Shown here piece by piece: positions 1-64,000 of a stretch of DNA of 64,000 bases. The notes beneath the pieces were generated by a model. That model was not told where the DNA came from, did no database searches, and was given only the letters and a program-made list of their open reading frames with translations. The stretch is taken from contig JBFMAK010000003.1 in assembly GCA_040755695.1 (NCBI GenBank), positions 1 through 64,000 of the forward strand, written 5' to 3'. Both the position numbers and the translations under genes were made by a program. This DNA is from Candidatus Diapherotrites archaeon (lineage in GTDB: Archaea > Iainarchaeota > Iainarchaeia > Iainarchaeales > 1-14-0-10-31-34). Positions within the stretch are counted from its first letter, which is position 1, and each line of letters starts with the position of its first letter.

Positions 1-111
1 GACAAAAGAAAGTTCGGTCAAATAAGACAAAAGATAAATGTGAGGAGAATAACAGCAGCACTCACAAGAGCAATACTACACAACTTCTCAATGAAACACC
101 TTTACAGCTGA
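1..111 (+). CDS. C-terminal fragment of an unidentified basic protein, possibly a DDE transposase
   Basis: The first reading frame is open from the window edge to a TGA at 109-111 and encodes the last 36 residues of a basic protein (starts DKRKFGQIRQKINVRR). The KRKFG...ITAALTRAILHNF pattern resembles the C-terminal helix of IS4/IS5-type transposases, but the piece is too short to prove it. The gene continues upstream of the window. About 70 AT-rich bases separate it from the next start. Family assignment is inference. Confidence 0.35.
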   Translation, partial: DKRKFGQIRQKINVRRITAALTRAILHNFSMKHLYS

Positions 112-182
112 TTTTTGTCCCAAAGCCAAAATTTAAGAAAAGTATATTAAGTTCTTAGTACTAATTAATAACTTGAAGTAAA

Positions 183-1628
183 ATGAATAAAATACTTACA
201 TTAATTGCAGTAAGCGTTTTCGCATTGATTTTTTCTGGGAGTGCTTTTGGTGCACTGCATTATCAGGTTGCGGTAGATTATAATCACTTGTATCATGATG
301 ATAACGGCGATAATGCAAACTATTATACTAGAAATGATGTTCTGCCTTACAGGGATGTGAATACAACAGACGTAATTGACTACAATTTCACTTTGCGCAA
401 TACTTCATATAACGACAAAGGCACTCCTGACCCTTCAGATGACGATAACATTGACATTACAAACGCAACAATTACTGCAGTTGGCTGGGAAGCCTTTTAT
501 TATGGCCGCGTGCCAGAAACATTCACTGTCTACTTTTCAAGTAATGAATCAAAAACATTCCAAGTGCAATTTCAACCTCCAGGCACAAGCTATGAACCAA
601 AACTTTATAATATCCAAATACAAATAACATACCCTGACAACAGTTATTACAGTCCTACATATGTAGCAGCAGACTTCAAAAATCCTTTATGGAGCCCAAC
701 AATTAAAAATTTCAGCATGGGAGTAAAATTCAAGGACATAAGAGCAGAAGGGCAAAGGATATACTTTGATTTAAATGTATACAACAACAAGAACAGCGAA
801 GTGTACTTAAATTATTACCGTATTTATTGTGAAATAGAAAGTATAGGAGCACAAAGAGGATTTTTTCATAGAAGCGACAGGTGGGCGTGCTCTGGAGCTG
901 AAAATGAATTCCAATGCGATGTAGTCTTTCCTACTTCATGCGATTTCAACAGCCAAACACTGACAGAAAGCAGGTGCGGTGGAGCAACAGTAAACCCAGG
1001 AGACCTTGACACAAATGTTTTCTATAACGTTAATTATCTTTATTTTGACAGAAATGTAAACAGGAATTATTACCATTTCACCCAATTAAATGAAAACAAA
1101 ATAATTTCAGACAATGTGCTGGTAGATGATACTGGAGGCAGATTTTACTGCAGGGCTTACATATGTTTTACAAATAACATTAATACTACAAGATGCGGTT
1201 CGCCATATGACCCCCTAACCTATGACGGCAATTACACTCCCTGGCCTCACTCAGACATATTTTTCCCTAAAGGAATTCCAGTGCAAGGACATGACGCCAT
1301 AGTCGGGCCGGGATTTGGGTCGGGCAAAATATACATCCAGCCTGACATCGACTACAACATTTACGTGCCATTATTCAATTTGTCCCCCCAGCCATGGGAC
1401 TGGAATGGGGATGGAGCAGAAAACACTATTTACGTTGACGTCAACATTATAGATGACACTTTTGCTGTGATTGACAGCCAAAGAAAAACAATAACAGATC
1501 TTCAAGCATCTCAATATGATGCAGGCACAAAAACTTTTTTGACTGACAACAATAAGACTTATGTTTTTTCATACAGGATTGGAGAAAAATATTCTACTTT
1601 CCTTAAACTGAATTCAATAATCGCTTAG
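183..1628 (+). CDS. Secreted protein, N-terminal part; ends at an in-frame TAG
   Basis: The 481-residue product starts with a clear signal peptide (MNKILTLIAVSVFALIFSGS, cleavage near residue 23), so it is exported. The rest is rich in Asn, Asp and Tyr, as in archaeal surface proteins, with about a dozen cysteines spread over residues 200-340. It has no membrane anchor of its own. The TAG at 1626-1628 is followed in the same frame, with no gap, by another 308 codons that carry a CARDB-like domain and the missing C-terminal membrane segment. The two parts look like one ~790-residue surface protein broken by a single stop. Function is unknown. Confidence 0.75.
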   Translation: MNKILTLIAVSVFALIFSGSAFGALHYQVAVDYNHLYHDDNGDNANYYTRNDVLPYRDVNTTDVIDYNFTLRNTSYNDKGTPDPSDDDNIDITNATITAVGWEAFYYGRVPETFTVYFSSNESKTFQVQFQPPGTSYEPKLYNIQIQITYPDNSYYSPTYVAADFKNPLWSPTIKNFSMGVKFKDIRAEGQRIYFDLNVYNNKNSEVYLNYYRIYCEIESIGAQRGFFHRSDRWACSGAENEFQCDVVFPTSCDFNSQTLTESRCGGATVNPGDLDTNVFYNVNYLYFDRNVNRNYYHFTQLNENKIISDNVLVDDTGGRFYCRAYICFTNNINTTRCGSPYDPLTYDGNYTPWPHSDIFFPKGIPVQGHDAIVGPGFGSGKIYIQPDIDYNIYVPLFNLSPQPWDWNGDGAENTIYVDVNIIDDTFAVIDSQRKTITDLQASQYDAGTKTFLTDNNKTYVFSYRIGEKYSTFLKLNSIIA

Positions 1629-2552
1629 GTGAAAGGCTTGCATAATGGGAGTTACTGGCTTTATGACAGGAAAATAATTAACCCAAAAATTGAAAGGCTC
1701 ATAATGATAAGGCATCCTGCTGTACCTCAAAGCGAATGCCTTACACCGCAAGGTGGAGCAGATTACTGTTGGACTAATACATTTGATTACGGTGAAATAG
1801 ACTTGAACAAGAATAATGTAACAGAATTTGACATTAAGCTGTTGAGCCCTTTAGAGATAAATGACTTATACAATTTGATTTCACTGCCTGAAAAGGTTAC
1901 TCTTCCAGACATTACATTTGATTCACAGCAAAAACTAGTGCCAGGATTCAATCATACGACAGGAAAATACGGATTCACTTACGGCAAACTGTACATTGAT
2001 GCAAGGAATGTAAGGGACTCAAACGGCCATTATGACGTGCGGTCGGCATCTAATACATATCCTTATGTGTATGACGACCTGAACCTGAATTTCAATTTTT
2101 TTACTAATAATTTGAAGATAACCAAATTTGAATTAATTCCAAACAAGCAATACTTCAATATAGATGACAATATAGGCTTCAGAGTGGAAGTAAAAAACAC
2201 AGGAGACAAGCCTGCAATAGCAGACCTGAATGTTTATACTACAATAAATGAGCTGGTGTTTGGTCCTTCTTCAGTGCCTTTGCTGAACCCAGGGGAAACA
2301 ACAATATTCGAATGCAATCCAACTGCCTCTCCTCCATGCGCTCTCCCTAAACCGTCACTGCATTCATTATACTATGTTTACGCGCAAGTGAAAGTACTGC
2401 CGACAGAATCAGACAGGACAGACAACTTTAAGAGCTTATGGTTTATAGTGAAAGCAAAAAGCCTTTCACCATTACCTGAAGCAGACGCCACAACAGCATT
2501 GATCGTGGTAATATTAATTTCAGCATTATTGATTGGAGTGAAAGGCAGATGA
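1629..2552 (+). CDS. Membrane-anchored surface protein, C-terminal part downstream of in-frame TAG
   Basis: This continues the frame of the preceding gene directly after its TAG. If translated separately it could start at GTG 1629 or at TTG 1638, which has a GGTGA ribosome-binding site at the right distance. It has no signal peptide although it looks extracellular: a CARDB/Ig-like segment (about residues 180-270, with the phrase VEVKNTGDKPAIADL) is followed by a C-terminal membrane helix (ALIVVILISALLIGV). An extracellular domain with a tail anchor and no export signal is best explained as the second half of a disrupted protein. It overlaps the next gene by ATGA. Confidence 0.7.
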   Translation: MKGLHNGSYWLYDRKIINPKIERLIMIRHPAVPQSECLTPQGGADYCWTNTFDYGEIDLNKNNVTEFDIKLLSPLEINDLYNLISLPEKVTLPDITFDSQQKLVPGFNHTTGKYGFTYGKLYIDARNVRDSNGHYDVRSASNTYPYVYDDLNLNFNFFTNNLKITKFELIPNKQYFNIDDNIGFRVEVKNTGDKPAIADLNVYTTINELVFGPSSVPLLNPGETTIFECNPTASPPCALPKPSLHSLYYVYAQVKVLPTESDRTDNFKSLWFIVKAKSLSPLPEADATTALIVVILISALLIGVKGR

Positions 2553-3196
2553 AGAAAATCGCATTAATTGCACTGGTTTTAATTTTCTTTGCAGTGAATG
2601 TCTGGGGAAAACTTTATACTCCGGCAGAATTCAATCAAAGGCTGGATAACATAATGATGATAAATTCAATGAATTCTACTTCAGGCACAGAGCCAACCCC
2701 CACGCAAATAATTGAAGGGCAAGCTAATTCACAGTCACTGCAGGAAATCAAGACAAGAACTTCAAGCGATTACTTGGAGTATTACAATTATTATTCTTCA
2801 GGCTCATTCAGCAAAGACCAGGCAAAAATAAAATTAAGCTTTGTGCTGAGCGACCTGGACGGAATGCAGAAGCTTTTGAGCGCAGGAATTGATTTGAGCG
2901 GATTAAAAAGCGCTTTAATGCAGCAATACTATATTGAAATCTACAATTTTGAGAGAGGCACTTCAATAGCTAATACTACAACAGGAAGTGGAGAAAATAA
3001 TGTGGTTCCAATGAAAGTAATTGGAGAGGTAAGCCCAGAAGAACAAGACATAATAAAAGAATACCAGAAGACTGCTCCAATAATAACAGAAGAACAGATC
3101 CAGCCAATGACGAGCAGCATAATATGGGTACTCATAATAATTGCAGCAATAGCACTAATAATTTTAATTTCATTCGTGCTAAAGATAATAAAATAG
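2549..3196 (+). CDS. Secreted or membrane protein with signal peptide and C-terminal membrane helix
   Basis: The product has 215 residues. An N-terminal signal peptide (residues 1-20) is followed by a polar, helix-forming region rich in Ser, Gln and Tyr, and ends in a single membrane helix (about residues 190-213) with a short Lys tail, so it is probably anchored on the outer face of the membrane. It overlaps the preceding surface-protein frame by four bases (ATGA), which suggests co-translation and a shared role at the cell surface. I do not recognise the family. Confidence 0.75.
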   Translation: MKKIALIALVLIFFAVNVWGKLYTPAEFNQRLDNIMMINSMNSTSGTEPTPTQIIEGQANSQSLQEIKTRTSSDYLEYYNYYSSGSFSKDQAKIKLSFVLSDLDGMQKLLSAGIDLSGLKSALMQQYYIEIYNFERGTSIANTTTGSGENNVVPMKVIGEVSPEEQDIIKEYQKTAPIITEEQIQPMTSSIIWVLIIIAAIALIILISFVLKIIK

Positions 3197-3217
3197 CAGA
3201 ATAAAGGTGATAAATGA

Positions 3218-4483
3218 ATGAGCAAGACAGATTATGACGTTAAAGACATTTCATTGCACGAAAAAGGAATGCTGAAGATTGAGTGGGCTGAAAGGCAGAT
3301 GCCTGTCCTTCAACTTATAAGGAAAAGATTCGAGAAAGAAAAGCCATTGAAAGGAATAAGGATTGGAGCATGCCTTCACGTTACAACAGAGACAGCCAAT
3401 TTGGTTAGAGTGCTGAAGGAAGGCGGGGCAGAGGTAAGGTTGTGCGCCTCAAACCCCTTAAGCACGCAGGATGATGTTGCTGCAGCAATAGCAGAAGACT
3501 TGAAGATAAATGTTTATGCAATCAAGGGAGAAGACAATAATACTTACTACAAGCACTTGAATTCTGTTTTAGACTTAAAGCCTCAAATTACAATGGATGA
3601 CGGAGGCGATTTGGTCAGTGAAATCCACTCTAAAAGAACAGAGTGCCTGAAAGAAATAATCGGGGGCACAGAAGAAACAACAACTGGGGTCATTAGATTC
3701 AAGAACATGGAGAGGGACGGGGTGCTGAAGTATCCAATAATTGCAGTGAATAACGCGCAAACAAAATTCATGTTTGATAACAGGTACGGAACAGGCCAGA
3801 GCACAATAGATGGAATCCTGAGGGCAACAAATATTCTTCTTGCAGGAAGAAATGTCGTAATTGCAGGATACGGTTGGTGCGGGAGAGGACTTGCATTAAA
3901 AATGAAAGGCATGGGAGCAAATGTTACAGTAACAGAGGTTGATCATTTAAAAGGACTGGAAGCATTAATGGACGGCTTCAAGGTAGAGAGAATGGAAGAG
4001 GCTGCAAGGAATGCTGATTTAATTGTAACATTGACAGGAGACATTAATGTTGTGGACAAAAGGCACTTTGAACTTCTTAAAGACGGATGCATTCTGGCGA
4101 ATTCAGGGCATTTCAATGTGGAAATAAATATTCCAGAGCTTGCAGCAATAAGCAAGAGCAGGCGGATTATAAGGGACTTCGTTGAAGAATTCGCTTTAAA
4201 GGACGGAAAGAAAGTTTACGTGCTCGGAGAAGGAAGGCTGATCAATCTGGCTGCAGCAGAAGGCCATCCTGCAGCAGTAATGGACATGAGCTTTGCAAAC
4301 CAGGCCTTAAGCGTTGAATTCATGAAAGAGAATAAAGAAAAATTAAAAAATAAAGTGTACGATGTGCCTAAAGAAATAGATGAAAGGATCGCAAGGCTGA
4401 AATTAGAGTCAATGAATGTAGGCATTGATGAGTTAACAGAAGAGCAGAAGAAGTATTTAACTTCATGGGAGCAGGGCACATAA
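3218..4483 (+). CDS. ahcY: Adenosylhomocysteinase
   Basis: S-adenosylhomocysteine hydrolase reversibly splits the methylation by-product S-adenosylhomocysteine into adenosine and homocysteine, in the cytoplasm. At 421 residues it has the typical archaeal length. It shows the NAD-binding glycine motif ([18 protein letters not shown]), the substrate-domain segments ([15 protein letters not shown]) and the C-terminal NLAAAEGHP motif. The ATG at 3218 is preceded by AGGTGA. It lies 21 bases behind the surface-protein genes on the same strand. Confidence 0.97.
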
Positions 4484-4601
4484 GGTTTTTAAGCGCAGGC
4501 AACATATATAATTAGTTTTTCAAACCAGTAATAATTAAAAGCAGCAAAAGAGTTTTAATTAACTGTAAAAGAATTGAATGCAGAATTTGAGGTGAAGTCG
4601 A

Positions 4602-4973
4602 GTGGGAATAAAAACTATCTGCCCAAAATGCTTTTCAACAAAAATTAAGGTAAAGCATGGAGCGCAATTGTATAGGGAAGGAGACTTCCTGAAAATTCCC
4701 GATGACTTTGCTGAAGTGCATTACTGCGATGAATGCGGGTATCATGGAATAAATGTAATAGACGGGAATGAAGTGCTAATTAAATTCTTGAAGGAAAACC
4801 CTTTCCGCGGGAAAAGAAAAGAAATAGAACAACCAAAAGAAATGCACGAGATAAGGCACGATGTAGTGTTTGGGCCAAAAATTAAGCAGGAAGACGAAAG
4901 AGTAAGGCAGGTTGGCGGCATAAAATTCAAGATCCCAAAAAGCAATTCAGGCTCAAGGATAATTGAAGGCTAA
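4602..4973 (+). CDS. Zinc-ribbon protein of unknown function
   Basis: A 123-residue protein with a GTG start preceded by GGTGA. Residues 8-45 form a probable zinc ribbon: CPKC near the N-terminus and CDEC about 30 residues later. The remainder is charged with no membrane segment. A TATA-like run (catatataatt, about 4504) lies upstream, so it may have its own promoter. I do not recognise a specific family. Confidence 0.75.
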   Translation: MGIKTICPKCFSTKIKVKHGAQLYREGDFLKIPDDFAEVHYCDECGYHGINVIDGNEVLIKFLKENPFRGKRKEIEQPKEMHEIRHDVVFGPKIKQEDERVRQVGGIKFKIPKSNSGSRIIEG

Positions 4974-5057
4974 TTCTTTCTCCACCATTACGCTTTATTA
5001 ATTGTTTTTCCCATATATCTGATTGAATTATTTTTTAATGTAAGAATTGCTGGGGGT

Positions 5058-5447
5058 GTGAAATTTATGGTTTCAGGAAATACTGAATTCGTTCTTAAGC
5101 TAGTGCACGGAGACAACATAATAGACAAATTGAAGGAGTTCGCGCAAAACAATAACCTTACTCAAGGATACTTCATTTCAGGCTCAGGATACATTAAAGA
5201 CTTCGAGATAAGCGGATTCAAGGGAGCAGGAAAAATAGAGAACACGGCATTTAGGACCCCGTACCAAGTAATAGCAGTTTCGGGGAGGATTTTCAAGAAA
5301 GGCAATTCATTCTATCCTGAAATGAAGGTAAGCCTTACGAGAAGCGGAACAAACAGCATCAACGGCCTCCTCTTAAAGGGTACAGTAGAAGAAGAAATGG
5401 AAATAATGATAAGGCTCATTGACTACAAAAAAATGATAATCTCCTGA
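5058..5447 (+). CDS. PPC/DUF296 domain protein
   Basis: The 129 residues match the PPC (plants and prokaryotes conserved, DUF296) fold: VLKLVHGDNIIDKL at the start, the GYFISGSGYIKD core, and the closing GTVEEEMEIMIRL strand. In plants this domain trimerises and is joined to AT-hook DNA-binding segments; stand-alone prokaryotic members have no settled function. The start is GTG 5058 behind a G-rich ribosome-binding site; ATG 5067 is an alternative. Confidence 0.85.
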   Translation: MKFMVSGNTEFVLKLVHGDNIIDKLKEFAQNNNLTQGYFISGSGYIKDFEISGFKGAGKIENTAFRTPYQVIAVSGRIFKKGNSFYPEMKVSLTRSGTNSINGLLLKGTVEEEMEIMIRLIDYKKMIIS

Positions 5448-5512
5448 AAAGAAATATGTTTTTAAATTCTTCATGATTATATCTTGAAGAAAAAAAAGGG
5501 GTTGATTGAATT

Positions 5513-5707
5513 ATGGCAAAAGCAAAAAAGAAAAAGAAATTAGCGAAAAAAAAGGCTGTAAAAAAGAAGAAAAAGATAATAAAAAAATCTGCTCCGAAAA
5601 CACAAAGAAAGCCTTCTGAAACAATAGAGGAATTATCCAGAGAGGCTCCCTCACTGCCAGTAAGGTCTCCCACAATACAAGAAATAGCAGAAGAAATAAA
5701 GAAATAA
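5513..5707 (+). CDS. Small Lys-rich protein
   Basis: A 64-residue protein whose first 27 residues are almost only Lys and Ala, like a histone H1 tail, followed by a short acidic-polar C-terminus (TIEELSREAPSLPVRS). The start MAKAKKKKK resembles the candidate micro-ORF at 15366-15395. A basic tail of this kind could bind nucleic acid; that is inference. It ends two bases before the next gene. Confidence 0.6.
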   Translation: MAKAKKKKKLAKKKAVKKKKKIIKKSAPKTQRKPSETIEELSREAPSLPVRSPTIQEIAEEIKK

Positions 5708-5709
5708 TT

Positions 5710-6195
5710 ATGAGGCATCTGAGGACAGTAAAGGTTTCAACTCCAAACTCTCTCACAGAATGGTATAAAGTAAAGAACCCTCTTATTGTGGTATTCAATT
5801 TCATTGTAATTTATTTATGCAAATACCTTCCTTCGCTCTCGCTCAAGAGATTCCTGCTTAGATTGACTGGAATGAAAATTGAAGAAAATGTATCGGTAGG
5901 ATTGGGCGCAAGCTTTGACATCTTCTTCCCTGAGCTCATCACAATAAAAGAAAATTCAGTCATAGGATTCAATGCGCTCATCTTATGCCATGAATTTTTA
6001 ATCAAAGAATACAGGACAGGAGAAACAGTAATTGGAAGGAATGTGGTAATAGGAGCAAACTCTACAGTGCTTGCAGGGGTTGAAATTGGAGACAACTCAA
6101 TAATTGGAGCATGCTCTCTTGTGAACTCAGATGTTCCTGCAAATTCCTTTTATGCAGGCATTCCTGCAAGGGAGATAAGAAAAGGAAGGAAATGA
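5710..6195 (+). CDS. Acyltransferase with left-handed beta-helix (hexapeptide repeat)
   Basis: The 161-residue product has a hydrophobic N-terminal stretch (residues 22-40) and then hexapeptide repeats from about residue 55: ENVSVGLGASF, NSVIGFNAL, RNVVIGANSTVLAGVEIG and DNSIIGACSLV, closing with AGIPAREIRKG. This is the sugar O-acetyltransferase (LacA/NodL/WbbJ) class, which moves an acetyl group from CoA to a sugar or other acceptor. The substrate cannot be told from sequence. Confidence 0.85.
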   Translation: MRHLRTVKVSTPNSLTEWYKVKNPLIVVFNFIVIYLCKYLPSLSLKRFLLRLTGMKIEENVSVGLGASFDIFFPELITIKENSVIGFNALILCHEFLIKEYRTGETVIGRNVVIGANSTVLAGVEIGDNSIIGACSLVNSDVPANSFYAGIPAREIRKGRK

Positions 6196-6251
6196 AATGG
6201 AAAAGAATTTAAAGCAGAGAAGGCCTTACTATTTAATTAGTGGTTTTTTGT

Positions 6252-6614
6252 ATGCCTGAAAGAATTGAGTTGAACGGATTTGAAGAAATTGATTCGTTTG
6301 AAAAAGACAAGGTCACGGACATAAGCCTGAAATTCATTGAAAAAAACAACAGAACATTAAAAAACATTGAATTCCTGCACTTGCACTTGAAGGAATGCTG
6401 TGGAACAGGGAAAAAGAAGAAGTTCTTTGTTGACGCAAGGCTTGGCTTCAGCGGAACCCAAGTTGCCTCCTCAGGAGAGGAATGGGATTTGATTGCAGCA
6501 ATAGATGAATCGCTCGCAAGAATCGAGAAAGAGCTCCAGAAAAGGTTCAGCCACAGGAAAATCACAGAAAAACAAAAAAGAAAAATCCGCAAAACAAACA
6601 GGCTATTGGAGTGA
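6252..6614 (+). CDS. Small protein, possibly a ribosome hibernation factor (HPF/S30EA-like)
   Basis: ATG 6252 gives 120 residues; a longer reading from GTG 6240 is possible. A TATA-like run (gaatttaaag, about 6205-6214) sits about 40 bases upstream, so the transcript would be short-leadered. The order of strands and helices, with FVDARLGFSGTQVA, GEEWDLIAAIDESLARIEK and a basic tail, resembles the double-stranded-RNA-binding-like fold of hibernation promoting factor. That match is suggestive only. Confidence 0.6.
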   Translation: MPERIELNGFEEIDSFEKDKVTDISLKFIEKNNRTLKNIEFLHLHLKECCGTGKKKKFFVDARLGFSGTQVASSGEEWDLIAAIDESLARIEKELQKRFSHRKITEKQKRKIRKTNRLLE

Positions 6615-6624
6615 GGTGAAAAAA

Positions 6625-7044
6625 ATGAGTGCTGTAACGGTAAAAAGGAAAGCTTTGAATTTAACTAATAGAAGAAAATTTGTAAAAAGGATATTTCCAC
6701 CGCAAGAAAAAACCCCTGAAAAATATTTACAGAAAAGACTATTTCATTTAATGAAATTAGTACAAAACAAAAAAATGTCTAAAATTGACTATGAAGACAG
6801 ATTAAAAGAAATTCAACGCATAAAAGTAAAATTAGGTATGAAACCAGCGACTAATTTTATGGGAGAAAAGAAAATTGCAGAATTTAAAAGAAAAAATTTA
6901 TGGGAAAAACTTAATAGTAAAGAAAGATTATTACAAGAGATGTCACAAAGAAAATTAAATCCTTTACAACAAAGAGAATTTATCGCTTTACAAAGTGAAA
7001 TTGCACAAATAAAAAAAGAATTAGGTTTTAAAACAAAAAAATAA
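6625..7044 (+). CDS. Lys-rich helical protein of unknown function
   Basis: The start is ATG 6625 behind GAGGTGA, giving 139 residues. The product is basic and mostly helical, ending LQSEIAQIKKELGFKTKK, a probable coiled coil. Third codon positions are markedly more A/T-rich than in the neighbouring genes (many tta, aaa, att), hinting at a different history. It begins 10 bases after the preceding gene. Similar lone Lys/Arg-rich helical proteins occur at 22971, 42455 and 46382. Confidence 0.65.
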   Translation: MSAVTVKRKALNLTNRRKFVKRIFPPQEKTPEKYLQKRLFHLMKLVQNKKMSKIDYEDRLKEIQRIKVKLGMKPATNFMGEKKIAEFKRKNLWEKLNSKERLLQEMSQRKLNPLQQREFIALQSEIAQIKKELGFKTKK

Positions 7045-7049
7045 TTTTC

Positions 7050-7973
7050 TTAAGCCTTGCCTTCAGAGCCAAATAATTTGATTTTCTCTTTCACTGTATC
7101 TTTTACTGCCTCGCGGGCTTCACCCAGGAATTTTCTCGGGTCGAATTCTCTTGTGTTGAAGTACAGGAATCCCTTCACTGCAACAGTGAAGGCAAGTCTT
7201 AAATCAGTGTCAATGTTTATTTTGGTTATGCCTGAAGAAATGGCTTTTCTTATCGAGTTTTCGTCAACGCCCCTTGCTTCCTCCAATTTAATTCCAAGGG
7301 AAACAGCTTTGTTTATTACTTCCTTTTTCACAGAGGATGCGCCGTGCAGTGCAAGTGGAAGTCCTGTAACAAAAGAAATTTCTTTTATTCTATTAAAATC
7401 AATTAATGCTTCTCCCTTAAACTTGAATGCGCCGTGAGATGTTCCAACAGCAACAGCAAGGACGTCAACCTTGGTTTTTTCCACAAACTCTTGGGCTTTA
7501 ATCGGGTCAGTGAGAAAAGAGTCTCTTTCGCTAACATGCATTCCTTCTTCTATTCCTTGCAGTCTGCCTAATTCTGCTTCAACTGAAACTTTCTTTCTGC
7601 GCGCAAAAGAAACAACCTTTTTTGTGAGAGCCACATTCTTATTGAAATCCAAGGCTGAAGCATCAATCATTACTGAGGTCCAGCCAAAAGAAATTGCCTT
7701 CTTGCACCAGGCAAGAGAAGAACCATGGTCTAAATGCAACGCAATTTGGGCCCTTGATTTTTTTGCAATTGGAATAATTAAATCAGCCAGATTCTCTGTT
7801 CCAGCATACTCTAATGCTTTCTCTGTTGTCTGCAGGATTACAGGAGCCTTGAGCTCTTCTGCTGCTCCAATTATTGCCTGCACTGACTCCAAGTTAAATG
7901 CATTGAATGCGCCTACAGCATATCCTCCTTTTTTTGCTTTCAGGAGAATTTTCTTTGAAGAAACCAAAGCCAT
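7050..7973 (-). CDS. fba: Class II fructose-bisphosphate aldolase
   Basis: It cleaves fructose 1,6-bisphosphate into glyceraldehyde 3-phosphate and dihydroxyacetone phosphate (or a related ketose bisphosphate). The 307 residues carry the class II zinc-site signature LHLDHGSSLAWC, then VEAELG, VAVGTSHG, PLALHGASSV and the INIDTDLRLAF phosphate loop. I chose ATG 7973 (MALVSSKK) because GGTGA lies just upstream on the minus strand and the longer reading adds an unlikely hydrophobic leader. Class II aldolases are the bacterial-type enzyme; many archaea use a different class, so this is a mild sign of transfer. Confidence 0.94.
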   Translation of the reverse strand: MALVSSKKILLKAKKGGYAVGAFNAFNLESVQAIIGAAEELKAPVILQTTEKALEYAGTENLADLIIPIAKKSRAQIALHLDHGSSLAWCKKAISFGWTSVMIDASALDFNKNVALTKKVVSFARRKKVSVEAELGRLQGIEEGMHVSERDSFLTDPIKAQEFVEKTKVDVLAVAVGTSHGAFKFKGEALIDFNRIKEISFVTGLPLALHGASSVKKEVINKAVSLGIKLEEARGVDENSIRKAISSGITKINIDTDLRLAFTVAVKGFLYFNTREFDPRKFLGEAREAVKDTVKEKIKLFGSEGKA

Positions 7974-8042
7974 CTGCTTCACCTTCAGTATTACAAAATA
8001 AATAGAAAGATATATAAACAATAAGAAATTAATTAGAATAGC

Positions 8043-10286
8043 ATGACAGGAATTAAAACAGAAATACGTATTTTATCCATCTTAATCGCTTTACTAATTT
8101 TAAGCTTTAATGCAGGAGCAGACTGGTGCGCTGCCAGTCCAGGCAACCCAGACATCACAAACAATTTGATTACTATCCTCGGCCAAGCAAACAATTGGTC
8201 CAACAGCCCAACAATTGTAGTGTATGAAGGAACTCCTTATATCGCTTATGAAGGACAGCAGACTGGAGTAAGCTGGACAAGAATATTTTTCACTTACTGG
8301 AATGGAATTGGCTGGCAGACCCCTATTTCAGTCAGCAACGAGACAGGAAACAACAAAGCGCACAACCCAGTTTTTGCAATTAATATAAAAAACGGGGAAA
8401 TGCACTTAGTGTGGAGCACAGAGGAATCTTCATTCAATAAAGTATACTACTCTTTTTCAGCAGGTTTCGGGGACCCTTGGACTGCACCAGAACCATTGGA
8501 TGGATTAAGTGGTGAAACATTAAATAAAGCAAAATTCCCTTATGTTGCATTGGATTCAGACGGAAACCCCCACGTCATATTCTATTATGATTCTGGAGGA
8601 ATACAAAAAGTGTATTACACAACAAAAACAGGGGGCGCATGGAGCAACCTAGAATTAATAGGGGAGGCAGCATCGGAAGGAAGCACAGAAAGAGTAAATC
8701 CAATCTACATTACAGTAGACAAAAAGAAAGTGCCTAATGTTCCTTCAGAACCAATTTTTTATTTAATGGATTTACCCCGGAAAAAAGAATTAATAGAATT
8801 TGCAACAGGGCCCGGGCCAGAACCATGTACTTACAGCTGCGGAAACGGATTATGCGAAGACTGCTATGAAACAGCAGCAAACTGCTGCGGAGACTGCGGG
8901 GTTTGCCCCCCAGATGTAATTCATATAATTTGGAAGAACATGGCTGACGGAAAAATTGTTCACAAGCAAAAAAACATTGAGTCAGGGGCATCATGGACTG
9001 CAATAGATTATTTAGACCAAACCTCAACAAACGAGTCAAGCCATCCTTTCAGTGTAGCTGACAACAGCGGGGGCCTTCACGTGTCATACGAAGAAAGAGT
9101 GCCCCCTAACAACGGAGAAATATATTACAGAATGCTGGAAAACGGTAACTGGATCACAAAACCTTTGGGTGGAAGCCCAAACATAAGCAATACAATTGAA
9201 GACTCACTGCATCCAACAATTGCTGTGGATGCAAATGCAGTTCCAAAAATTGCATGGAGTGAACCAAAAGTTGATTCAAACCATTCGAGGATTTATTTCA
9301 AGTACTGGAATAATGCATCAAATTCATGGCAAAACCTTGGAGGAAATAACCTTATATGGTCTGATCCAAGCGTTCATAACGCAGACTATCCATTTATTGG
9401 ATTAAATTATGATGGAAGGTCTTACATTGCCTGGCAACAAAAACTTACTGGCTCAGACAAAGGCCAGATATGGATGGTTTACTGGGGAGACTGCACTAGA
9501 CCGTTGCCTGCCCCAAACAAGCCGCCAAAGGCTGTATGCAAGGTGAAGCCAACTTCAGGGGACATAAAAACAGAATTCGAGTTTGATGCAGGAGACAGCA
9601 ATGACGACCACACGCCAAAAGAAAACTTGGAAGTAAGATGGGATTGGGCTGATATTGATGGTGTTACATACAATACTGACTGGACAACAGAAAAAAAAGC
9701 ATTCCATGTTTTCGATTATATCGGAACTTACAACACAACAGTTCAAGTGAAAGATGAAAACGGTAAAACAGGCACTGCAACCTGCACAGTAAATATAGGC
9801 TACGGAGATGTTTTATGGCTGTATGAACTGAAGACAGAGCCAAGCATTGTTTATGCAGGAGACAAGATGGCCTTCAATGCATATGTAAAAAACATGAGTT
9901 ATACTGGCTTGAATGTAAAGGTAACGTTCTTTATTTCAGACGAAGAAGGAAATCCTGTTGGGCAGTCAATAGGAACAATTTCACAAGGCATTCCTGATAA
10001 CAGCACAGAAATGTTCAGCATTACACAATATGATACCACTGCCTTAAAAGAAAACGAGAACTATTTCATTAACGCTGAAGCCACTCAAAGCCTGCTGCCT
10101 GAAGAACAGAAATACCTGAAAAACAACGAGTGCAGGACGATTTTTTCTGTGATAAAAATAAGAAAGGTTAACGCAACAGAAACCGACGCCATAGGGATAG
10201 CCGCAGTAGTTGTTGCAATAATCTATTTCGTGGAAAGAAGAATGCATTACGAGAAGAAAAAAAAGAAGCATCACGTGAAAAAATGA
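8043..10286 (+). CDS. Large secreted PKD-domain surface protein
   Basis: The product has 747 residues: a signal peptide (1-27), a beta-propeller-like region with repeated 'W-x-x-P' and 'GxPHVIFYYD/GGLHVSYEE' blades (about 40-480), a Cys-rich insert near residues 258-284 (CSCGNGLCEDC-like knot, eight cysteines within about 27 residues), a PKD domain (about 495-580, FEFDAGDSNDDHT and VTCTVNIGYG-like ends), a CARDB-like domain, and a C-terminal membrane helix followed by a Lys-His tail. Such proteins usually bind carbohydrate or mediate cell contact. It overlaps the next gene by ATGA. Confidence 0.8.
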   Translation: MTGIKTEIRILSILIALLILSFNAGADWCAASPGNPDITNNLITILGQANNWSNSPTIVVYEGTPYIAYEGQQTGVSWTRIFFTYWNGIGWQTPISVSNETGNNKAHNPVFAINIKNGEMHLVWSTEESSFNKVYYSFSAGFGDPWTAPEPLDGLSGETLNKAKFPYVALDSDGNPHVIFYYDSGGIQKVYYTTKTGGAWSNLELIGEAASEGSTERVNPIYITVDKKKVPNVPSEPIFYLMDLPRKKELIEFATGPGPEPCTYSCGNGLCEDCYETAANCCGDCGVCPPDVIHIIWKNMADGKIVHKQKNIESGASWTAIDYLDQTSTNESSHPFSVADNSGGLHVSYEERVPPNNGEIYYRMLENGNWITKPLGGSPNISNTIEDSLHPTIAVDANAVPKIAWSEPKVDSNHSRIYFKYWNNASNSWQNLGGNNLIWSDPSVHNADYPFIGLNYDGRSYIAWQQKLTGSDKGQIWMVYWGDCTRPLPAPNKPPKAVCKVKPTSGDIKTEFEFDAGDSNDDHTPKENLEVRWDWADIDGVTYNTDWTTEKKAFHVFDYIGTYNTTVQVKDENGKTGTATCTVNIGYGDVLWLYELKTEPSIVYAGDKMAFNAYVKNMSYTGLNVKVTFFISDEEGNPVGQSIGTISQGIPDNSTEMFSITQYDTTALKENENYFINAEATQSLLPEEQKYLKNNECRTIFSVIKIRKVNATETDAIGIAAVVVAIIYFVERRMHYEKKKKKHHVKK

Positions 10287-11113
10287 GCGAAGGACTATTA
10301 TTTGGCCCAGCAGGAATACCTAATTCAACAAGAAAGCCTAATACAGTTGAAGGAATAAAGAGAGTGAAAGAATTAGGCTTGGAGTGCATGGAATTAGAGT
10401 TCGTGCACAGCATAAACATAAAGAAGGGTGCTGCGCCCGAAGTAAAAAAAACAGCAAAAGAGAATTCCATAAGGCTTACGGTTCATGCGCCTTATTACAT
10501 TAATTTGAATTCTTTGAGCAAGCAGACAATAGGAATGAGCAAAAGCCACGTAATAAATTCTGCTAAAATAGGCTTTCTGTGCGGGGCAGAATCAGTTGCA
10601 TTTCACGCAGCATACTACATGAAAATGGACTCGCAGGCAGTTTACGATAGGGTGAAAAAAGAAATGCAGTATATACTGAATGCGCTGAAAGAAGAAGGGA
10701 TAAAAATTTGGGTTAGGCCTGAGACAACAGGAAAGCACAGCCAGTTTGGAACCTTAGAAGAAATACTTTCACTTTCAGAAGAATTAGAGATGGTGATGCC
10801 GTGCATTGACTTCTCCCACATGCATGCAAGAACACAGAAACTTAATTCAAGGGAAGAATTCGAAGCAATTCTGGAATCAGTGGAAAAAAAATTAGGGAAG
10901 AAAGGGCTGCAAAACCTCCACTGCCATGTCTCGGGAATAAATTACTCGGAGAAAGGGGAAAGAAACCACATGCCATTGAAAGAATCTGATTTCAATTACA
11001 AGGAACTCCTCCAGTCACTAAAAGAATTCAAAGCAAAAGGCTTCATAGTGTGCGAGAGCCCGAACCTGGAAGAAGATGCTCTACTCCTCAAAAAGACTTA
11101 TGAGAAAATTTAA
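10283..11113 (+). CDS. AP endonuclease family 2 / endonuclease IV-like TIM-barrel protein
   Basis: The 276 residues form a probable TIM barrel of the xylose-isomerase-like family that includes endonuclease IV. Metal-ligand-like positions are visible: LTVHAPYYINL, VAFHAAYY, WVRPETTG, CIDFSHMHA, NLHCHVSG and FIVCESP. Endonuclease IV cuts DNA at abasic sites in base-excision repair, which would fit the two DNA glycosylases elsewhere in this window. Overlap with a surface-protein gene suggests co-transcription only. Confidence 0.85.
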   Translation: MSEGLLFGPAGIPNSTRKPNTVEGIKRVKELGLECMELEFVHSINIKKGAAPEVKKTAKENSIRLTVHAPYYINLNSLSKQTIGMSKSHVINSAKIGFLCGAESVAFHAAYYMKMDSQAVYDRVKKEMQYILNALKEEGIKIWVRPETTGKHSQFGTLEEILSLSEELEMVMPCIDFSHMHARTQKLNSREEFEAILESVEKKLGKKGLQNLHCHVSGINYSEKGERNHMPLKESDFNYKELLQSLKEFKAKGFIVCESPNLEEDALLLKKTYEKI

Positions 11114-11555
11114 TGCCAACGTATTTTATGGATTGGAGCTAAAATTCCTTTTCTTCTAAGCTCTCTATGCACTCTCTTTGGATTTTTGTGTTTAGCAATC
11201 TTTGCGCCAGCTTCTCTAATTAAAGCTTCCCTTCTAGACTTTCTTATTTCAGTTTTCGGTACTAATCTGTATTTGGGTTCACTTTTTTCTTTTATTTGAA
11301 TTAATTCAATTGGAACAGAGAAAGTGCCAGTCATTTTTAATATTGTTGTAGTCTGAAACTTGTCTAATTTTTTGTCCAAATGTAACCATTGATACAAGCC
11401 TTTTTGCCCAAGTGGACCTTTTAGTATTTCGCAGGCCCTAAAACAACACAGGGGAATTTTTTATGACCTAAAACAACAGTTACTGTCTGCCCTTTTTTGT
11501 ACGGAAAATCAGCTCTGTTCTTTTTAATTTCTTTTTCTGCTGGAATTTTCACCAT
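11110..11555 (-). pseudogene. Small basic protein gene split by a frameshift
   Basis: On the minus strand ATG 11555 opens a 44-residue frame ending TAA at 11421-11423 (ending KKFPCVVLGPAKY). The frame that follows has no ATG, only a TTG at 11397, yet reads on without a break as a basic 95-residue protein (ending ILAPIHKIRWH), and its frame extends upstream through KGPLGQKG over the end of the first frame. Joining the two by a shift near 11418-11426 gives one protein of about 145 residues with a TATA box (agtatttaaacg, 11592-11603) at the right distance from ATG 11555. It could be a decayed gene, a sequencing indel or a recoded gene. No family recognised. Confidence 0.55.
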
Positions 11556-11679
11556 AAAATTTCACTTCTGCAAAGTACTAATGCTTTCAAAAGTATTTAA
11601 ACGTTTCTGCAATCAACGTATAAAAAAATTTAAAACCCTTTCAGCAATCAATTCTATTTAATTTGAGAGTTGGTTTTTA

Positions 11680-12099
11680 TTGCAGAAAAGATTTTATGTT
11701 GATACTTCGGTCTGGCTTGATTACTATGGCGACAGGAAAGATGGCATTAGGCCGTTGGGAGAGTTTGCCTTCAAATTCTTCAAGCATTGCAATGAAAATA
11801 ATTGCAAGGTGTTTTTTTCAGATTTTGTCCTTTTTGAACTCAAAGAGTTCTTTCCAGAGAAAGAAATAAAAATCCTGTTTTCAGTAATAAAAAAGAATTT
11901 GCTTATGAAAGTTAGTGTCTCAGAAAAGCAATTAATGGAAGCAAATAAAATAAAAAAGGTTTTCAAAGAAATTCCTTTGAATGACATTATCCATGCAATT
12001 ATGGCAAGGGATTCAAATGCAGTACTGATATCAAGGGACAAACACTTTGAAGATTTATCTGCAATAGTTGAATGCAGACCTCCAGAGGAAATTATTTGA
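11680..12099 (+). CDS. vapC: PIN-domain toxin, VapC family
   Basis: PIN domains are Mg-dependent ribonucleases; VapC toxins cut tRNA or rRNA. The 139 residues show the PIN acidic residues: FYVDTSVWLDYY at the start, a Glu in FVLFELKEFF, NDIIHAIMARD, and the closing LISRDKHFEDL. The TTG start follows a TTGGTTTTT leader that is shared with the PIN gene at 27169. It converges with an RHH gene on the other strand and overlaps it by 8 bases, unlike the usual co-directional vapBC operon. Confidence 0.85.
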   Translation: MQKRFYVDTSVWLDYYGDRKDGIRPLGEFAFKFFKHCNENNCKVFFSDFVLFELKEFFPEKEIKILFSVIKKNLLMKVSVSEKQLMEANKIKKVFKEIPLNDIIHAIMARDSNAVLISRDKHFEDLSAIVECRPPEEII

Positions 12100-12358
12100 A
12101 TCTTTTGCTGAGTTCCCTTTCTAGTTCCCTGCTTAGTTTTTCCCTTACTGCTTCAAGCTCTTCCTCTGAAACAGCACGTGAAGCAGTACCTTTCACTGCA
12201 TAAAGCCTTTTCATGGCACGCCTGTTCTCCAAGGCATCAAGCTTGTCTCTTATTGCCTCTCTTATAAATTCAGTTTTAGTGCTGTAATTGAATTTCCTCA
12301 TTGCCTTGTTAATTTTTTTCAGAAATCCTTCGCCTAATTTGACAGTTAAAACATCCAT
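12092..12358 (-). CDS. Ribbon-helix-helix protein, probable antitoxin of the convergent PIN toxin
   Basis: ATG 12358 gives 88 residues (an alternative start lies three codons upstream). The N-terminus (DVLTVKLGEGFLKKINKAMR) and STKTEFIREAIRDKL form an RHH DNA-binding fold as in CopG/VapB antitoxins. The C-terminal half is a charged helix that could wrap a toxin. Two direct repeats of AATACAAA lie between the TATA box and the start and are likely its own operator. It is tail-to-tail with the PIN gene. Confidence 0.75.
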   Translation of the reverse strand: MDVLTVKLGEGFLKKINKAMRKFNYSTKTEFIREAIRDKLDALENRRAMKRLYAVKGTASRAVSEEELEAVREKLSRELERELSKRFK

Positions 12359-12360
12359 AT

Positions 12361-12395
12361 AATACAAAGTAATACAAAATAATATTTAAATATTA
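12361..12395 (-). promoter_or_regulatory. Promoter and probable operator of the RHH gene
   Basis: A TATA box AATATTTAAATATT (12381-12394) sits 25-30 bases upstream of the ATG, with two direct repeats AATACAAAG / AATACAAAA (12361-12369 and 12371-12379, 10-base spacing) in between. Repeats one helical turn apart suit binding by an RHH dimer pair. Confidence 0.55.
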
Positions 12396-12399
12396 TTGT

Positions 12400-13053
12400 T
12401 CATTTAATGAATTCCTTGAACAGTTCGTCTATCCTTTTGCTTACTATGGGAAGCTCAGGGTTAGCATCAATCTCTCTTAGCAGGCCTTTATTCTTATAGT
12501 ATTCAATCAAGGGCCTTGTCTGCTTCCTGTACTCTTCCAAGCGCTTCTTTATTGCCTCGGGCTTGTCATCCTCTCTCTGGAATAACGGGGCTTCATCAAT
12601 ATCACAAATGCCTGGAACTTTTGGGGGAATATTTTTTGTGTGGTAAATCCTGTTGCATTTAGGGCAGGTCAGCCTGCCTCCAAGCCTTTGAAGCGAGGTT
12701 TGATCAGTAACAGCATAATTCACAACCAAATCAATTTTTTTTCCAATTCTTTTAAGTAATTCATCAAGTAATTCGGCCTGTTTGAGGGTTCTTGGATAGC
12801 CGTCCAACACAAAGCCTTTATTTACATCTTTTTGCTTTAACCTTTCTTCAAGAATTTGCGTTACAGTCTCATCGTCTGCAAGGGCGCCTGAATTAATTAT
12901 CTCCTTGATTTTTTTCCCTAAAGGAGTCTGCCCTTTTGCCTTTTCTCTAAGCAAGTCCCCAGTGCTTATCTGCTTGAAACCATAATTTTTTTCCATGTAC
13001 TGCGCGTAAGTGCCTTTACCTGCTCCCTGCTGACCAAAAAAAATCAAATTCAT
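12400..13053 (-). CDS. adk: Adenylate kinase
   Basis: It converts ATP and AMP to two ADP. The 217 residues show the P-loop GQQGAGKGT at the N-terminus, the AMP-site STGDLLRE, the GFVLDGYPRT motif and a zinc-binding lid (CPKC ... GICD). This is the long-lid bacterial-type enzyme rather than the short archaeal trimeric type, so it may be a transferred gene. It is followed by a phosphoribosyltransferase on the upstream side of the same strand. Confidence 0.96.
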   Translation of the reverse strand: MNLIFFGQQGAGKGTYAQYMEKNYGFKQISTGDLLREKAKGQTPLGKKIKEIINSGALADDETVTQILEERLKQKDVNKGFVLDGYPRTLKQAELLDELLKRIGKKIDLVVNYAVTDQTSLQRLGGRLTCPKCNRIYHTKNIPPKVPGICDIDEAPLFQREDDKPEAIKKRLEEYRKQTRPLIEYYKNKGLLREIDANPELPIVSKRIDELFKEFIK

Positions 13054-13108
13054 TCAATCACCTTTTTTTGTTCATTAAAGAATAATAAAAATACATTAAA
13101 TTTATTAA

Positions 13109-13522
13109 TTAATTCCAGGGCAGTTTGACGCACTCACTGCATTTGACGAGGCAGTAATTCTTGCTGCCGACCAAAGCGAACCTCTTCACTTTTTTTGCTC
13201 CTTTCCCTTCAAGGAATTTTTTTGCAGAATTCATTGTGCTTTCAGTCCTCACAACATCATCAACTAAAAGAACTCTCTTCTCCTTAATTTTAGTTTTTGG
13301 CTGAGAAAGAATTCTGGGTTCTGAAAACAATTTTTTTGGCTTCATTCCATCATTGTAGAACTTTATTTTAATTACACCCAGCTCTTTCTTCAGCTTTGAA
13401 GCCAGAATCAAAGCAGGAATCAAGCCATTCCTTCCAACCCCAACCACCAAATCAAAATCTTTTGCCCTCATTTTTGCTTTCCTGATTTTCTGGATTATTT
13501 TGTGCATGCCCAATTCCTTCAT
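13109..13522 (-). CDS. Phosphoribosyltransferase of unknown substrate
   Basis: A 137-residue PRTase-fold protein. The PRPP-binding motif is VLLVDDVVRTESTM; FDLVVGVGRNGLIPALILA is the usual first strand-loop. A C-terminal CLVKCSEC suggests a metal or disulfide site. It starts one base after the end of the methyltransferase gene upstream. The base it acts on cannot be told; xanthine/guanine-type salvage is a reasonable guess. Confidence 0.85.
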   Translation of the reverse strand: MKELGMHKIIQKIRKAKMRAKDFDLVVGVGRNGLIPALILASKLKKELGVIKIKFYNDGMKPKKLFSEPRILSQPKTKIKEKRVLLVDDVVRTESTMNSAKKFLEGKGAKKVKRFALVGSKNYCLVKCSECVKLPWN

Positions 13523-14377
13523 TCAATGCACCTTGAAGTCCATTACAACCTGAATCCTTGAGGCAGAGAAAGGCCTGACCTCTTTTTTGTACAGGACGGA
13601 AAAAATTTTTTTGAACTTTTTTGCTGTTTCAGAAATTCTCTGCAATGCATTTTTATAAGGGTCATCTCTCGGAACAACCTGGTAGAAGTGAATTATTCCT
13701 CCCTCAGGCTTTAATGCAGTGAAAGCGGAATCAAGGAAGTCTTCTCCCCTGTGAGGCAGTGGCATTACAATCCTGTCGCATTTCCCCTTCAATTTTTTTG
13801 AGGCAATCTTTTTCACGTCGCCTTTTATTGCTTCAATCTTTTCTGCACATTTATTCAAGGCAATGTTCTCCTTCAGGTATTTCACTGCAATTGGATTCAA
13901 TTCAACAGCAAAAGCCTTTTTCATTGGAGAATTTCTTGCAAACACAATAGGATAAGGGCCTACCCCTGCAAAAAATGCGCCTATAATCTCGTTAGGCTGA
14001 ATGAGTCTTGCAATCCTGAGCCTTTCGCCTGCAAGCCTTGGGGAGAAAAAGACCTTTCTCAAATCAAATCTGAAGAGACAGCCTGCCTCCCTGTATTCTG
14101 CAATGAAATTCTTTTTCCCTGCAATAATCTTTAGGGGCTGAATCCTGTATTTTCCCTTGTGGGCTCCAGCAATCTTGCAGACAGTCTTGATTGACTTGTT
14201 TACCTTGAGCAGTGCTTCCCCAATAATTTTTTGCTTTTTATTTAATTCCTGAGGCACTTCAATTACTGCAATGTTTCCTACCTGGTCAAAAGAGGAAACA
14301 AGAAAAGCTTTTTCTTTGTGCGAGAGCTTGCCTTCCAGGGCTTCCTTCAGGTTTCTTGGATTCTTCATTTTTTTCAC
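13523..14377 (-). CDS. Class I methyltransferase of the Trm5/Tyw2 family
   Basis: The 284-residue protein has the Trm5-type order: FFSPRLAGERLRI, then the SAM motif AFFAGVGPYPIVFA, the acidic AVELNPIAVKYLKENI and the catalytic-site-like MPLPHRGEDF in place of the usual NLP. Trm5 methylates guanine 37 of tRNA to m1G; Tyw2 relatives add the wyosine side chain at the same base. The ATG at 14377 and one three codons inside (14368) are both possible. Confidence 0.88.
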   Translation of the reverse strand: MKKMKNPRNLKEALEGKLSHKEKAFLVSSFDQVGNIAVIEVPQELNKKQKIIGEALLKVNKSIKTVCKIAGAHKGKYRIQPLKIIAGKKNFIAEYREAGCLFRFDLRKVFFSPRLAGERLRIARLIQPNEIIGAFFAGVGPYPIVFARNSPMKKAFAVELNPIAVKYLKENIALNKCAEKIEAIKGDVKKIASKKLKGKCDRIVMPLPHRGEDFLDSAFTALKPEGGIIHFYQVVPRDDPYKNALQRISETAKKFKKIFSVLYKKEVRPFSASRIQVVMDFKVH

Positions 14378-14417
14378 TGTATTAAATTATTAAATTAATG
14401 TATTAAAAAATTGTTTC

Positions 14418-15272
14418 ATGATTTCTGATTTCTTCCAGGAATACTTCGTGAAGCCCATAATAGATTACTCAGGATACAATTTAGTGAACACAATTGTTTA
14501 CGCTGCAATCCTTCTTTTTGTCTCATTCAAAATCATCTTCCCTTTTTTTGCGAAAAGAGGAATAAGTTTTGACTTCAATTTCGTGAAAGCAGTTTTCCCC
14601 TATATTGTTTTGGGCTCAACATTGAGAATTTTTGAGGACCTGCAATTGATTACGCGCAATCCTTTCCCGTGGGAGTTAGGCTATTATTTTGTGAGCCCGG
14701 GCATTTACATAATGATTGGATTATTCACTATTGTTGCGCTTTATGCTTCAATTAAAGCAGGCAAGAAAAATTTATACAAAGCACTAAAAATCTTTGGTGC
14801 AATAGGATTGATTGCAGACATCCCGGTTGTCTTATTCTTATTATTCAAATTAAAGCACGTGCAGGAATTCATTCAAGTTTTATTGATTGTGGCAGTAGTT
14901 GTAATTCTAATAAAGTTTTTATCAAATAAACTCAAAACAAAAATCTTCAAAGACAATTCAAGCTTAATGGTTGCGGCAGGACAGGCAATGGACGGAGGAG
15001 CAACCTTTACAGCGCTGACCTCTTTTTCCACTTTCTCTGAACAGCACGTTGTATCAAATTTTCTAATGGATGCAGTGAACAATGCAACAAACTCAACATT
15101 CTTTGGCCCCTTTGCATTCCTTCTCGTGAAAATAGTTATTGCATTGCTAATAATCTATTTTGCGGAAACAGAAATCAAGGACGCAAAATTGAAGAATTTC
15201 ATAAAGGTTTTCGTGATAATAATAGGCTTTGCTCCGGGAATAAGGGATAGCTTCAGCTTGGGCGTGCTATAA
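14418..15272 (+). CDS. DUF63 archaeal integral membrane protein
   Basis: A 284-residue polytopic membrane protein with about seven hydrophobic segments. Typical DUF63 features are the N-terminal F-x-x-Y-x-x-P-x-x-x-x-GYN-x-V-T/N segment (EYFVKPIIDYSGYNLVNT), LGSTLRIFEDL, and GQAMDGGATFTAL in the fifth loop. Function is unknown. It is divergently transcribed from the Trm5-like gene. Confidence 0.88.
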   Translation: MISDFFQEYFVKPIIDYSGYNLVNTIVYAAILLFVSFKIIFPFFAKRGISFDFNFVKAVFPYIVLGSTLRIFEDLQLITRNPFPWELGYYFVSPGIYIMIGLFTIVALYASIKAGKKNLYKALKIFGAIGLIADIPVVLFLLFKLKHVQEFIQVLLIVAVVVILIKFLSNKLKTKIFKDNSSLMVAAGQAMDGGATFTALTSFSTFSEQHVVSNFLMDAVNNATNSTFFGPFAFLLVKIVIALLIIYFAETEIKDAKLKNFIKVFVIIIGFAPGIRDSFSLGVL

Positions 15273-15322
15273 AACCAGATTAAAAACAGAATTTTAACAA
15301 CCTAAAAAAATAGAAAAAGAAA

Positions 15323-15348
15323 AAAGAACTTCGAAGTCCTTTTTTCAA
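15323..15348 (-). terminator. Hairpin with U-tract, possible terminator of a short minus-strand unit
   Basis: A near-perfect palindrome: in minus-strand RNA the stem GGAC/GUUC with flanking A6/U6 closes on UUCG-like bases and ends in a run of U. It lies just beyond the stop of the Lys-only micro-ORF, consistent with the end of a short transcript. Confidence 0.4.
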
Positions 15349-15365
15349 AAATCAAGAATTAAAAT

Positions 15366-15395
15366 TTATTTCTTTTTTTTCTTTTTCTTTGCCAT
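15366..15395 (-). CDS. Candidate 9-residue micro-ORF (Met-Ala then seven Lys)
   Basis: On the minus strand ATG 15395 is followed by GCA, seven Lys codons and TAA. An AGGAGG ribosome-binding site, the strongest in the window, lies eight bases upstream (15404-15409), and a TATA box CATTTAAATA sits at 15451-15460 with an inverted repeat TTAGA...TCTAA between. It may be a leader peptide, a decayed relative of the MAKAKKKKK protein at 5513, or chance in a T-rich stretch. Confidence 0.35.
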   Translation of the reverse strand: MAKKKKKKK

Positions 15396-15533
15396 CCTTT
15401 TTGCCTCCTAAATAAAAAAATTTATTTCAATTAGATTATAATCATTCTAATATTTAAATGTTGCGTTAAAAAATTTTTTTTCTAAAAATTTCCAGTAAAA
15501 TAATTAAAAAAATGGTTGGATAAAAAAATATTC

Positions 15534-16307
15534 ATGCTTTACTTGATAGGTGCAGGACTCAAACCAGAAGACCTTACGCTGGAAGAATTGAATACAATAA
15601 AAAAATGCAGCAAGGTTTATGCTGAAGAATATACAAGCGTTTACGCAGAGGGAAGCATTAAAGAACTGCAGAAAATAATTGGAAAAAGAATAATTCTGCT
15701 CGAAAGGAAAGACCTTGAAGAAAGAAGCAAGAAAATAATAAAAGAAGCAAAAGCAAAAGACCTTGCAATCATAATAATTGGGAACGCGTTTTATGCTACA
15801 ACCCATATCCAGCTTATGCTTGAAGCAAAAAAAATGAGAGTGAAATTTAAGGCAATGCCTGGCATTTCACTGTACAGCCATTTGGGAGGGACAGGATTGA
15901 GCGCTTATAATTTCGGCAGAACAGTTTCAATTGTATTCCGTTCAAAAAATTATTCACCTGAAAGCTTTTATGATGCAATTAAAAAAAATTTGAGTGCAGG
16001 CCTACATACATTATGCCTTCTGGACCTGAAGCCGAAAGAAAAAAAATTTATGAAAGCAAAAGAAGGACTGAAGATAATAGAAGAAATAGAAGAAAAAAGA
16101 GATGAAAGGAATGTGAGGGATTCAATCATTGTAGGGCTTTATGGAATTGGGGGCAGGAGAGAGAAAATGGCTGCAGGAAATTTTGATGAAATAAAAAATC
16201 TTGATTCAAATGTCTTCCCCCAGTCATTTATTGTTTGCGCAAAGCCCAGCGAAAAAGAGTTAGAGGGATTAAAAGAATTCTGCGGGCTGAAAATGAAGGG
16301 GAAATGA
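15534..16307 (+). CDS. dphB: Diphthine synthase
   Basis: It transfers methyl groups from SAM to the modified histidine of elongation factor 2 during diphthamide synthesis, an archaeal and eukaryotic pathway. ATG 15534 (MLYLIGAGLKPEDLTLE) gives 257 residues with the tetrapyrrole-methylase-like fold: LYLIGAGL, DLAIIIIGNAFYATTH and the GISLYSHLGGTGLSAYNFG loop. A longer TTG start adds six poorly suited residues. Confidence 0.95.
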   Translation: MLYLIGAGLKPEDLTLEELNTIKKCSKVYAEEYTSVYAEGSIKELQKIIGKRIILLERKDLEERSKKIIKEAKAKDLAIIIIGNAFYATTHIQLMLEAKKMRVKFKAMPGISLYSHLGGTGLSAYNFGRTVSIVFRSKNYSPESFYDAIKKNLSAGLHTLCLLDLKPKEKKFMKAKEGLKIIEEIEEKRDERNVRDSIIVGLYGIGGRREKMAAGNFDEIKNLDSNVFPQSFIVCAKPSEKELEGLKEFCGLKMKGK

Positions 16308-16308
16308 A

Positions 16309-16599
16309 ATGAACTTGGAGGAAGAACTTGCAGTCAAGGTCAGGAATTATGAATTGCTCACAGAAGAAGCCTTAAGGAAGGTTTCAGTAAAAGCAAAAAA
16401 GGATTCAAAGGAGTACAATATTGCAATGGATTATCTTTCAATGGCAAGGAATTATTTTTCTGACGCACAGCACTTCAAGCAAAAAAAAGATTTAATAAAC
16501 TCTTTGGCTGCATTATCTTATGCGCACGCCTGGCTTGATGCCGGCGTAAGGGCAGGAATACTGAAAGGGGAAGATGAAAGGCTTTTCACGCAAAGGTGA
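16309..16599 (+). CDS. DUF357 archaeal helical protein
   Basis: The 96-residue all-helical product has the DUF357 pattern: KVRNYELLTEEALRKV, AMDYLSMARNYFSDAQHF and AALSYAHAWLDAGVRAGIL. Function is unknown. ATG 16309 follows the diphthine synthase stop by one base, so the two are probably translated from one message. Confidence 0.9.
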   Translation: MNLEEELAVKVRNYELLTEEALRKVSVKAKKDSKEYNIAMDYLSMARNYFSDAQHFKQKKDLINSLAALSYAHAWLDAGVRAGILKGEDERLFTQR

Positions 16600-16604
16600 A
16601 AAAA

Positions 16605-17093
16605 ATGGGCATATATGACAAGGAAGTGAAAGAGAAGAAGGCCTTGGGCTTGAATTTTAATTTAAAGAAGCTGAAGTATCCTTTGGCAGTAATAATTATT
16701 GCCGTCCTTATTGTGGTAATTTATTATCTGGTTGTGGGCTTCACGAAATCAGACCCAATACAGGCAAGCTTTTCTTCTAATCCATTGGACATCTCCTCAA
16801 ACCCAAAAAACGATTCCCTGCTTTCAGTCACTGTCTGGAATCCCTTGGACCAAGACTTATCAAATGCAGTAATTGAAGTTACTCCAATTGACCAGAAATC
16901 CCTGAGGGTTCTAGAATCAAAGCAGACAGTGAGTGTTTTAGGCAGAGGCGAAAATAGAACGCTTCCATTTGTTGTTGAAGCAAATGCTCCAGCAAAAGAA
17001 ATTGCCTCAGGGAATTATGAGATTGAAATCAAATTCACTGCGGGAAGCAATGTTTACAGCAAGAGAGTAACCCTTACAGTGAAAAGCGTTTAA
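16605..17093 (+). CDS. Membrane-anchored Ig-like protein
   Basis: ATG 16605 gives 162 residues (a GTG three codons earlier overlaps the DUF357 stop). A cytoplasmic Lys-rich tail is followed by one membrane helix (about residues 27-47) and an extracellular beta-domain with the pattern LLSVTVWNPLDQDLSNAVIEV, like CARDB or DUF-type Ig folds. Its 3' end overlaps the convergent acylphosphatase gene by 4 bases. Confidence 0.75.
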   Translation: MGIYDKEVKEKKALGLNFNLKKLKYPLAVIIIAVLIVVIYYLVVGFTKSDPIQASFSSNPLDISSNPKNDSLLSVTVWNPLDQDLSNAVIEVTPIDQKSLRVLESKQTVSVLGRGENRTLPFVVEANAPAKEIASGNYEIEIKFTAGSNVYSKRVTLTVKSV

Positions 17094-17365
17094 TACTCTA
17101 TTTCAAAGGAATTGAATTCATTCTTTGCATTAAGCCATCTCTCTTCAACCTGCTCTATTCTGGCGTAATGCCCTCCCTTCCTAATGAATTCAATCAGTTT
17201 CTGCAACTTCTCTTTTTTTCCTTCTGCAATTACTTCAACATTTCCGTTAGGAAGATTTCTCACGAAACCAGTTAATCCCAAGCCAGAGGCATAGCTGCTA
17301 ACACTGAACCTGAATCCAACGCCCTGAACTATTCCTTTTGCAGTCAAATCAAGCCTTTGATTCAT
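17090..17365 (-). CDS. acyP: Acylphosphatase
   Basis: It hydrolyses carboxyl-phosphate bonds in small acylphosphates. The 91 residues carry the family signature GIVQGVGFRFSVSSYASGLG with the catalytic Arg, followed by GLTGFVRNLPNGNVEVIAEG with the catalytic Asn. It overlaps the start of the endonuclease III gene's 3' end by 17 bases on the same strand. Confidence 0.95.
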   Translation of the reverse strand: MNQRLDLTAKGIVQGVGFRFSVSSYASGLGLTGFVRNLPNGNVEVIAEGKKEKLQKLIEFIRKGGHYARIEQVEERWLNAKNEFNSFEIEY

Positions 17366-18005
17366 TTTTTTTCATAACCAAGAAATAATAATCACAAAAA
17401 ATTTTTAAATGGCAGATACTGCATTTAGGGTTTCTTGGAAGGCATATTCTCTGGCCGAACTTCACCATCAAGTCATTCAATTCAATCCAGTAATTCCTTG
17501 GAATCACTTTTACTAAAGCTTTTTCTGTCTGCTCTGGAGTTTTGGCTTTCACCAACCCAATCCTGTTGCTTATCCTGTGCACGTGAGTGTCAACAGGGAT
17601 TGCAGGAATATTGAATGCATAAACAAGAACGCAGTTTGCAGTCTTTCTGCCGACGCCTTCAAGGGAGAGGAGGCCTTCAATTTTTTCTGGAACTCTTCCA
17701 TTAAAATTTTCCGTTAACTGTTTGGAGATAGCCTTTATCCTTTTTGCTTTCACTTTATAGAAGCCGCTTGGCCTAATGAGCTTTTGGATTTCCATCAATC
17801 CTGCTCGGGCCAGTTTTTTTGGTGAATTGAATTTTGCAAACAAATTTTTTGACGCCTTGTCAGTGTTTGCGTCCCTTGTGCGCTGGGAGAGGACAGTGGA
17901 AATCAGTACACGAAAAGGGTCAGAATAATGCACTATAGCCTCATGTCCTCCAACCTCTTTTCTGAGAAGCAGGACTATTTTTTTGATTTGAGATTTATTC
18001 TTCAT
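17349..18005 (-). CDS. nth: Endonuclease III (DNA glycosylase/AP lyase)
   Basis: It removes oxidised pyrimidines and nicks the abasic site. The 218 residues contain the helix-hairpin-helix LLSLEGVGRKTANCVL with the catalytic Lys, the catalytic Asp in IPVDTHVHRI, and the [4Fe-4S] ligands C-x6-C-x2-C-x5-C near residues 187-204 (CLPRNPKCSICHLKIFC). The start overlaps the DUF362 gene by 11 bases. Confidence 0.96.
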   Translation of the reverse strand: MKNKSQIKKIVLLLRKEVGGHEAIVHYSDPFRVLISTVLSQRTRDANTDKASKNLFAKFNSPKKLARAGLMEIQKLIRPSGFYKVKAKRIKAISKQLTENFNGRVPEKIEGLLSLEGVGRKTANCVLVYAFNIPAIPVDTHVHRISNRIGLVKAKTPEQTEKALVKVIPRNYWIELNDLMVKFGQRICLPRNPKCSICHLKIFCDYYFLVMKKNESKA

Positions 18006-19014
18006 TTCTTGTCATCATTCTTTTAATGAATTTTGCTGGAAGGCCAAAGCTTAATGAATCCTTGATTAAATTAAGGTCAGGCACTGGAAACAGGAATTTT
18101 TCTTTAGGGTCAATTATTTGATACTTGTACGTGTAATGAAGCCTTGCCTTAATCTTCAATTCGTCCAATTCCTTAAAGCCTTTTTTTATTAACTCAATTT
18201 TTTTTGCGTCTCCTACACCAAAGCCTTTTCTTTCAAGGAGTTTAAGGTAAGGCACTTCTTCAATGCAGAAAAGCCTTGAAGCAATGGAGTCAACTGCAAT
18301 GCCGTCCAATCCTGCCATTGCATAGCTTAAGCGAATCTGCTCTCCCAGGACAGGGCCGTTGCCCTGCATTCCAGTAAAAGCATCCATTAAATGCAGGTCA
18401 GCTTTTGCTGCCATAAGGGCTTTAATCAGATTCTTGTCTTTGAATTTATTGCTTTCAATTACATTGTTCAAGAAAACCCTCTGCATCATTCTCAGGCCGT
18501 GAACATAGCCCCTCCCTTTGATTGTGCAGCCGAACATGTTCTTGGTGCAGCCAGTGAAAACATAACAGTCATGGGTTTTAGGCAGGGCAAGAGAAACTGT
18601 GAAAGCTTCTTCTGGCAGGAGAGAAACAACTGCATTCTTTTTTGAGCCGCCAATCATTTCAGCAGAATATTTTTTTGCCTTGAATTCTGTGAGGTCAGAG
18701 AATTTGATTTTAGGGAAATTTTTTTTGAGAGAAGAATAAGGATTGTTTTTCTTTTCCCTGAAGGCGTCACTGCTGTCTCCAATTATTACTTCCTTGAATT
18801 TAGGGTAAAAATATTTTAATGCTGCCTCTAATGCTTTAGGGTGAGTGATTGAAGGCAGGCAGTCAAAGCAGGTTGTATTCACTTTAATGAATAAAGCCTT
18901 GGAATTCTTTTCTTTTATTGCCTTCTTTACTTCGGGCTCAATTATTTTTATTGCATCAAGCAAGTTCTTTTTTCTTTCAGGGCCTTTAACTATTGCAATT
19001 TTCGCCTTCGGCAT
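17995..19014 (-). CDS. DUF362 family protein
   Basis: ATG 19014 (MPKAKIAIVKG) gives 339 residues and avoids overlap with purQ; a longer reading is less likely. DUF362 marks: LFIKVNTTCFDCLPSITHPKALEAAL, VIIGDSS, LPKTHDCYVFTGCTKNMFGC and AGLDGIAVDSIASRLF. Members are thought to be redox proteins and often carry a ferredoxin domain; none is present here. Function unknown. Confidence 0.88.
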   Translation of the reverse strand: MPKAKIAIVKGPERKKNLLDAIKIIEPEVKKAIKEKNSKALFIKVNTTCFDCLPSITHPKALEAALKYFYPKFKEVIIGDSSDAFREKKNNPYSSLKKNFPKIKFSDLTEFKAKKYSAEMIGGSKKNAVVSLLPEEAFTVSLALPKTHDCYVFTGCTKNMFGCTIKGRGYVHGLRMMQRVFLNNVIESNKFKDKNLIKALMAAKADLHLMDAFTGMQGNGPVLGEQIRLSYAMAGLDGIAVDSIASRLFCIEEVPYLKLLERKGFGVGDAKKIELIKKGFKELDELKIKARLHYTYKYQIIDPKEKFLFPVPDLNLIKDSLSFGLPAKFIKRMMTRNEE

Positions 19015-19021
19015 AAAAATT

Positions 19022-19999
19022 TTAAAGCAGTTTCTTTCGCGCGAATTCAACGCCGTTCCTTATTACCTGCATGCCTTCGCCTTCAGCAGGCAATTCAATT
19101 CTTGTACTGCGCGGGTCATTAAGGAAAGATGTATTCCTTTCAGGGTGGGGCATGAGACCAAAAATCCTGCCTGTTTCATCGCAGACCCCTGCAATAGAAT
19201 CAATTGAACCATTAGGATTCCTTTCGTACTTGAATACAATTTGGTCGTTTGCATACAGCCTCTTCAGCAATTCAGAATCATTCAAGTCAAGCCTGCCTTC
19301 AGCGTGAGCAATGGGCGCATGCAAGGGCTTCCTTATTCCTGAACTCCAAATGCATTTCCCTTTATTCATATTATTCAGTACAACCCATTCGTCCTGGAAA
19401 TTGCCTGAAGCATTGAATGTGAGAGTCATTAACTGCTGCCTGTAATTCTGGTTGAATCCAGGCAGAAGGCCTGCCTTTACAAGGATCTGGAATCCATTGC
19501 AGATTCCGATTACAAGATTGCCCTGCTTCACGAAATCAGGAACCAAATTGTTAAGCCTGTACAAAATCTTGTTCGCAAGAATCTTCCCTGAACCTAAATA
19601 ATCCCCGTGAGAGAAGCCTCCGGGAATTGCAAGAAGGTGAAAATCAGATAACTCAATTTCTCTTCTTATGAGCTTGTTCACGTGAACTAATTCAACTAAT
19701 GATCCGGCCTTCTGGAATGCATTTACAGTCTCATAATCGCAATTCGTTCCAGCAGTCCTTAACACCAGAACCTTAGGCTGCTTTGAGGGCTTGGGCTGAA
19801 CAGTAATGCGAGGCGGAATTTCGTGAACCAGTTTCTTCTCTTCAGCAATTTTATGCTTCACTAATTTTTTCTTTTCAATTTTTTTATGTTTCTTTATTTT
19901 AATCTTTTTAACAGCCTTATACCTAACAGCCTTTACTTTTAATTTTGCCTTCTTTGCCTTATGCTTCACTGCTTTTTTGGCCTTTTTTGCCTTCTTCAT
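19022..19999 (-). CDS. purQ: FGAM synthase glutaminase subunit PurQ with basic N-terminal tail
   Basis: PurQ releases ammonia from glutamine for PurL in step four of purine synthesis. The class I amidotransferase part begins near residue 76 (VLVLRTAGTNCDYE) and shows GGFSHGDYLGSG, the nucleophile in GICNGFQILV, and the His-Glu pair in MPHPERN. The first ~70 residues are an extra Lys/Ala-rich tail not found in ordinary PurQ; ATG 19999 has its own GTGAAAA site, and internal starts before the catalytic domain are lacking, so the tail is probably real. It is followed upstream by purL with a 4-base gap. Confidence 0.94.
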   Translation of the reverse strand: MKKAKKAKKAVKHKAKKAKLKVKAVRYKAVKKIKIKKHKKIEKKKLVKHKIAEEKKLVHEIPPRITVQPKPSKQPKVLVLRTAGTNCDYETVNAFQKAGSLVELVHVNKLIRREIELSDFHLLAIPGGFSHGDYLGSGKILANKILYRLNNLVPDFVKQGNLVIGICNGFQILVKAGLLPGFNQNYRQQLMTLTFNASGNFQDEWVVLNNMNKGKCIWSSGIRKPLHAPIAHAEGRLDLNDSELLKRLYANDQIVFKYERNPNGSIDSIAGVCDETGRIFGLMPHPERNTSFLNDPRSTRIELPAEGEGMQVIRNGVEFARKKLL

Positions 20000-20003
20000 T
20001 TTT

Positions 20004-22424
20004 TCACCACTTCAGGGTTTGCTTCCATGCATTCTTTAATTCTGAAAGGTCTGAGTTAATGATTTCTTTGCCGTTCAGGCCTTTCACAATGAACTTTTTT
20101 TGTTTTACTGTCCTCCCAATCAAAGCAAAAGGATTGCCCTGCATCAAGGACTCAAATTCTTGTTTGAATTTCTCAGGCACTTCAATTAATAACCTCGAAT
20201 TGGACTCAGAGAAAAGCAGGGCATCATTCCTCTTATCTTTTTCTACGCCCTCAAAAACAACTTTGCTCAATTCTATCTCCATTCCAATCATTCCGGCGAA
20301 AGCCATTTCTGCTGCAGCAACAGCAAGGCCTCCCTCAGAGCAGTCATGCATTGATCTGATCAACCTTTCAGAATTCTTTTCGCCCATTGCAGAAATCCTT
20401 GAAATTGACTCATACAATTTTTTTGCCTTCAAAGCATTAACTTTAGGGGCATTCCTTCCAATAAAACCATGCAACTTCAAGTAATGGGATGCGCCCAATT
20501 CATTGAAGGTTGTTCCTGCAATGTAAATTAAACTTCTCTCTTCCTTCAAGTCCATGGAAATCCTCTTTGATGCTTCAGGAATTACCCCAATAGCAGAAAT
20601 CAATAAAGTAGAGGGAATAGAAATTGTTTTCTTTCCCACAATAAATTCATTATAGAAGGAGTCTTTTCCTGAAACGAAAGGAGTTTCATAAATCAAGGAG
20701 AAATCATGGCATGCCTGCACTGCCCTGACCAATTGCCCTAAAGCGAATTGGTTTTCAGGGCTGCCCCAGCAGAAATTGTCAAGCAAAGCAATCTTTTCTA
20801 ATGATCCGCCAACAGCAATAATATTCCTTAAAGCCTCATCTATTGCAGAAGCAGCCATCCAGTAAGTGTCTAAGTCTCCGTACAATGGATTAATTCCATT
20901 GCTTACAATTACAGCTTCACTTGAATCAAACAAAGGCCTTATAATTGCAGCATCATTCGGGCCGTCATTCTCTGCTCCAGCCAAAGGCTTCAAGACAGAA
21001 CAGCCCTGCACTTCATGGTCGTACTGCCTTATTGTGGATTCCTTTGAGGCAATGTTGGGCATCCCAAGAATTTTTTTGAGTGTTAAATCATAAGACCTCT
21101 GTTCTTTGAGTTTTGGCTCCCTTGAACTAGCAGGATGCCATAAAGCCTTCATATTCCTTCTCGGAAGGCCTTTATGCAAAAACTTCATGTCAAGCTTGCA
21201 AACCAAATTATTATTGTAATACAATTCAAGCTTCCTGTTTGCAGTGAATTCGCCTATTACTGTTGCCTCAACATTCTCTGCATTAAACAACTCAATTGTT
21301 TTTTGAACATTCTCTGGCGGAACAGAAAGAATCATTCTCTCCTGGCTTTCAGAAACCCAGATCTCCCAGGGTGAAAGACCTTTGTACTTCAAAGGCGCTT
21401 TATCTAAGTAGACCTTACAGCCTAATTCCCTTGACATTTCTCCAATGGCAGAAGAAAATCCGCCTCCGCCGCAGTCAGTGATGCAGTCATATAATTTTAA
21501 GTCTCGCGCCTGAAGGATTACATCCAAAACCTTTTTTTCCTCAATTGGATTTCCTATTTGGACAGGAGTGCTTGGAGTGCTTTCAGTCAATTGCGTTGAA
21601 GCAAATGTAACCCCATGAATTCCATCCCTTCCAGTCCTGCCTCCCACAACAATTATTTGGTCTCCAGGCCTTGCAGATTTTGAGCCTAAACCCTTGGGCA
21701 TAATTCCCAGAGTACCACAGTAAACCAAAGGGTTGCCCAAATATCTTTCATCAAAGAGTATTGCTCCATTCAAAGTAGGAATGCCCATCCTGTTGCCATA
21801 ATCCCCCACCCCAGCCCTGACGCCCTTAGCAATCCTTTTAGGATGCAGAATTTTCGGGGGCAATTTCTTGAAATCAAAATCAAAAGGCCCAAAGCAGAAG
21901 ACATCAGTATTAGCAATAGGCTTTGCACCCAAGCCAGCCCCAATTATATCCCTTATGACCCCGCCAATTCCAGTGCCTGCCCCACCGTAAGGGTCCAAGG
22001 CAGAAGGATGGTTGTGTGTTTCAACCTTGAAAGCCAAATCAAAAGAATTATTGAATTCAATTATTCCAGCATTATCAGAGAAGACAGAAACAAGCCAGTT
22101 CTTCTTCCTTGCAATAACAAGAGTGGATTTCTTAATGAAAGAATTAAACAAGGAATCAATCAACAACTTCTTCCTTTTCCCCTTATCATCAACTTCTACA
22201 TAATTTATTATTGCGTTGAAAACCTTGTGCTTGCAGTGCTCGCTCCATGTCTGCGCAATTGTTTCTAATTCAACATCTGTTGGATTCCTTTTCAGCTTGC
22301 TGTAGTATTCCTGTATTGCCTTCCACTCCTCTTTGTTCAAAGACAAAAGCATTCTATTGCTCAATTCTCCCAACTGCTTTTCTTTAAGCCCTAAAATTTT
22401 TATTTCCTGTACGCCCTGATTCAT
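20004..22424 (-). CDS. purL: Phosphoribosylformylglycinamidine synthase subunit PurL
   Basis: PurL makes FGAM from FGAR, ATP and ammonia. The 806 residues carry the family motifs QTWSEHCKHK, KVETHNHPSALDPYGGAGTG, RDIIGAGLGAKPIANTD, ITDCGGGGFSSAIGEM and, in the second half, SGKDSFYNE and MHDCSEGGLAVAAAEM. It overlaps the purS gene by four bases (ATGA) and is followed by purQ, so all three subunits of the complex come from one operon. Confidence 0.97.
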   Translation of the reverse strand: MNQGVQEIKILGLKEKQLGELSNRMLLSLNKEEWKAIQEYYSKLKRNPTDVELETIAQTWSEHCKHKVFNAIINYVEVDDKGKRKKLLIDSLFNSFIKKSTLVIARKKNWLVSVFSDNAGIIEFNNSFDLAFKVETHNHPSALDPYGGAGTGIGGVIRDIIGAGLGAKPIANTDVFCFGPFDFDFKKLPPKILHPKRIAKGVRAGVGDYGNRMGIPTLNGAILFDERYLGNPLVYCGTLGIMPKGLGSKSARPGDQIIVVGGRTGRDGIHGVTFASTQLTESTPSTPVQIGNPIEEKKVLDVILQARDLKLYDCITDCGGGGFSSAIGEMSRELGCKVYLDKAPLKYKGLSPWEIWVSESQERMILSVPPENVQKTIELFNAENVEATVIGEFTANRKLELYYNNNLVCKLDMKFLHKGLPRRNMKALWHPASSREPKLKEQRSYDLTLKKILGMPNIASKESTIRQYDHEVQGCSVLKPLAGAENDGPNDAAIIRPLFDSSEAVIVSNGINPLYGDLDTYWMAASAIDEALRNIIAVGGSLEKIALLDNFCWGSPENQFALGQLVRAVQACHDFSLIYETPFVSGKDSFYNEFIVGKKTISIPSTLLISAIGVIPEASKRISMDLKEERSLIYIAGTTFNELGASHYLKLHGFIGRNAPKVNALKAKKLYESISRISAMGEKNSERLIRSMHDCSEGGLAVAAAEMAFAGMIGMEIELSKVVFEGVEKDKRNDALLFSESNSRLLIEVPEKFKQEFESLMQGNPFALIGRTVKQKKFIVKGLNGKEIINSDLSELKNAWKQTLKW

Positions 22425-22894
22425 TGATGCCCCTTCCTGTAAGAATAATACTCTATGAGCTCGTTTGCTAATAAGTCCTTGCAGATTCCGCGCACCTCGC
22501 TTTCGCTCAGCTTGCCTTCAATTAAATAATGCCTTGCAGTCTTCACCCATTCATTGTCCCTGAACCTCCTTCCAATCAAGTCCTCAATTCCTTCAAGGGC
22601 TGCAGTAGCAACATTGTCTGTGACATTGTCGTGGAATTTCACTTCAATAAGCCAGTCAAACTGAGAGCTGAAAGGCTTTTCAATTGAATAATTCTGTGTT
22701 ATAGGGTCATGGAGAAGCTCTCTTGCAATCTTCTGTATCTGGCTTGGAAAAAGATTGGATTCAACCCTGAAAACATCAATAATTTTTAGGCTTTTTATGC
22801 CTTTAATCCTCAAATCCTGCTCAATAGAGCTTTTTAAGGCAATTGCCGTAAAATCAGCTTTGTTTTCCTTGTATCCTACCTGTATTTCGTGCAA
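22421..22894 (-). CDS. purS: Double-length PurS subunit of FGAM synthase
   Basis: PurS bridges PurL and PurQ. Normal PurS is about 80 residues and dimerises; this protein has 157 and shows two PurS-like halves, residues 1-77 (IQVGYKENKAD ... RELLHDPITQNYSI) and 82-155 (WLIEVKFHDNVTDNVATAAL ... CKDLLANELIEYYS). It is probably a fused dimer. Start is TTG 22894 with a G-rich site upstream. The assignment of the N-terminal half rests on pattern and operon position. Confidence 0.85.
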   Translation of the reverse strand: MHEIQVGYKENKADFTAIALKSSIEQDLRIKGIKSLKIIDVFRVESNLFPSQIQKIARELLHDPITQNYSIEKPFSSQFDWLIEVKFHDNVTDNVATAALEGIEDLIGRRFRDNEWVKTARHYLIEGKLSESEVRGICKDLLANELIEYYSYRKGHQ

Positions 22895-22970
22895 TTTCTT
22901 TCCCCCAGCATATCCTTACAAGAAAATATTTAAAAAAAGAATTATAAGACCTTTCTAATTAATTTTATTC

Positions 22971-23285
22971 ATGGCAAAGCCTTTACTGCCAAAAACCCAA
23001 GCAGAAACTGCAATTGAGCTGGAAGAAATAAGAAAATTAAAGGAAGAATATCTGAAAAAAGACAGTCAATTGGCTGAAGCAATAAAAGAACTCCTGAAAA
23101 AACAAGCAAGGAATGCATCAAAGCAAAGGCATGAATCTATCAAAGCATTAAGAGAAAGAAGAAAAGAGCTCGGCGAAGAATACCTGCAAAAATTAAGGCC
23201 TTTCCTCCCAAGAGAAAAAAGACTAGAAAGAAGATTGAACGCAATTAAAAGGCTTCAAAAAATAAGAAATATTAAAAGGCGATAG
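22971..23285 (+). CDS. Lys/Arg-rich coiled-coil protein of unknown function
   Basis: A 104-residue helical protein, strongly charged (KEEYLKKDSQLAEAIKELLK), ending in a basic patch (RLERRLNAIKRLQKIRNIKR). It has a TATA box (atatttaaaa, 22926-22935) and an ATG with a short leader, diverging from purS. No family recognised. Confidence 0.6.
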   Translation: MAKPLLPKTQAETAIELEEIRKLKEEYLKKDSQLAEAIKELLKKQARNASKQRHESIKALRERRKELGEEYLQKLRPFLPREKRLERRLNAIKRLQKIRNIKRR

Positions 23286-23287
23286 AA

Positions 23288-23401
23288 TTGGAAGAAAAAA
23301 AAGAGCAAGAGAAAAAGAAAAGAAAAAAAATAAAAATTCCTTATTCCGAGGTAAAAAAGCTGCCCCCAGAAACCTCTTACGGAAAGCACGAATTCCATTA
23401 A
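23288..23401 (+). CDS. Candidate small ORF, 37 residues
   Basis: A TTG two bases after the stop of the preceding gene opens 37 codons: a charged start (MEEKKEQEKKKRKK) followed by KIPYSEVKKLPPETSYGKHE, which is not low-complexity. It may be translationally coupled to the preceding gene or be the remnant of a longer tail. No ribosome-binding site beyond the upstream coding end. Confidence 0.35.
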   Translation: MEEKKEQEKKKRKKIKIPYSEVKKLPPETSYGKHEFH

Positions 23402-23402
23402 A

Positions 23403-23663
23403 TTATAATTTTTTTAGTGAGTCTAAAGGAATTCTATTCTTATAACTAGAATATGCAGCTAATAATTCTTTTGCCTCTTCTAAAGGAATTTTAGCATCTT
23501 TAGCTGCCTCTTCTAAGCTCATTTTTTTATTAAGACGCCCAATTAATGCCCCTAAACGTCTTATTTCTGTGCTTCTAATGCCCAGTTCTTTCTTCAGCTC
23601 TGATCTTATAAAATCTTTTGCATAATACTTCATTTTAAGGTCTACCCAGCTTGAAAGTTTCAT
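23403..23663 (-). CDS. Small helical protein, possible HTH
   Basis: The 86 residues are helical; MSLEEAAKDAKIPLEEAKELL near the C-terminus looks like a helix-turn-helix. It begins 27 bases after the upstream repeat protein on the same strand. No family recognised. Confidence 0.6.
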   Translation of the reverse strand: MKLSSWVDLKMKYYAKDFIRSELKKELGIRSTEIRRLGALIGRLNKKMSLEEAAKDAKIPLEEAKELLAAYSSYKNRIPLDSLKKL

Positions 23664-23690
23664 CTTTTTGTTTGGGTTGAATTTTTTTAT

Positions 23691-24173
23691 TCAGTAAGGA
23701 AGAAGTAATAACGCATCATTTCTGAATTCTTCAAAAGTCTTTCTTGTAAATCTGTGTTTGAATCTTATTATACGCAGTGTTGTTGTAACATTAGGCATTA
23801 CTTCATTCATCTTTTTCTCTTCGGTTTTTGAAAGCTTCGGGATTTTAATTTTAGGTTGTTTTCTCTCAAATAAATATGGCAAAGGAATTCCAGCTTTTCT
23901 CAGCCTAGACCTAACCCATGTAACAAAGTCTGTTTTTACTCTAATTCTTTTATTTTTTTCCAGCATCTTTTTTATTTCTATTGAAGGTAAAAAAAGATTA
24001 TCAGAAATAACTTCTTCAATTAAAATAGTTCTCGGTTTTTTTATGGATGCAGGAAGTCTTGGAAGCTCTATCCCTTCTCTTCTCATCCAACTCTTAACTG
24101 CCCAAACAGAACTAACAGTTGTATTTATTCTTTGCTTTCTCAATTTTTTTATTATTTCTCTGGGTGGCAACAA
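23691..24173 (-). CDS. Two-repeat helical protein, DNA-binding-like; true start probably upstream
   Basis: From TTG 24173 the product has 160 residues. It contains two related ~50-residue units: LPPREIIKKLRKQR...VKSWMRREGIELP and LPSIEIKKMLEKNK...VRSRLRKAGIPLP. Unit 2 is preceded by EEVISDNLF; the matching REVFNNPL of unit 1 lies upstream of the TTG in the same frame, which stays open back to a TAG at 24249-24251 but has no ATG, GTG or TTG. So initiation may use an ATT/ATA codon, or the 5' end is decayed. Function unknown. Confidence 0.6.
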   Translation of the reverse strand: MLPPREIIKKLRKQRINTTVSSVWAVKSWMRREGIELPRLPASIKKPRTILIEEVISDNLFLPSIEIKKMLEKNKRIRVKTDFVTWVRSRLRKAGIPLPYLFERKQPKIKIPKLSKTEEKKMNEVMPNVTTTLRIIRFKHRFTRKTFEEFRNDALLLLPY

Positions 24174-24370
24174 AGGATTATTGAAAACTTCTCTTCTTAT
24201 GGCGGTCTCTTTTGTATCAAGCCCAATGTATTTTTTTAAATAAACGCTCTACATATTTAGGTGTTTTTGCTTTCAATTAAAACACTTTTAATTATTGCAA
24301 TTTATATAACTATAATCATGATTAGTTTAATATTGTTTTTATTTCTCACACAAAAAAATAGTTTTAATAG

Positions 24371-24613
24371 TTAGGGCTTTTCTGGAATTAGAATCCAGCA
24401 GATAATATACGCAGCTATCCCGCCCAAGCCCAAGCTCAGAATTGTGAGCAGAACCCAAAGAATCCTTATTACCGTGCTGTCCATTCCAATGTATTCTGCT
24501 ATGCCACCACAGACTCCTGCAATCATTTTGTCTTTTTCCGAGCGGTAAAGCTTCTTTATTTTTTCAGCCGTTTTCAATTCCCCCTCTTTTTTTAGTTTGC
24601 TTTCTCCCTCCAA
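24371..24613 (-). CDS. PspC-domain membrane protein
   Basis: The 80-residue product ends in a PspC domain: LYRSEKDKMIAGVCGGIAEY, GMDSTVIRILWVLL and a second membrane helix with the closing WILIPEKP. In bacteria PspC senses membrane stress; archaeal stand-alone copies have no proven role. TTG 24613 is the likely start (GGAGGGAG nearby); an internal TTG after GAGGGGGAA is an alternative. Confidence 0.85.
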   Translation of the reverse strand: MEGESKLKKEGELKTAEKIKKLYRSEKDKMIAGVCGGIAEYIGMDSTVIRILWVLLTILSLGLGGIAAYIICWILIPEKP

Positions 24614-24716
24614 GCTTCTGTGAAGGAAATTCCTTTTTCAACGCCCCTGCTGCAGCCCACCTAACTTTCTTTTTCCATTTTCTTATTAATTGGCTTCTGC
24701 CAAGCCTTACGCCCAT
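24564..24716 (-). CDS. Candidate 50-residue basic ORF overlapping the PspC start
   Basis: ATG 24716 opens 50 codons in a different frame from the PspC gene, giving a very basic peptide (MGVRLGRSQLIRKWKKKVRW...). A TATA box (TTTTAAATATTTTT, 24751-24764) sits at the right distance. It may be a real short gene or leader, or the 5' part of an older longer frame; the coding case is weak. Confidence 0.3.
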   Translation of the reverse strand: MGVRLGRSQLIRKWKKKVRWAAAGALKKEFPSQKLGGRKQTKKRGGIENG

Positions 24717-24756
24717 TAAGAAACCCCTTCAAATCAAAAGAATAAAAGAAAAATAT

Positions 24757-24867
24757 TTAAAACGCATTGCAGAACTTGGAGTCTAAGCGCAGGGCGTGAA
24801 TTTTAAGCAGGAAATCGAATTTTTTGACCTGCTCTTCCTGTATTTCTTCCATCTTGTTTTCTTCCAT
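24757..24867 (-). CDS. Candidate small gene, 36 residues
   Basis: ATG 24867 follows AGGTGGGG and a TATA-like run (aaagatataag, about 24908-24918 on the plus strand as cttatatcttt). The acidic peptide MEENKMEEIQEEQVKKFDFL is followed by LKIHALRLDSKFCNAF. Promoter, ribosome-binding site and composition all look like a true short gene. No function known. Confidence 0.5.
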   Translation of the reverse strand: MEENKMEEIQEEQVKKFDFLLKIHALRLDSKFCNAF

Positions 24868-24943
24868 TGCAATACCCCACCTATTTTGCCTTGAAGGCTT
24901 CTTATATCTTTTCTGAAGTAAAACGCCCGTGAAATCAATTGAA

Positions 24944-25729
24944 TTACTTTCTTTTCTTGCTCATGAACTCATAGAACAAATAATGGTTTGCATATCCTTG
25001 AAAGGAGCCCCACAACTCCTCAGCCTTTTCTTGAATTGAATCAATGCCTGAATGCTTTCCTTGGAAATATATTTCATGCATAGCCCTTTTAATCCATACG
25101 TCCACAGGAAAGGAATCAAGGAAGCCGTAACCAAACAAGCAAATGCATTCAGCTATTTTTCCTCCAATTCCATGGCATTCAAGAAGGAATTCTTTTGTTT
25201 TATCCTTTGAATCAAAATTATAGTCATTCTCTAGAAGAAGTTTTGCAGCGCACTTAAGGTATTTCGCCCTAAAGCCTGCCTTGCATTCCCTTAATTCTGA
25301 CTCTTTAGCCTTAGCAATTGAGTCAATGGAAGGAAATTCATGCAATTCTTCTTTCTTTTCTCCAAACTTTTTCATGAGCAATTGAACTGAATTCCTTATG
25401 TTTGAAATAGAATTATTTGAGCTTAAAACAAAGCAGGCTGCAGCCTCCCAGACAGGGCTTTGGGTTATCCTCATTCCTTCATAGTCTTTCACTGCCTTTT
25501 TCATGAAAGAGTCAAGTGCAATTTTAGAGTAAATTTTTTTGAGGTCGTCTTGAGAACGCAAAGTGAAATTGGCGAATTTCCTGTTATTAGTTTCAATCTT
25601 TCCATTTTCATTCTGCTTTAATTCAATTATTTTTCCCTTCCAAATCCTCTTGAATATTCCGTTTTCTTTTGCCCAAATGAAGTGCGGGGGCTGACCTGAA
25701 AGCATTGTCAAATCAAGGTTTACAAGCAA
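24944..25729 (-). CDS. ogg: 8-oxoguanine DNA glycosylase (Ogg family)
   Basis: It excises 8-oxoguanine from DNA. The 261 residues show the HhH-GPD core: QSPVWEAAACFVLSSNNSI, the hairpin LLECHGIGGKIAECICLF with the catalytic Lys, and the catalytic Asp in SFPVDVWIKRAM. It lies in a run with two small helical genes on the same strand. Confidence 0.94.
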   Translation of the reverse strand: MLVNLDLTMLSGQPPHFIWAKENGIFKRIWKGKIIELKQNENGKIETNNRKFANFTLRSQDDLKKIYSKIALDSFMKKAVKDYEGMRITQSPVWEAAACFVLSSNNSISNIRNSVQLLMKKFGEKKEELHEFPSIDSIAKAKESELRECKAGFRAKYLKCAAKLLLENDYNFDSKDKTKEFLLECHGIGGKIAECICLFGYGFLDSFPVDVWIKRAMHEIYFQGKHSGIDSIQEKAEELWGSFQGYANHYLFYEFMSKKRK

Positions 25730-25735
25730 GAGAAT

Positions 25736-26122
25736 TCACCTGCCAAACCAGAACCTGTCCTTTTCTTTCTTTTTTGCATTGAACTTCTTCATTATCCTGT
25801 CATCAAAGCTCTTGAATTCTTCCCTGCACCACAAAATCCTTAATTCTACTCTGTGAATTTCATCCCTCAACTCTTTTTTCCTTAAAGCATTTTTCTCTAT
25901 TCCCAAAAGAAAGTAAAGCCTTTCAAGCTCCTTCACCTGCAACGGGTAGTCTTTTATTGCAGTCCTCATCCTCAGCCACACATTAGCTCCAAGAATTCCT
26001 GAAACCTTTTTAGGATACTTCTTTCTAACCAATTCCAATTGCTCAAGCAGCTTCTTCTTGTCGTACTTCCTTCTTGAAAGAATTAAGTCAAGCCTCAAAA
26101 AAATTCCTCTCAACCATTTCAA
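25736..26122 (-). CDS. Charged helical protein of unknown function
   Basis: The 128 residues are helical and basic (LLEQLELVRKKYPKKVSG, KELERLYFLLGIEKNALRKK). It overlaps the upstream gene by four bases (ATGA) and ends six bases before the Ogg gene, so the three form an operon. No family recognised. Confidence 0.65.
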   Translation of the reverse strand: MKWLRGIFLRLDLILSRRKYDKKKLLEQLELVRKKYPKKVSGILGANVWLRMRTAIKDYPLQVKELERLYFLLGIEKNALRKKELRDEIHRVELRILWCREEFKSFDDRIMKKFNAKKKEKDRFWFGR

Positions 26123-26508
26123 TGATTTTTAATATTATTTTTTTTCTCTCTGTGCAGTCTCTCCATTTTTGCTTTAAAGAATTCATCGTAAAATCCCAAA
26201 GGCCTTAAAACGCTTTTAGCAAAGCCTTCAACCTTGTTATCAATGGCTCTAAGCTCATGATATTTTTCTTCAATAACTTTTTTTATTTGAGAATGCTTAA
26301 CTGAATGGGGCTTTGTCTTTTCAAGTTCTCTTTTAAGGCGATCACTTGACTCGTGCAAGTAAATCCTTTGAACAATAAACTTTTTTGCATAAAGAAATTT
26401 TTTGTGCTCTAATTCATGGAAACCTTTTTCTTTCACTGCTTTTTTCCATTTCTTTTCTGCCTTATTAATAATACTGAATTTTCTTTGAATGAATTTTCTT
26501 AAAGGCAT
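26119..26508 (-). CDS. Charged helical protein of unknown function
   Basis: A 129-residue basic, coiled-coil-like protein (LKRELEKTKPHSVKHSQIKK; PLGFYDEFFKAKMERLHREK). First gene of the ogg operon; its start lies about 75 bases beyond the 3' end of tRNA-Gln, so it may be transcribed with the tRNA. No family recognised. Confidence 0.65.
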   Translation of the reverse strand: MPLRKFIQRKFSIINKAEKKWKKAVKEKGFHELEHKKFLYAKKFIVQRIYLHESSDRLKRELEKTKPHSVKHSQIKKVIEEKYHELRAIDNKVEGFAKSVLRPLGFYDEFFKAKMERLHREKKNNIKNH

Positions 26509-26526
26509 TTTGCACTTCCCTTTTTT

Positions 26527-26557
26527 TGAATTAATGGCCCCGAGGAAATTTGAGCCT
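26527..26557 (-). repeat. Degenerate copy of the tRNA-Gln 3' end
   Basis: About 25 bases beyond tRNA-Gln the minus strand reads CAAATTTCCTCGGGGCCA, close to the tRNA's own GAATCTCCTCGGGGCTA. It looks like a decayed second copy of the T-arm and acceptor end, as left by integration into a tRNA gene or by a tandem duplication. Confidence 0.45.
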
Positions 26558-26582
26558 GCTGGTTCAAAAACCTCGCGTCTGA

Positions 26583-26856
26583 TAGCCCCGAGGAGATTCG
26601 AACTCCTGTCTCAGGGTCTCTCCCCCTTCTTTTCTTTCCAAAAGAAAAGAAGTGGTAAGCTATCCCAAGAAAAGAAAGGTTGGTTGCCCAAAAAAGAAAA
26701 GGGAGCTTAAATAATTTTTGAATTTTGCACAACTCTTCTTTTTGGAAAGCCAGCCAACCCTTTTTCTTTTGGATGGCCTGGAGACTTTTCTTTTTCGGGA
26801 AAAAGAAAAGTCTTAGGTCCAAAGCCCTGCATCCTTGGCCTCTAGACTACGGGGCT
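26583..26856 (-). tRNA. tRNA-Gln (UUG) with a ~200-nt intron
   Basis: Acceptor strands AGCCCCG/CGGGGCT with discriminator A close the gene. The anticodon stem is CAGGG/CCCTG and the loop C-T-TTG-G-A gives anticodon UUG. The exon break falls after base 37, the standard archaeal position; the intron is about 26618-26818. The intron begins with a 14-bp perfect hairpin (AGACTTTTCTTTTT / AAAAAGAAAAGTCT) and ends with another (CTTCTTTTCTTT / AAAGAAAAGAAG). It is far longer than usual archaeal tRNA introns and is homologous to the one in tRNA-Glu at 46198. Confidence 0.9.
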
Positions 26857-27008
26857 GTTTGTGATGCAATAAAAATTTGTTCTGCATACATTTAAATTGC
26901 TTTTCGTGGAATAGATTGTTATGGTTTCAAGAAGGGATTTACGGATTCTGCTGCAGGAATTTTAATTCTATTTCTAACGAATTGGTTAGCCATGAATTTG
27001 CTGGTTAT

Positions 27009-27080
27009 GGGAGGGTGGCGCAGTGGTAGCGCAATCGGCTGATAACCGATAGGTCATGGGTCCGAGTCCCATCCTTCCCA
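27009..27080 (+). tRNA. tRNA-Ile (GAU)
   Basis: A complete cloverleaf: acceptor GGGAGGG/CCTTCCC, D-arm GCGC...GCGC, anticodon stem ATCGG/CCGAT around CTGATAA (anticodon GAU), T-arm ATGGG/CCCAT with loop TCCGAGT. Two C of the CCA end follow. No intron. A T-run directly downstream may terminate it. Confidence 0.95.
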
Positions 27081-27168
27081 CCTTTTTTTATTTTTTGTTT
27101 CGTCGATTCACGTTTGGCTTGATTTTTATTTTTATTGCATTGACTTAATTTTCAGAGAGTTGGTTTTT

Positions 27169-27606
27169 TTGAGACTGTATCTTGATTCCAATGTCTTCAT
27201 TTCTCTTGTGCGCGAAGAAATCAACGGAAGCTTAAATATATTGTTCAAGGACACAGAGCTGTTTCTCTCGATTTGTTCAAAAAAGAATTTTTCATTGCTT
27301 CTTTCTTATTGGTTCTTTAAAGAAATAGAAAAATCAGTTTTTCTTCAAAAAGAGGAAGTGGTTGAATTACTGAAAAGTAATTATGCCGTTTTGATTCAAG
27401 AAATTAAGAGAGGAAAAGGATATTACCTTGAAATGAAAAATATAGCTAGAGAAACAGGAATTCGTTTTGGAGACGCTTTGCATATTGCAATAGCACTTGA
27501 CTCTAAGGCAGACTTAATTGTTTCCTGGAACAAAAAAGATTTCCTTAAAGCCAGAAGCCTGATAAATTGTTTGAACCCAAAAGAATTCATTGAGGAGTTC
27601 ACTTAA
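27169..27606 (+). CDS. PIN-domain toxin
   Basis: The 145-residue product shows PIN acidic positions (LYLDSNVFISLV, a Glu in FKEIEK, FGDALHIAIALD, IVSWNKKDF). PIN proteins are ribonucleases. TTG 27169 follows a GAGAGTTGGTTTTT leader shared with the PIN gene at 11680; a TTG three codons earlier is possible. It converges on an RHH gene with a 4-base overlap, repeating the arrangement at 11680-12358. Confidence 0.82.
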   Translation: MRLYLDSNVFISLVREEINGSLNILFKDTELFLSICSKKNFSLLLSYWFFKEIEKSVFLQKEEVVELLKSNYAVLIQEIKRGKGYYLEMKNIARETGIRFGDALHIAIALDSKADLIVSWNKKDFLKARSLINCLNPKEFIEEFT

Positions 27607-27875
27607 GCATATTTTAATGCCAGCTTATCTCTTTCTTCTTGTGTTAAGTGATGGTATCGTTTAATCTTTTTCCTGAGCTTTAATGTTGCCTTGTGAACTC
27701 TCTTCATCTCTTCCTCTAAACCCATCAGCTGAATTATCCTCTGCCTTTCGGCATCCCTCAAGAACTCGCTTTTGGAATGATAGGCTTCAGTTTTCTCTAT
27801 CGTCCTATCCACTAATTTAGCGAAGCCTGGCTCAGCAGAGAAACTCATTATTGTCTTTCCTTTAGAGTTAACCAT
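27603..27875 (-). CDS. Ribbon-helix-helix antitoxin-like protein
   Basis: ATG 27875 gives 90 residues. TIMSFSAEPGFAKLVDRTIE and SKSEFLRDAERQRI form an RHH fold; the C-terminal helix is charged (KRVHKATLKLRKKIKRYHHL). A perfect inverted repeat lies directly upstream of the start and is a likely autoregulatory operator. Convergent with the PIN gene. Confidence 0.75.
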   Translation of the reverse strand: MVNSKGKTIMSFSAEPGFAKLVDRTIEKTEAYHSKSEFLRDAERQRIIQLMGLEEEMKRVHKATLKLRKKIKRYHHLTQEERDKLALKYA

Positions 27876-27903
27876 AAAACAGTAATTCCATGAAAACTGT
27901 TTT
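27876..27903 (-). promoter_or_regulatory. Operator palindrome at the RHH start
   Basis: AAAACAGT (27876-27883) and ACTGTTTT (27896-27903) form a perfect 8-bp inverted repeat with a 12-base spacer, abutting the ATG and overlapping the expected transcription start; a TATA-like TTATTAAAA lies just upstream on the minus strand. This suits repression by the RHH protein itself. Confidence 0.6.
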
Positions 27904-27972
27904 AATAATATGCTATTAAAACCCAATAACTAATTAAAAAACAAAAAGAAAAAGAAAGAAAGGAATTGCTTT

Positions 27973-28422
27973 TTAAGTGCAGATTCCAATCAATGGCTTG
28001 TCGCCTTTCTGGGTTTTTCCTGCAATGCCAGGGCTGTCATAGGTTATTACTACATCAAAGCTGTATCTTGAACTTGAAGCGCAAGTCAAAGCTGCTGAAC
28101 CGTTTGCCGTCCAAGTGCTTCCACCTGCAACATTCTGGTCTGGTATAGTAAGAGCAGTTTCTCCAAGGCTTATTTCCTTTAATTCCATTCTCCCGGAAGT
28201 CATGTTCTGCAATACAATTGATTGGGCTGTCGAGCCGACCTTCCAGTCTGTAATGCTCCATGGGGCTGCTGCCGCCCAATAAGTTTTAGATTGCTGTTCG
28301 GAAATTCCTCCGCCTAATCCTGGAACCCAGCCCATTATGCCTACAACCACTAAGGCAATCACTATTACCACTGCAAGAATAATCAGGTACTCTGTTGTTC
28401 CTTGAGCTTTAAAGTTAAGCAT
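27973..28422 (-). CDS. Type IV pilin-like protein with class III signal peptide
   Basis: The 149 residues start with a class III signal (LNFKAQGTTEYLIILAVVIV): processing by an EppA-type peptidase would leave the QGTTEYL helix at the N-terminus. The rest is a small beta-rich domain ending in cysteines (LTCASSSRYS; GICT). It lies downstream of the secretion ATPase and platform genes and is the best candidate for the major pilin. Confidence 0.88.
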   Translation of the reverse strand: MLNFKAQGTTEYLIILAVVIVIALVVVGIMGWVPGLGGGISEQQSKTYWAAAAPWSITDWKVGSTAQSIVLQNMTSGRMELKEISLGETALTIPDQNVAGGSTWTANGSAALTCASSSRYSFDVVITYDSPGIAGKTQKGDKPLIGICT

Positions 28423-28511
28423 TCTTTAATTCCTCCTTTTCAATTTTATTACAATAAAAAACATTAATTGATTATAATAATTGTTTTAGGGTTTAAATTC
28501 CTTTGCTTTTT

Positions 28512-29531
28512 TCAACCCAAAACAGAAAGCAGCGAGGAAATAATTTCCTTGAACACAAAGAACAGTATGACTGAAGAGACAAGCATTGGAAGAAAATACT
28601 TCAATCCATTCTTTGTCTTGCCTTCTGCTATTACCCCTACAAAAATGCTTGCAAGCAAGGCGTTCCCTGCCAGTAGAATTAATGAAGCGTAGAACATGAA
28701 TTGAGTGGAAATATTAATTTTTGAGTTAAGGAATCCTGTTGCAAGGCCTGGAGTTGAAGAAAGGCCTGAGGAAGTATTCTGGGCCTGAATTGACTGGATC
28801 ATTGAAAGGAACTGCAATGAGATTGAAAGAAGCAATGGCGTTGCAATTACAATAATGAACGCAACAAAAATAATGTACATGCGGGTGCTTGAAACTAATT
28901 CCTTCTTCATTTCCTGTGTCTTGACTAAATCATCTGAACTTGACTCAAGAAGCCTTGTTATGTGGCCTCCGGAGATCATTCCTTGAACGAAAAAAGAAAC
29001 AAATTCTTTCAGGACCTTTGAATTAATCCTTTTCGCCAGTTCCCCCAAAGCTTCATTGAATGATTCTGTGCCTAAGCTCTTGGAGGTTGCAGCCTTGATT
29101 TCTTCGTTGAGCGGGCCAAACTCGTTTCTTGCGCTTGAACGGAAGGCAGCAAAAGGAGTCATGCCAGAGCGCAGGTTAGAAGAAAGCAATGAAAGGAAGT
29201 CAGGAAGGATTGCCTCAACCCTTTTAGTCCTGTCCTCAATTACATAATAAACGTGCAGGTAATACAGAACTGCAATCAAAACGAAAAAAATTATCGCAAA
29301 AAAAATTGAAAGAATTAATGGAACCAAAAAAGAGGCAAAGTCAATTAAGGCAAAGTATTTGAATAAAGTCCAAGGCAGAAGGAACCCAATAAAAGCAAAA
29401 AGAATTGCAACAAAAATTTTTTGGCCAAGCCATCCATCAAAGTCTTGAGTTGAGCCAGAGAAGTCATACAATTTTTTGGCCCACTCCATTCTCTTGCGCG
29501 GGAAGAGCCTGGAAAAAGAAGAATACTTCAT
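28512..29531 (-). CDS. Pilus assembly platform protein, TadC/ArlJ-like (T2SSF)
   Basis: A 339-residue membrane protein. The cytoplasmic T2SSF domain (about residues 100-220) has LPDFLSLLSSNLRSGMTPF and LNEALGELAKRI-like elements; three C-terminal and two N-terminal membrane segments flank it. It would form the membrane platform that the ATPase drives. It overlaps the second platform gene by ATGA. Confidence 0.9.
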   Translation of the reverse strand: MKYSSFSRLFPRKRMEWAKKLYDFSGSTQDFDGWLGQKIFVAILFAFIGFLLPWTLFKYFALIDFASFLVPLILSIFFAIIFFVLIAVLYYLHVYYVIEDRTKRVEAILPDFLSLLSSNLRSGMTPFAAFRSSARNEFGPLNEEIKAATSKSLGTESFNEALGELAKRINSKVLKEFVSFFVQGMISGGHITRLLESSSDDLVKTQEMKKELVSSTRMYIIFVAFIIVIATPLLLSISLQFLSMIQSIQAQNTSSGLSSTPGLATGFLNSKINISTQFMFYASLILLAGNALLASIFVGVIAEGKTKNGLKYFLPMLVSSVILFFVFKEIISSLLSVLG

Positions 29532-30421
29532 GAGACCATCACCCTTGGCACCCTGCTCTTAATGAATCCAATCAGGATTATTTGAACAATAAAAGCAAAA
29601 CCTATGATCATTGCAATATGAATTTCACCAATATTTGTTCCGCCGAAGGAAGAGAGAACAATAAGGAATGTAACGCCCAAAGTTGGAAGTGCTGCAGCCA
29701 ATAACATGTAAATCAGAATCCATAAATTTAGTTCAGCAGCATAATTCTTTATTGCCCTGAACTGGTTGTTATTAAGGGTCTCAACAACAGAAGAGACAGC
29801 AGAAGAAAGGCTTGCTCCGCTCTTCAGAGAAGACATCAACTGCCATGTTGTTTTCCTCAAGTAATCAGATTTAGTCCTTAAAGCCATCCTCTCGAAAGCC
29901 TTTAATTCAGAAACACCAGAAGAAATGTCTTGAACTAACAACTCCAATTCCTTTGACACTAAACCGTAAGAGCCCTTGCTTGCATTCTTTATTGCCTCAA
30001 AAAGCGAAACACCAGAAGAAACCTGAATTAAAATGCTCTTCAAAGCAAAAATCAGGTCCTGGTCTATTTCCGCTGCAATCTTTCCAGAAATAATTTTAGG
30101 ATAAAATAAATGTAAAAGCAAAAAAACAAGAAAGAAAGCAAAACCAATAATTAAATTTAATGGAAAGACGCCCTGCAGTGAAGCATTTTTTGCGAATAAA
30201 AGAACTGAAATCAAAGCAAAGAAAATTATTCCGTACAAGAGGGCGGAAAAAAATGAGAGAGTACAGTAGTCTTCTGCCCCCAATTCAATTCCAGCCTTGC
30301 TTAAGTCATATTTCAGACCGTAAAAGAGGGAAGAAATCCTTCTTCCAATGAAATTAAATCTTTTGAATTTCTCTCCTTTCTCTAAAGAAAAAAGCATGAA
30401 TTTAATCCTCATAACCACCAC
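29528..30421 (-). CDS. Pilus assembly platform protein, TadB/ArlJ-like (T2SSF)
   Basis: The 297 residues contain a T2SSF domain (LIFALKSILIQVSSGVSLFE; MSSLKSGASLSSAVSSV) between membrane helices near residues 50-105 and 225-290. Paired TadB/TadC genes are usual in Tad and many archaeal pili. It lies ten bases after the ATPase gene. Confidence 0.9.
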   Translation of the reverse strand: MVVMRIKFMLFSLEKGEKFKRFNFIGRRISSLFYGLKYDLSKAGIELGAEDYCTLSFFSALLYGIIFFALISVLLFAKNASLQGVFPLNLIIGFAFFLVFLLLHLFYPKIISGKIAAEIDQDLIFALKSILIQVSSGVSLFEAIKNASKGSYGLVSKELELLVQDISSGVSELKAFERMALRTKSDYLRKTTWQLMSSLKSGASLSSAVSSVVETLNNNQFRAIKNYAAELNLWILIYMLLAAALPTLGVTFLIVLSSFGGTNIGEIHIAMIIGFAFIVQIILIGFIKSRVPRVMVS

Positions 30422-30430
30422 AAAAAAAAA

Positions 30431-32128
30431 TTAAAGCTTTGAGAAAGCTCTGCCTTCAAAGGCAGCTTTTTTTATTGTCTCAGGCTCAGAATAAAACAAC
30501 TTCATTACATTGCCTACATCATTCAATTCAAACATTTTTTGCTCCAGCATCCATTCAAGAACCCTCTTCCTGTCCTCCAATTCAGAATTTATTTCCTGTT
30601 CAGTCATTCCTGTATGCAAGTTCAATTCACTGTAAAGCTTTGCAGGCTCATTCACCTTCTCCCATGCATCCTCTCTCGGCCTCCACCTGAAAATAGTGTT
30701 AACGCTCAATTGCCCTGGAGAAACACCAGACTCAATCTCTGATAGCTCAAAAGTCCTTCTCCTGTTAGTTTTCCTGTCCCTGTACTGCACTAGAACCAGA
30801 TGCAATGCTTCTACCTCCAAAGGAGGAATTTCAATTGGTGACTCTAACAACCTTCTGATTACTTGAGTGCCAGAGTCAGCGTGAATTGTGCTGTACACTG
30901 AATGGCCTGTGTGCATTGCCTCAAAGAGAACTTCAGCCTCCTTCCTCTGCCTCATTTCCCCTAAAACAATACGGTCAGGCCTCATTCTGAGAGAAGACAT
31001 CATCAAATCAAACATGCTTATCTCCCCTAATCCTTCAGGGTTAGCATTCCTTGTAGTCAAAGCAACCCAATTCCATTTAAGGTATTCGGGAAGCATGAGC
31101 TCCCTTACATCCTCAATAGTAATAATCCTGTGATAATTCGGAATCAGAGCACACAAAGTGTTTAAGGCAGAAGTCTTTCCTGAGGCTGTTGAACCTGCAA
31201 CCATCAAATTCATTTCGTACTGAATTGAAAGCCATAAGAGAGCAGCAATATCCGAATTCATTGTGTGCCTTTCAGGCTCAATAAAATCAATTACAGTCCA
31301 AGGCTTTCTTGCAAACTTCCTTATAGTAATAGTGTTCCCATAACTGGAAACAGGATAAAGTGTAGCATTCACCCTGTCGCCTGAAACAAGGTGAGCATCA
31401 AGGATTGGAGCAAGATTTGTTATCTCCCTTCCAACCTTTCTCCCTATCTGCGAGCTGTAATTGAATATTTCCTCTTCAGTGAACAATTGAAGATTGGACT
31501 TCATCCAGCCGAACTCTCTGTGGTACACTGCAATCGGGGTAGCAGAAGAATTAATTACAATTTCCTCCAGGAAATTGTCCGCCATCAACAACTCCATGTC
31601 CCCTATGCCGTACATTGAGTGAATCATGTAGCCTGAAAGCTCGTTCAATAATAATTCGCCCTGAAAATAGTCTCCCAACTCTTTTTTTATTGTATAAAAG
31701 AATTTTTCCTTTAAGGCCTTTGCCCTTTTTTCGTCTGTAATCTCCTCTACCTCTACAGGAATCTTCCTTGCAATATGCTCCTTTATCTCCTCTAAGAACG
31801 CTTCAGTGTAAGGGCACGGCCTGTCAATGAAAATGTCATAGAAAGGCCTTCTATCAGAAGAATCCTCAATTATCTTCACTTCAGCTGAAATGAAGTCGCT
31901 TGAAACCCTGTAAGAAGAAAGAATATTTCCCTGCACCTTCTTCTCCTTGCGCCATTCAAGCTTCTGCTTCAATTTAATGTGGGGCTTGGAGAAAATATTC
32001 GAAGGATACATTAATTCAAGCAAACCCTTCTTCTCTAAAACCTTTGCTGTCTTCTCTATTAATTCCCTCTTCCAGTCCAGCTTTTTCTCTATCTCTTCCA
32101 GTTCAAGTGCCTTGCCTTTCTCGAGCAA
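30431..32128 (-). CDS. Secretion/pilus ATPase, TadA/VirB11/ArlI family
   Basis: The 565-residue cytoplasmic ATPase shows Walker A (AGSTASGKTSALNTL), the Asp box (IITIEDVREL), Walker B (MRPDRIVLGEMR) and the His box (MHTGHSVYSTIHADS). The N-terminal 50 residues look like a winged helix whose first helix (KITELAELLEKG) begins upstream of TTG 32128; the frame is open to a TAG at about 32168-32170 and an ATT at 32158 sits five bases from GGTGGGAG, so the real start may be this ATT. Confidence 0.94.
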   Translation of the reverse strand: MLEKGKALELEEIEKKLDWKRELIEKTAKVLEKKGLLELMYPSNIFSKPHIKLKQKLEWRKEKKVQGNILSSYRVSSDFISAEVKIIEDSSDRRPFYDIFIDRPCPYTEAFLEEIKEHIARKIPVEVEEITDEKRAKALKEKFFYTIKKELGDYFQGELLLNELSGYMIHSMYGIGDMELLMADNFLEEIVINSSATPIAVYHREFGWMKSNLQLFTEEEIFNYSSQIGRKVGREITNLAPILDAHLVSGDRVNATLYPVSSYGNTITIRKFARKPWTVIDFIEPERHTMNSDIAALLWLSIQYEMNLMVAGSTASGKTSALNTLCALIPNYHRIITIEDVRELMLPEYLKWNWVALTTRNANPEGLGEISMFDLMMSSLRMRPDRIVLGEMRQRKEAEVLFEAMHTGHSVYSTIHADSGTQVIRRLLESPIEIPPLEVEALHLVLVQYRDRKTNRRRTFELSEIESGVSPGQLSVNTIFRWRPREDAWEKVNEPAKLYSELNLHTGMTEQEINSELEDRKRVLEWMLEQKMFELNDVGNVMKLFYSEPETIKKAAFEGRAFSKL

Positions 32129-32248
32129 TTCAGCCAGTTCAGTTATCTTAGTCTTAATTCTCCCACCCTAAATGCTTCGCGCTATAAAATTATTCAATTA
32201 TTCTTAATAAACCTAATGCAGAAAAAGAAAAAAATAAATCAAGGCGAA

Positions 32249-32282
32249 ACATTTAAATAAACTTATTATATCAATTGATATA
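32249..32282 (+). promoter_or_regulatory. Promoter and 16-bp operator of a toxin-antitoxin-like module
   Basis: A TATA box ACATTTAAATAAAC (32249-32262) is followed by a perfect 16-bp palindrome TATATCAATTGATATA (32267-32282) ending 10 bases before the next ATG. Its place at the transcription start suits autoregulation. Confidence 0.6.
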
Positions 32283-32292
32283 GTGCTGTTTT

Positions 32293-32583
32293 ATGGCTTC
32301 AACTCTGACTGTATTTAAGCCTTCTAATATTCTTCGCTATCCAAGGCTGGATACTGTTTTAATGGTGGAAGAGGCAATCCATAAAGCAAAAGAGTATCCC
32401 ACGAAGGCTGAATTGTACAGGAGCCTTCCTAAAAAGACCATGTACCAAACATTCAAACTAATTCTTGACTATCTGGAGTACTCCGGCAAGATTTTCATCG
32501 CCAAAGACGGATCAATAATTTGGATCTGGGACCCCGAAGGAGTCAGAAAATTGCTGGACAAAAAGCATTTGGTGGTTAGGTGA
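32293..32583 (+). CDS. Winged-helix-like protein, probable antitoxin of a RelE-type module
   Basis: The 96 residues contain a probable winged helix (TKAELYRSLPKKTMYQTFKL; ILDYLEYSGKIFIAKDGSII). A gene in this position, directly upstream of and overlapping a RelE-like toxin frame and behind a palindromic operator, is most simply an antitoxin. It is oriented against the surrounding pilus genes. Confidence 0.65.
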   Translation: MASTLTVFKPSNILRYPRLDTVLMVEEAIHKAKEYPTKAELYRSLPKKTMYQTFKLILDYLEYSGKIFIAKDGSIIWIWDPEGVRKLLDKKHLVVR

Positions 32584-32925
32584 AAAAGCATGACAACAGA
32601 GAAAAAATTGTTATTTTCATCGATGACATAACCAAGGAATCTTTTGATAAGCTTAAAACAGGAAAGTTTGAAGACAGACAACTTTACGAGTTTATTGATA
32701 AGGCAATTGATGACTTAAAAGAAAACCCTTTTGTGGGAATCCATATTCCCAAGAAAAATTGGCCAAAAGAATACATTCAAAAATATGGAATCAACAATCT
32801 CTGGAAATATGATTTGCCTAACGGGAAGATTAATTTATACAATTAAAGGCACTGAAATAGAAATACTTTCAGTAATACTGGACTGGTTTGAACACAAAGA
32901 ATACGAAAGAAAATTCAAGTATTAA
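32580..32925 (+). pseudogene. RelE/ParE-type toxin gene broken by a frameshift
   Basis: GTG 32580 opens IVIFIDDITKESFDKLK ... DDLKENPFVGIHIPK ... YGINNLWKYDLPNG and then runs out of frame at a TAA (32844-32846). The next frame supplies exactly the missing end: RLIYTIKGTEIEILSVILDW and FEHKEYERKFKY. In intact relatives the join reads LPN-x-WRLIYSIKG, so a one- or two-base indel near 32821-32830 has broken the gene. RelE-type toxins cut mRNA on the ribosome; this copy should be inactive unless frameshifting occurs. Confidence 0.75.
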
Positions 32926-32939
32926 ATTCTACTATTGAG

Positions 32940-33363
32940 CTACCATCCGCCGGCACTGCAGATCTTCTGCCAGTTACAATTAGAAATATTAAAATCAGGG
33001 TTCCATTTTTTTAATTCATCATTGCAGTCTCTTTTTTTAGAAAACAAGTAAATTTGGCAAATTTCGCTACCAGACTCATTATAAAAAAAAATTTGCATTG
33101 AATCAGTTGCATTTTTAGTATCTCTTGTTTTTTTATACAGGGTTATTCCTCCAAGAACACATTTTTCAAGTTTCATTAATTCATTAGTTTCAATCTCAAA
33201 ATTTGAAATCTTAGAAAATGTGCATAATTTTTTTTTCTACTTCGTTGGGGGTTATTTGGAATACTATTTGTGGTTTATTTAGCCCTCCAATCAAAATTGC
33301 AAGTATAATTACAATTATTACCGCCAAAATAATGATTGCAATTTTTTTATTAATAAACTTCAT
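32940..33363 (-). pseudogene. Membrane-anchored small protein gene split at a T4 run
   Basis: ATG 33363 opens 50 codons with an N-terminal membrane helix (KKIAIIILAVIIVIILAILI) and stops at TAA 33211-33213. Shifting by one base in the T4 run (33215-33218, A4 on the plus strand) restores a frame that continues through ISNFEIETNELMKLEKCVLG to a Cys-containing end (NCNWQKICSAGGW). The whole would be a ~140-residue anchored extracytoplasmic protein in the pilus gene run. Could be decay, phase variation or a read error. Confidence 0.6.
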
Positions 33364-33373
33364 TACTCAATCA

Positions 33374-33712
33374 CTATTTATTGAACCCGAATTCCTGCGC
33401 CAGCTCTTTTACTACCAGGACTGTCTTGATGATGCAGGTTGAAGCAATGATGAGGAACGCCAGGCTCAGGAAGTTCAAGAAGAATTCCAGTGTTGCATTA
33501 GGAGAGAAATTGCTTACAATCAATGCTACGAGCATTGTGAGGAGAAAGCAGGAAATATAGATGTTTGCCATTAAAAGCCATTTAGTCAAGTTCTTCACCT
33601 GGCCTTGAGTGAACTTCTTATAGGACTGAAAGGTAAAGAAAGAGGCAAGCAAGGTCAAAGCCAAAGACAAGGGAACAACAATCAAATTGAAGTTTGCAAT
33701 CAATTCATTCAT
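33374..33712 (-). CDS. Small polytopic membrane protein in the pilus locus
   Basis: ATG 33712 gives 112 residues (GTG three codons upstream also possible). Three hydrophobic segments (about 10-30, 45-68, 75-100) and a charged C-terminus. Family not recognised; it is next to the P-loop-less KaiC-like gene and may belong to the same signalling or assembly unit. Confidence 0.7.
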   Translation of the reverse strand: MNELIANFNLIVVPLSLALTLLASFFTFQSYKKFTQGQVKNLTKWLLMANIYISCFLLTMLVALIVSNFSPNATLEFFLNFLSLAFLIIASTCIIKTVLVVKELAQEFGFNK

Positions 33713-33748
33713 TTTATTCACAACCTTATCTTATCATGCCTTTGTTGT

Positions 33749-34333
33749 TTATATTTTTATCACTTTGTCGCATAAAGCGCTAAGCATCTGCCTTATTGCA
33801 GGCTCCGTGTCAGAGGGAATAGAAACAATTGCCCCTGAAACGCCTAAAGCCCTCATTTTTGCTGTGAGGGCGTGAGAAAACCTTCCTATCACCTCAGGAG
33901 AATTGAATATGAGCAAGGTGCTGATAGAATCCAAGAACAAAAACTTTTTTTCAGCCTCAATTTTTGGTATTACCTGAGTCAAGGCAATGCTTAAGTCTGT
34001 AAGGCTCTTAATGCTCTCAATGTATATTACCTTTTCATCCCTCTTCAATTCGTTAGGCCTCAAATTCTGCTTTGAGACCCCGTCAATGAAGTAAAGCTTT
34101 TCGCTGTTAATGTCGTTATCCGAAATCATTTGAGCCATGTTGCTGTAAGGCCTGTTCAAGGTGATATAAACGCCACGGTAGTCCTGCTCGTTAACCAGAA
34201 CCTGAAGGGCAGCCATGCTGACATCAAAGAATTTTTCTCCTGGGACTTCAATCAATGCAATCCACTTTAATGGAAGGCCCTTAAATTCATGCCTTAATTT
34301 TTCAATGACTTCAGGGTCATGCTTTTCTGCCAT
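33749..34333 (-). CDS. KaiC/RecA-like protein lacking a Walker A motif
   Basis: The 194 residues align with the core of KaiC-like ATPases: a Walker B-type strand (KKFLFLDSISTLLIFNS) and a trailing AIVSIPSD strand. But the P-loop position near residue 30 reads IEVPGEKFFDVS with no GxxGxGKT. It is a paralogue of the protein at 40135, sharing DSISTLLI-(F/Y)-N. It probably does not bind ATP and may pair with or read out the true KaiC-like ATPases at 39331 and 40782. Confidence 0.75.
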   Translation of the reverse strand: MAEKHDPEVIEKLRHEFKGLPLKWIALIEVPGEKFFDVSMAALQVLVNEQDYRGVYITLNRPYSNMAQMISDNDINSEKLYFIDGVSKQNLRPNELKRDEKVIYIESIKSLTDLSIALTQVIPKIEAEKKFLFLDSISTLLIFNSPEVIGRFSHALTAKMRALGVSGAIVSIPSDTEPAIRQMLSALCDKVIKI

Positions 34334-34373
34334 GCTAAATCAGCTCTTGAAAAAATAGGTGTGAGGACCTTTA

Positions 34374-35276
34374 TTAACCTTTCCCTAATTCAATGAAAGA
34401 AAAATTGTTTACATCCAATTGCCTGTAATTAATTGTGCCGTTATAGTAGTAAGAAAAATCATTGTTTGAAACAAAAGGAATTAATGCGCCCAAATACAAA
34501 GAAGCCTTAGAAGAAGGAGTATCAATGTCCTCCAGCAATTTGAATGACTTCTGCCTTCCGTCAATCAAGCCCAAATGAATTTCAAGCACGTCATCAGGGC
34601 TTGCAGAAAAATAAATCTTATAAGAATTATCCAGAGCAGAATCAATTTTCCCGCTCACCCAAACAGTATTGCTTGAATTAAGGTCATAATAATACAAATT
34701 CACTGAAATATCGCCGCCTGCATTCCAAGTCCACGGAATGACTTTTATGGAAGAAGAATTTACTGAAACATTAATGTCATAGCTTAAGACATTAGTGCTG
34801 CCTGTGCTGGAGTAAAAGGACACAACTGCATCAGAATAACTGCTGTTAGGAGAATAATTATAGTCATACTCCAATCCGTTCGAGAAAACCAATTCAGTTT
34901 TACCGTCAGCCAAATCATTCAAATCCAATGAAAGGAAAGCATTCTGCTGTAAGGCATAAGAAGAATTAATGAAATCAGAGTAATTTAAGAGGGCCTCCTG
35001 CTTGTTCAAATCAGAAGGAAGAACATCAAAAAATTTTAGTTGAATGAATTCAGTATTTCTATCAGCTTCAATCCCTGTTCCAAGCATTGAATTAAGATCT
35101 GAAGAAATATCATCTGCAACAAAGCCTGCCTTATCTATAATGCTCTGCCCTGCAATTGTTTCATCAAATGATTTTTCAGAATTAAAATAAAACTGCGAAA
35201 AAACAATAAGCAAGGAAAACAGCACTAAAACACTGAAAGAAAGCAGATATCCTTTACTATTCCCTGTTCCAGGCAT
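34374..35276 (-). CDS. Minor pilin-like surface protein
   Basis: A 300-residue protein with a short N-terminus (MPGTGNSKGY) before a single hydrophobic helix (LLSFSVLVLFSLLIVFSQFY) and a large Ser/Asn/Tyr-rich extracellular domain. The organisation is that of an archaeal pseudopilin, though the QxxxE signature is weak. It overlaps the upstream gene by 20 bases. Confidence 0.75.
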   Translation of the reverse strand: MPGTGNSKGYLLSFSVLVLFSLLIVFSQFYFNSEKSFDETIAGQSIIDKAGFVADDISSDLNSMLGTGIEADRNTEFIQLKFFDVLPSDLNKQEALLNYSDFINSSYALQQNAFLSLDLNDLADGKTELVFSNGLEYDYNYSPNSSYSDAVVSFYSSTGSTNVLSYDINVSVNSSSIKVIPWTWNAGGDISVNLYYYDLNSSNTVWVSGKIDSALDNSYKIYFSASPDDVLEIHLGLIDGRQKSFKLLEDIDTPSSKASLYLGALIPFVSNNDFSYYYNGTINYRQLDVNNFSFIELGKG

Positions 35277-35682
35277 TTACCTCACCCCAATAAAAGTTTG
35301 CATCATTACCCTCCAGCACAACAAAACTCCTCTTAATTGAAGTTAATTCAGAGTATTTAGCAGGGCAGCCACTCTTTCTTACTGAAAGGACTGGAGTACT
35401 GCTTGCAGGAGAAAAGACCTTCAATTGAAAACACAAGTTGTTTGGTGTTTTATTCAGAATCCTTCTCAATTCAATTGTCTTATTATCTTTCACAGCGCTC
35501 TCCAATTCACCTGATTTCTCAAGCACTGCACCCAAATCAAATGAAGCCTCCTTCAGTTTCAGTGAAACAAAAGAAGAGCTCTCAGGGAAAGAAAAATAAT
35601 AGGATATGGCAGCAAAGAAAATGAAAGCAAGGCTCAAGGCAATAACTGCATCAAGCGAAATTGCAAATCCTTTCCCTTTCAC
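35257..35682 (-). CDS. Minor pilin-like protein
   Basis: The 141 residues have the pseudopilin layout: MKGKGFAISLDAVIALSLAF helix, then a small domain with one pair of Cys (NNLCFQLKV; SGCPAKY). Overlaps both neighbours by a few bases, indicating a single operon. Confidence 0.75.
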   Translation of the reverse strand: MKGKGFAISLDAVIALSLAFIFFAAISYYFSFPESSSFVSLKLKEASFDLGAVLEKSGELESAVKDNKTIELRRILNKTPNNLCFQLKVFSPASSTPVLSVRKSGCPAKYSELTSIKRSFVVLEGNDANFYWGEVNAWNRE

Positions 35683-36185
35683 TTGAAGGCCTCCATCTTC
35701 ACCCTAACAATTGAGCCGTCATAAAAAGCAAACCTCTCAATTACAATGCTTTGGCTTTCACTTGAAGGGCTCAATCCAAATTCCTTTATAATAAGACCAT
35801 TAAAATCATAAACCACGAAATGCATCCCGTAATTGTTCAAGCCAAGCAATGCCTTCACTTCAGGATAAGAAGAAGAATTTAAGTCCACCATTCTCTGCAC
35901 TTTCTCCTTGCTTAAATAATTCTTGCTTTCTGCAAGGCCAAGAGAATTCACATCAGCGAGCGAGGAAAGATTCTGCCAGTTTGAGGGATTGCCTGAGCTC
36001 CAGAGCAGTTGCTGTAATGCATTGACTGCAAGAAAATATCTTTCATTGAAGGAATTCCTCCTTTCAATCTTCTGGCTTGTACTCAAAGAAACATTCAGGA
36101 ACAAGAGAAGGATTAACAGGAATACAATTACAGCAAAGATTAATTCAACAGAAAAAATCTGGCCTTTTGAATTAAGAGTCCTCAA
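35679..36185 (-). CDS. Minor pilin-like protein with class III-type signal
   Basis: The 168 residues begin NSKGQIFSVELIFAVIVFLL, a class III signal with Glu at the usual place, followed by a Ser/Asn-rich extracellular domain. ATGA-type overlap with the next gene. Confidence 0.78.
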   Translation of the reverse strand: MRTLNSKGQIFSVELIFAVIVFLLILLLFLNVSLSTSQKIERRNSFNERYFLAVNALQQLLWSSGNPSNWQNLSSLADVNSLGLAESKNYLSKEKVQRMVDLNSSSYPEVKALLGLNNYGMHFVVYDFNGLIIKEFGLSPSSESQSIVIERFAFYDGSIVRVKMEAFK

Positions 36186-36579
36186 TTAATACTCCCCCGG
36201 AAAATTTTCTTACCTTAAAATTCTTTCCAGTTGAATTGCTTGAGGTTCCAACAGAAACATTTTTTGTGGTGAGGGGAACTGAAACGTAATTGGTCCTGTA
36301 ATGCATTTCCACTGAACCATTAGAAACAGCGAAATTGAAGTCAGGCTCAAGGAATACAGTTGTAGAAGAATTAAAATCAGAAGAATTAATCCTATCAATA
36401 ACTGAAGCCAAGGCAAAGGCATTCCTTTTTGCCTTTAATGCCTCTTTAGAGTAAAATGAAACCTCGTTCTGCCCCAAGTAAACAGCAAAAGCAAAACCAA
36501 ACAAAAAAAATATAACAACCAGCACAATAATGAACTCAACAGAAATCTGGGCATTCAAATCCATAAATCTCACATTCAA
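36172..36579 (-). CDS. Minor pilin-like protein with class III-type signal
   Basis: The 135 residues begin DLNAQISVEFIIVLVVIFFL, a clear class III signal (Q-x-S-x-E). A Lys/Arg break and a small beta domain follow. It overlaps the large surface protein gene by four bases. Confidence 0.8.
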   Translation of the reverse strand: MNVRFMDLNAQISVEFIIVLVVIFFLFGFAFAVYLGQNEVSFYSKEALKAKRNAFALASVIDRINSSDFNSSTTVFLEPDFNFAVSNGSVEMHYRTNYVSVPLTTKNVSVGTSSNSTGKNFKVRKFSGGVLIEDS

Positions 36580-38960
36580 GGAGCGTAATTCACTTCAACT
36601 CCTACAGCATCAAGCCTCCAAGAACTATCAAGAGAAGAAACAATAGAGTAAAGGCCTCCAATCTTCAAGTTGCTGAAGTCAGCCCAAGTCCAGCTGCCCC
36701 CTCCAGGCCTCGCAGAAGTAACATCAATTTTCTCAACCAGCAAAGGGTCTGAATCCATGAAATCTACAGGAGTATTGGAATTATTGTATGTTTTTGCAGT
36801 AAGGTCATTGTAATTTGTGAGGCCGTAAGTTAATGCAACAGAGTCATCAATTAATCCGCTCTGAGAAAGGGCTGTAGCATTCACGTCATTCAGGAAAGCA
36901 GTAGCGCTTCCGCTTCCAGTGAAGCTTGCCCTGTACCTCAAATACCTTGCATTCCAGTCAACTGTAATTGGAGAAGCAGGGTTCTCTGCGCTCCATGCAT
37001 TCCAGTCAACTGCATTATTTGAAAGCTGGTATGCCAAGGTAAGAGTCTGGCCGTTTAAGGTTGAATTAAATTCAAGAGTCTTAATTGTTTTCATGGAACT
37101 AAAATCAAGAGTGCTTGAAACATAATTCCCGCTTGAAGCATAGCCCCTGTAATAAGTCCTCATCAAGGCATCTGTATTAGGTTGCTGTGTTGTCTGCTGG
37201 TAGGCAGTTCCATTGGCATAAGGATTAGTGTTGTTTGCATTCCAACGATAATAATTGTTTGTGCTCCCCATTGACCCAGTTGACAGAACAATATAATAAG
37301 TTGAGCCAACAGTAACATTCACTGGAGCAGAAAAGTTTGCGTCAATCCAAGTATAAGCCGTTGGAATTAACCAATCAATTGTAGCGCTCGCAATGTCTGC
37401 GCCTGTAAGAGTTGAACGCAGGCTTACAAGCAAGACTGGTGGGCGCCCATATCTTCTAAGATTCAAGCTTACACCAGTAATGTTATTTACGGTTGGCCTA
37501 AAAGACTGGCCAGCCCATGCTTGAGTAGTGCGGCGAGCAATATATAATTGAGTATTGCCAGAGGTTACGGTAATAACATCAATTCTAGGAATTTGTTTCA
37601 GGGCAACCTCCCCTCCTGAATTATTTGTTATTTCAGTATTGGTGTTTGTTCCGTCAGAGAAATCTGCAACACTTGTTTCAATTATAGAGCTTTGAGCTGT
37701 TGTAAGAGGAATTTCATGGCTCCAGTAAAGAGAAACAGAATTTATTGTGCCGCTCAAGCCAGAGAAATCAAAATTCCTTCCGCCAAGAGAATTATTCGCT
37801 TGAGTTGATTCGTCAAAAACATTGTCCGGAGCACTAATTACCTTTGCTGTGGAGTTACAGTTCAACCAATCACAGAAAGAAAGAGCCCATCTCATAGCAG
37901 TTGTGGGGAGAGAAACAGGAACCGTAATAGAAAGAGAAATTGAAGTGTCATTTCCTGCGCCGTCAGACAAGGCAATGCTGCCTGAATAAATTCCGCTTGA
38001 AGCTCCTGCAGGGACTAAAACAGTAATTAATTTGCTTTGGCAGGACTGAGCTGAAAGAGGCGAAATTGAAGTAATTGATTCAACCCAAGAGCCTGGCGCT
38101 CCAGCTGAAGGAGTGAAAGAAACATTTGCCATAACGGAATCTGAGGTATTGCATACAGTGAAGGTTTTAGTGCTTGAACTGCCAGCAGAAATTGTGTCAG
38201 TAAAATAATTCGGTACTACAACTAAATAAGACTGGGGGCCTCCTTGAACCAATACTTCTGCATTCAAAGGCACACTCAGATTTTCTGTAGTTGAACCATA
38301 AGTGCCAATAATATTTAGTGTGCCGACATAATTGCCCACTGCACTCGAGGAAGCCGTAAAATTCAAATCAACTATTTTGCTTTGATTTAGAGCAAGAATG
38401 AAAGAAGAATCACTCAAGGAAAGAGTGACAGCAGTATTGTTCCAGTCCTTTGAAAGGGAGAAATTAATGCTGCTTTTCCCAAGGTTTGTAATTGTAATGC
38501 TCTCAGTCTTTGTTGTACTTTGAAGCATTTGAGTGTAAATGGACTGAACGCTCAACTGAATTGAAGTGCTTCCAATTCTTACAAAGTTTTCTGCTGAAGT
38601 CACCCAAAGCCAGTGGCCTCCAGGCTCTGTTGGAAGGCTCCCGTAAACATCCACATCGGTTGAAGCAAAAATGTCAGAGCCAGAAACATTAAAGTTTATT
38701 GTCCTATTAGAAATAAGGGTCTTGCTTGGGTCAATGCCATTAGGAATCCTGATAAAAACAAGCTTTTTTGCTCCTGGGCCTTGAGAGTAAACATCTTTTA
38801 CTGCCTGAGCCAATTCATTCACTGAAGTCAAAGCGTCATCCTTTTCTCTCTGGGAATTCAATCCAATAATGTTGTTGTTCGCGAGAGCAATAATTGAAAG
38901 AAGCGCAATCAGGGATACAGCAAAAATTATTATTAACTCAATTGAGCTCTGGCCTCTCAT
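36576..38960 (-). CDS. Large pilus-associated surface protein with class III signal
   Basis: ATG 38960 gives 794 residues (a TTG four codons upstream is possible). A class III signal (RGQSSIELIIIFAVSLIALL) leads into a Ser/Thr/Asn-rich extracellular chain with two Ig-like domains (about 140-350) and a galactose-binding-like part (about 390-790, with RYLRYRASFTGSG). It may be an adhesive pilus tip or a fibre subunit. Confidence 0.8.
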   Translation of the reverse strand: MRGQSSIELIIIFAVSLIALLSIIALANNNIIGLNSQREKDDALTSVNELAQAVKDVYSQGPGAKKLVFIRIPNGIDPSKTLISNRTINFNVSGSDIFASTDVDVYGSLPTEPGGHWLWVTSAENFVRIGSTSIQLSVQSIYTQMLQSTTKTESITITNLGKSSINFSLSKDWNNTAVTLSLSDSSFILALNQSKIVDLNFTASSSAVGNYVGTLNIIGTYGSTTENLSVPLNAEVLVQGGPQSYLVVVPNYFTDTISAGSSSTKTFTVCNTSDSVMANVSFTPSAGAPGSWVESITSISPLSAQSCQSKLITVLVPAGASSGIYSGSIALSDGAGNDTSISLSITVPVSLPTTAMRWALSFCDWLNCNSTAKVISAPDNVFDESTQANNSLGGRNFDFSGLSGTINSVSLYWSHEIPLTTAQSSIIETSVADFSDGTNTNTEITNNSGGEVALKQIPRIDVITVTSGNTQLYIARRTTQAWAGQSFRPTVNNITGVSLNLRRYGRPPVLLVSLRSTLTGADIASATIDWLIPTAYTWIDANFSAPVNVTVGSTYYIVLSTGSMGSTNNYYRWNANNTNPYANGTAYQQTTQQPNTDALMRTYYRGYASSGNYVSSTLDFSSMKTIKTLEFNSTLNGQTLTLAYQLSNNAVDWNAWSAENPASPITVDWNARYLRYRASFTGSGSATAFLNDVNATALSQSGLIDDSVALTYGLTNYNDLTAKTYNNSNTPVDFMDSDPLLVEKIDVTSARPGGGSWTWADFSNLKIGGLYSIVSSLDSSWRLDAVGVEVNYAP

Positions 38961-39063
38961 TTTAACCAACAAAAAAAATCATTCCATTATAATTAGGGGA
39001 AAGTGCTTAATAATTTTATTCACTGAAAGAAGAATACAAAGAAAAAAAATGAAAGAAAAAGAA

Positions 39064-39315
39064 TTACATTGCCCTCAGCATTGCAGAAAGCCTTGATTGA
39101 GCCCAAAAGATTGCTGCAACACATAAAACAGAAACAAAGTAATACTTGAATGCACTAAAACTGTCTCCGTGCAATTGGGTTATAAGGCCTTCAATGAAAG
39201 CAGTGACAGCAAGAGAGGTCATTACAATTGCAATTATTATGACAAAAACAATCTTTGCCTGCTGGCTTTTCACAGAAGAAAAAGAAACAATTCCACTAGC
39301 AGCCAAATCCTTCAC
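39064..39315 (-). CDS. Small two-helix membrane protein
   Basis: The 83 residues hold two membrane segments (AKIVFVIIIAIVMTSLAV; YYFVSVLCVAAIFWA). It lies upstream of the pilus surface-protein run on the same strand, 104 bases away. Family unknown. Confidence 0.65.
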   Translation of the reverse strand: MKDLAASGIVSFSSVKSQQAKIVFVIIIAIVMTSLAVTAFIEGLITQLHGDSFSAFKYYFVSVLCVAAIFWAQSRLSAMLRAM

Positions 39316-39330
39316 CCCCCTTTATTTTCA

Positions 39331-40059
39331 TTAGAATACTTCCACATCAGCATAAATTTTAATTCCATCCTGCTCAAATGTAATAGCACACAATTTGTTT
39401 GTATGCCTTGTGCCCCTCATTTTGAGGATTTCCATGCTGTGCACTCTCACGTCCTTCTGCTCTTTCTTTTCATAGTAAAGGGAAATAACAGCATCGGCAA
39501 GAAAGCCAACAGAGCCTCGCTCAGACTCTGCTTCCTGTGGGGTCATCTCAGAAATCACAATTGAAGTGCAACCCCATTTCCTGAGCATGTCAAAGAAAGC
39601 AAGAATTGACTCCCTTTGCTGGTACTCGTCCTTGAACAAAAGAGAATAAGCAGTAATTGAATCAATCACCAGTCTTTTGGCATTAATTGCCTTTATTGCA
39701 TCCCTTATAGGGCCACCGCCCTGCTCCAACAGCTTTCCGACTTGATGAGGCTTATACTCCAGAACAGAAAACAATTTCTTTTTCTCTAACTCCTCGAAAT
39801 TCCAGCCGTACTCTTCATTATGCCTGTACAAGGAGTCCTTTGATTCTTCAAAGCTTATCAGGATTCCGGCCTCATTATAATTTTTTGCTCCATAATACAA
39901 GAACTGCAATCCAAAAGTAGTCTTTCCAGTTCCAGCACTGCCTGTAACCAATATTACCGAACCTTTCTCGAATCCTCCTTCAATCAATTCATCCAAACCA
40001 AAAATTCCTGTTGAAACCCTTTCAATTGACTCCTTCTTCTTATTTAATTCCCCTTCCAT
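39331..40059 (-). CDS. KaiC-like ATPase
   Basis: A 242-residue single-domain RecA/KaiC ATPase: Walker A (VTGSAGTGKTTFGLQFL), Walker B (KRLVIDSITAYSLL) and the KaiC-type end (ILKMRGTRHTNKLCAITFEQ). The archaellum protein ArlH and the Rad55/KaiC-like regulators belong to this family. Its place between the pilus operon and another KaiC-like pair suggests a role in pilus control. Confidence 0.92.
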   Translation of the reverse strand: MEGELNKKKESIERVSTGIFGLDELIEGGFEKGSVILVTGSAGTGKTTFGLQFLYYGAKNYNEAGILISFEESKDSLYRHNEEYGWNFEELEKKKLFSVLEYKPHQVGKLLEQGGGPIRDAIKAINAKRLVIDSITAYSLLFKDEYQQRESILAFFDMLRKWGCTSIVISEMTPQEAESERGSVGFLADAVISLYYEKKEQKDVRVHSMEILKMRGTRHTNKLCAITFEQDGIKIYADVEVF

Positions 40060-40134
40060 AAAACCACAAAAAAAACTTGAATTTTAATTAATTAAGAGAA
40101 AGGTTAATATTAATCTTTTGCCTAATCTAAGGAT

Positions 40135-40770
40135 ATGACCATAAAAGAATACCTTCAATCAAAACAGAACATTGTGCTCATAATACCAAACGAAAGATAT
40201 CCTGATGCAGTAATTTCAATTGCAAAAGAACTCCTTTCACTGGAAGGAGACTTTCTTTACGTCAGCATAAACAAGCCCTGCCAAGACATACTTAAACAAT
40301 TGGACAAAAGGCAGACAGAGAAGTTCTACTGCGTTGACTGCATAAGCAGGAGCTTTTCTCCTTCCCAGGCAACAAAAATAGAACAAGAAAAAATAGCGCA
40401 AAGATTCTACTTCATAGACAACCCTCACTCCCTCACGCAATTAGGCCTGGGAATAACAAAAATGCTTGAAAACAAGAAAATAAAACAAATGCTGTTCGAT
40501 TCAATTTCAACCCTCCTGATCTACAATGAAGAAAAAGAGGTCATGAAATTCATTCATCATGTAATGAGCAAGGTAAGGGAGACAGAATGCAGGGCAGTAT
40601 TCACTTCACTCAAAGAAGACGTGAGCTCAATGCTCGTAAAAGAAATAACACTCTTCGCAGACGCAATAATAGAATACAAAGAAACAGAGAAAAGAAAATT
40701 TGGCGGCCCAGAAATAAAAGATACTCAGACAAAAAAGAAAATGGAAGACTTCGAAGAAATAAAACTGTAA
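40135..40770 (+). CDS. KaiC/RecA-like protein lacking a Walker A motif
   Basis: The 211 residues have the KaiC strand order (IVLIIPNERYPDAVISIA; FLYVSINKPC; KQMLFDSISTLLIYN; RAVFTSLKED) but no P-loop. It is a paralogue of the protein at 33749. It sits divergently from one P-loop KaiC gene and convergently with the other, with a Lys/Glu-rich tail. Confidence 0.75.
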   Translation: MTIKEYLQSKQNIVLIIPNERYPDAVISIAKELLSLEGDFLYVSINKPCQDILKQLDKRQTEKFYCVDCISRSFSPSQATKIEQEKIAQRFYFIDNPHSLTQLGLGITKMLENKKIKQMLFDSISTLLIYNEEKEVMKFIHHVMSKVRETECRAVFTSLKEDVSSMLVKEITLFADAIIEYKETEKRKFGGPEIKDTQTKKKMEDFEEIKL

Positions 40771-40781
40771 AAAAAAGAGAA

Positions 40782-41507
40782 TTAAAGGTTGATTCCTTCC
40801 CAAGGGATTTCTTCCTTGGGCCTGATTGTAATTCCTTTATCATTTATTTCGAACGGGTGAGGGCTCATTGACTGCTGGGTGCCCCTCATTTTTCTCACGA
40901 AAATAGACCTGTGAGGCGGATGAAAATAAAGCACTATAACACCATCACACACGAATTCCTCCACTCCAAAGGCACTGAAGGTGTTCTTGTCCCCTTTTGT
41001 CTCTGTTGTAAGAACTGTAGTGCAATCCAATTTCTTCAACCCATCAGTAAACATGAATAAAGTCTTCCTCATTGCAGCTGAGCCCTTAATCCACATTGCA
41101 AGAGCAGTAGTAGAATCTATTACAAGCCTTTGGGCTCCAATCCTTTCAACGTACTCGGTGATAATATTCAGTTCCTCCATTACCTCATCCTCTATATTCT
41201 CTGCCTCTTTTTCAGCCAAATTCAATTTATAGATTTTAAACAAATTCCTGTCCTGCAATCTTTTAATGTCCCACCTGAAATTCTCCATGTCCCAAGTAAT
41301 ATTCTTCAAATTGGTTTCCAAGGTAACATACAATCCCGACTCATTCAGTTTTGCTGCTCCATAATACAAGAACTGCAAGGTAAAAATTGTCTTTCCTGTT
41401 CCAGAGCCACCTGAGATAAGAATTGAGGAGCCCTTAGGCAAGCCTCCCTCAATCAATTCATCCAAACCATCAATACCTGACGGAATCCTCTTCATGCCCC
41501 ACACCAA
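40782..41507 (-). CDS. KaiC-like ATPase
   Basis: A 241-residue paralogue of the ATPase at 39331, with Walker A (ISGGSGTGKTIFTLQFL), Walker B (QRLVIDSTTALAMW) and the closing VRKMRGTQQSMSPHPFEI. It converges with the P-loop-less gene, 11 bases apart. The pair of active and inactive KaiC-like proteins is repeated across the locus. Confidence 0.92.
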   Translation of the reverse strand: MVWGMKRIPSGIDGLDELIEGGLPKGSSILISGGSGTGKTIFTLQFLYYGAAKLNESGLYVTLETNLKNITWDMENFRWDIKRLQDRNLFKIYKLNLAEKEAENIEDEVMEELNIITEYVERIGAQRLVIDSTTALAMWIKGSAAMRKTLFMFTDGLKKLDCTTVLTTETKGDKNTFSAFGVEEFVCDGVIVLYFHPPHRSIFVRKMRGTQQSMSPHPFEINDKGITIRPKEEIPWEGINL

Positions 41508-41594
41508 ACCAATTATTTAATTATTTTTAATTAATGCCATAAAAAATACAGTAAAATAATTAATAAACCTTGCAGTCAAAAAAAGAGGAAAAAG

Positions 41595-41668
41595 AAAAAA
41601 AACCAGTCAGGTCGCCCATCTCTCACCATCTTCCCTTCGGAATCTGAGTCATCGTCGTTCTTCATCCC
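41595..41668 (-). ncRNA. Candidate small RNA unit
   Basis: This GC-richer block in an AT-rich gap starts about 30 bases after a TATA-like run and ends in a T-rich tract on the minus strand. It contains GATGA-like and CTGA-like boxes with short complementary ends (CCGG / CTGG), a weak match to box C/D guide RNA. The open frame in it is not convincing. The rest of 41508-41859 holds tandem hairpins (see repeat at 41769). Confidence 0.25.
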
Positions 41669-41768
41669 GGCAAAATAACTATGTAAAGAAAAAAATTAAA
41701 AGAAAGAAGTTTGCTTAGCGCAAGAGAAAAGCTTAAAAATAACTTAATGCCAATAAATAACTGCCTTT

Positions 41769-41831
41769 AAAACTTTTTCTCCGGGAAAAGTTTTATCAAA
41801 AAAAACTTTTAAAAAAAGTTTTATCAAAAAC
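41769..41831. repeat. Tandem AT-rich hairpins, dispersed element copy 1
   Basis: Two hairpins in a row: AAAACTTTT (41769-41777) with AAAAGTTTT (41786-41794), then AAAACTTTT (41802-41810) with AAAAGTTTT (41814-41822), each followed by ATCAAAAA. The second unit recurs almost exactly at 49695-49729 in the rRNA spacer. Confidence 0.6.
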
Positions 41832-41859
41832 CAGCAGAAAAAATTTGGGGTGATGTAAA

Positions 41860-42123
41860 GTGAAATTCAAATACTGTCCTTCCTGCGGTTCAATGCAGTT
41901 GAAGTACAACGGCCAAAGCCTTGTGTGCACTAAATGCAATTATGCAGGCCAAATGAAAGAAGATGCAATGGACAAAATCAACGCCTTTGTAACGAGCGTG
42001 AAAAGGGGTAACAGCTCTCAGGTAATGGTGGAGAGAACGCCAAGGGAATTCGGGCAACAGATAATTCCAGTAAAAGAGAAATTAAAAAAGTTTTCTGGTT
42101 CAGAGGACTTCGAGATACTCTAA
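41860..42123 (+). CDS. Zinc-ribbon protein related to RPB9/TFS N-terminal domain
   Basis: GTG 41860 behind GGGTGATG gives 87 residues. The N-terminal ribbon CPSCGSMQLKYNGQSLVCTK resembles the first zinc ribbon of archaeal TFS (transcript cleavage factor) and RPB9. The C-terminal ribbon of TFS with its catalytic acidic pair is missing, so it is not a complete TFS. Possibly a transcription-associated protein. Confidence 0.7.
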   Translation: MKFKYCPSCGSMQLKYNGQSLVCTKCNYAGQMKEDAMDKINAFVTSVKRGNSSQVMVERTPREFGQQIIPVKEKLKKFSGSEDFEIL

Positions 42124-42224
42124 AAAAAGAGGAAAAAGAAATCACCTTGAAAGCGCTCTGAACAACTATTTTTATTAATTGGTTCAATAATTAAATTATT
42201 AAATCAAGTTCGTAAGGTGAAACC

Positions 42225-42422
42225 ATGGGAATAGGAATAGACGAAAAATACATTAAATTAAGCAGGCAGAAAGACAAGTTCAGGAAAAAGGATGAACCGG
42301 AAAAAGAATTCTCCTGCCTGAACTGCGGGAAGGTCCTCACAAACAAGGGAAATTATTTGTATTACAGGCGCTTCTGCTCAGAGCAATGCCTTGAAGAATA
42401 CAAGAACACAGCAGGAATTTAA
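42225..42422 (+). CDS. Small zinc-finger protein
   Basis: The 65-residue product has CLNCGK and FCSEQCLEEY, a four-cysteine treble-clef-like finger, after a charged N-terminus. ATG 42225 follows AAGGTGAAACC. TATA-like TTAAATTATTAAA lies about 35 bases upstream. Function unknown. Confidence 0.7.
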   Translation: MGIGIDEKYIKLSRQKDKFRKKDEPEKEFSCLNCGKVLTNKGNYLYYRRFCSEQCLEEYKNTAGI

Positions 42423-42454
42423 TCCAGTTTTCTACTTAAAAATTGGGGTCGTAA

Positions 42455-43399
42455 ATGAGCGAAAAAAAGAGAAGGTCAAGAGAACGCACGAGAAAGGAAC
42501 TGCTTCTCTACTATAAGAGCAAATACCCAGAAATAATTCCCGACCTTGTTTCAGGCTCAAGAATGTTCCCCCCAGAAATAAAAAAGATATTAAAGAAACC
42601 AGCCAAGGAAATGAGCTTCGAAGAAAAAGTAAAAGAAATAAGAAAAATAGAACCAAACAAAGAAAAAGTAGAAAATTACATCAAGGAATACTACAAACTT
42701 AGGATAGAAGCACTCAAAAAAATAGCCCCACACAGCAAAGGGCGCCTGGAAAATTTTGATGTTAAAATTGAGAAGAAAGATGGAAGATATGTTGTCAGGA
42801 AAAAAAGAGATATGCAAAAAATTGCTCAAATTTTAGAGCCGAGAATTGAATCAGGCATTCTGCTCAAGCACATTCACGACAAAAAAACAAGCACTGGCGA
42901 TTACTTCACAGATTTATACGGTGCACTAGTAGCAGATATAAGAAATATAAAAGAAATTATAACAGAAAGAGAAAAAGGCCTGCCAAGAAAAAGAGGCTTA
43001 GAAGAAATAAGGAAAATAGCTGAAAAGGTAAAAGTGCAAAGCGAAGGACAACTCACCGGAAAAGAAAAAAAATTGTTGGGTGAATATGAAACAGCTAATA
43101 AAAGCGGGAAGAAAATCCCTGAAAGTGAGATGAGCAAAATAAATGAAGTGCTTAGAAAAAAAGAAAAGCTGGAAAAAATAGGTTTAACACGAGAAGAAAT
43201 GGAGAGATATGCCGCCTATAGAATACGAGAAAGTGAGGCAAAAAAGGGTTGGGTGACAGCTGAAAAATTAAGGAAAAGACTCCGGCGCAAAAGAAGAATC
43301 TTTTTGAGTGATAAAGATAGTATTATCAGAAGAATTCAAACAACCTCTTTTTTGCAGCCAAAAAATTTAAGGCACACTAGAAAACTTAGAATGCACTAA
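42455..43399 (+). CDS. Long charged helical protein of unknown function
   Basis: A 314-residue basic protein, over a third Lys/Arg/Glu, mostly helical, with a slightly less biased middle (KHIHDKKTSTGDYFTDLYGA). It starts behind GGTCGTAA close to the zinc-finger gene. The other Lys-rich orphan proteins in the window look like members of the same general class rather than clear homologues. Confidence 0.6.
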   Translation: MSEKKRRSRERTRKELLLYYKSKYPEIIPDLVSGSRMFPPEIKKILKKPAKEMSFEEKVKEIRKIEPNKEKVENYIKEYYKLRIEALKKIAPHSKGRLENFDVKIEKKDGRYVVRKKRDMQKIAQILEPRIESGILLKHIHDKKTSTGDYFTDLYGALVADIRNIKEIITEREKGLPRKRGLEEIRKIAEKVKVQSEGQLTGKEKKLLGEYETANKSGKKIPESEMSKINEVLRKKEKLEKIGLTREEMERYAAYRIRESEAKKGWVTAEKLRKRLRRKRRIFLSDKDSIIRRIQTTSFLQPKNLRHTRKLRMH

Positions 43400-43419
43400 A
43401 AGACAATTTACTGCAATTT

Positions 43420-44070
43420 TCACGTTTTCTTCAAAGGCACGAAAACAAAGTATCCTGGCAAAGGAATTATCTTCCTGATCTTGCCTTTGGATTTATCTAT
43501 TACCTGCATTTGCTGGCTCCAATGGTCTCCAACAGGGGCAACAATTTTTCCGCCTTCACTTAACTGCTCAACCAAAGCTTCAGGCACATCGCCTGCTGCA
43601 GCGCTCAAGAGAATCCTGTCAAAAGGCATTCTTTCACTTAAACCTTTAGTGCCGTCACCCAAGAAAAGCTCTGCATTCCTGCAGCCCTGCAGTTTCAGGT
43701 TCTCTTTTGCCTGCTCAAACAATTCCTTCACCAACTCAATTCCAAAAACCTTTCCTTTAGGCCCAACAATCTCTGAGAGCAGAGCACATACATAGCCTGA
43801 GCCAGAGCCAACCTCAAGCACCTTCATTCCCTCTCCTGCATCAAGCAATTCAAGCATTACAGCAATAGTGTAAGGCTGGCTTATTGTCTGATTGAATCCA
43901 ATAGGGAAAGCGTTATCAGAGTAAGCGTATTCAGTTAAATGAGAAGGCATGAAGAGCTCTCTCTTCACTTTAAGGAAAGCTTTTTCAATCAAAAGAGACT
44001 TTATTACATCAGATTCTTTGAGGTAGCGCACTAAATTATTTCTCTTCAACTCAAATTCTCTTTCATTCAT
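43420..44070 (-). CDS. pcm: Protein-L-isoaspartate O-methyltransferase
   Basis: It methylates isoaspartyl residues so that damaged proteins can be repaired. The 216 residues show GFNQTISQPYTIAVMLELL, the SAM motif VLEVGSGSGYVCALL, and GGKIVAPVGDHW. It overlaps the HTH regulator by four bases. Confidence 0.96.
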   Translation of the reverse strand: MNEREFELKRNNLVRYLKESDVIKSLLIEKAFLKVKRELFMPSHLTEYAYSDNAFPIGFNQTISQPYTIAVMLELLDAGEGMKVLEVGSGSGYVCALLSEIVGPKGKVFGIELVKELFEQAKENLKLQGCRNAELFLGDGTKGLSERMPFDRILLSAAAGDVPEALVEQLSEGGKIVAPVGDHWSQQMQVIDKSKGKIRKIIPLPGYFVFVPLKKT

Positions 44071-44999
44071 TTCTTCTCCCTTCTCTTTATTTCTGCAAGC
44101 AATTCATTAATCCTGCTGTAAGAATCCAATTCTTCCTCCTGAATTACTGGAGTACCTGAAATCCTTTCAATCTTGTATTTTTTTGTAATTATAAGGGAAT
44201 GGGAATCAAAGACAGCCTTTGCCTTCTCTAACACCAAAGCCTTCTTCTTTAATTCCTGCTTCTCTTTTCCCTTGTCTATTAAAAGAAATTCCTTTTTCGA
44301 GCCCACAGCCCTAAAAGGCGAATGCTGAAGCTCAAAAACATCCAAGCCTAAATAGTGAATCTTCTCAATTGATTCGTCCTTAGGCATTGAATCAAAAGGC
44401 ATTCTCTTCTCGCGCTCCAACTGGTCCTGAAAGAAAGAGTCAAGGAGATTCTTTTCCAAAACAAGGTCTACGCCCAAAGCCTTCTCCAGCTTCCTTGCAG
44501 TCCCAATGCTTGTCGAATGCCCGTGCTCGAACCTGTACAAAGACTCCTTTGTAATTCCAACTTTTCTAGCCAATTCCTCAAGGGACAAATCCTCTTTCGC
44601 CCTGCCCTCCCTTAATTTATTGTAATCCAATTCAACAATTGTTTTGCCCTTGAAATGCCTTACAGAAGGAGCAAAAGAATCCAGAACAGAAGAAAAAGTA
44701 TTAAAGGACATTACAGGAATAGAATGCCTTTCATAAATTTCTCCCTTCTTTAATTCGCCTAATCTTGTTTTCTCTCCAATAACCAAAGCCATTGCATTAA
44801 ATGTTTTGCCCAGCTTTAAAAGCTCCAAAGCCTGCTCTGGCCTTACGGCATCAATATTGGAGTAAACCTTCACAATCAAAGTGAAATTGTTCCTTTTGGC
44901 AATCAAATCAAAACAGGAATTGTAATCAAAAAAGCTGTTCACAGTAAAGCCTTTCCCGTTAAGAAAAGACACTAACTTGAATAAAACTACTTCCCTCAT
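44067..44999 (-). CDS. Archaeal HTH transcriptional regulator (Cro/CI-type)
   Basis: ATG 44999 (MREVVLFKLVSFL) gives 310 residues. The N-terminal ~115 residues are nuclease-fold-like (FDLIAKRNNFTLIVKVYSNI), followed by a Cro/CI helix-turn-helix near 125-180 (LSLEELARKVGITKESLYRF) and a C-terminal domain. This is the arrangement of the conserved archaeal putative HTH regulators (UPF-type). It has its own TATA (attgatttaaatttt) close upstream. Confidence 0.88.
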   Translation of the reverse strand: MREVVLFKLVSFLNGKGFTVNSFFDYNSCFDLIAKRNNFTLIVKVYSNIDAVRPEQALELLKLGKTFNAMALVIGEKTRLGELKKGEIYERHSIPVMSFNTFSSVLDSFAPSVRHFKGKTIVELDYNKLREGRAKEDLSLEELARKVGITKESLYRFEHGHSTSIGTARKLEKALGVDLVLEKNLLDSFFQDQLEREKRMPFDSMPKDESIEKIHYLGLDVFELQHSPFRAVGSKKEFLLIDKGKEKQELKKKALVLEKAKAVFDSHSLIITKKYKIERISGTPVIQEEELDSYSRINELLAEIKRREKK

Positions 45000-45025
45000 A
45001 CAAAAAATTGTGCTCAAACAAAAAT

Positions 45026-45847
45026 TTAAATCAATGCGACAAGAAAGGCGATCATTCCAGCCAGCATTCCAAGCTTGGAGTAAAGCTGAGAGCTCCTGAA
45101 TTCTTTTTCCAGGAGAAGCCTGAAAGCCCAGACAAACAAAAGAAAGGAAGCAACCATCAAAAAGAAGTAATAAAAATTAAAGAAAATCCCGGCAACAAAA
45201 GGATAAAAGCCTACAGCAACAGCAAGCAAATACAAGAACAAAGCAAAGAAAGCCAGAGGCCTCAATGAGAAAAATGAACCTAAAGAAGTCTTTAATCCTC
45301 TGTCTCCCTTCAAGTCCTCCAAGTCCTTTGTTATCTCCCTGCCTAAATTGGCAAGGAAAGCAGAAATAGCCAGAATTACAGGCAGGCAAAGGCTTTCACC
45401 TAAAAGGCCCCCGTAAATTATAGTGAAAGCAACACTGAAAGCAATCACATAATTTCCTATGAACTTAAATCTTCCAAGGAAAGCAGAATAAAAAATCAAG
45501 AGCAAAGCAAAAAACACTGCAAGCCAGAAATGCAATGAACCAATAAAATAAGAAAAGCCAATTCCAACCAAAAACAAAGCAATAGAATAAACCAATGAAT
45601 TAAAGTAGCCTACTGCCTTCCTTGGAAGAGGCCTGTGCCTCTTAATTATCCTGTCGATTTCAACATCAAAAAAGTCATTTATTGCCTGGCCTCCAGCACA
45701 CACAAAGAACACAGCAAGCATTGAATACAGCAAAGGCAAGTCAAAATAAAAAGAATTCATTGAAAGGCTGAAACCCAAGAATGCTCCAAAAGCCGCAATC
45801 AGGCAATTAAAAGGCCTTATGATTTTAATATAATCCCTTAAGCTCAT
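45026..45847 (-). CDS. UbiA prenyltransferase, probable digeranylgeranylglyceryl phosphate synthase
   Basis: It would add the second geranylgeranyl chain in archaeal ether-lipid synthesis. The 273 residues have about eight membrane segments, the first prenyl-diphosphate motif AINDFFDVEIDRIIKRHRPL and the second ITKDLEDLKGDRG. The Pro-Leu-Pro after the first motif is typical of the archaeal lipid enzymes. It starts 7 bases after the ribosomal protein gene. Confidence 0.92.
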   Translation of the reverse strand: MSLRDYIKIIRPFNCLIAAFGAFLGFSLSMNSFYFDLPLLYSMLAVFFVCAGGQAINDFFDVEIDRIIKRHRPLPRKAVGYFNSLVYSIALFLVGIGFSYFIGSLHFWLAVFFALLLIFYSAFLGRFKFIGNYVIAFSVAFTIIYGGLLGESLCLPVILAISAFLANLGREITKDLEDLKGDRGLKTSLGSFFSLRPLAFFALFLYLLAVAVGFYPFVAGIFFNFYYFFLMVASFLLFVWAFRLLLEKEFRSSQLYSKLGMLAGMIAFLVALI

Positions 45848-45853
45848 AAAGCA

Positions 45854-46018
45854 TTACACTTTCTTTACAGCCTTCCTCTTCAACCTCAATTTCTTGGAAT
45901 TGCATTTCCTGCACTTGGAAGGCCTCTTTCCGGGAGTAGCCCTGTTCTTTGCATTGCACCTCATGCAAATCCACACATTGCTGTAAAGCCTTGAATCCGC
46001 CTGCTCAAACCTTGCCAT
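45854..46018 (-). CDS. rpl40e: Ribosomal protein eL40
   Basis: A 54-residue protein with the eL40 pattern: MARFEQADSRLYSNVWICMR then C-N-A-K-N-R and a second CRKC pair, forming a four-cysteine zinc ribbon of the large subunit, with a basic C-terminus. ATG 46018 follows AGGTGATG at the usual spacing. It is the first gene of the run to pcm. Confidence 0.92.
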   Translation of the reverse strand: MARFEQADSRLYSNVWICMRCNAKNRATPGKRPSKCRKCNSKKLRLKRKAVKKV

Positions 46019-46054
46019 TACATCACCTGACAGAAAAACAAAAAACGATTACAA

Positions 46055-46071
46055 TCAAATTAAATAATTAT
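46055..46071 (-). promoter_or_regulatory. Promoter of the eL40 operon
   Basis: Minus strand AATAATTATTTAATTTG is a TATA element about 40 bases upstream of the eL40 start codon, in a gap shared with tRNA-Glu on the other strand. Confidence 0.5.
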
Positions 46072-46122
46072 TCCCCCCCAAATATTAAAAAACCAGTTGT
46101 AAAACACTGGGAAAGGCTTTAT

Positions 46123-46379
46123 GCTCCGATAGTGTAGCCGGCCAAAAAATCAAGAAATTATTATTTTTGGTTTTGCCGATAGCACTCAGGCCTTTCACCC
46201 TAAGCCTTTTCTTTTTCCCGAAAAAGAAAAGTCTACGGTCTATCCAAAAGAAAAAGGGTTTGCTTCAGGCAAATTTATTATGGTTTTTTTCTTTTGGGGC
46301 AACTTACCACTTTTCTTTTTTTCTAAAAAAGAAAAGGGGCAGTAAGCCTGTAACCCGGGTTCAAATCCCGGTCGGAGCA
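46123..46379 (+). tRNA. tRNA-Glu (UUC) with two introns
   Basis: Acceptor GCTCCGA/TCGGAGC with A73, T-arm CCCGG/CCGGG and anticodon stem CAGGC/GCCTG around C-T-TTC-A-A (anticodon UUC). Intron 1 lies in the D-loop (about 46146-46179, ~34 nt) and pairs CCAAAAA with TTTTTGG and CGGC with GCCG. Intron 2 (46198-46344, 147 nt) starts after base 37 and is homologous to the tRNA-Gln intron, with the same 5' hairpin (CTTTTCTTTTT / AAAAAGAAAAG) and a 3' hairpin. Without these insertions the cloverleaf is normal. Confidence 0.88.
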
Positions 46380-46381
46380 TT

Positions 46382-46918
46382 ATGAAAAAAAGAGTTCCTG
46401 CTCTTGTAGAAAAAAAACTGGCTTTTTTTGAGAGAGAAAAATTGCATTTGAGCCGTATAGGAAAATCAAGGTTAAGTAGGTTAAGGGGAAAAACACCAAA
46501 AAATCAAATTCAGGAAACATTAAATACATTAAAAAGAATTGTTGAATTGGACAAGAAATTTTTGGAAAAGCATGATATAAGCACTTCCCCTGAATTGTAT
46601 CCTCTTGACTGGGCTTTTATAGAGAAAGGGAAAAAATTTATTTATCATTATGGAAAACAGGCTCCGGAAAAGGCAAGGCAGTATTTAGGATTATTAATTG
46701 AATTCCAAAAAAACTGTTTGCTCATAAAGAAAATCATTGAGAAAAAGCATTTTGTGTTAGGGGGCTTAACCCTGGAAGAGATTGCAGTCAAGACAGCAAG
46801 AAAAGGATACAGGGGTGAGCAGATAAAAAGAATTTTACTTCAATCAAAAACTCGCGAAGAAGTGCTGAAAGCTTTTGGAGTGCAAGACCCTTGGTGCGAG
46901 CAAGGACCGCACGGCTAA
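46382..46918 (+). CDS. Charged helical protein starting 2 bases after tRNA-Glu
   Basis: The 178-residue product is basic at the N-terminus (RIGKSRLSRLRGKTPKNQIQ) and ends with GLTLEEIAVKTARKGYRGEQ, a helix-turn-helix-like stretch. The ATG is two bases beyond the tRNA, so its mRNA 5' end must be made by tRNA 3' processing and would be leaderless. No family recognised. Confidence 0.65.
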   Translation: MKKRVPALVEKKLAFFEREKLHLSRIGKSRLSRLRGKTPKNQIQETLNTLKRIVELDKKFLEKHDISTSPELYPLDWAFIEKGKKFIYHYGKQAPEKARQYLGLLIEFQKNCLLIKKIIEKKHFVLGGLTLEEIAVKTARKGYRGEQIKRILLQSKTREEVLKAFGVQDPWCEQGPHG

Positions 46919-47022
46919 TTCAATTTAAGAAAAAGCCCAGTTCCATTTAAATTCTTTTTCAGTCAATTTTATGTAATTAATTGAATTTAAAATTTTTTTG
47001 ATTGATTTTTTCAGGTGGTTTT

Positions 47023-47154
47023 TTGGGCACGAGAAGCAAGGACTCCAGCAGGTTCAAGAAAACGCGAGCCAGAGAGAGATGGAAGTGGAAGAAAAAGAAA
47101 ATGAGAAGAGAAAAAAGAAAGAAAAAATACCTGAAAGACAGGGCGACAACATAA
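47023..47154 (+). CDS. Candidate eL41-like basic micro-protein
   Basis: TTG 47023, five bases after AGGTGG, opens 43 codons. The core RARERWKWKKKKMRREKRKK resembles ribosomal protein eL41, a ~25-residue Arg/Lys helix with the pattern KW-x-KK-x-MRR-x-KRK. A competing frame (TTG 46998, 60 residues) gives only Glu/Lys low complexity. Identity rests on composition and a short motif. Confidence 0.45.
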   Translation: MGTRSKDSSRFKKTRARERWKWKKKKMRREKRKKKYLKDRATT

Positions 47155-47231
47155 AGACAAAATTGCGAAATTCTGATTAAAAAAAAGCAAAGCTTAAAAG
47201 CCCTGGAGTCCTTATATTATAGGGAATTGGC

Positions 47232-47384
47232 TTGAAGGGAAGGAAGCTTCACGGTTTCTTTGACAGGCCTTACTGGCACGAGAGAAAGGCAGGCACGAAA
47301 TCAGGCTTCATAAGGCAAAAGCTCATAATGAAGAAGATGCCTTCAAAGATATTTGAAGACCACGAAAACGCGATAGATTTTTAA
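47232..47384 (+). CDS. Candidate small gene, 50 residues
   Basis: TTG 47232 opens 50 codons: MKGRKLHGFFDRPYWHERKA then GTKSGFIRQKLIMKKMPSKI and an acidic end. Composition is that of a folded small protein, and a TATA-like cttatattat lies 20-30 bases upstream, so the message would be nearly leaderless. It ends just before the rRNA promoter. No family recognised. Confidence 0.5.
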   Translation: MKGRKLHGFFDRPYWHERKAGTKSGFIRQKLIMKKMPSKIFEDHENAIDF

Positions 47385-47408
47385 ATACAAAAACACATAA
47401 TTATTATT

Positions 47409-47422
47409 ACTATAAATTTAAT
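47409..47422 (+). promoter_or_regulatory. Probable promoter of the rRNA operon
   Basis: ACTATAAATTTAAT is a strong archaeal TATA box. Transcription would start near 47440-47448, leaving a ~300-base leader before 16S. The leader (47440-47654) has a GATGA...CTGA pair that could be a C/D guide, but I see nothing firm. Confidence 0.5.
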
Positions 47423-47654
47423 AGAACAATAAAACCTTTCTCTGATAGGCTGATTGGGTTTTATTGGAGTTCAATGCGTTTCACAAGAGGAATTGCTTCT
47501 TAATTCCGATGACAGAAGGCATTCACCCAACTGAATGGCTTCGATGCACAGACAACGAAAGAATTATGCGTTAGCATCAAGATTAAATTCTGATTCAAGT
47601 TTATTGAATCAATTCAATTAACTCAAAAAAAAAAAATTTTTGAATTTTTTTAGG

Positions 47655-47700
47655 AAAAAAAAGGATTATGAGCTAATTGAGGCAAAGGAAAAAAAAAATT
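47655..47700 (+). other. 16S rRNA processing stem, 5' strand
   Basis: The run AAAAAAAAGGATTATGAGCT ... GGCAAAGGAAAAAA pairs with 49346-49385 (AATTTTTCTTTTGCTTCAAG ... AATAATCCTTTTTTT), looping out the whole 16S. Archaeal splicing endonuclease cuts such stems at bulge-helix-bulge sites. Confidence 0.65.
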
Positions 47701-47743
47701 AACCAATTCCGATTTCAGCCAAGCTAAAAGGACGAAATATAAT

Positions 47744-49239
47744 TGATACCAGCTGATCCTGCTGGCGGATACTGCTATTGAAATTCGACTCAAACATGCA
47801 AGTCTTACAGTCCTAGCCATGAAGGACTGTGGCGAACGGCTCAGTAACACGTAGCTAACCTGCCTTCAAGAAGAGCAAAACCCGGGAAACTGGGCATAAT
47901 GCACTACAGGCAACTGACACTGGAAGGTTCTATTGCTTAAAGGGATTATTCCTCATGCTGGAATAACTCGCTTGAAGATGGGGCTGCGGTGGATTAGGCT
48001 GTTGGCGGGGTAAATGCCCACCAAACCAAAGATCCATACGGGCCTTGGGAGAGGTCGCCCGGAGAAGGAAACTGAGAAAAGGTTCCTAGCCCTACGGGGT
48101 GCAGCAGTTGCGAATTCTTTACAATGCGCGAAAGCGTGATAAGGGGATTTCAAGTGCTGTCACTGACAGCTTTTATGAAGCCAAAAAAGCTTCATGAATA
48201 AGCGGGGGGTAAGATACGTGCCAGCCGCCGCGGTAATACGTACCCCGCAAGTGGTGTCCATTTATATTGGGCCTAAAGAGTTTGTAGCCTGCCTGAAAAG
48301 TTTTTGGTGAAATCATTGAGCTCAACTCAATGAAGTGCCAAAAATACTTTCAGGCTCGAGGCCGGAAGAAGTCAAGGGAATTCCTGAGGTAGGAGTGAAA
48401 TCTAAAGATCTCAGGAGGACCACCAGTAGCGAAGGCGCTTGACTAGTACGGACCTGACGGTGAGAAACGAAAGCTGGGGGAGCGACCCGGATTAGATACC
48501 CGGTTAGTCCCAGCCGTAAACGATGCGGACTAGGTGTCCCGATAACTACAAGTTATAGGGGTGCCGAAGGGAAGCCATTAAGTCTGCCGCCTGGGAAGTA
48601 CGACCGCAAGGTTGAAACTTAATGGAATTGGCGGGGGCGCACTACAAGGGGTGGATGCTGCGGTTCAATTGGATACAACGCCAGATAACTCACCAGGGGC
48701 GACAGCAGAATGATGGTCAGTCCGAAGGGCTTACCTGACACGCTGAGAGGTGTTGTATGGTCATCGTCAGCTCGTACTATGAAGCGTCCTGTCAACTCAG
48801 GCAACGGGCGAGACCCACATTCTTAGTTGCAATCTTTCTGGTTTCAGGGAGAGCACTCTAAGAAAACTGCAAGGGTAACCTTGAGGAAGGGGTGGGCAAC
48901 GGTAGATCTGTATGGCCCGAATCTCCTGGGCAACACGCGGCATACAATGGTTGAGACAATGGGCTCCAAACCCGAAAGGGCAAGGCAATCTCCTAAACTC
49001 AACCTCAGTTCGGATCGAGGTCTGTAACTCGGCCTCGTGAAAATGGAATCCCCAGTAATCGGAAGTCATAATCTTCCGGTGAATAAGTCCCTGCGCCTTG
49101 CACACACCGCCCATCAAGCCAGCTGAGTAGAGTTTGGATGAGCTGTAGTCTTAAAGATTAAAACGATTCCCAGTTCTGCAAAGCGGGCTAAGTTGTAACA
49201 AGGTGTCCGTAGGGGAACCTGCGGACGGATCACCTCCTT
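47744..49239 (+). rRNA. 16S ribosomal RNA
   Basis: Start is set by CCAGCTGATCCTGCTGG, the equivalent of the archaeal CCGGTTGATCCTGCCGG with the helix kept by compensating changes. The 530 loop GTGCCAGCCGCCGCGGTAA is at about 48220-48238, the 790 loop at about 48491-48510, and the 3' end GGATCACCTCCTT carries the anti-Shine-Dalgarno. Several normally constant positions differ (ATTAGATACCCGGTTAGTCC; CACACCGCCCATCAAGCC; AAGTTGTAACAAGG). Length ~1496 nt; no intron seen. Confidence 0.96.
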
Positions 49240-49240
49240 C

Positions 49241-49345
49241 AATATCAGAACCTACGGTTCCGATACCTCCCTTAGGGCGGATCAGATACCTCCCTTACGA
49301 GAGGTTCAAATACCTCCCTTGTGGGGGTATCGGCCTAGGTTCAAA
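49241..49345 (+). repeat. Spacer repeats after 16S rRNA
   Basis: The unit ATATCAGAACCTACGGTTCC followed by GATACCTCCCTT is present here and again, with one mismatch over 31 bases, directly after tRNA-Ala (49561). Within this block ATACCTCCCTT occurs three times, each in a small hairpin (for example GATACC...GGTATC). The 3' strand of the 16S stem follows at 49346-49385. Confidence 0.7.
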
Positions 49346-49488
49346 AATTTTTCTTTTGCTTCAAGCTCTTAATAATCCTTTTTTTAAATTACAAAAAATT
49401 AAATAAAAATAATTGGAAATTAATTGGCCTGCGCTCTGCAAAAAAAAAGAGGGCATGGACTAATTGAATTGAGTGCAACAGTTTGATT

Positions 49489-49562
49489 GGGCTCATAGCT
49501 CAGCTTGGTAGAGCGCCTCGTTTGCACCGAGGAGGCCAGGGGTTCGAATCCCCTTGAGTCCA
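49489..49562 (+). tRNA. tRNA-Ala (UGC) in the 16S-23S spacer
   Basis: Complete cloverleaf: acceptor GGGCTCA/TGAGTCC with A73, D-arm GCTC...GAGC, anticodon stem CCTCG/CGAGG around TTTGCAC (anticodon UGC), T-arm AGGGG/CCCCT with TTCGAAT. tRNA-Ala in this spacer is the common archaeal arrangement. Confidence 0.97.
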
Positions 49563-49621
49563 TATCAGAACCTGCGGTTCCGATACCTCCCTATAAGGCG
49601 GTTCCAGTACCTCCCTTAAAT
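49561..49621 (+). repeat. Spacer repeats after tRNA-Ala
   Basis: Second copy of the 31-base unit seen after 16S, followed by two further CCTCCC units (49578-49588 and about 49604-49613). Its position right at a tRNA 3' end, as the first copy is at the 16S 3' end, suggests a role in 3' processing. Confidence 0.7.
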
Positions 49622-49639
49622 TAGGGAGAATTAATTTGA

Positions 49640-49665
49640 AATTCGAACAAGAAAAAGAATTAAAG
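49640..49665 (+). other. 23S rRNA processing stem, 5' strand
   Basis: ATTCGAAC and AAAAAGAATTAAA pair with GTTCGAAT (53087-53094) and TTAAAATTCTTTTT (53058-53071), looping out 23S. The 3' strand contains the start codon of the following cupin gene. Confidence 0.55.
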
Positions 49666-49694
49666 CAGAAAAACAATTTTAAGATATCATGTTC

Positions 49695-49729
49695 ATCAAA
49701 AACTTTTTAAAAAAAAGTTTTATCAAAAA
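49695..49729. repeat. Dispersed AT-rich hairpin element, copy 2
   Basis: ATCAAAAACTTTTTAAAAAA and AAGTTTTATCAAAAA form a hairpin nearly identical to 41797-41831. From here to 49904 the spacer holds hairpins built on ACTACCGA...GGTAGT and nothing else I can name. Confidence 0.55.
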
Positions 49730-49904
49730 TTGGTGAAGCACTTCAAGAGCTATTTCTTGAGGGAAGCAATCGTTCAAAACTGAATGAGGAAGGCGCTATA
49801 ATTCCGAGCGAAAGCGAGGAAGCACTACCGACGCAAAGCAAAGTAGTAAATTGCGAAGCAAATACTACCGAGCGAATGCGAAGGTAGTATACTGGCGTCA
49901 ACCG

Positions 49905-52900
49905 ACAGTGGCGGTTGATGCATTGGCAAGTCTAACAGGTTTAGAGTTCTGTAAGCCGCATAGTGGATAACTAGGCTTAAGTGCTGAAGAAGGGCGTGGC
50001 AAGCTGCGATAAGCCCTGGCGAGACGCATGCAGTCGCTTGAACCAGGGATGCCTGAATTTCTCGCGCGAAAGCGTGAGAGGGAACGCAGGGAACTGAAAC
50101 ATCTTAGTACCTGCAGTAAAAGAAAACAATCGTGATGCTGTAATTAGGGTCGACCGAAAACAGCGCAGTTCAAACTGAATTCTGCAGAGCAATCTGCAGG
50201 AGATGTGGTGTGAGGCAAGTACTTCCCTGAAATTGAATTGAAGTCTGCTGGAATGCAGTGCCATAGAGAGCAAGAGCCTCGTAAGTGTAAATGGAAAGGG
50301 AAGATTCTTGCATTTCGAGAGTATCATGCATTGGATATTGCGTGAAAAGACTTGGGGCCATTGACCCCAAAAACTAAATACAACTTAAGTCCGATAGCAA
50401 ACTAGTACCGTGAGGGAAAGTTGAAAAGCACCCTTAACAGGGGGTTAAAAGCGCTTGAAACTATGCGGTCACAGGAAGACATGGCCTTAAAGAATAGAGG
50501 GCCTCCAAAGCAATCAATTGAAAGATTGAAAGCGAGAAGGCCTGATCAGGGTCATGTCGTTCGTCATGAATCACGAGCGAGGGAATTTTAATGCGTGGCA
50601 AGACTAAGAGCTTAAAGCTTGAAGTCGCAGGGAAACCAATTCAACGCAATTCGCAAGAACTAGGTTGAAAGTTCGTAAGAGCTTGAGTCACGCGTTACAG
50701 ACCCGAAGCCGTGCGATCTACTCCTTGGCAAGATGAAGTCATTCTACAGAATGATGGAGGTCTGCAACCGATTCTAGTCTATCTGTTCGGGTGACCTGGG
50801 AGTAGGAGTAAAATGCCAGTCGAGCACGGCAATAGCGGGCACCTCCCGAATTAGCCCTCAGGCTAGCCTGGCCGGAGAAAGACAGCGGGGTAGAGATACT
50901 GATTAGAAAGTACTGGTTCGAAAGTTCCAGCTTTCTTGTCAAACTCCCAATCTGCTGTCATCGTAGATGGCTGGAGTAGGGGTTGAAGGGTAAGCCTTTA
51001 ATCCAAGAAGGGAACAACTTGAACTGTGGTTAAGGCCCATAAATGCTGGTTGAGTGTGAATCGCAAAAAGCATCTTCTTCCTAAGACAGTGTGGAGGTTG
51101 GCTTAGAAGCAGCCATCCTTTAAAGAAAGCGTAACAGCTCACACACCCAACGGGAAAAGGTCTTGAAAATAAACCGGGCTAAACCAGCTGCCGATACCAT
51201 AGGACTTTTTTCGAAAGAAGAAAGATTCAGTAGGGAAGGTATTGTGGTAGAGTAGAAGCAAGTTTGAGAAGACTTGTGGATCTTCCATGAAAACGGATCC
51301 TCGCGCTAGTAATAACAATAGAGGAATGAGAATTTCCTCCGCCGAAAGGGCAAGGGTTCCTTAGCGCTAATCTTTAGCTAAGGGTAAGTCGGTCCTAAGG
51401 CCGCTCTCAATAAGAAGTGGCCAAAAGGGAAATCAGTTCATATTCTGATACCGCACGAATACGATTTGGCGACAATAGCCTGTTTTCTGACACTTCGAGC
51501 TAAGCCGAACATTCTCGTCTGAATGTTTAACTGGAATAAATCTTCGGAGTATTATAATAATGAGAAGGAGATTAAATCCAAGAATAGCTGCAAAGCTTGG
51601 CCTAGGCTTGGAGTCAATGAAAAAGGAAACAGGAAGAATTTTGTGCGACCGTACCAAGAACTGAGAAAAGTGCCCCTGGCTGAGAAGGCCAAGGCGTTAC
51701 AGGAGTAATCAAACTAAGGGAACTCGGCAAACTAGCCCTGTATCTTCGGTATAAAGGGTGCCTGCAGTTATTTTTAATTGCAGGTTGCAATGACAAAGGG
51801 AGTCCGACTGTTTAATAAAAACACATGTCCCAGCCAGCCAGCAATGGTGTGTATTGGGGCTGACTTCTGCTCACTGCCAGTACGTTAAACTTTTTTCCAA
51901 GAAAGCTAAGCGCTGGTGAAGAGCGGGCCTAACTCTGAGGCTCTCACGGTAGCGTAATACCTTGCCGGTTGATTGCCGGCTTGCACCAAGGAAGTAACGA
52001 GATTCCCGCTGTCCCTAGTTTGAGCCTGATGAACTCACTACGTGGTGAATATGCCACGGATCTCCAATGGGAAGAGAAGACCCCACAGCGGTTTACTACA
52101 GTCTGATGCTGTTGTATGGTTTTTGATGTCCAGAGTAGATGGTAGCCTTAGAAGCAATTTCGTCAGGAGTTGTGGAGGCAAAAATGGAACACCATCCTTT
52201 GAAAACTATGCATCTAACTCGAAAGAGGACAACATTAGATGGGTAGTTGGACTGGGGTGGTACACCCCTGAAAAGATATCAGGGGTGTCCAAAGGTGTGC
52301 TCAGGAGAGACAGAAATTCTCCGTAGAGGACAAGACCAAAAGCACGCTTAACCGTGTTCCGCACAGCAAGGAACGCGGGTTCGAAAGAAGGGTCTAGCGA
52401 GCACTAGTGTCCTTATTAATGGGGGCCTAGTCTGACAGTGAACTGATCTTGGGGGTAATTGAGTGGTCGCGGGTGAGAGTTCACAAACTTTTTCTTTTTA
52501 GCAAAAAGAAAAACTTTACTAAAAGAAAAAAATTGTTAGAAAGAAAAAGTTGAATTAATCGACCCCGCGGTTTGCGACCTCGCCGTCGTCTCAAGATATC
52601 CTGGCCGTGCATAAGCGGCCAAGGGTGCAGGTGTTAACTGATTAAAATCTTACGTTAGTTGGGTTGAGAACGGTGCGAGCCAGTTTGGATCCTATCTATT
52701 GGGGATGCGGATTGCTTGAGGGGAAGATCCAGTAAGTACGAGAGGAACGCTGGGTCCTGGCCACTGGTATACCAGTTGTCTGACAAGGCACTGCTGGGTA
52801 GCTACGCCGGAACTTATAAGAGCTGAAAGCATCTAAGCTCGAAGAAGTCCCTGAAAAGAAGCAATCACCCGCGAAACCTTTTGGCCTCCGGGTCAAAGGA

Positions 52901-52996
52901 CGTTAGCGGTAAGAGTACTCCTAGAAGAGGAGCTTGATAGAGCAGGGATGTACGCGAGAAGCTTTGGCAACTCGCTCAGTCCACTGCCACTAAAAA
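49905..52996 (+). rRNA. 23S ribosomal RNA
   Basis: Ends are set by the closing helix CAGTGGC/GCCACT and are approximate. Familiar elements: GGCAAGCTGCGATAAGCCC near the 5' end, the GTPase-centre GGTTGGCTTAGAAGCAGCCA at 51097, GAAGACCCC (2058 region; G as in other archaea), the P-loop ACTGGGGTGG and the sarcin-ricin loop AGTACGAGAGGA at 52735. The peptidyl-transferase ring and helices 89-93 are strongly divergent and helix 89 has an insertion at about 52484-52556 (see findings). No 5S rRNA follows. Confidence 0.94.
52484..52556 (+). other. AT-rich insertion in 23S helix 89 loop, possible intron
   Basis: Between GAGAGTTCA and ATCGACCCC, which are normally adjacent, lie ~73 extra bases. They fold as a hairpin with a perfect 12-bp stem AACTTTTTCTTT (52486-52497) / AAAGAAAAAGTT (52540-52551) and an inner CTTTTT-AGC-AAAAAG hairpin. 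The sequence style matches the tRNA introns of this window. Confidence 0.65.
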
Positions 52997-53092
52997 CTCG
53001 AGAGAACTCTATTCCTGGACTTAATGCCAATGCGTCAAACGAATTTTTTAAATTACTTTAAAATTCTTTTTGATCTAATTTTATTGGTTCGA

Positions 53093-54982
<1,890 letters not shown>

Positions 54983-54983
54983 A

Positions 54984-55045
54984 TCCGTTCAAATTAACGG
55001 AAAAGGCTTAAAATTGTTTGTTTTCCGTTATTATTAACGGAAAGG
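54984..55045 (+). promoter_or_regulatory. Promoter with two inverted repeats for HEPN-MNT
   Basis: TCCGTT...AACGGA (54984-55001) and TTTCCGTTA-TTAT-TAACGGAAA (55022-55043) bracket a TATA-like GGCTTAAAATTG (55005-55016). Two matching operators around an internal promoter point to self-regulation independent of the pyr genes. Confidence 0.65.
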
Positions 55046-55053
55046 TTTTTGAA

Positions 55054-55401
55054 ATGAAAAAAGAGTATATCAGTGCAACAAAAGAGTTTGCAAGGCTTGC
55101 CTTAAATTCAAATGAATCAGCCGTAGTAATACAGAACGCCCACAAGGCAGTAGAGTTCGCTTTGTCTGTTTATGCAATAGAAAAAAGGCTTGCTTTGCCA
55201 AGAGACCATTGGCAGTCAAAGGATCTTTCCTATAAAATAAGCACAGAGTTTGGCAAGAACTTTGCTGAATTGCTCAGAATGTATTTAGGGGCCTACAGGC
55301 TTGAAAACGGCAAAAACGCAAAGAAGGCAAAAGAATTAATGATTAAAATGTTAAAAGAGTTGGAAATCTATGTTAGGCAGACTTTCCTCGCTGACAAATA
55401 G
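55054..55401 (+). CDS. HEPN-domain protein (toxin of a HEPN-MNT pair)
   Basis: ATG 55054 gives 115 residues. The helical protein shows the HEPN layout: EFARLALNSNESAVVIQNAH, AHKAVEFALSVYAIEK, and a later AKELMIKMLKELE helix. The RX4-6H RNase motif is not clear, as in many MNT-linked HEPN proteins. It overlaps the nucleotidyltransferase gene by 32 bases. Confidence 0.82.
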   Translation: MKKEYISATKEFARLALNSNESAVVIQNAHKAVEFALSVYAIEKRLALPRDHWQSKDLSYKISTEFGKNFAELLRMYLGAYRLENGKNAKKAKELMIKMLKELEIYVRQTFLADK

Positions 55402-55990
55402 ACTTGCGGGAATTCCTGAGATTTATGCTATAATATTATATGGCTCTTACGCAAAAAAGGCTCAAGGAAAAAAAAGCGACATAGACTTACTGATAATCGC
55501 CGAAAAAAGCAATGAAAAATTAAAGAAGAAAATAAACGAGATAATTGAAAACCAGAAAATTGGAAGAAAAGTAGTTCAAACTGTTATAACAGAAAAGGAA
55601 TTAAGCAAAAGCCCCTACTATTTATTTGATGTTCTTAGAGATGGCATTGTTCTTTACAAAAACCCCAAAGCATTAATTAAACTTCCATTGGCATTAAAGG
55701 AACAAGCCGTAACAGTCTATTCTTTTACTCTTTCAAAAATGAGCCACAAGAATAGGGCAAGAATAAACAGGGAATTATACGGCGAAAAATCAAGAAAAAA
55801 AATAGGAAAAAAATATAAACTTTACAAATATTTAGGAGTCATAGAAAAAGTAAAAGGAATTAAATTAGGGAAAGGAAGCATTCTAACCCCAAGCAAAGCA
55901 GAAAAAGAAATAGAAAAACTATTCAAAAAATATAAGTTGAAGTACGAAAAAATTCACTTGATAGAAATAGAAAAAGAAAGGGTTGAATGA
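55370..55990 (+). CDS. Minimal nucleotidyltransferase (MNT, antitoxin of a HEPN-MNT pair)
   Basis: The 206-residue product has the nucleotidyltransferase signature ILYGSYAKKAQGKKSDIDLL (GS-x10-D-x-D) in its first third. In known pairs MNT adds AMP groups to the HEPN partner and silences it. The C-terminal half is an extra Lys-rich region. It ends just before pyrD. Confidence 0.86.
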   Translation: MLGRLSSLTNRLAGIPEIYAIILYGSYAKKAQGKKSDIDLLIIAEKSNEKLKKKINEIIENQKIGRKVVQTVITEKELSKSPYYLFDVLRDGIVLYKNPKALIKLPLALKEQAVTVYSFTLSKMSHKNRARINRELYGEKSRKKIGKKYKLYKYLGVIEKVKGIKLGKGSILTPSKAEKEIEKLFKKYKLKYEKIHLIEIEKERVE

Positions 55991-55991
55991 A

Positions 55992-56918
55992 ATGCTTGAA
56001 ACACAATTTTTGGGTGTAAATTTCAGTAATCCTACTGTGCTGGCTTCAGGAATTCTATTCAACTTGAATGCCCAAACAATGATTGAAGTAATTGAAGTGA
56101 ATGGCGCTGGGGCAGTCACAACAAAAAGCTTTTCCTTGAAGCCAAGAGAAGGGCACAAGCATCCTGTAATGCAGAAATTTGATGCAGGATTCATCAATGC
56201 TGTCGGGCTGAAGAATCCTGGAATGGAAGAAATGATAAAAGAAATAAAGGAATTCAAAAAGAAATGCAGTGCACCAATAATTGCAAGCGTTTTCGCTGAA
56301 AGAATTTCAGATTTCGGGGAAATAGTGGAGAAGACAAGCGAGGCAGAGCCTGAATTCATTGAATTGAATATCTCCTGCCCTAACGTGGAAGAAGAATTCG
56401 GTAAGCCTTTCGCGTGCAGCAGGGAAAGCGCAGTAAAAGTAACAGAAACAGCAAAAGACAAAACTAAAATACCATTAATAGTGAAGCTTTCCCCTAACGT
56501 GGAAGACATTACAGCAATAGGAAAGGCAGTAGAGGAAGCAGGTGCAGACGCAGTAAATGCAATTAATACTGTTGGCCCAGGAATGCTTATTGACTTGAAG
56601 CAAAAAAAGCCAGTTCTTACAAACAAGTTTGGGGGCGTGAGCGGAAAAGCAATAAAGCCTGTAATGATCGCAAGCGTCTGGAAATTATACGAAAAAATCA
56701 ATATTCCAATCCTTGCAACAGGCGGAATTACAACAGGAGAAGACGCAGTAGAAGCATTAATGGCCGGAGCGCAATTAATTGGGGTAGGATCAGCATTATA
56801 CTACAGGGGAAACAACGCCTTCAAATTAATCTGCAGTGAAATGCAGGAATGGATGAAAGAAAACAATTATTCGAACATAAAAGAATTAGTGGGAATCGCG
56901 CACGAGGCAAAAAAATGA
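55992..56918 (+). CDS. pyrD: Dihydroorotate dehydrogenase (class 1)
   Basis: It oxidises dihydroorotate to orotate. ATG 55992 gives 308 residues: FSNPTVLASGILF, ELNISCPNVEEEFGKPFACS with the class 1 catalytic Cys, PLIVKLSPNVEDI, GGVSGKAIKP and the FMN-phosphate end ILATGGITTGEDAVEALMAG. Class 1B enzymes work with PyrK, which is not in this window. Confidence 0.96.
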   Translation: MLETQFLGVNFSNPTVLASGILFNLNAQTMIEVIEVNGAGAVTTKSFSLKPREGHKHPVMQKFDAGFINAVGLKNPGMEEMIKEIKEFKKKCSAPIIASVFAERISDFGEIVEKTSEAEPEFIELNISCPNVEEEFGKPFACSRESAVKVTETAKDKTKIPLIVKLSPNVEDITAIGKAVEEAGADAVNAINTVGPGMLIDLKQKKPVLTNKFGGVSGKAIKPVMIASVWKLYEKINIPILATGGITTGEDAVEALMAGAQLIGVGSALYYRGNNAFKLICSEMQEWMKENNYSNIKELVGIAHEAKK

Positions 56919-58237
56919 GCCTGCTCATAAAAAACGCAAAAATTTTTTTAAATGGAAAACTGATTCAAAAAAATCTTTTTCTTGAAGGCGGAAAAATTTC
57001 TGGGATTACATCAAAAGAAATGCTTGCAGAGGAAACAATTGACGCGAAAGGAAAAATAATACTGCCTGGGGCAATAGACTGCCACGTGCACTTCAGGGAG
57101 CCAGGAATGACACACAAGGGAGACTGGAGCACAGAAAGCAGAGCGGCAGCATGTGGAGGGATTACCACAGTAATAGAAATGCCTAATACTATTCCTGCAA
57201 CAAGCACGATTGAGGCACTGAAAGAAAAAAAAGAAATTGCGGGAAAGAAGGCCTACTGCAATTACGGAATACACTTCGGGGCAGAAAAAGAGAACTTGAG
57301 CGAAATAGAAAAAGCGCAAGGCATTGCCTCAATAAAAGTTTTCATGGGAGCAAGCACAGGAAACCTTCTAATTAAAGACACTGCAACACTGGAAAAAGTG
57401 TTTTTGAAAGCAAAAGAAAAAAACAAGATTGTAACCCTGCACGCAGAAGAAGAGCAGATTATAAAGGAAAATGCAGAGAAGGCGAAAGAGAAAGGCTGGA
57501 ATTCAGTAAAATACCACAACAAAATTAGGAGCAGTGAAGCAGAAGTGAAAGCAATAAAGAAAGCACTTGAAATTCAACAGAAAATTGGAAACAAAATGCA
57601 TTTCTGCCATGTGAGCACTGCAGCCGGGATTAAAGAAATTGAAAAAGCAAAGAAGGAAGGCAAGGGGAAGATAAGCTGTGAGGTTTCACCGCATCATTTG
57701 TTTTTGTATGAAGGGAATTTAAGGCAATTAAAGAATTACGGAAAAATGAATCCCCCTTTAAGGGAAAAAAAGGATTGCTCTGCCCTATGAAAAGCAATTA
57801 ACGCTGGAACTGTGGATTTGATTGCAACAGACCATGCGCCTCATACGAAAGAAGAAAAGGAAAAAGATTACTGGGGCGCCCCAAGCGGAGTGACAGGAGT
57901 AGAAACAATGCTGCCATTGCTTTTGAATGCAGTGAATGAAGGAAAAATAAGCTTGCGGAGAATGGTTGAATTGACCTCAGAAAACCCTTGCAGAGTGTAT
58001 GGAATCAAAAACAAGGGATTCATTGCAAAAGGATTTGATGCAGACTTGATTGTTGTTGATTTAAAGAAAGAAAGGAAAATCAGGAGGAGGGAATTGAAGT
58101 GCAGGTGCAAATGGAGCCCTTTCGAGGGAATGAAATTAAAAGGCCTTCCAGAAAAAACAATTATTGGCGGAGAAATAATTTGGGATAATGAAAGAAAATA
58201 TTTTAATGAAAAATTTAGGGGAAAAGAGGTGGTATGA
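56915..58237 (+). pseudogene. pyrC: Dihydroorotase interrupted by an in-frame TGA
   Basis: Dihydroorotase closes carbamoyl-aspartate to dihydroorotate. ATG 56915 (overlapping the pyrD stop) starts MSLLIKNAKIFLNGKLIQKN; metal ligands are present in DCHVHFREPGMTHKGDW, the FMGAS segment, HAEEE, HVSTAAG and, beyond the break, DLIATDHAPHT. The TGA at 57788-57790 lies between KMNPPLREKKDCSAL and KAINAGTVDLIATDHAP, in the same frame, at the place where relatives have Trp (TGG). All active-site parts are intact, so the break is recent, a read error, or tolerated. A 5' (292-residue) and a 3' (GTG 57812, 141-residue) piece would result. Confidence 0.9.
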
Positions 58238-58918
58238 TTGGAAGAATACAAAAAGGAATTCATTAAATTCCTGGTTGAAAGCGGGGCATTAAAGTTTGGA
58301 GACTTCACCTTGAAGAGCGGCAGGAAGAGCCCTTACTTCATCAACACAGGAATGTTCAATGACGGGAAAAGCATAGCAAAATTAGGGCAATATTACGCAA
58401 GCGCAATAGCAAAAGAATTTATTGAAAAGGAGTATGATGTAGTTTACGGCCCAGCATACAAGGGAATTCCTCTTGCGCTGGCAACATCAATTGCCTTAGC
58501 AGAAAAATTCAATGTAAGCAAAGGCTATGCATTCAACAGGAAGGAAGCAAAAGAGCACGGAGACAAGGGGGTAATAGTGGGAAAAGAATTAAAGGACGGA
58601 GACAAGATAATAATACTGGACGACGTATTTACTACAGGAGAAACAAAAGAGGAAACAATTGCATTGCTCAAAGACATAGCCAAAGTGGACTACAAGTGCG
58701 TCCTCATTGCAGTGGACAGAAAGGAAGTGGGAGCAGAAGGGAAGAGCGCAATAAAAGAATTCGAGGCAAAATACGGCATTCCAGTGAAATCAATTGTGAA
58801 CGTCCACGAAATAGTCAGTTTTCTACATAACTACGATTTGGGCGGCAAAATCTACCTGAACAATGAAATCAAAGGAAGGATGGATTCTTACCTGAAAGAG
58901 TATGGAGTGAAAGAGTGA
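58238..58918 (+). CDS. pyrE: Orotate phosphoribosyltransferase
   Basis: It joins orotate to PRPP giving OMP. The 226 residues include FGDFTLKSGRKSPYFINTGM, VYGPAYKGIPLALATSIAL, NRKEAKEHGDKG and the PRPP loop IIILDDVFTTGETKEE. TTG 58238 directly follows the pyrC stop. It abuts the next gene without spacing. Confidence 0.95.
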   Translation: MEEYKKEFIKFLVESGALKFGDFTLKSGRKSPYFINTGMFNDGKSIAKLGQYYASAIAKEFIEKEYDVVYGPAYKGIPLALATSIALAEKFNVSKGYAFNRKEAKEHGDKGVIVGKELKDGDKIIILDDVFTTGETKEETIALLKDIAKVDYKCVLIAVDRKEVGAEGKSAIKEFEAKYGIPVKSIVNVHEIVSFLHNYDLGGKIYLNNEIKGRMDSYLKEYGVKE

Positions 58919-59575
58919 ATGAAATTTAAGAGAGCTACGTACTGGGAGAAAGAAAAAAAAGAATATGGAAAAGCAGTTGAAGCAACGATTGAATTCATTA
59001 GAAAATCAAAAATAACCACAATTGTTCACCCGGGAATAAGCGCTTCGCCCTTTGCCTTTATGATAAGAGAAAAATGGAAACAATTACATCCAAACTATGA
59101 AAAAAATCCTCCGCCAAAATTTTACGTATTAGGAGAACTCCACAAAAAATTTGATTTAAGGAATGAAAAATACTATGATTCTGCAAAGGAATATTTAGGA
59201 AAACGCTGGCCAGGCTTATTGCATAGAATTAATGAACCAATTTTATTTCTGGACGATTTTATGGCTTCAGGAAAAACTTTTTCCAAAATAAAAGGATTTT
59301 TTGTTTCAATTGGAGCAAAAGATATGAAAAGTGCAGTTTTTTCTCTTAACCCGAGCCTGCTGTCTCCAGCAAGTGATTTTTACTGGAGGAAAGGCCCTGA
59401 ACCAGCTTTTAGGGTAATCCGCGACTCTCATTACCGTAAAACAATATATTCCAAAAAACTTAAAATGACAAATTTAAATGAGTATAGAAAAACAAGGAAA
59501 GAATCATTAAGATATGGTGCAACATTTAGAAAAGAACTAAGAAAAGCAATAGGAATCAAAAGAAAAATCAAATAA
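58919..59575 (+). CDS. PRTase-fold protein of unknown role in the pyr cluster
   Basis: The 218 residues contain a PRPP-type motif (PILFLDDFMASGKTFSKI) and an N-terminal TTIVHPGISASPFAFMI strand-loop, so the phosphoribosyltransferase fold is likely. The long basic C-terminus (KKLKMTNLNEYRKTRKESLR) is unusual. Codon use is more AT-rich than pyrE. It could be a separate salvage enzyme or a regulator that senses PRPP. Confidence 0.7.
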   Translation: MKFKRATYWEKEKKEYGKAVEATIEFIRKSKITTIVHPGISASPFAFMIREKWKQLHPNYEKNPPPKFYVLGELHKKFDLRNEKYYDSAKEYLGKRWPGLLHRINEPILFLDDFMASGKTFSKIKGFFVSIGAKDMKSAVFSLNPSLLSPASDFYWRKGPEPAFRVIRDSHYRKTIYSKKLKMTNLNEYRKTRKESLRYGATFRKELRKAIGIKRKIK

Positions 59576-59609
59576 ATATATATTTAAACATATGTTTAAA
59601 CATATGTTT
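59571..59609 (+). promoter_or_regulatory. Promoter and tandem palindromic operators of vapBC
   Basis: A TATA run (aatatatatttaaa) overlaps two back-to-back perfect palindromes AAACATATGTTT (59586-59597 and 59598-59609). This is a textbook operator for an antitoxin that represses its own operon. Confidence 0.7.
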
Positions 59610-59621
59610 ATTGGTGATATC

Positions 59622-59870
59622 ATGGCATCAAAAACTCTTACTATAAGAAAGGACGTTTATGACGCACTGATTAGAGCAAAAGAGGATGACGAAAGCTTCA
59701 GCGAAATGTTTGAAAGATTGCTTACAGAAAAGAAACCAGACCTACTAAAGTATGCGGGAATCTGGAAAATCAGTGAAAAGGAAAAGAAAGGAATCGAAAG
59801 AGAAATAAAAAAAATGCGTAAGAGTGCAGACAAAAATTTTGAGGAAAGACTTAGAAGGATTTTATCATGA
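59622..59870 (+). CDS. vapB: VapB-type antitoxin
   Basis: ATG 59622 behind GGTGATAT gives 82 residues. SKTLTIRKDVYDALIRAKED and ESFSEMFERLLTEK form the RHH-like DNA-binding part of archaeal VapB (UPF0330-like); the Lys/Glu-rich tail would bind the toxin. It overlaps vapC by ATGA. Confidence 0.88.
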   Translation: MASKTLTIRKDVYDALIRAKEDDESFSEMFERLLTEKKPDLLKYAGIWKISEKEKKGIEREIKKMRKSADKNFEERLRRILS

Positions 59871-60259
59871 AAGTTCTTGACACCGACTTTTTAATAGAAT
59901 TGTTTAGAGGTAATCAGCAGACAAAAAATTTTTTGCTTAACCTTCAATTAAAAGGGGAAGAAATTACAACAACGGTTTTTAATTATCAAGAAACTTTGTT
60001 TGGAATGGTATTAAAAAAAGATGAAATAGCAATAGAAAAAGCAAAAATGTTTTTTCAATCAATTAAGATATTTAATTATAATGAAAAAGCTGTTATTGAG
60101 GGCATTAAGGTTCAATTGGTATTAAGAAAAAAGGGAAAAGCAATTGGCTTATTTGATGAAATGATTTCAGGGATTTGCATTGCAAACAATGCAACGTTAG
60201 TAACAAGGAATGCAAAGCATTTCAGCCAAGTTCCAAATCTTAAAATTAAAGTGTGGTAA
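59867..60259 (+). CDS. vapC: VapC-type PIN ribonuclease toxin
   Basis: The 130 residues show the PIN acidic residues in KVLDTDFLIELFRG, TTVFNYQETLFG, GLFDEMISGICIANN and LVTRNAKHFSQV. This is the standard co-directional vapBC layout, in contrast to the two convergent PIN/RHH pairs elsewhere in the window. Confidence 0.92.
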   Translation: MKVLDTDFLIELFRGNQQTKNFLLNLQLKGEEITTTVFNYQETLFGMVLKKDEIAIEKAKMFFQSIKIFNYNEKAVIEGIKVQLVLRKKGKAIGLFDEMISGICIANNATLVTRNAKHFSQVPNLKIKVW

Positions 60260-60290
60260 AAAAAAATAAAAAAAATAAAGGTGGTTGAAA

Positions 60291-61151
60291 ATGAATTACG
60301 TGAAATTCCTCAAGAATTCTGCAATGAAATTCAACAGCATTGCGTGCGTTGGCTTTGACCCGCAGTTAGAGAAAATAGAGAAGGTGTGCAAGGCAAAGAA
60401 CACACAAGCAATATTACTCAAATTTTATTCAGACATATTGAATGCAATGAGAGCAGAAGGAACAATGCCTGCAGCAATCAAGCCCAATTACGCTTTCTTT
60501 GCGCAGTACGGCTTTGATGGATTGAGGGCATTAAAGAAAGTCATAAAGAAAGTGAAAATGGAGAAGATTCCCTGCATTTTGGACGCAAAGAGGGGAGACA
60601 TAGGAAGCACAAGCGGAGCATACGCAAAAGAAGTGTTCGATTTCTGGAAAGCAGACTGCGTTACTATTGCCCCTTACATGGGCTCTGATTCTGTAGGGCC
60701 ATTCATTAAGTACAGCGAAGAAAAAGGAAGGGGGGTGTACATTCTAAACAGGACTTCAAACAAGGGCGCAGCAGACCTCCAGAACTTAATGATAGAAGGA
60801 AAGCCCTTGTACTTGAAGACAGCAGAAAAGATAATTGAATGGAGCGCAAACGCAAAAGGAAATGTGGGGGCAGTAGTAGGAGCAACATCAATCCAAGAAT
60901 TAAAGGAATTAAGCGCTTTCTATTCATCGAACAAGAATTTTGTTCCATTGCTCATTCCAGGAGTTGGCTCGCAGGGAGGCTCAGCGAAAGAAGTAAAGAA
61001 CGCATTAAAGGAAAACAATTACGACATTTCAATTGTGAGAATTAATTCTTCAAGCGCAATAAACTATGCCTTCGAGAAAGACGGAAGCCAAGATTACGTC
61101 GGAGCAGCAGTAAAAGCACTGAAAGAATTGAACAAAGAGATAGAATTTTAA
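60291..61151 (+). CDS. pyrF: Orotidine 5'-phosphate decarboxylase, long (type 2) form
   Basis: It makes UMP from OMP. ATG 60291 behind GGTGGTTG gives 286 residues: SIACVGFDPQLEK, KPNYAFFAQYG, ILDAKRGDIGSTSGAYAKEV with the catalytic Lys and Asp, and a C-terminal PLLIPGVGSQGG phosphate loop. The 280-residue type 2 form differs from the short archaeal type and is shared with some bacteria. Confidence 0.95.
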   Translation: MNYVKFLKNSAMKFNSIACVGFDPQLEKIEKVCKAKNTQAILLKFYSDILNAMRAEGTMPAAIKPNYAFFAQYGFDGLRALKKVIKKVKMEKIPCILDAKRGDIGSTSGAYAKEVFDFWKADCVTIAPYMGSDSVGPFIKYSEEKGRGVYILNRTSNKGAADLQNLMIEGKPLYLKTAEKIIEWSANAKGNVGAVVGATSIQELKELSAFYSSNKNFVPLLIPGVGSQGGSAKEVKNALKENNYDISIVRINSSSAINYAFEKDGSQDYVGAAVKALKELNKEIEF

Positions 61152-61187
61152 ATTCAAAAGAGCTAATTTTTCTGCCCAGGTGAATTA

Positions 61188-62705
61188 ATGGCTTACATGC
61201 AAAAAATGAAGGCAAAACTCTTCGACATAGAGGCAGGCAAATACATTTCAGTAATCCATGAATGCGACGCAAAACAATTAGCTGTATTCCCCCTGGACAG
61301 AGTGGAGATATTCAATCCAAGGACAAGGAAAAAAATAGTTACAGTAGTAGACCTCACTGATTCTGTAGTAAAAGAGAACGAAATAGGATTATTTGAAGAC
61401 GTAAGAAAAATAATTGGAGCAAAAGCAAAAGATGTTCTCCATGTAAGTGCTGTTCCCCAGCCTGAAAGCGTCAAATTAATAAAGAAAAAAATGGACAAGC
61501 AGGCACTAACAGAAAAAGAGATAATGGAGGTAGTGAAAGACTTAAGCGAGAACAAGCTGAGCGAGATAGAGGCAAGCGCTTTTGTTTCAGCAATATACAT
61601 TAATGGATTCAGCTTGGGAGAAACAATTTCAATGACCAAAGCATTAGTGAAAGACGGGGAAAGACTGCGCTTAGAGAGAGAGCCAGTTGTAGACAAGCAC
61701 TCAATTGGAGGAGTGAACGGGAGAACCACAATGATTTTGGTGCCAATAATTGCATCCCAAGGGCTTTACATCCCGAAAACATCCTCCCGCTCAATAACCT
61801 CTTCTGCAGGAACAGCAGACGCAATGGAAATCCTTTCAAATGTCTGCCTTTCATTAGAGCAAATAAAAAAAATTACTGAAAAATTAGGGGGGGTAATTGC
61901 ATGGGGAGGGGCATTAGACCTGGCTCCAGCAGACGACAAAATAATCAAAATCGAGCATCCTTTAAGCCTGGACCCTAATGGTCAAGTGATTGCATCAGTA
62001 ATGGGAAAAAAGGCAAGCGTAGGAGCAAGATATGTTGTAATAGACATTCCTGTAGGGCCTCACACCAAAGTAAAAACAAGAGAGAAAGCAGAGGCAATGG
62101 CAAAAAAATTCATTGAAGTGGGAAAAAATCTTGGAATGAAGGTTGAGGTTGTCCTCACAGACGGAAGCAAGCCGTGCGGCAAAGCATTCGGCCCAGCATT
62201 AGAAGCAAGGCTTGTAATGGAAATACTTGAAGGAAAAGTCTTTGATGAACTGGCAGAAAAAGCCTGCGACCTCTCAGGCATTCTATTAGAGCTAGCAGGA
62301 AAAGAAAGGAAGGGAATGGGAGCAATAAAAGCAAAAGAAATCCTCAAGAACGGGAAAGCACTCAAGAAAATGCAGGAAATAATCAGAGCCCAAGGAGGAA
62401 AAATCCTGTCTTCAGACCAAATAAAATTAAGCCCTTTAAAAAAGAAAATTCTCTCAGAAAAAGAAGGAGAAATAAGCAGCATTAACGTGAAGATACTGAA
62501 CGAGGTTGCAAGGATTGCTGGAGCTCCAGCAGACAAGAAGGCAGGCGTAATGCTCAAGGCAGAAGACGGTCAAAAAATCAAAGTGAATGACGTTCTATAC
62601 GAAATCTACGCAGAAAACAGAAGGAAACTGGAATTAGCAGCAAAATACGCCCAAAAAAACAATGCCATTGAATTGCAGGAAATCATCCTAGAAGAAATAA
62701 AATAA
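61188..62705 (+). CDS. deoA: AMP phosphorylase (thymidine-phosphorylase family)
   Basis: Archaeal AMP phosphorylase splits AMP with phosphate to adenine and ribose 1,5-bisphosphate. At 505 residues it has the archaeal N-terminal extension (~85 residues). Seen: VDKHSIGGVNGRTTMILVPI, SSRSITSSAGTADAMEIL, GGVIAWGGALDLAPADDK and a C-terminal pyrimidine-phosphorylase-type domain. In other archaea this enzyme feeds a type III RuBisCO; that gene is not in the window. Confidence 0.93.
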   Translation: MAYMQKMKAKLFDIEAGKYISVIHECDAKQLAVFPLDRVEIFNPRTRKKIVTVVDLTDSVVKENEIGLFEDVRKIIGAKAKDVLHVSAVPQPESVKLIKKKMDKQALTEKEIMEVVKDLSENKLSEIEASAFVSAIYINGFSLGETISMTKALVKDGERLRLEREPVVDKHSIGGVNGRTTMILVPIIASQGLYIPKTSSRSITSSAGTADAMEILSNVCLSLEQIKKITEKLGGVIAWGGALDLAPADDKIIKIEHPLSLDPNGQVIASVMGKKASVGARYVVIDIPVGPHTKVKTREKAEAMAKKFIEVGKNLGMKVEVVLTDGSKPCGKAFGPALEARLVMEILEGKVFDELAEKACDLSGILLELAGKERKGMGAIKAKEILKNGKALKKMQEIIRAQGGKILSSDQIKLSPLKKKILSEKEGEISSINVKILNEVARIAGAPADKKAGVMLKAEDGQKIKVNDVLYEIYAENRRKLELAAKYAQKNNAIELQEIILEEIK

Positions 62706-62707
62706 AA

Positions 62708-63529
62708 TCAGAACAATTCATTGAATGCTTTCACGAAATCATTGCATTCAAGCAAGTAGACTTTTTCGTGCGCGAACTCAAGGGAAGAAAGCTTTCCTGC
62801 AACCTCTTTTTCGTTGAATTCAATTTTCTTATTCAGGAAGGGAAGGGAATTCTGCAGGGCATTAGAGAAGTTCTTGTTCTTGAGGCGGAATACTTCCTTT
62901 AAAAATTCAATGAATTGAGGGTCATTTTTTGCCTGCTCTTTGCTTTTCTTCCATTCAAGTTTTAGGATGCAGGATTCAGATGGAGGCTTTGGAAAAAAGG
63001 AGCCTGCATTCACTTTCTTTATCATCTTGCAATCGCAGAAATAATTGCATGCAACTGTAAGGGCATTGTATTTCCTGAAGCCAGGCTGGGCCAGCAATTT
63101 GTCTGCGAACTCCTCCTGGAATAATAATACTGCAAGTTCAAATTTCAAGGAAAAAAGCCTGAACATTATTTCTGAAGAAATAGCGTAAGGAGGAGAACTA
63201 ACAATTTTGTTGAATGAAGGGATTTCAAGGGAAAGGAAGTCTCCTTCAAGCAAGGTGAAGGACTCTGACTTAACTTCGTTTTTCAGGAGTTCAATTAAAG
63301 GGGCATCAAATTCTACTCCTATTGCCCTGCATTTCTCGAGGATTTTCCGCGTGAGAAAGCCTGTCCCACAGCCTATTTCAAGGGCTGTATCAGAAGGGGA
63401 AAGAGAAGCTGAATCAACCATTAATTCAATAATTTTTTCGTCCAAGAGAAAGTTCTGGGATAATTTTTTCTGGGGCCTAAAATGATACCTGACCATTAAG
63501 TCATTCAATTCAGCGAACAAGTCCTGCAT
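62708..63529 (-). CDS. ksgA: rRNA adenine dimethyltransferase KsgA/Dim1
   Basis: It dimethylates two adenines near the 16S 3' end. The 273 residues include KKLSQNFLLDEKII, LEIGCGTGFLTRKIL, GVEFDAPLIE and motif IV as SSPPY (usually N-x-P-Y). Next to DUF655, the order known from many archaea. It starts nine bases after DUF655 ends. Confidence 0.94.
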   Translation of the reverse strand: MQDLFAELNDLMVRYHFRPQKKLSQNFLLDEKIIELMVDSASLSPSDTALEIGCGTGFLTRKILEKCRAIGVEFDAPLIELLKNEVKSESFTLLEGDFLSLEIPSFNKIVSSPPYAISSEIMFRLFSLKFELAVLLFQEEFADKLLAQPGFRKYNALTVACNYFCDCKMIKKVNAGSFFPKPPSESCILKLEWKKSKEQAKNDPQFIEFLKEVFRLKNKNFSNALQNSLPFLNKKIEFNEKEVAGKLSSLEFAHEKVYLLECNDFVKAFNELF

Positions 63530-63538
63530 AAACAGAAT

Positions 63539-64000
63539 TCAATACTTCCTCTTATACCTGAATCTTTCTTCTTCCTCGTGCTTTGAGGGAGGCCTAGCGA
63601 AAAGATAATGCTTCTGCTTTTCGTCCTCCAATTCAATCATTATCCTCTTAATTATTGTCTTGACAGGGTCAGGCATTAAATGCACCCTCTTCTCTATGTC
63701 CGAATAAGACTCAAAAGGCTTATTCCGCCTTTCCTCAAGGATATTGAACATGTGCTTTTTTCCTAGGCCTGGAAGGAGCTCCAATTGATGCATTCTAATG
63801 GTAATAGGCCCTGCCTTGTTGAAGAATTCAATGAACTGCTTTTCGTTGTCCAAAACAATTTTTTCTACTGCCTTGTTCAGTTCAGACAAAGAATTGCTTG
63901 TAAGGTCAAAGAAAGAAATCCTTCTCTTGGTGTACTGCACTTTATCCCTTTCCTCTTTTCCAATGTATATTATCTCGCCTGACTTCAATTGAGTTTTAGG
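63539..64000 (-). CDS. DUF655 protein, C-terminal part (runs off the window)
   Basis: The frame is open to the window edge and shows the DUF655 core: GEIIYIGKEERDKVQYTKRR, FFNKAGPITIRMHQLELLPG with a helix-hairpin-helix (LLPGLGKKHMFNILEE), ending in a basic, Tyr-rich tail. The N-terminal domain lies outside. DUF655 is linked with ksgA and RNA polymerase/ribosome genes in archaea and probably binds RNA. Confidence 0.9.
   Translation of the reverse strand, partial: PKTQLKSGEIIYIGKEERDKVQYTKRRISFFDLTSNSLSELNKAVEKIVLDNEKQFIEFFNKAGPITIRMHQLELLPGLGKKHMFNILEERRNKPFESYSDIEKRVHLMPDPVKTIIKRIMIELEDEKQKHYLFARPPSKHEEEERFRYKRKY

Follow-up and report, generated by a model that had tools for sequence, protein, structure and literature searches.

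A conserved tail-to-tail PIN/RHH gene pair of archaea: a probable VapBC-like toxin-antitoxin system with separate promoters

Type II toxin-antitoxin systems are usually detected, named and modelled on the assumption that both genes lie in one co-directional operon, with a common promoter that the complex represses. What, then, is to be made of a PIN-domain gene and a ribbon-helix-helix (RHH) gene that face each other and overlap at their 3' ends? This question is raised by a locus in a 64,000-nucleotide stretch of a Diapherotrites genome (hereafter, the window). The PIN gene (11680..12099, plus strand) starts with TTG and encodes 139 residues, and the RHH gene (12092..12358, minus strand) starts with ATG and encodes 88 residues, as deduced from open reading frames and sequence. 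The 8 bp that they share (12092-12099) cover both stop codons and the codons next to them, exactly the tail-to-tail arrangement described in a previous sequence-only reading of this DNA. The same reading had set against it the pair at 59622-60259, and this is indeed co-directional, with a VAPB_antitox gene first and a PIN gene after it (Pfam), and provides a fair contrast within the same genome. Elsewhere in the window, two small open reading frames upstream of the focal PIN gene (11110-11397 and 11424-11555, both on the minus strand) gave no family match above cut-off, and 55370-55990 (plus strand) encodes a Polbeta/NTP_transf_2 nucleotidyltransferase.

The focal PIN protein matches PF01850 above cut-off (E 2.6e-8), and the family alignment places its catalytic acids at D8, E53, D102 and D120, the first two being invariant in the family and the other two almost so. 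Its AlphaFold2 model has a pLDDT of 91.8, and the best fold matches in the PDB are VapC toxins; the protein is probably a metal-dependent RNase. The RHH protein (AlphaFold2 model with a pLDDT of 83.7) gave weak matches to RHH_1, RHH_8 and VapB in Pfam, of which that to RHH_1 lies barely above cut-off (E 2.4e-4). It consists of an N-terminal ribbon-helix-helix followed by a C-terminal segment that probably binds the toxin.

The arrangement was then looked for in relatives, mostly MAGs of Diapherotrites/Iainarchaeota together with the closed AR10 genome. RHH genes were sought in every orientation at the 115 distinct PIN loci gathered, and 93 of these have a convergent RHH neighbour. The association is near-universal in two PIN subfamilies, A (YLDTxIWRDYFEDRxDGxRPLGEFAFxFL), to which the focal toxin belongs, and B (YLDSNVFISxxxxEIG), both almost always convergent with an RHH gene, and it is not seen in unrelated PIN genes of the same set, such as those of the DTFAWVEYF type. 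No co-directional version of the convergent subfamilies was found among these 115 loci and 40 further PIN genes. Among the 86 non-redundant PIN/RHH pairs of the phylum, 78 overlap (91%; median 12 bp), as compared to 19 of 61 (31%) other convergent neighbours at the same loci, these controls being crude ORF calls (Fisher p 2.8e-14).

The host genome (1.30 Mb) contains several related PIN genes, and we counted in it seven tail-to-tail PIN/RHH pairs, with overlaps of 4 to 50 bp; one of the toxins is interrupted. Two of the seven fall inside the window. The second, which the sequence-only reading had passed over, consists of a subfamily B PIN toxin at 27169..27606 on the plus strand (PF01850, E 1.3e-7) and an RHH-like antitoxin at 27603..27875 on the minus strand, which overlaps it by 4 bp, matches the family HMM (E 4e-5) and has no Pfam family above cut-off. 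This pair follows directly on a tRNA-Ile gene (27009-27082); tRNA genes are typical insertion sites. The occurrence of seven pairs in one genome, together with the 91% vs. 31% overlap in relatives, indicates that the convergent overlap is not a product of chance.

Toxin and antitoxin also share their history. Across the relatives the PIN and RHH trees correlate with a rho of 0.84 (0.81 within subfamily A and 0.68 within B; 0 of 999 permutations in each case), and among the host's own seven pairs the toxin and antitoxin distances correlate with a rho of 0.86, with 17 of 5040 permutations as good. Matching trees do not exclude a simple shared host history, although the many paralogues per genome weaken this objection. 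At the same time, only 64 of 3741 locus pairs have a flanking homologue in common, and in three relatives of the same family adk is present with no PIN/RHH pair beside it. Since the pair is constant while its flanks change, PIN and RHH move or persist as a unit. Variable neighbours in relatives had been named beforehand as an outcome that would speak against a functional pairing; what varies is the surroundings, and the two partners stay together.

The layout extends to a second phylum. In the Nanoarchaeota, sampled through a MAG with a related locus (L108), the PIN family is present in 116 of 371 genomes. We read in detail 40 PIN genes, from genomes of this phylum and a few other DPANN archaea; a convergent RHH gene lies beside 39 of them, usually with an overlap of exactly 9 bp, these being best matches and hence not unbiased frequencies. 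The single exception is L108/L212. The family is all but missing from the Micrarchaeota (the phylum of L103), where 2 of 295 genomes have it. A search for relatives of the pair in collections of plasmids, viral contigs and defence-system models returned none, and therefore a phage or plasmid carrier is unsupported by the collections searched.

Signs of decay point in one direction. A stop or a frameshift interrupts six toxin genes (L040, L098, L045, L106, L103 and L101; they are from MAGs, and assembly errors may account for some), and the adjoining antitoxin is intact in all six cases. The reverse, a broken antitoxin beside an intact toxin, was not seen among the loci examined. To judge from the gene sequences, this direction fits the decay of a toxin-antitoxin pair. 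Three antitoxins have lost the RHH half (L080, a closed genome, at 3419-3628; L092 at 1664-1873; L027 at about 1297-1502). The RHH operator has gone as well, and what is kept is the convergent position and the C-terminal segment (AxxRGxxKGKGxAKTDEEF). From this retention we infer that the toxin is bound by this segment and that the system can do without DNA binding. The covariation between PIN and RHH favours the C-terminal half of the latter, weakly and with 82 sequences only. Upstream of the L080 antitoxin lies a different inverted repeat, TTACCTCAAACAGGTAA, as if another repressor had taken over.

The two genes, for each of which a promoter of its own had been proposed, differ in their upstream sequence elements. 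The focal RHH gene is preceded by an inferred TATA-like box (12383..12392, minus strand), whose geometry is conserved, and, between this box and the start codon, by the operator-like repeat TTGTATTACTTTGTATTA (12360..12377, minus strand; a 20.6-bit match to the RHH-upstream motif); the second RHH gene likewise has an operator-like palindrome in its upstream region, TTTAATAGCATATTATTA (27903..27920, minus strand; 16.0 bits). In the family, subfamily A has GTATTACaTtGTATTA as the repeat between TATA box and start, whereas subfamily B has TAaTAACATgTTATTA, and neither motif finds the other subfamily, as expected of self-specific operators, which they may well be. The RHH-upstream motif occurs in 60 of 88 antitoxin promoters vs. 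4 of 91 toxin promoters. On these counts, together with the subfamily specificity of the motifs, a common RHH operator at both promoters was rejected.

Toxin promoters of Diapherotrites often carry an element of their own, the palindrome TtcGgCAATTGaCGAAaa, which lies some 60 to 44 bases upstream of the start; a TTCGGCAATTGCCGAA-like form is common to both toxin subfamilies. In cross-validation, the pattern learned from subfamily A finds 19 of 38 B promoters vs. 23 of 295 controls (p 9e-10), and the one learned from B finds 20 of 53 A promoters (p 1e-7). The match is imperfect in the host genome, where the element is represented by TTCTGCAATCAACGTATA upstream of the focal PIN gene (11605..11622, plus strand; 15.0/13.0 bits on the two strands) and by a palindrome of the same type upstream of the second (27099..27116, plus strand; 14.1/12.6 bits). 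In a further set of loci, mostly from Nanoarchaeota, it was seen once only. A genome-wide regulon was considered and rejected, the exact pattern occurring 27 times in the host genome vs. 23 for the reversed control. Given this lack of excess, and a strongest match in the window that falls in the coding sequence of PurS, we keep the enrichment at toxin promoters only as a lead. As a separate observation, AGAGTTGGTTTTT, a possible leader or ribosome-binding element, stands directly before the TTG start of the focal PIN gene (11666..11678, plus strand) and identically at 27156-27168 before the second; it has just these two matches in the window, both toxin starts are non-ATG, and similar sequences precede other PIN genes of the lineage that start with GTG or TTG (L124, L009 and L107).

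The sequence beyond the stop codons is asymmetric. Runs of T are the usual archaeal terminator signal, and a run of at least 5 within 80 bases follows the toxin stop in 74 of 88 pairs and the antitoxin stop in 37 of 88; runs of at least 7 follow 23 vs. 2 of 88, these tracts being due in part to the Lys codons of the Lys-rich antitoxin C-termini. The tract of the focal pair is modest, a T5 at 12137..12141 (plus strand), 38 bp after the PIN stop and within the 3' coding region of the RHH gene, and is a candidate toxin terminator. Because candidate terminators follow the toxin stop and not that of the antitoxin, any antisense RNA made by read-through would originate from the antitoxin gene and extend over that of the toxin. 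The simplest reading, which we put forward tentatively, is that toxin transcripts may stop inside the last codons of the antitoxin gene, while those of the antitoxin may continue antisense over the toxin gene.

Taken together, these observations make it probable that the locus is a chromosomal VapBC-like toxin-antitoxin pair with separate promoters. The components are VapBC-like, and the layout is not. As in VapBC systems (M. tuberculosis VapBC11 and VapBC15, FitAB and P. horikoshii VapC4), a PIN fold with four acidic positions is adjacent to a small antitoxin composed of an RHH domain and a C-terminal extension, the three natural variants excepted as regards DNA binding, and operator-like repeats lie at the antitoxin start. 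Known VapBC pairs, however, are co-directional operons with the antitoxin first, autoregulated jointly, whereas the present genes converge and overlap, and the RHH motif, to go by its presence at only 4 of 91 PIN promoters, would not allow the antitoxin to repress the promoter that drives the toxin. In the mechanism that we propose, the convergent, 3'-overlapping layout is obligate and conserved across DPANN archaea; the C-terminal segment of the RHH protein would bind and block the PIN protein, and the RHH dimer would repress its own promoter only, at the repeats that lie behind the TATA box and ahead of the start codon. Since the toxin promoter appears to be separate and devoid of an RHH operator, the doses of toxin and antitoxin would be set separately.

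ParDE and NikR-CopG resemble the RHH protein in the domain itself, by sequence and fold, but here the partner is a PIN protein instead of ParE and the C-terminal segment is different. The nearest precedent for the layout is provided by the type I systems Fst RNAI/RNAII and BsrG-SR4, which have convergent promoters and 3'-overlapping toxin and antitoxin transcripts (PMC3874152). Their antitoxin is an RNA and their toxin a small membrane peptide, whereas the convergent partner described here encodes a conserved protein family, at variance with the type I rule of an antitoxin that works without a protein product; pairing of the transcripts is in our case putative. A comprehensive survey of PIN/RHH toxin-antitoxin pairs (Makarova et al., 2009; PMC2701414) presents them as operons, and the word "convergent" is absent from it. 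A full-text literature search, in a collection with few subscription papers and no bioRxiv preprints, retrieved no description of a convergent PIN/RHH system.

How much of the overlap is functional is a matter of competing readings. It is possible, though we hold it with some reserve, that the family is a hybrid of types I and II, in which one antitoxin gene would yield both a protein that blocks PIN and, by read-through, an antisense RNA to silence the toxin mRNA, with selection maintaining the overlap in two archaeal phyla: the toxin transcript would probably terminate at the T-tract just within the antitoxin codons, and that of the antitoxin, with no obvious terminator there, would probably run into the toxin gene and silence it at the RNA level. 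A purely type II pair, with VapBC-like proteins and an overlap that serves only to hold the genes together where genomes are compact and modules are often transferred, contests only the antisense part of this proposal, and its chances come close to even. It accounts for flanks that vary around a stable pair and for overlap lengths that differ by lineage, as expected if an exact overlap is not needed, and Lys codons could account for the tracts after the toxin. However, a linked pair could also be co-directional, yet no such version was found at the loci examined, and the terminator-like tracts are strongly asymmetric.

It is improbable that an ordinary repressor (RHH) and a housekeeping RNase (PIN) are adjacent here by accident or for a non-toxic regulation. 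The likeness of the RHH domain to the DNA-binding domains of NikR, ParD and CopG would suit such a role, but antitoxins without the DNA-binding half persist, the decay affects toxins only, presence is patchy and sites are variable, and the RHH operator is missing from the toxin promoter. As for the chance that misassembly or miscalled ORFs created the layout, most relatives are MAGs; nevertheless the layout is found in a closed genome (CP010424, locus L080) and in many independent assemblies and contigs from two phyla, which exclude this explanation to near certainty. The VapBC-like pair with separate promoters is the reading that we retain. The toxin-antitoxin relationship of the sequence-only reading is upheld by conserved pairing, matched trees and toxin-only decay, as are its convergent layout, which proves to be conserved, and its separate promoters, with their different cis elements; the antisense control that it had also suggested would, if the hybrid reading is true, acquire a direction, from antitoxin to toxin.

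With members that are nearly always convergent, this family breaks the operon model of type II systems: in this layout one promoter cannot tie the dose of the toxin to that of the antitoxin. Standard same-strand searches would miss such pairs, and many members of the family fall below Pfam cut-offs; toxin-antitoxin counts for DPANN archaea are therefore probably too low. The regulation of their convergent pairs needs an explanation different from the shared-promoter model.

Follow-up and report, generated by a model that had tools for sequence, protein, structure and literature searches.

The window (the whole stretch of 64 000 nucleotides that was analysed) contains a tRNA-Gln(TTG) gene (26583–26856, minus strand), located using ARAGORN with introns, and a tRNA-Glu(TTC) gene (46123–46379, plus strand); both were delimited by their borders and spliced tRNA. 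tRNA-Gln is interrupted at position 37/38 by an intron of 201 nt (26618–26818, minus strand), bounded by a BHB with a complete stem (5/5), a complete central helix (4/4) and two 3-nt bulges. This position is consistent with the intronless tRNA-Gln of a relative (G003). tRNA-Glu has two introns. The first, of 147 nt, also lies at position 37/38 within a BHB (46198–46344, plus strand; stem CAGGC/GCCTG, 5/5, and helix CTTT/GCAG, 3/4 pairs, read by eye). The second is an intron-like insertion of 36 nt in the D loop (46145–46180, plus strand), with a BHB shape formed by a CGGC/GCCG helix and bulges CAA and ATA (pairing by eye). Once the D-loop insertion was removed, the tRNA was accepted by ARAGORN, which gave spliced products of 73 nt for tRNA-Gln(ttg) and 74 nt for tRNA-Glu(ttc). 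The 37/38 coordinates proposed in the sequence-only reading proved base-exact by BHB geometry and ARAGORN. Judged from their sequences, both are canonical 37/38 archaeal BHB introns with predicted splicing. The genome has one splicing endonuclease match, an open frame of 197 aa. A group I intron was rejected: model RF00028 had no match in the tRNA-Gln intron and none above its cut-off genome-wide (best 11 bits, elsewhere). An Rfam search of the tRNA-Gln intron returned miRNA and snoRNA family matches, all below their cut-offs.

The sequence-only reading had held the two introns to be homologous on the basis of blocks shared in the same order, and these blocks are present. The two introns align locally with a score of 102; among 1000 dinucleotide-shuffled pairs the mean was 22.8 (sd 3.4) and the highest score 37. 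A detector of hairpin, linker and purine arm found four matches in the 64-kb window, all inside the two introns, and none when the window was dinucleotide-shuffled 10 times.

Each 37/38 intron contains a head-to-head pair of one repeat unit. In tRNA-Gln, the forward unit (AAGAC-Y-R-TCTCCAGGCCATCC-R'; 26759–26814, minus strand; model R1, E 3.4e-12) and the inverted unit at the 3′ end of the intron (Y-R-TGGTAAGCTATCCC-R'; 26622–26677, plus strand; model R1, E 2.2e-15) are separated by an extra pyrimidine/linker unit. In tRNA-Glu, the forward unit (AAGCC-Y-R-TCTACGGTCTATCC-R'; 46202–46257, plus strand; model R1, E 6.0e-13) is paired with an inverted unit (GCCCC-Y-R-TGGTAAGTTGCCCC-R'; 46285–46340, minus strand; model R1, E 3.6e-16), which is the best R1 match of the genome and was itself part of the training set of the model.

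Architecture of the repeat unit

The unit is about 56 nt long and consists, from 5′ to 3′, of a foot, a pyrimidine arm (Y), a loop, a purine arm (R), a linker and a second purine arm (R'). Y pairs with R in a hairpin, and a nearly invariant C.T mismatch marks its lower stem. Both sides varied in 10/10 pairs of the hairpin, and the covariation score was 0.412, compared with 0.19–0.26 in slid controls. At offset 3 of the lower stem, G.T wobbles were counted 21 times and A.C twice, a bias suggesting that pairing takes place within the sense single strand, be it RNA or DNA. The linkers recur in sequence among copies and measure 10–15 nt (12 nt in 45/90 and 14 nt in 33/90 elements). The linker and wobble figures, the placement of the relatives' copies and one conditional count given below come from this 90-element set, obtained from 93 elements by removing three rows without a matching third arm (L017, L095, L097).

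R' mirrors R in 88 of the 93 elements (permuted mean 25.8, maximum 43), which were collected with a detector requiring the hairpin, the linker and at least eight purines beginning with A, mirror order not being demanded. Base by base, 39 of the 93 fitted a mirror better, two fitted a direct repeat better and 52 were tied. Among 104 model matches, eight were excluded for having no hairpin under the rules of the script; the rule held in 89 of the 96 comparable ones, and five of the seven exceptions stem from the script terminating R at a G that follows a T. A direct-repeat third arm, with which the hairpin would swap its purine strand, was rejected: in the unfiltered set, 37 elements have an unequal run order, of which 33 were mirror and none direct. 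R' as Watson–Crick partner of the inverted copy is possible in paired introns and was likewise rejected, as copies without a detected partner also mirror (74/76, a figure conditional on the 90-element set having been filtered for a matching third arm).

The unit thus has the sequence features of a class II intrastrand triplex motif, namely Y, a complementary R and a third arm mirroring R. Its linker is longer than the loops of 1–6 nt used in the ITxF search for such motifs. On sequence grounds, the three arms could stack as a class II intrastrand triplex (R'.R-Y).

Copies and insertion sites in the genome and its relatives

Model R1 gave 31 strong copies in the genome (matches up to E 1.5e-5; weaker ones include reverse-strand hairpin echoes): 19 in 15 tRNA introns, seven at tRNA 3′ ends and five elsewhere, a distribution to be read with the training of the model on tRNA-intron-derived copies, which favours that context. 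tRNA genes with 60 nt downstream make up 8.3 of 1303 kb. The seven trailer copies lie 0–4 nt past the tRNA 3′ ends and are all in sense orientation, as are 14/19 intron copies; the five antisense ones are the 3′ halves of paired introns. The tRNA-Gln intron and that of a tRNA-Arg(TCT) gene on another contig are 80.6% identical over 165 aligned columns. ARAGORN made isotype errors in intron-containing genes, and the BHB reading gave Pro(TGG) at C1:393957, Asp(GTC) at C2:28294 and Cys(GCA) at C1:197097.

Among 15 introns of the genome with an exon-defined register, a set that leaves out tRNA-Glu(TTC), 12 had at least 3/4 central pairs and two inner pairs, where 0.6 is expected from shuffled introns. 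The same held for 19/26 introns of relatives (0.9 expected). This shuffle-controlled test drew on 19/23 own rows and 28 distinct rows from relatives. A best-register scan found a BHB register in 21/23 own rows, several of them implausible (Glu-TTC, Lys, Phe and a Thr in L027), and in 27/30 rows from relatives (two loci counted twice).

At E <= 1e-5 the repeat was found in 42/75 genomes of the same order and in 0/12 of other orders; at the looser E <= 0.01, 44/53 genomes had a match. With 87 genomes of the phylum searched, the repeat is so far confined to one order of this DPANN-type, Diapherotrites-like phylum. At the relatives' loci, 32/61 copies lie outside both tRNA introns and trailers, and three copies lie 1–2 nt from tRNA 5′ ends. 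Of the 37 copies located neither in tRNA introns nor in trailers, 8 lie about 1–5 nt past the stop of an ORF on the same strand. One relatives' copy (L091) was called as antisense and unpaired within a tRNA intron; the tRNA call there is doubtful. Since the unit also occurs at tRNA 3′ ends, at 5′ ends and after ORF stops, it is best described as a dispersed repeat, turned into an intron where its landing site can be spliced.

Occupied and empty orthologous sites, as expected of a mobile repeat, were found at the tRNA-Gln locus (G000–G003) and at a 23S rRNA site. Beside tRNA-Ile(GAT), tRNA-Gln of the sister genus is intronless in G003 and has an unrelated short intron in G001 and G002 (where ARAGORN called it tRNA-Glu), whereas the genome studied here has the 201-nt intron. 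The likeness of the Gln and Arg(TCT) introns and these occupied and empty sites bear out the proposal that the introns are homologous and structured and have spread. The 23S rRNA gene carries an insertion of 71–72 nt (52486–52556, plus strand; model R1, E 4.7e-5), whose arms resemble those of the element and whose junction is BHB-like (TTCA/TGAA helix, bulges CAA and TTA, by eye). G015 carries an AAGCC-type insertion at the matching site (BHB helix TCCA/TGGA, by eye). G003 and G004 have no insertion at the site, and the two halves of the 23S query abut in G008, G014, G031, G045 and G065. The 23S insertion is a degenerate copy of the repeat that is probably spliced; by eye, BHB splicing would leave a surplus of two nucleotides in the product in both G000 and G015. 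The sequence-only reading had not covered the forward and inverted unit per intron, the D-loop insertion, the 23S insertion or the copies at other tRNA genes.

Spread and persistence of the repeat

That the repeat has spread is well supported. The account that we favour, with a probability of about 0.6, is that of a dispersed mobile repeat with triplex-capable arms that forms composite introns where its landing is tolerated by splicing. The Gln and Glu introns would be composite copies of this short repeat, which would spread within genomes to tRNA genes. Inside tRNA and rRNA genes, copies would persist where the splicing endonuclease can remove them: the inner helix that follows the 5′ splice site would come from the foot of the repeat, and the BHB would be completed by pairing between the final bases of the intron and the anticodon loop of that tRNA. 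The remaining copies would occupy tRNA ends and intergenic spacers, where additional RNA is either trimmed off or does no harm. The BHBs are presumed to be cut in vivo and the triplex to form, and the repeat may be mobile DNA moved by an enzyme acting on a folded single strand. Holder et al. 2015 (PMC4666352) state that RNA cannot form purine-motif triplexes, so that a triplex in the orientation dominant at tRNAs could only be DNA. More tentatively, and with some doubt, the intrastrand triple helix may be the conserved working structure of an archaeal mobile element, Y, R and R' being kept matched by selection because the enzyme recognizes the folded single-stranded triplex, and the element seeding tRNA and rRNA introns at sites that the endonuclease can clear.

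It is unlikely that the copies are instead a functional RNA or DNA element (e.g. a 3′-end, termination or processing signal) kept by selection in introns, in spacers and at tRNA ends, rather than a selfish repeat. The tight spacing to tRNA 3′ ends and, in 8/37 other copies, to ORF stops would suit such an element, as would the strong covariation of the arms, and pyrimidine runs could serve archaeal termination. However, a trailer copy is present at only 7/45 recognized tRNA genes, tRNA-Gln of the sister genus lacks the repeat, the repeat is unmatched at E <= 1e-5 in 33/75 genomes of the order (the looser threshold giving the 44/53 above) and a terminator within an intron would be harmful.

Spread at the RNA level was considered rather improbable. 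Here, excised and possibly circular introns or hairpin RNAs would enter tRNA precursors anew, through either reverse splicing or an RtcB-type ligation at splice sites and tRNA ends, and DNA copies produced by reverse transcription would then recombine into the gene. The copies coincide exactly with positions where RNA is cut (the 5′ splice site, tRNA 3′ and 5′ ends and the rRNA BHB), every trailer copy is sense and the covariation is of the single-strand type, yet a DNA element filtered by selection predicts an identical pattern. Neither the inverted halves nor the intergenic copies (5/31 in the genome; 29/61 in relatives, outside introns, trailers and 5′-end copies) are simply explained. The present data fit DNA-level and RNA-level movement alike. 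In the sequence-only reading, reverse splicing or gene conversion was the suggested route by which a mobile structured intron spreads; spread and structure are supported here, and the restriction to introns and that particular route are not.

It is highly unlikely that the repeat is a MITE-like, non-autonomous derivative of an IS200/IS605 element with a Y1 transposase, mobilized in trans. The foot hairpin with its fixed mismatch presumably resembles the IS200/IS605 group hairpins, and the genome has five Y1 transposase matches. The repeat nevertheless does not track Y1, which was matched in 15/46 genomes searched and not in G002, G003, G008, G017 or G031, each with 5–14 repeat matches (E <= 1e-5); Y1 was rejected as the driver. 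A viral vehicle was set aside after two IUPAC patterns gave no match in viral contigs, weak evidence since only exact pattern matches count. It is scarcely credible that the similarity reflects chance or convergence of low-complexity, AT-rich sequence, or that the introns are old, unrelated and vertically inherited: the arms are simple purine and pyrimidine runs, but chance AT-rich similarity is refuted by the shuffles (102 against at most 37; four detector matches against none), and the recurring linkers, lower-stem covariation and empty sites also speak against it.

Relation to known systems

MITE and REP-type palindromic repeats are short, non-coding, dispersed, hairpin-forming and nested into each other. 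The repeat shares these properties and differs in its mirror third arm and its strong concentration at tRNA genes; a linked transposase was not found in the Y1 search of 46 genomes. In Thermoproteales, transposed BHB tRNA introns were described by Fujishima et al. 2010, as cited in passages of PMC4090602, PMC4033280 and PMC4731332. Similar introns in different tRNAs are reported there (PMC4090602, PMC4033280), so that the premise of the sequence-only reading, that archaeal tRNA introns are unrelated between tRNAs, is not general. As described in those passages, the Thermoproteales introns resemble ours: related sequences recur in different tRNAs of a single archaeal order, the junctions are BHBs, non-canonical positions are also occupied and introns have been gained. 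In contrast to what they describe, the repeat also occurs outside introns (tRNA ends, spacers), forms head-to-head pairs and has a hairpin with a mirror third arm; it belongs to a different archaeal group, with a single endonuclease match as opposed to the heterotetramer named for Thermoproteus. In Caldiarchaeum, a mobile element disrupts tRNA-Thr (Sugahara et al. 2012, PMC3293823). According to the account given there, that case likewise ties tRNA intron gain to a mobile element, with heterogeneity between close relatives, but involves a 1.8-kb sequence with a predicted recombinase, compared with a gene-free unit of about 56 nt here.

The bacterial class II intrastrand triplex motifs BoxC, PIT and TM_ECO (Holder et al. 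2015, PMC4666352) share with the repeat, as set out in that source, the order Y, loop, R, loop and a purine third arm that mirrors R; they too are multicopy, patchily distributed among relatives and sometimes present as inverted pairs. The present repeat differs from them in being A-rich rather than G/C-rich, archaeal and located in tRNA and rRNA introns and at tRNA ends, and in its lower stem and its longer second loop of recurring sequence (the search of Holder allowed loops of 1–6 nt).

For archaeal tRNA introns, the cited portions of PMC4090602 and PMC4033280 report transposition with the vehicle missing. In this small-genome archaeon, a hairpin-forming repeat lies in two tRNA introns and at many other tRNA genes. 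As a unit it can be defined by its boundaries, its copies and its occupied and empty sites in related genomes, and it supplies many introns of one genome. The mirror rule, which can be tested with short oligonucleotides, hints from comparative data at possible selection for a triplex-type fold across many copies.

Structure of the repeat and its mirrored arms

The introns of tRNA-Gln(TTG) (201 nt, 26618-26818, minus strand) and tRNA-Glu(TTC) (147 nt, 46198-46344, plus strand) lay exactly where the sequence-only reading had placed them, and their proposed homology was upheld (pairwise score 102 vs a maximum of 37 over 1000 dinucleotide-shuffled pairs). Normal tRNAs were obtained once both introns had been excised in silico. 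In tRNA-Glu(TTC) the D loop is also interrupted, by 36 nt (46145-46180) that form an AT-rich hairpin with its own bulge-helix-bulge (BHB) shape as paired by eye; this insertion was read as a second intron. The same reading had considered related introns unusual; this surprise is only partly new, since different tRNAs of Thermoproteales are already known to carry similar introns (cited in PMC4090602 and PMC4033280).

The window is positions 1-64000 of contig C3 of its genome (1.30 Mb, 42 contigs, completeness 99.85%). Among named genomes, a UbiA-like protein of the window was best matched by a Candidatus Diapherotrites MAG (39% identity), and Diapherotrites and Micrarchaeota took the top seven places, so that the archaeon is probably a DPANN member of this group. 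The two introns were used as queries against their own genome and matched 20 and 36 places. Reading of the matched sequences gave a single unit, in which a foot (AAGCC, GGACCC, CTGCCCC or TGCCC) is followed by pyrimidine arm Y, a short loop, purine arm R, a linker and then another purine arm, R'. In long introns, one unit in forward orientation precedes one in inverted orientation, and some trailing copies carry tandem extra linker-R units (locus L017). A search model of the repeat, R1, was trained on 24 copies. Among 104 R1 hits (101 distinct rows), two-sided changes were found at 10/10 hairpin pairs and the covariation score was 0.412 (0.19-0.26 in slid controls). The stem continues below the Y/R tract beyond a mismatch (C.T in 80/90 copies, C.C in 7/90), after which the next pair is C-G in 61/90 and G-C in 15/90. 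A different repeat (TTTCAAAGCAAAGCTTTGAAA / TTTCAAGCAAAGCTTGAAA type) was seen nested in or beside copies of the main one (L042 850-1080, minus strand; L016 around 826-850; L041; L010).

R' is the mirror image of R and not a second copy of it. The number of adenines from the linker to the first G was the same in R' and R in 88/93 elements; random reassignment of R' arms gave a mean of 25.8 and a maximum of 43 matches of 93 (10 000 trials). In the 104 R1 hits, R and R' agreed in 89 of the 96 comparable (permuted maximum 45). Where the first two runs are unequal (n = 37), the order was mirrored in 33 elements and direct in none, over nine run patterns, which are a safer measure than the raw counts because copies share descent and are not independent events. 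Y, R and R' therefore covary. By the triplet rules given in Holder 2015 (PMC4666352), mirror order is required if a purine third strand is to lie antiparallel on the Y-R hairpin. A hairpin with a purine-strand swap was rejected: direct R' order would fit it, and this was seen in 0/37 asymmetric elements.

Positions of the copies and splicing

Strong matches were found at 31 places of the own genome: 19 in introns of 15 tRNA genes, seven as trailers, 0-4 nt past a tRNA 3' end, and five elsewhere. The stretches taken from this genome contained 45 recognisable tRNA genes, of which 24 had an intron call. All seven trailers were sense; the intron copies were sense in 14 cases and antisense in five, the latter being 3' halves of paired introns. 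Relatives' loci, picked from the best R1 hits, held 61 copies (27 in tRNA introns, two trailers, 32 neither). Three of these 32 (L075, L100, L113) lie 1-2 nt from a tRNA 5' end, antisense to the tRNA, as the inverted counterpart of trailers. A lone, partnerless antisense copy at L091 was called in a tRNA intron, the tRNA call itself being doubtful. Of the 37 copies outside tRNA introns and trailers in the two sets (own genome and relatives' loci), eight begin about 1-5 nt past a same-strand ORF stop, and inverted copies at L072, L079 and L080 end 4-13 nt ahead of an ORF start (mechanical ORFs). From these positions and orientations, the hairpin foot therefore tends to adjoin functional sequence, the forward copy standing behind it and the inverted copy in front.

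At L057 (relative G045), an inverted copy was noted just upstream of an ORF resembling elongation factor 2, as read by sequence. An orphan copy at L018 (around 994-1080, minus strand) directly follows a seeming tRNA-gene 3' remnant (CCACCGGGCCCG); perhaps the tRNA was lost and the trailer repeat retained. A further palindromic repeat, GGTATCGGAAC-N-GTTCTGAT, prefers sites of the same kind as the main one. It occurs at 49244-49267 and 49564-49587 (minus strand) and at L034:818, L031:1898, L013:1398, L015:1217, L139:1041 and L093:983. In the rRNA operon one copy lies just past 16S rRNA and another directly adjoins the 3' end of tRNA-Ala; the repeat was also seen at the tRNA-Leu(GAG) end, upstream of two tRNA-Ser genes and within introns of the own tRNA-Gly(CCC) and G002 tRNA-Gln, with a near match in G001.

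For the BHB test, registers were set by the exons alone and rows without a register (4/19 own, 2/28 of relatives) were left out. At least 3/4 central-helix pairs plus two inner pairs were formed by 12/15 own introns (0.6 expected from shuffled introns) and 19/26 introns of relatives (0.9 expected). The inner helix is commonly formed by the repeat foot, which starts beside the 5' splice site; the bases pairing with the anticodon loop are located at the intron 3' end and vary between tRNAs. The splicing-endonuclease family had one match in the own genome, an open frame of 197 aa, a size suggestive of the homotetrameric type.

A 71-72-nt insertion with degenerate arms (52486-52556; R1 E = 4.7e-5) lies within the 23S gene (49940-53013), near the peptidyl-transferase region, presumably in the H89 loop. 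Twelve relatives were searched: in G015 the identical place is occupied by a clear copy of AAGCC type, the query halves abut without insertion in seven (G003, G004, G008, G014, G031, G045, G065), G017 gave a partial match only and G001, G002 and G025 gave no 23S match. A BHB-shaped junction was drawn by eye (helix TTCA/TGAA in the window, TCCA/TGGA in G015). Splicing here is a proposal, since the product would retain two extra nucleotides.

Spread and possible mode of movement

Spread of the introns, as suggested by the sequence-only reading, was supported. At E <= 1e-5, R1 matched 42 of the 87 genomes searched, all of the phylum: 42/75 in the own order and 0/12 in other orders. At E <= 0.01, 44/53 genomes of the order sample were matched, many of them by no more than two weak hits. 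Inside families the repeat occurs patchily, as expected from gain and loss of a repeat. In the divergent tRNA-Gln/tRNA-Ile(GAT) pair, the window tRNA-Gln has the 201-nt composite intron, that of G003 is intronless, and those of G001 and G002 each hold a short one from a different palindromic family (49 nt according to ARAGORN). Own genes with repeat introns have intronless, possibly non-orthologous, counterparts for tRNA-Lys(CTT) (G002, G003) and for tRNA-Glu(CTC) and tRNA-Asn (G002); one tRNA-Asn(GTT) of the own genome likewise lacks an intron. The own tRNA-Gln and tRNA-Arg(TCT) introns are 80.6% identical over 165 common columns.

The main repeat is most likely mobile, non-coding DNA. A serious competing explanation is an RNA route, with religation at RNA ends, favoured by the location of copies at RNA cut sites. 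An RNA triplex in the orientation that prevails at tRNAs would have to be of the purine motif, in which, according to Holder 2015 (PMC4666352), RNA forms no triplexes. Y1 (IS200/IS605-type) transposases were rejected as mover, their distribution across the 46 genomes searched failing to track the repeat.

By titles and abstract openings of the matches listed, most subscription journals being outside the scope, no description was found of the main repeat, of tRNA introns holding mirror-armed repeats or of introns in the tRNA genes of Diapherotrites/Iainarchaeota. Transposed tRNA introns are known, as are triplex-type repeats in bacteria (Holder 2015, PMC4666352); the combination of features appears to be a variation on these, new within the literature covered. 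As a mobile DNA repeat, the unit would possibly move as a folded single strand, and its copies in tRNA and rRNA genes probably persist because splicing removes them.
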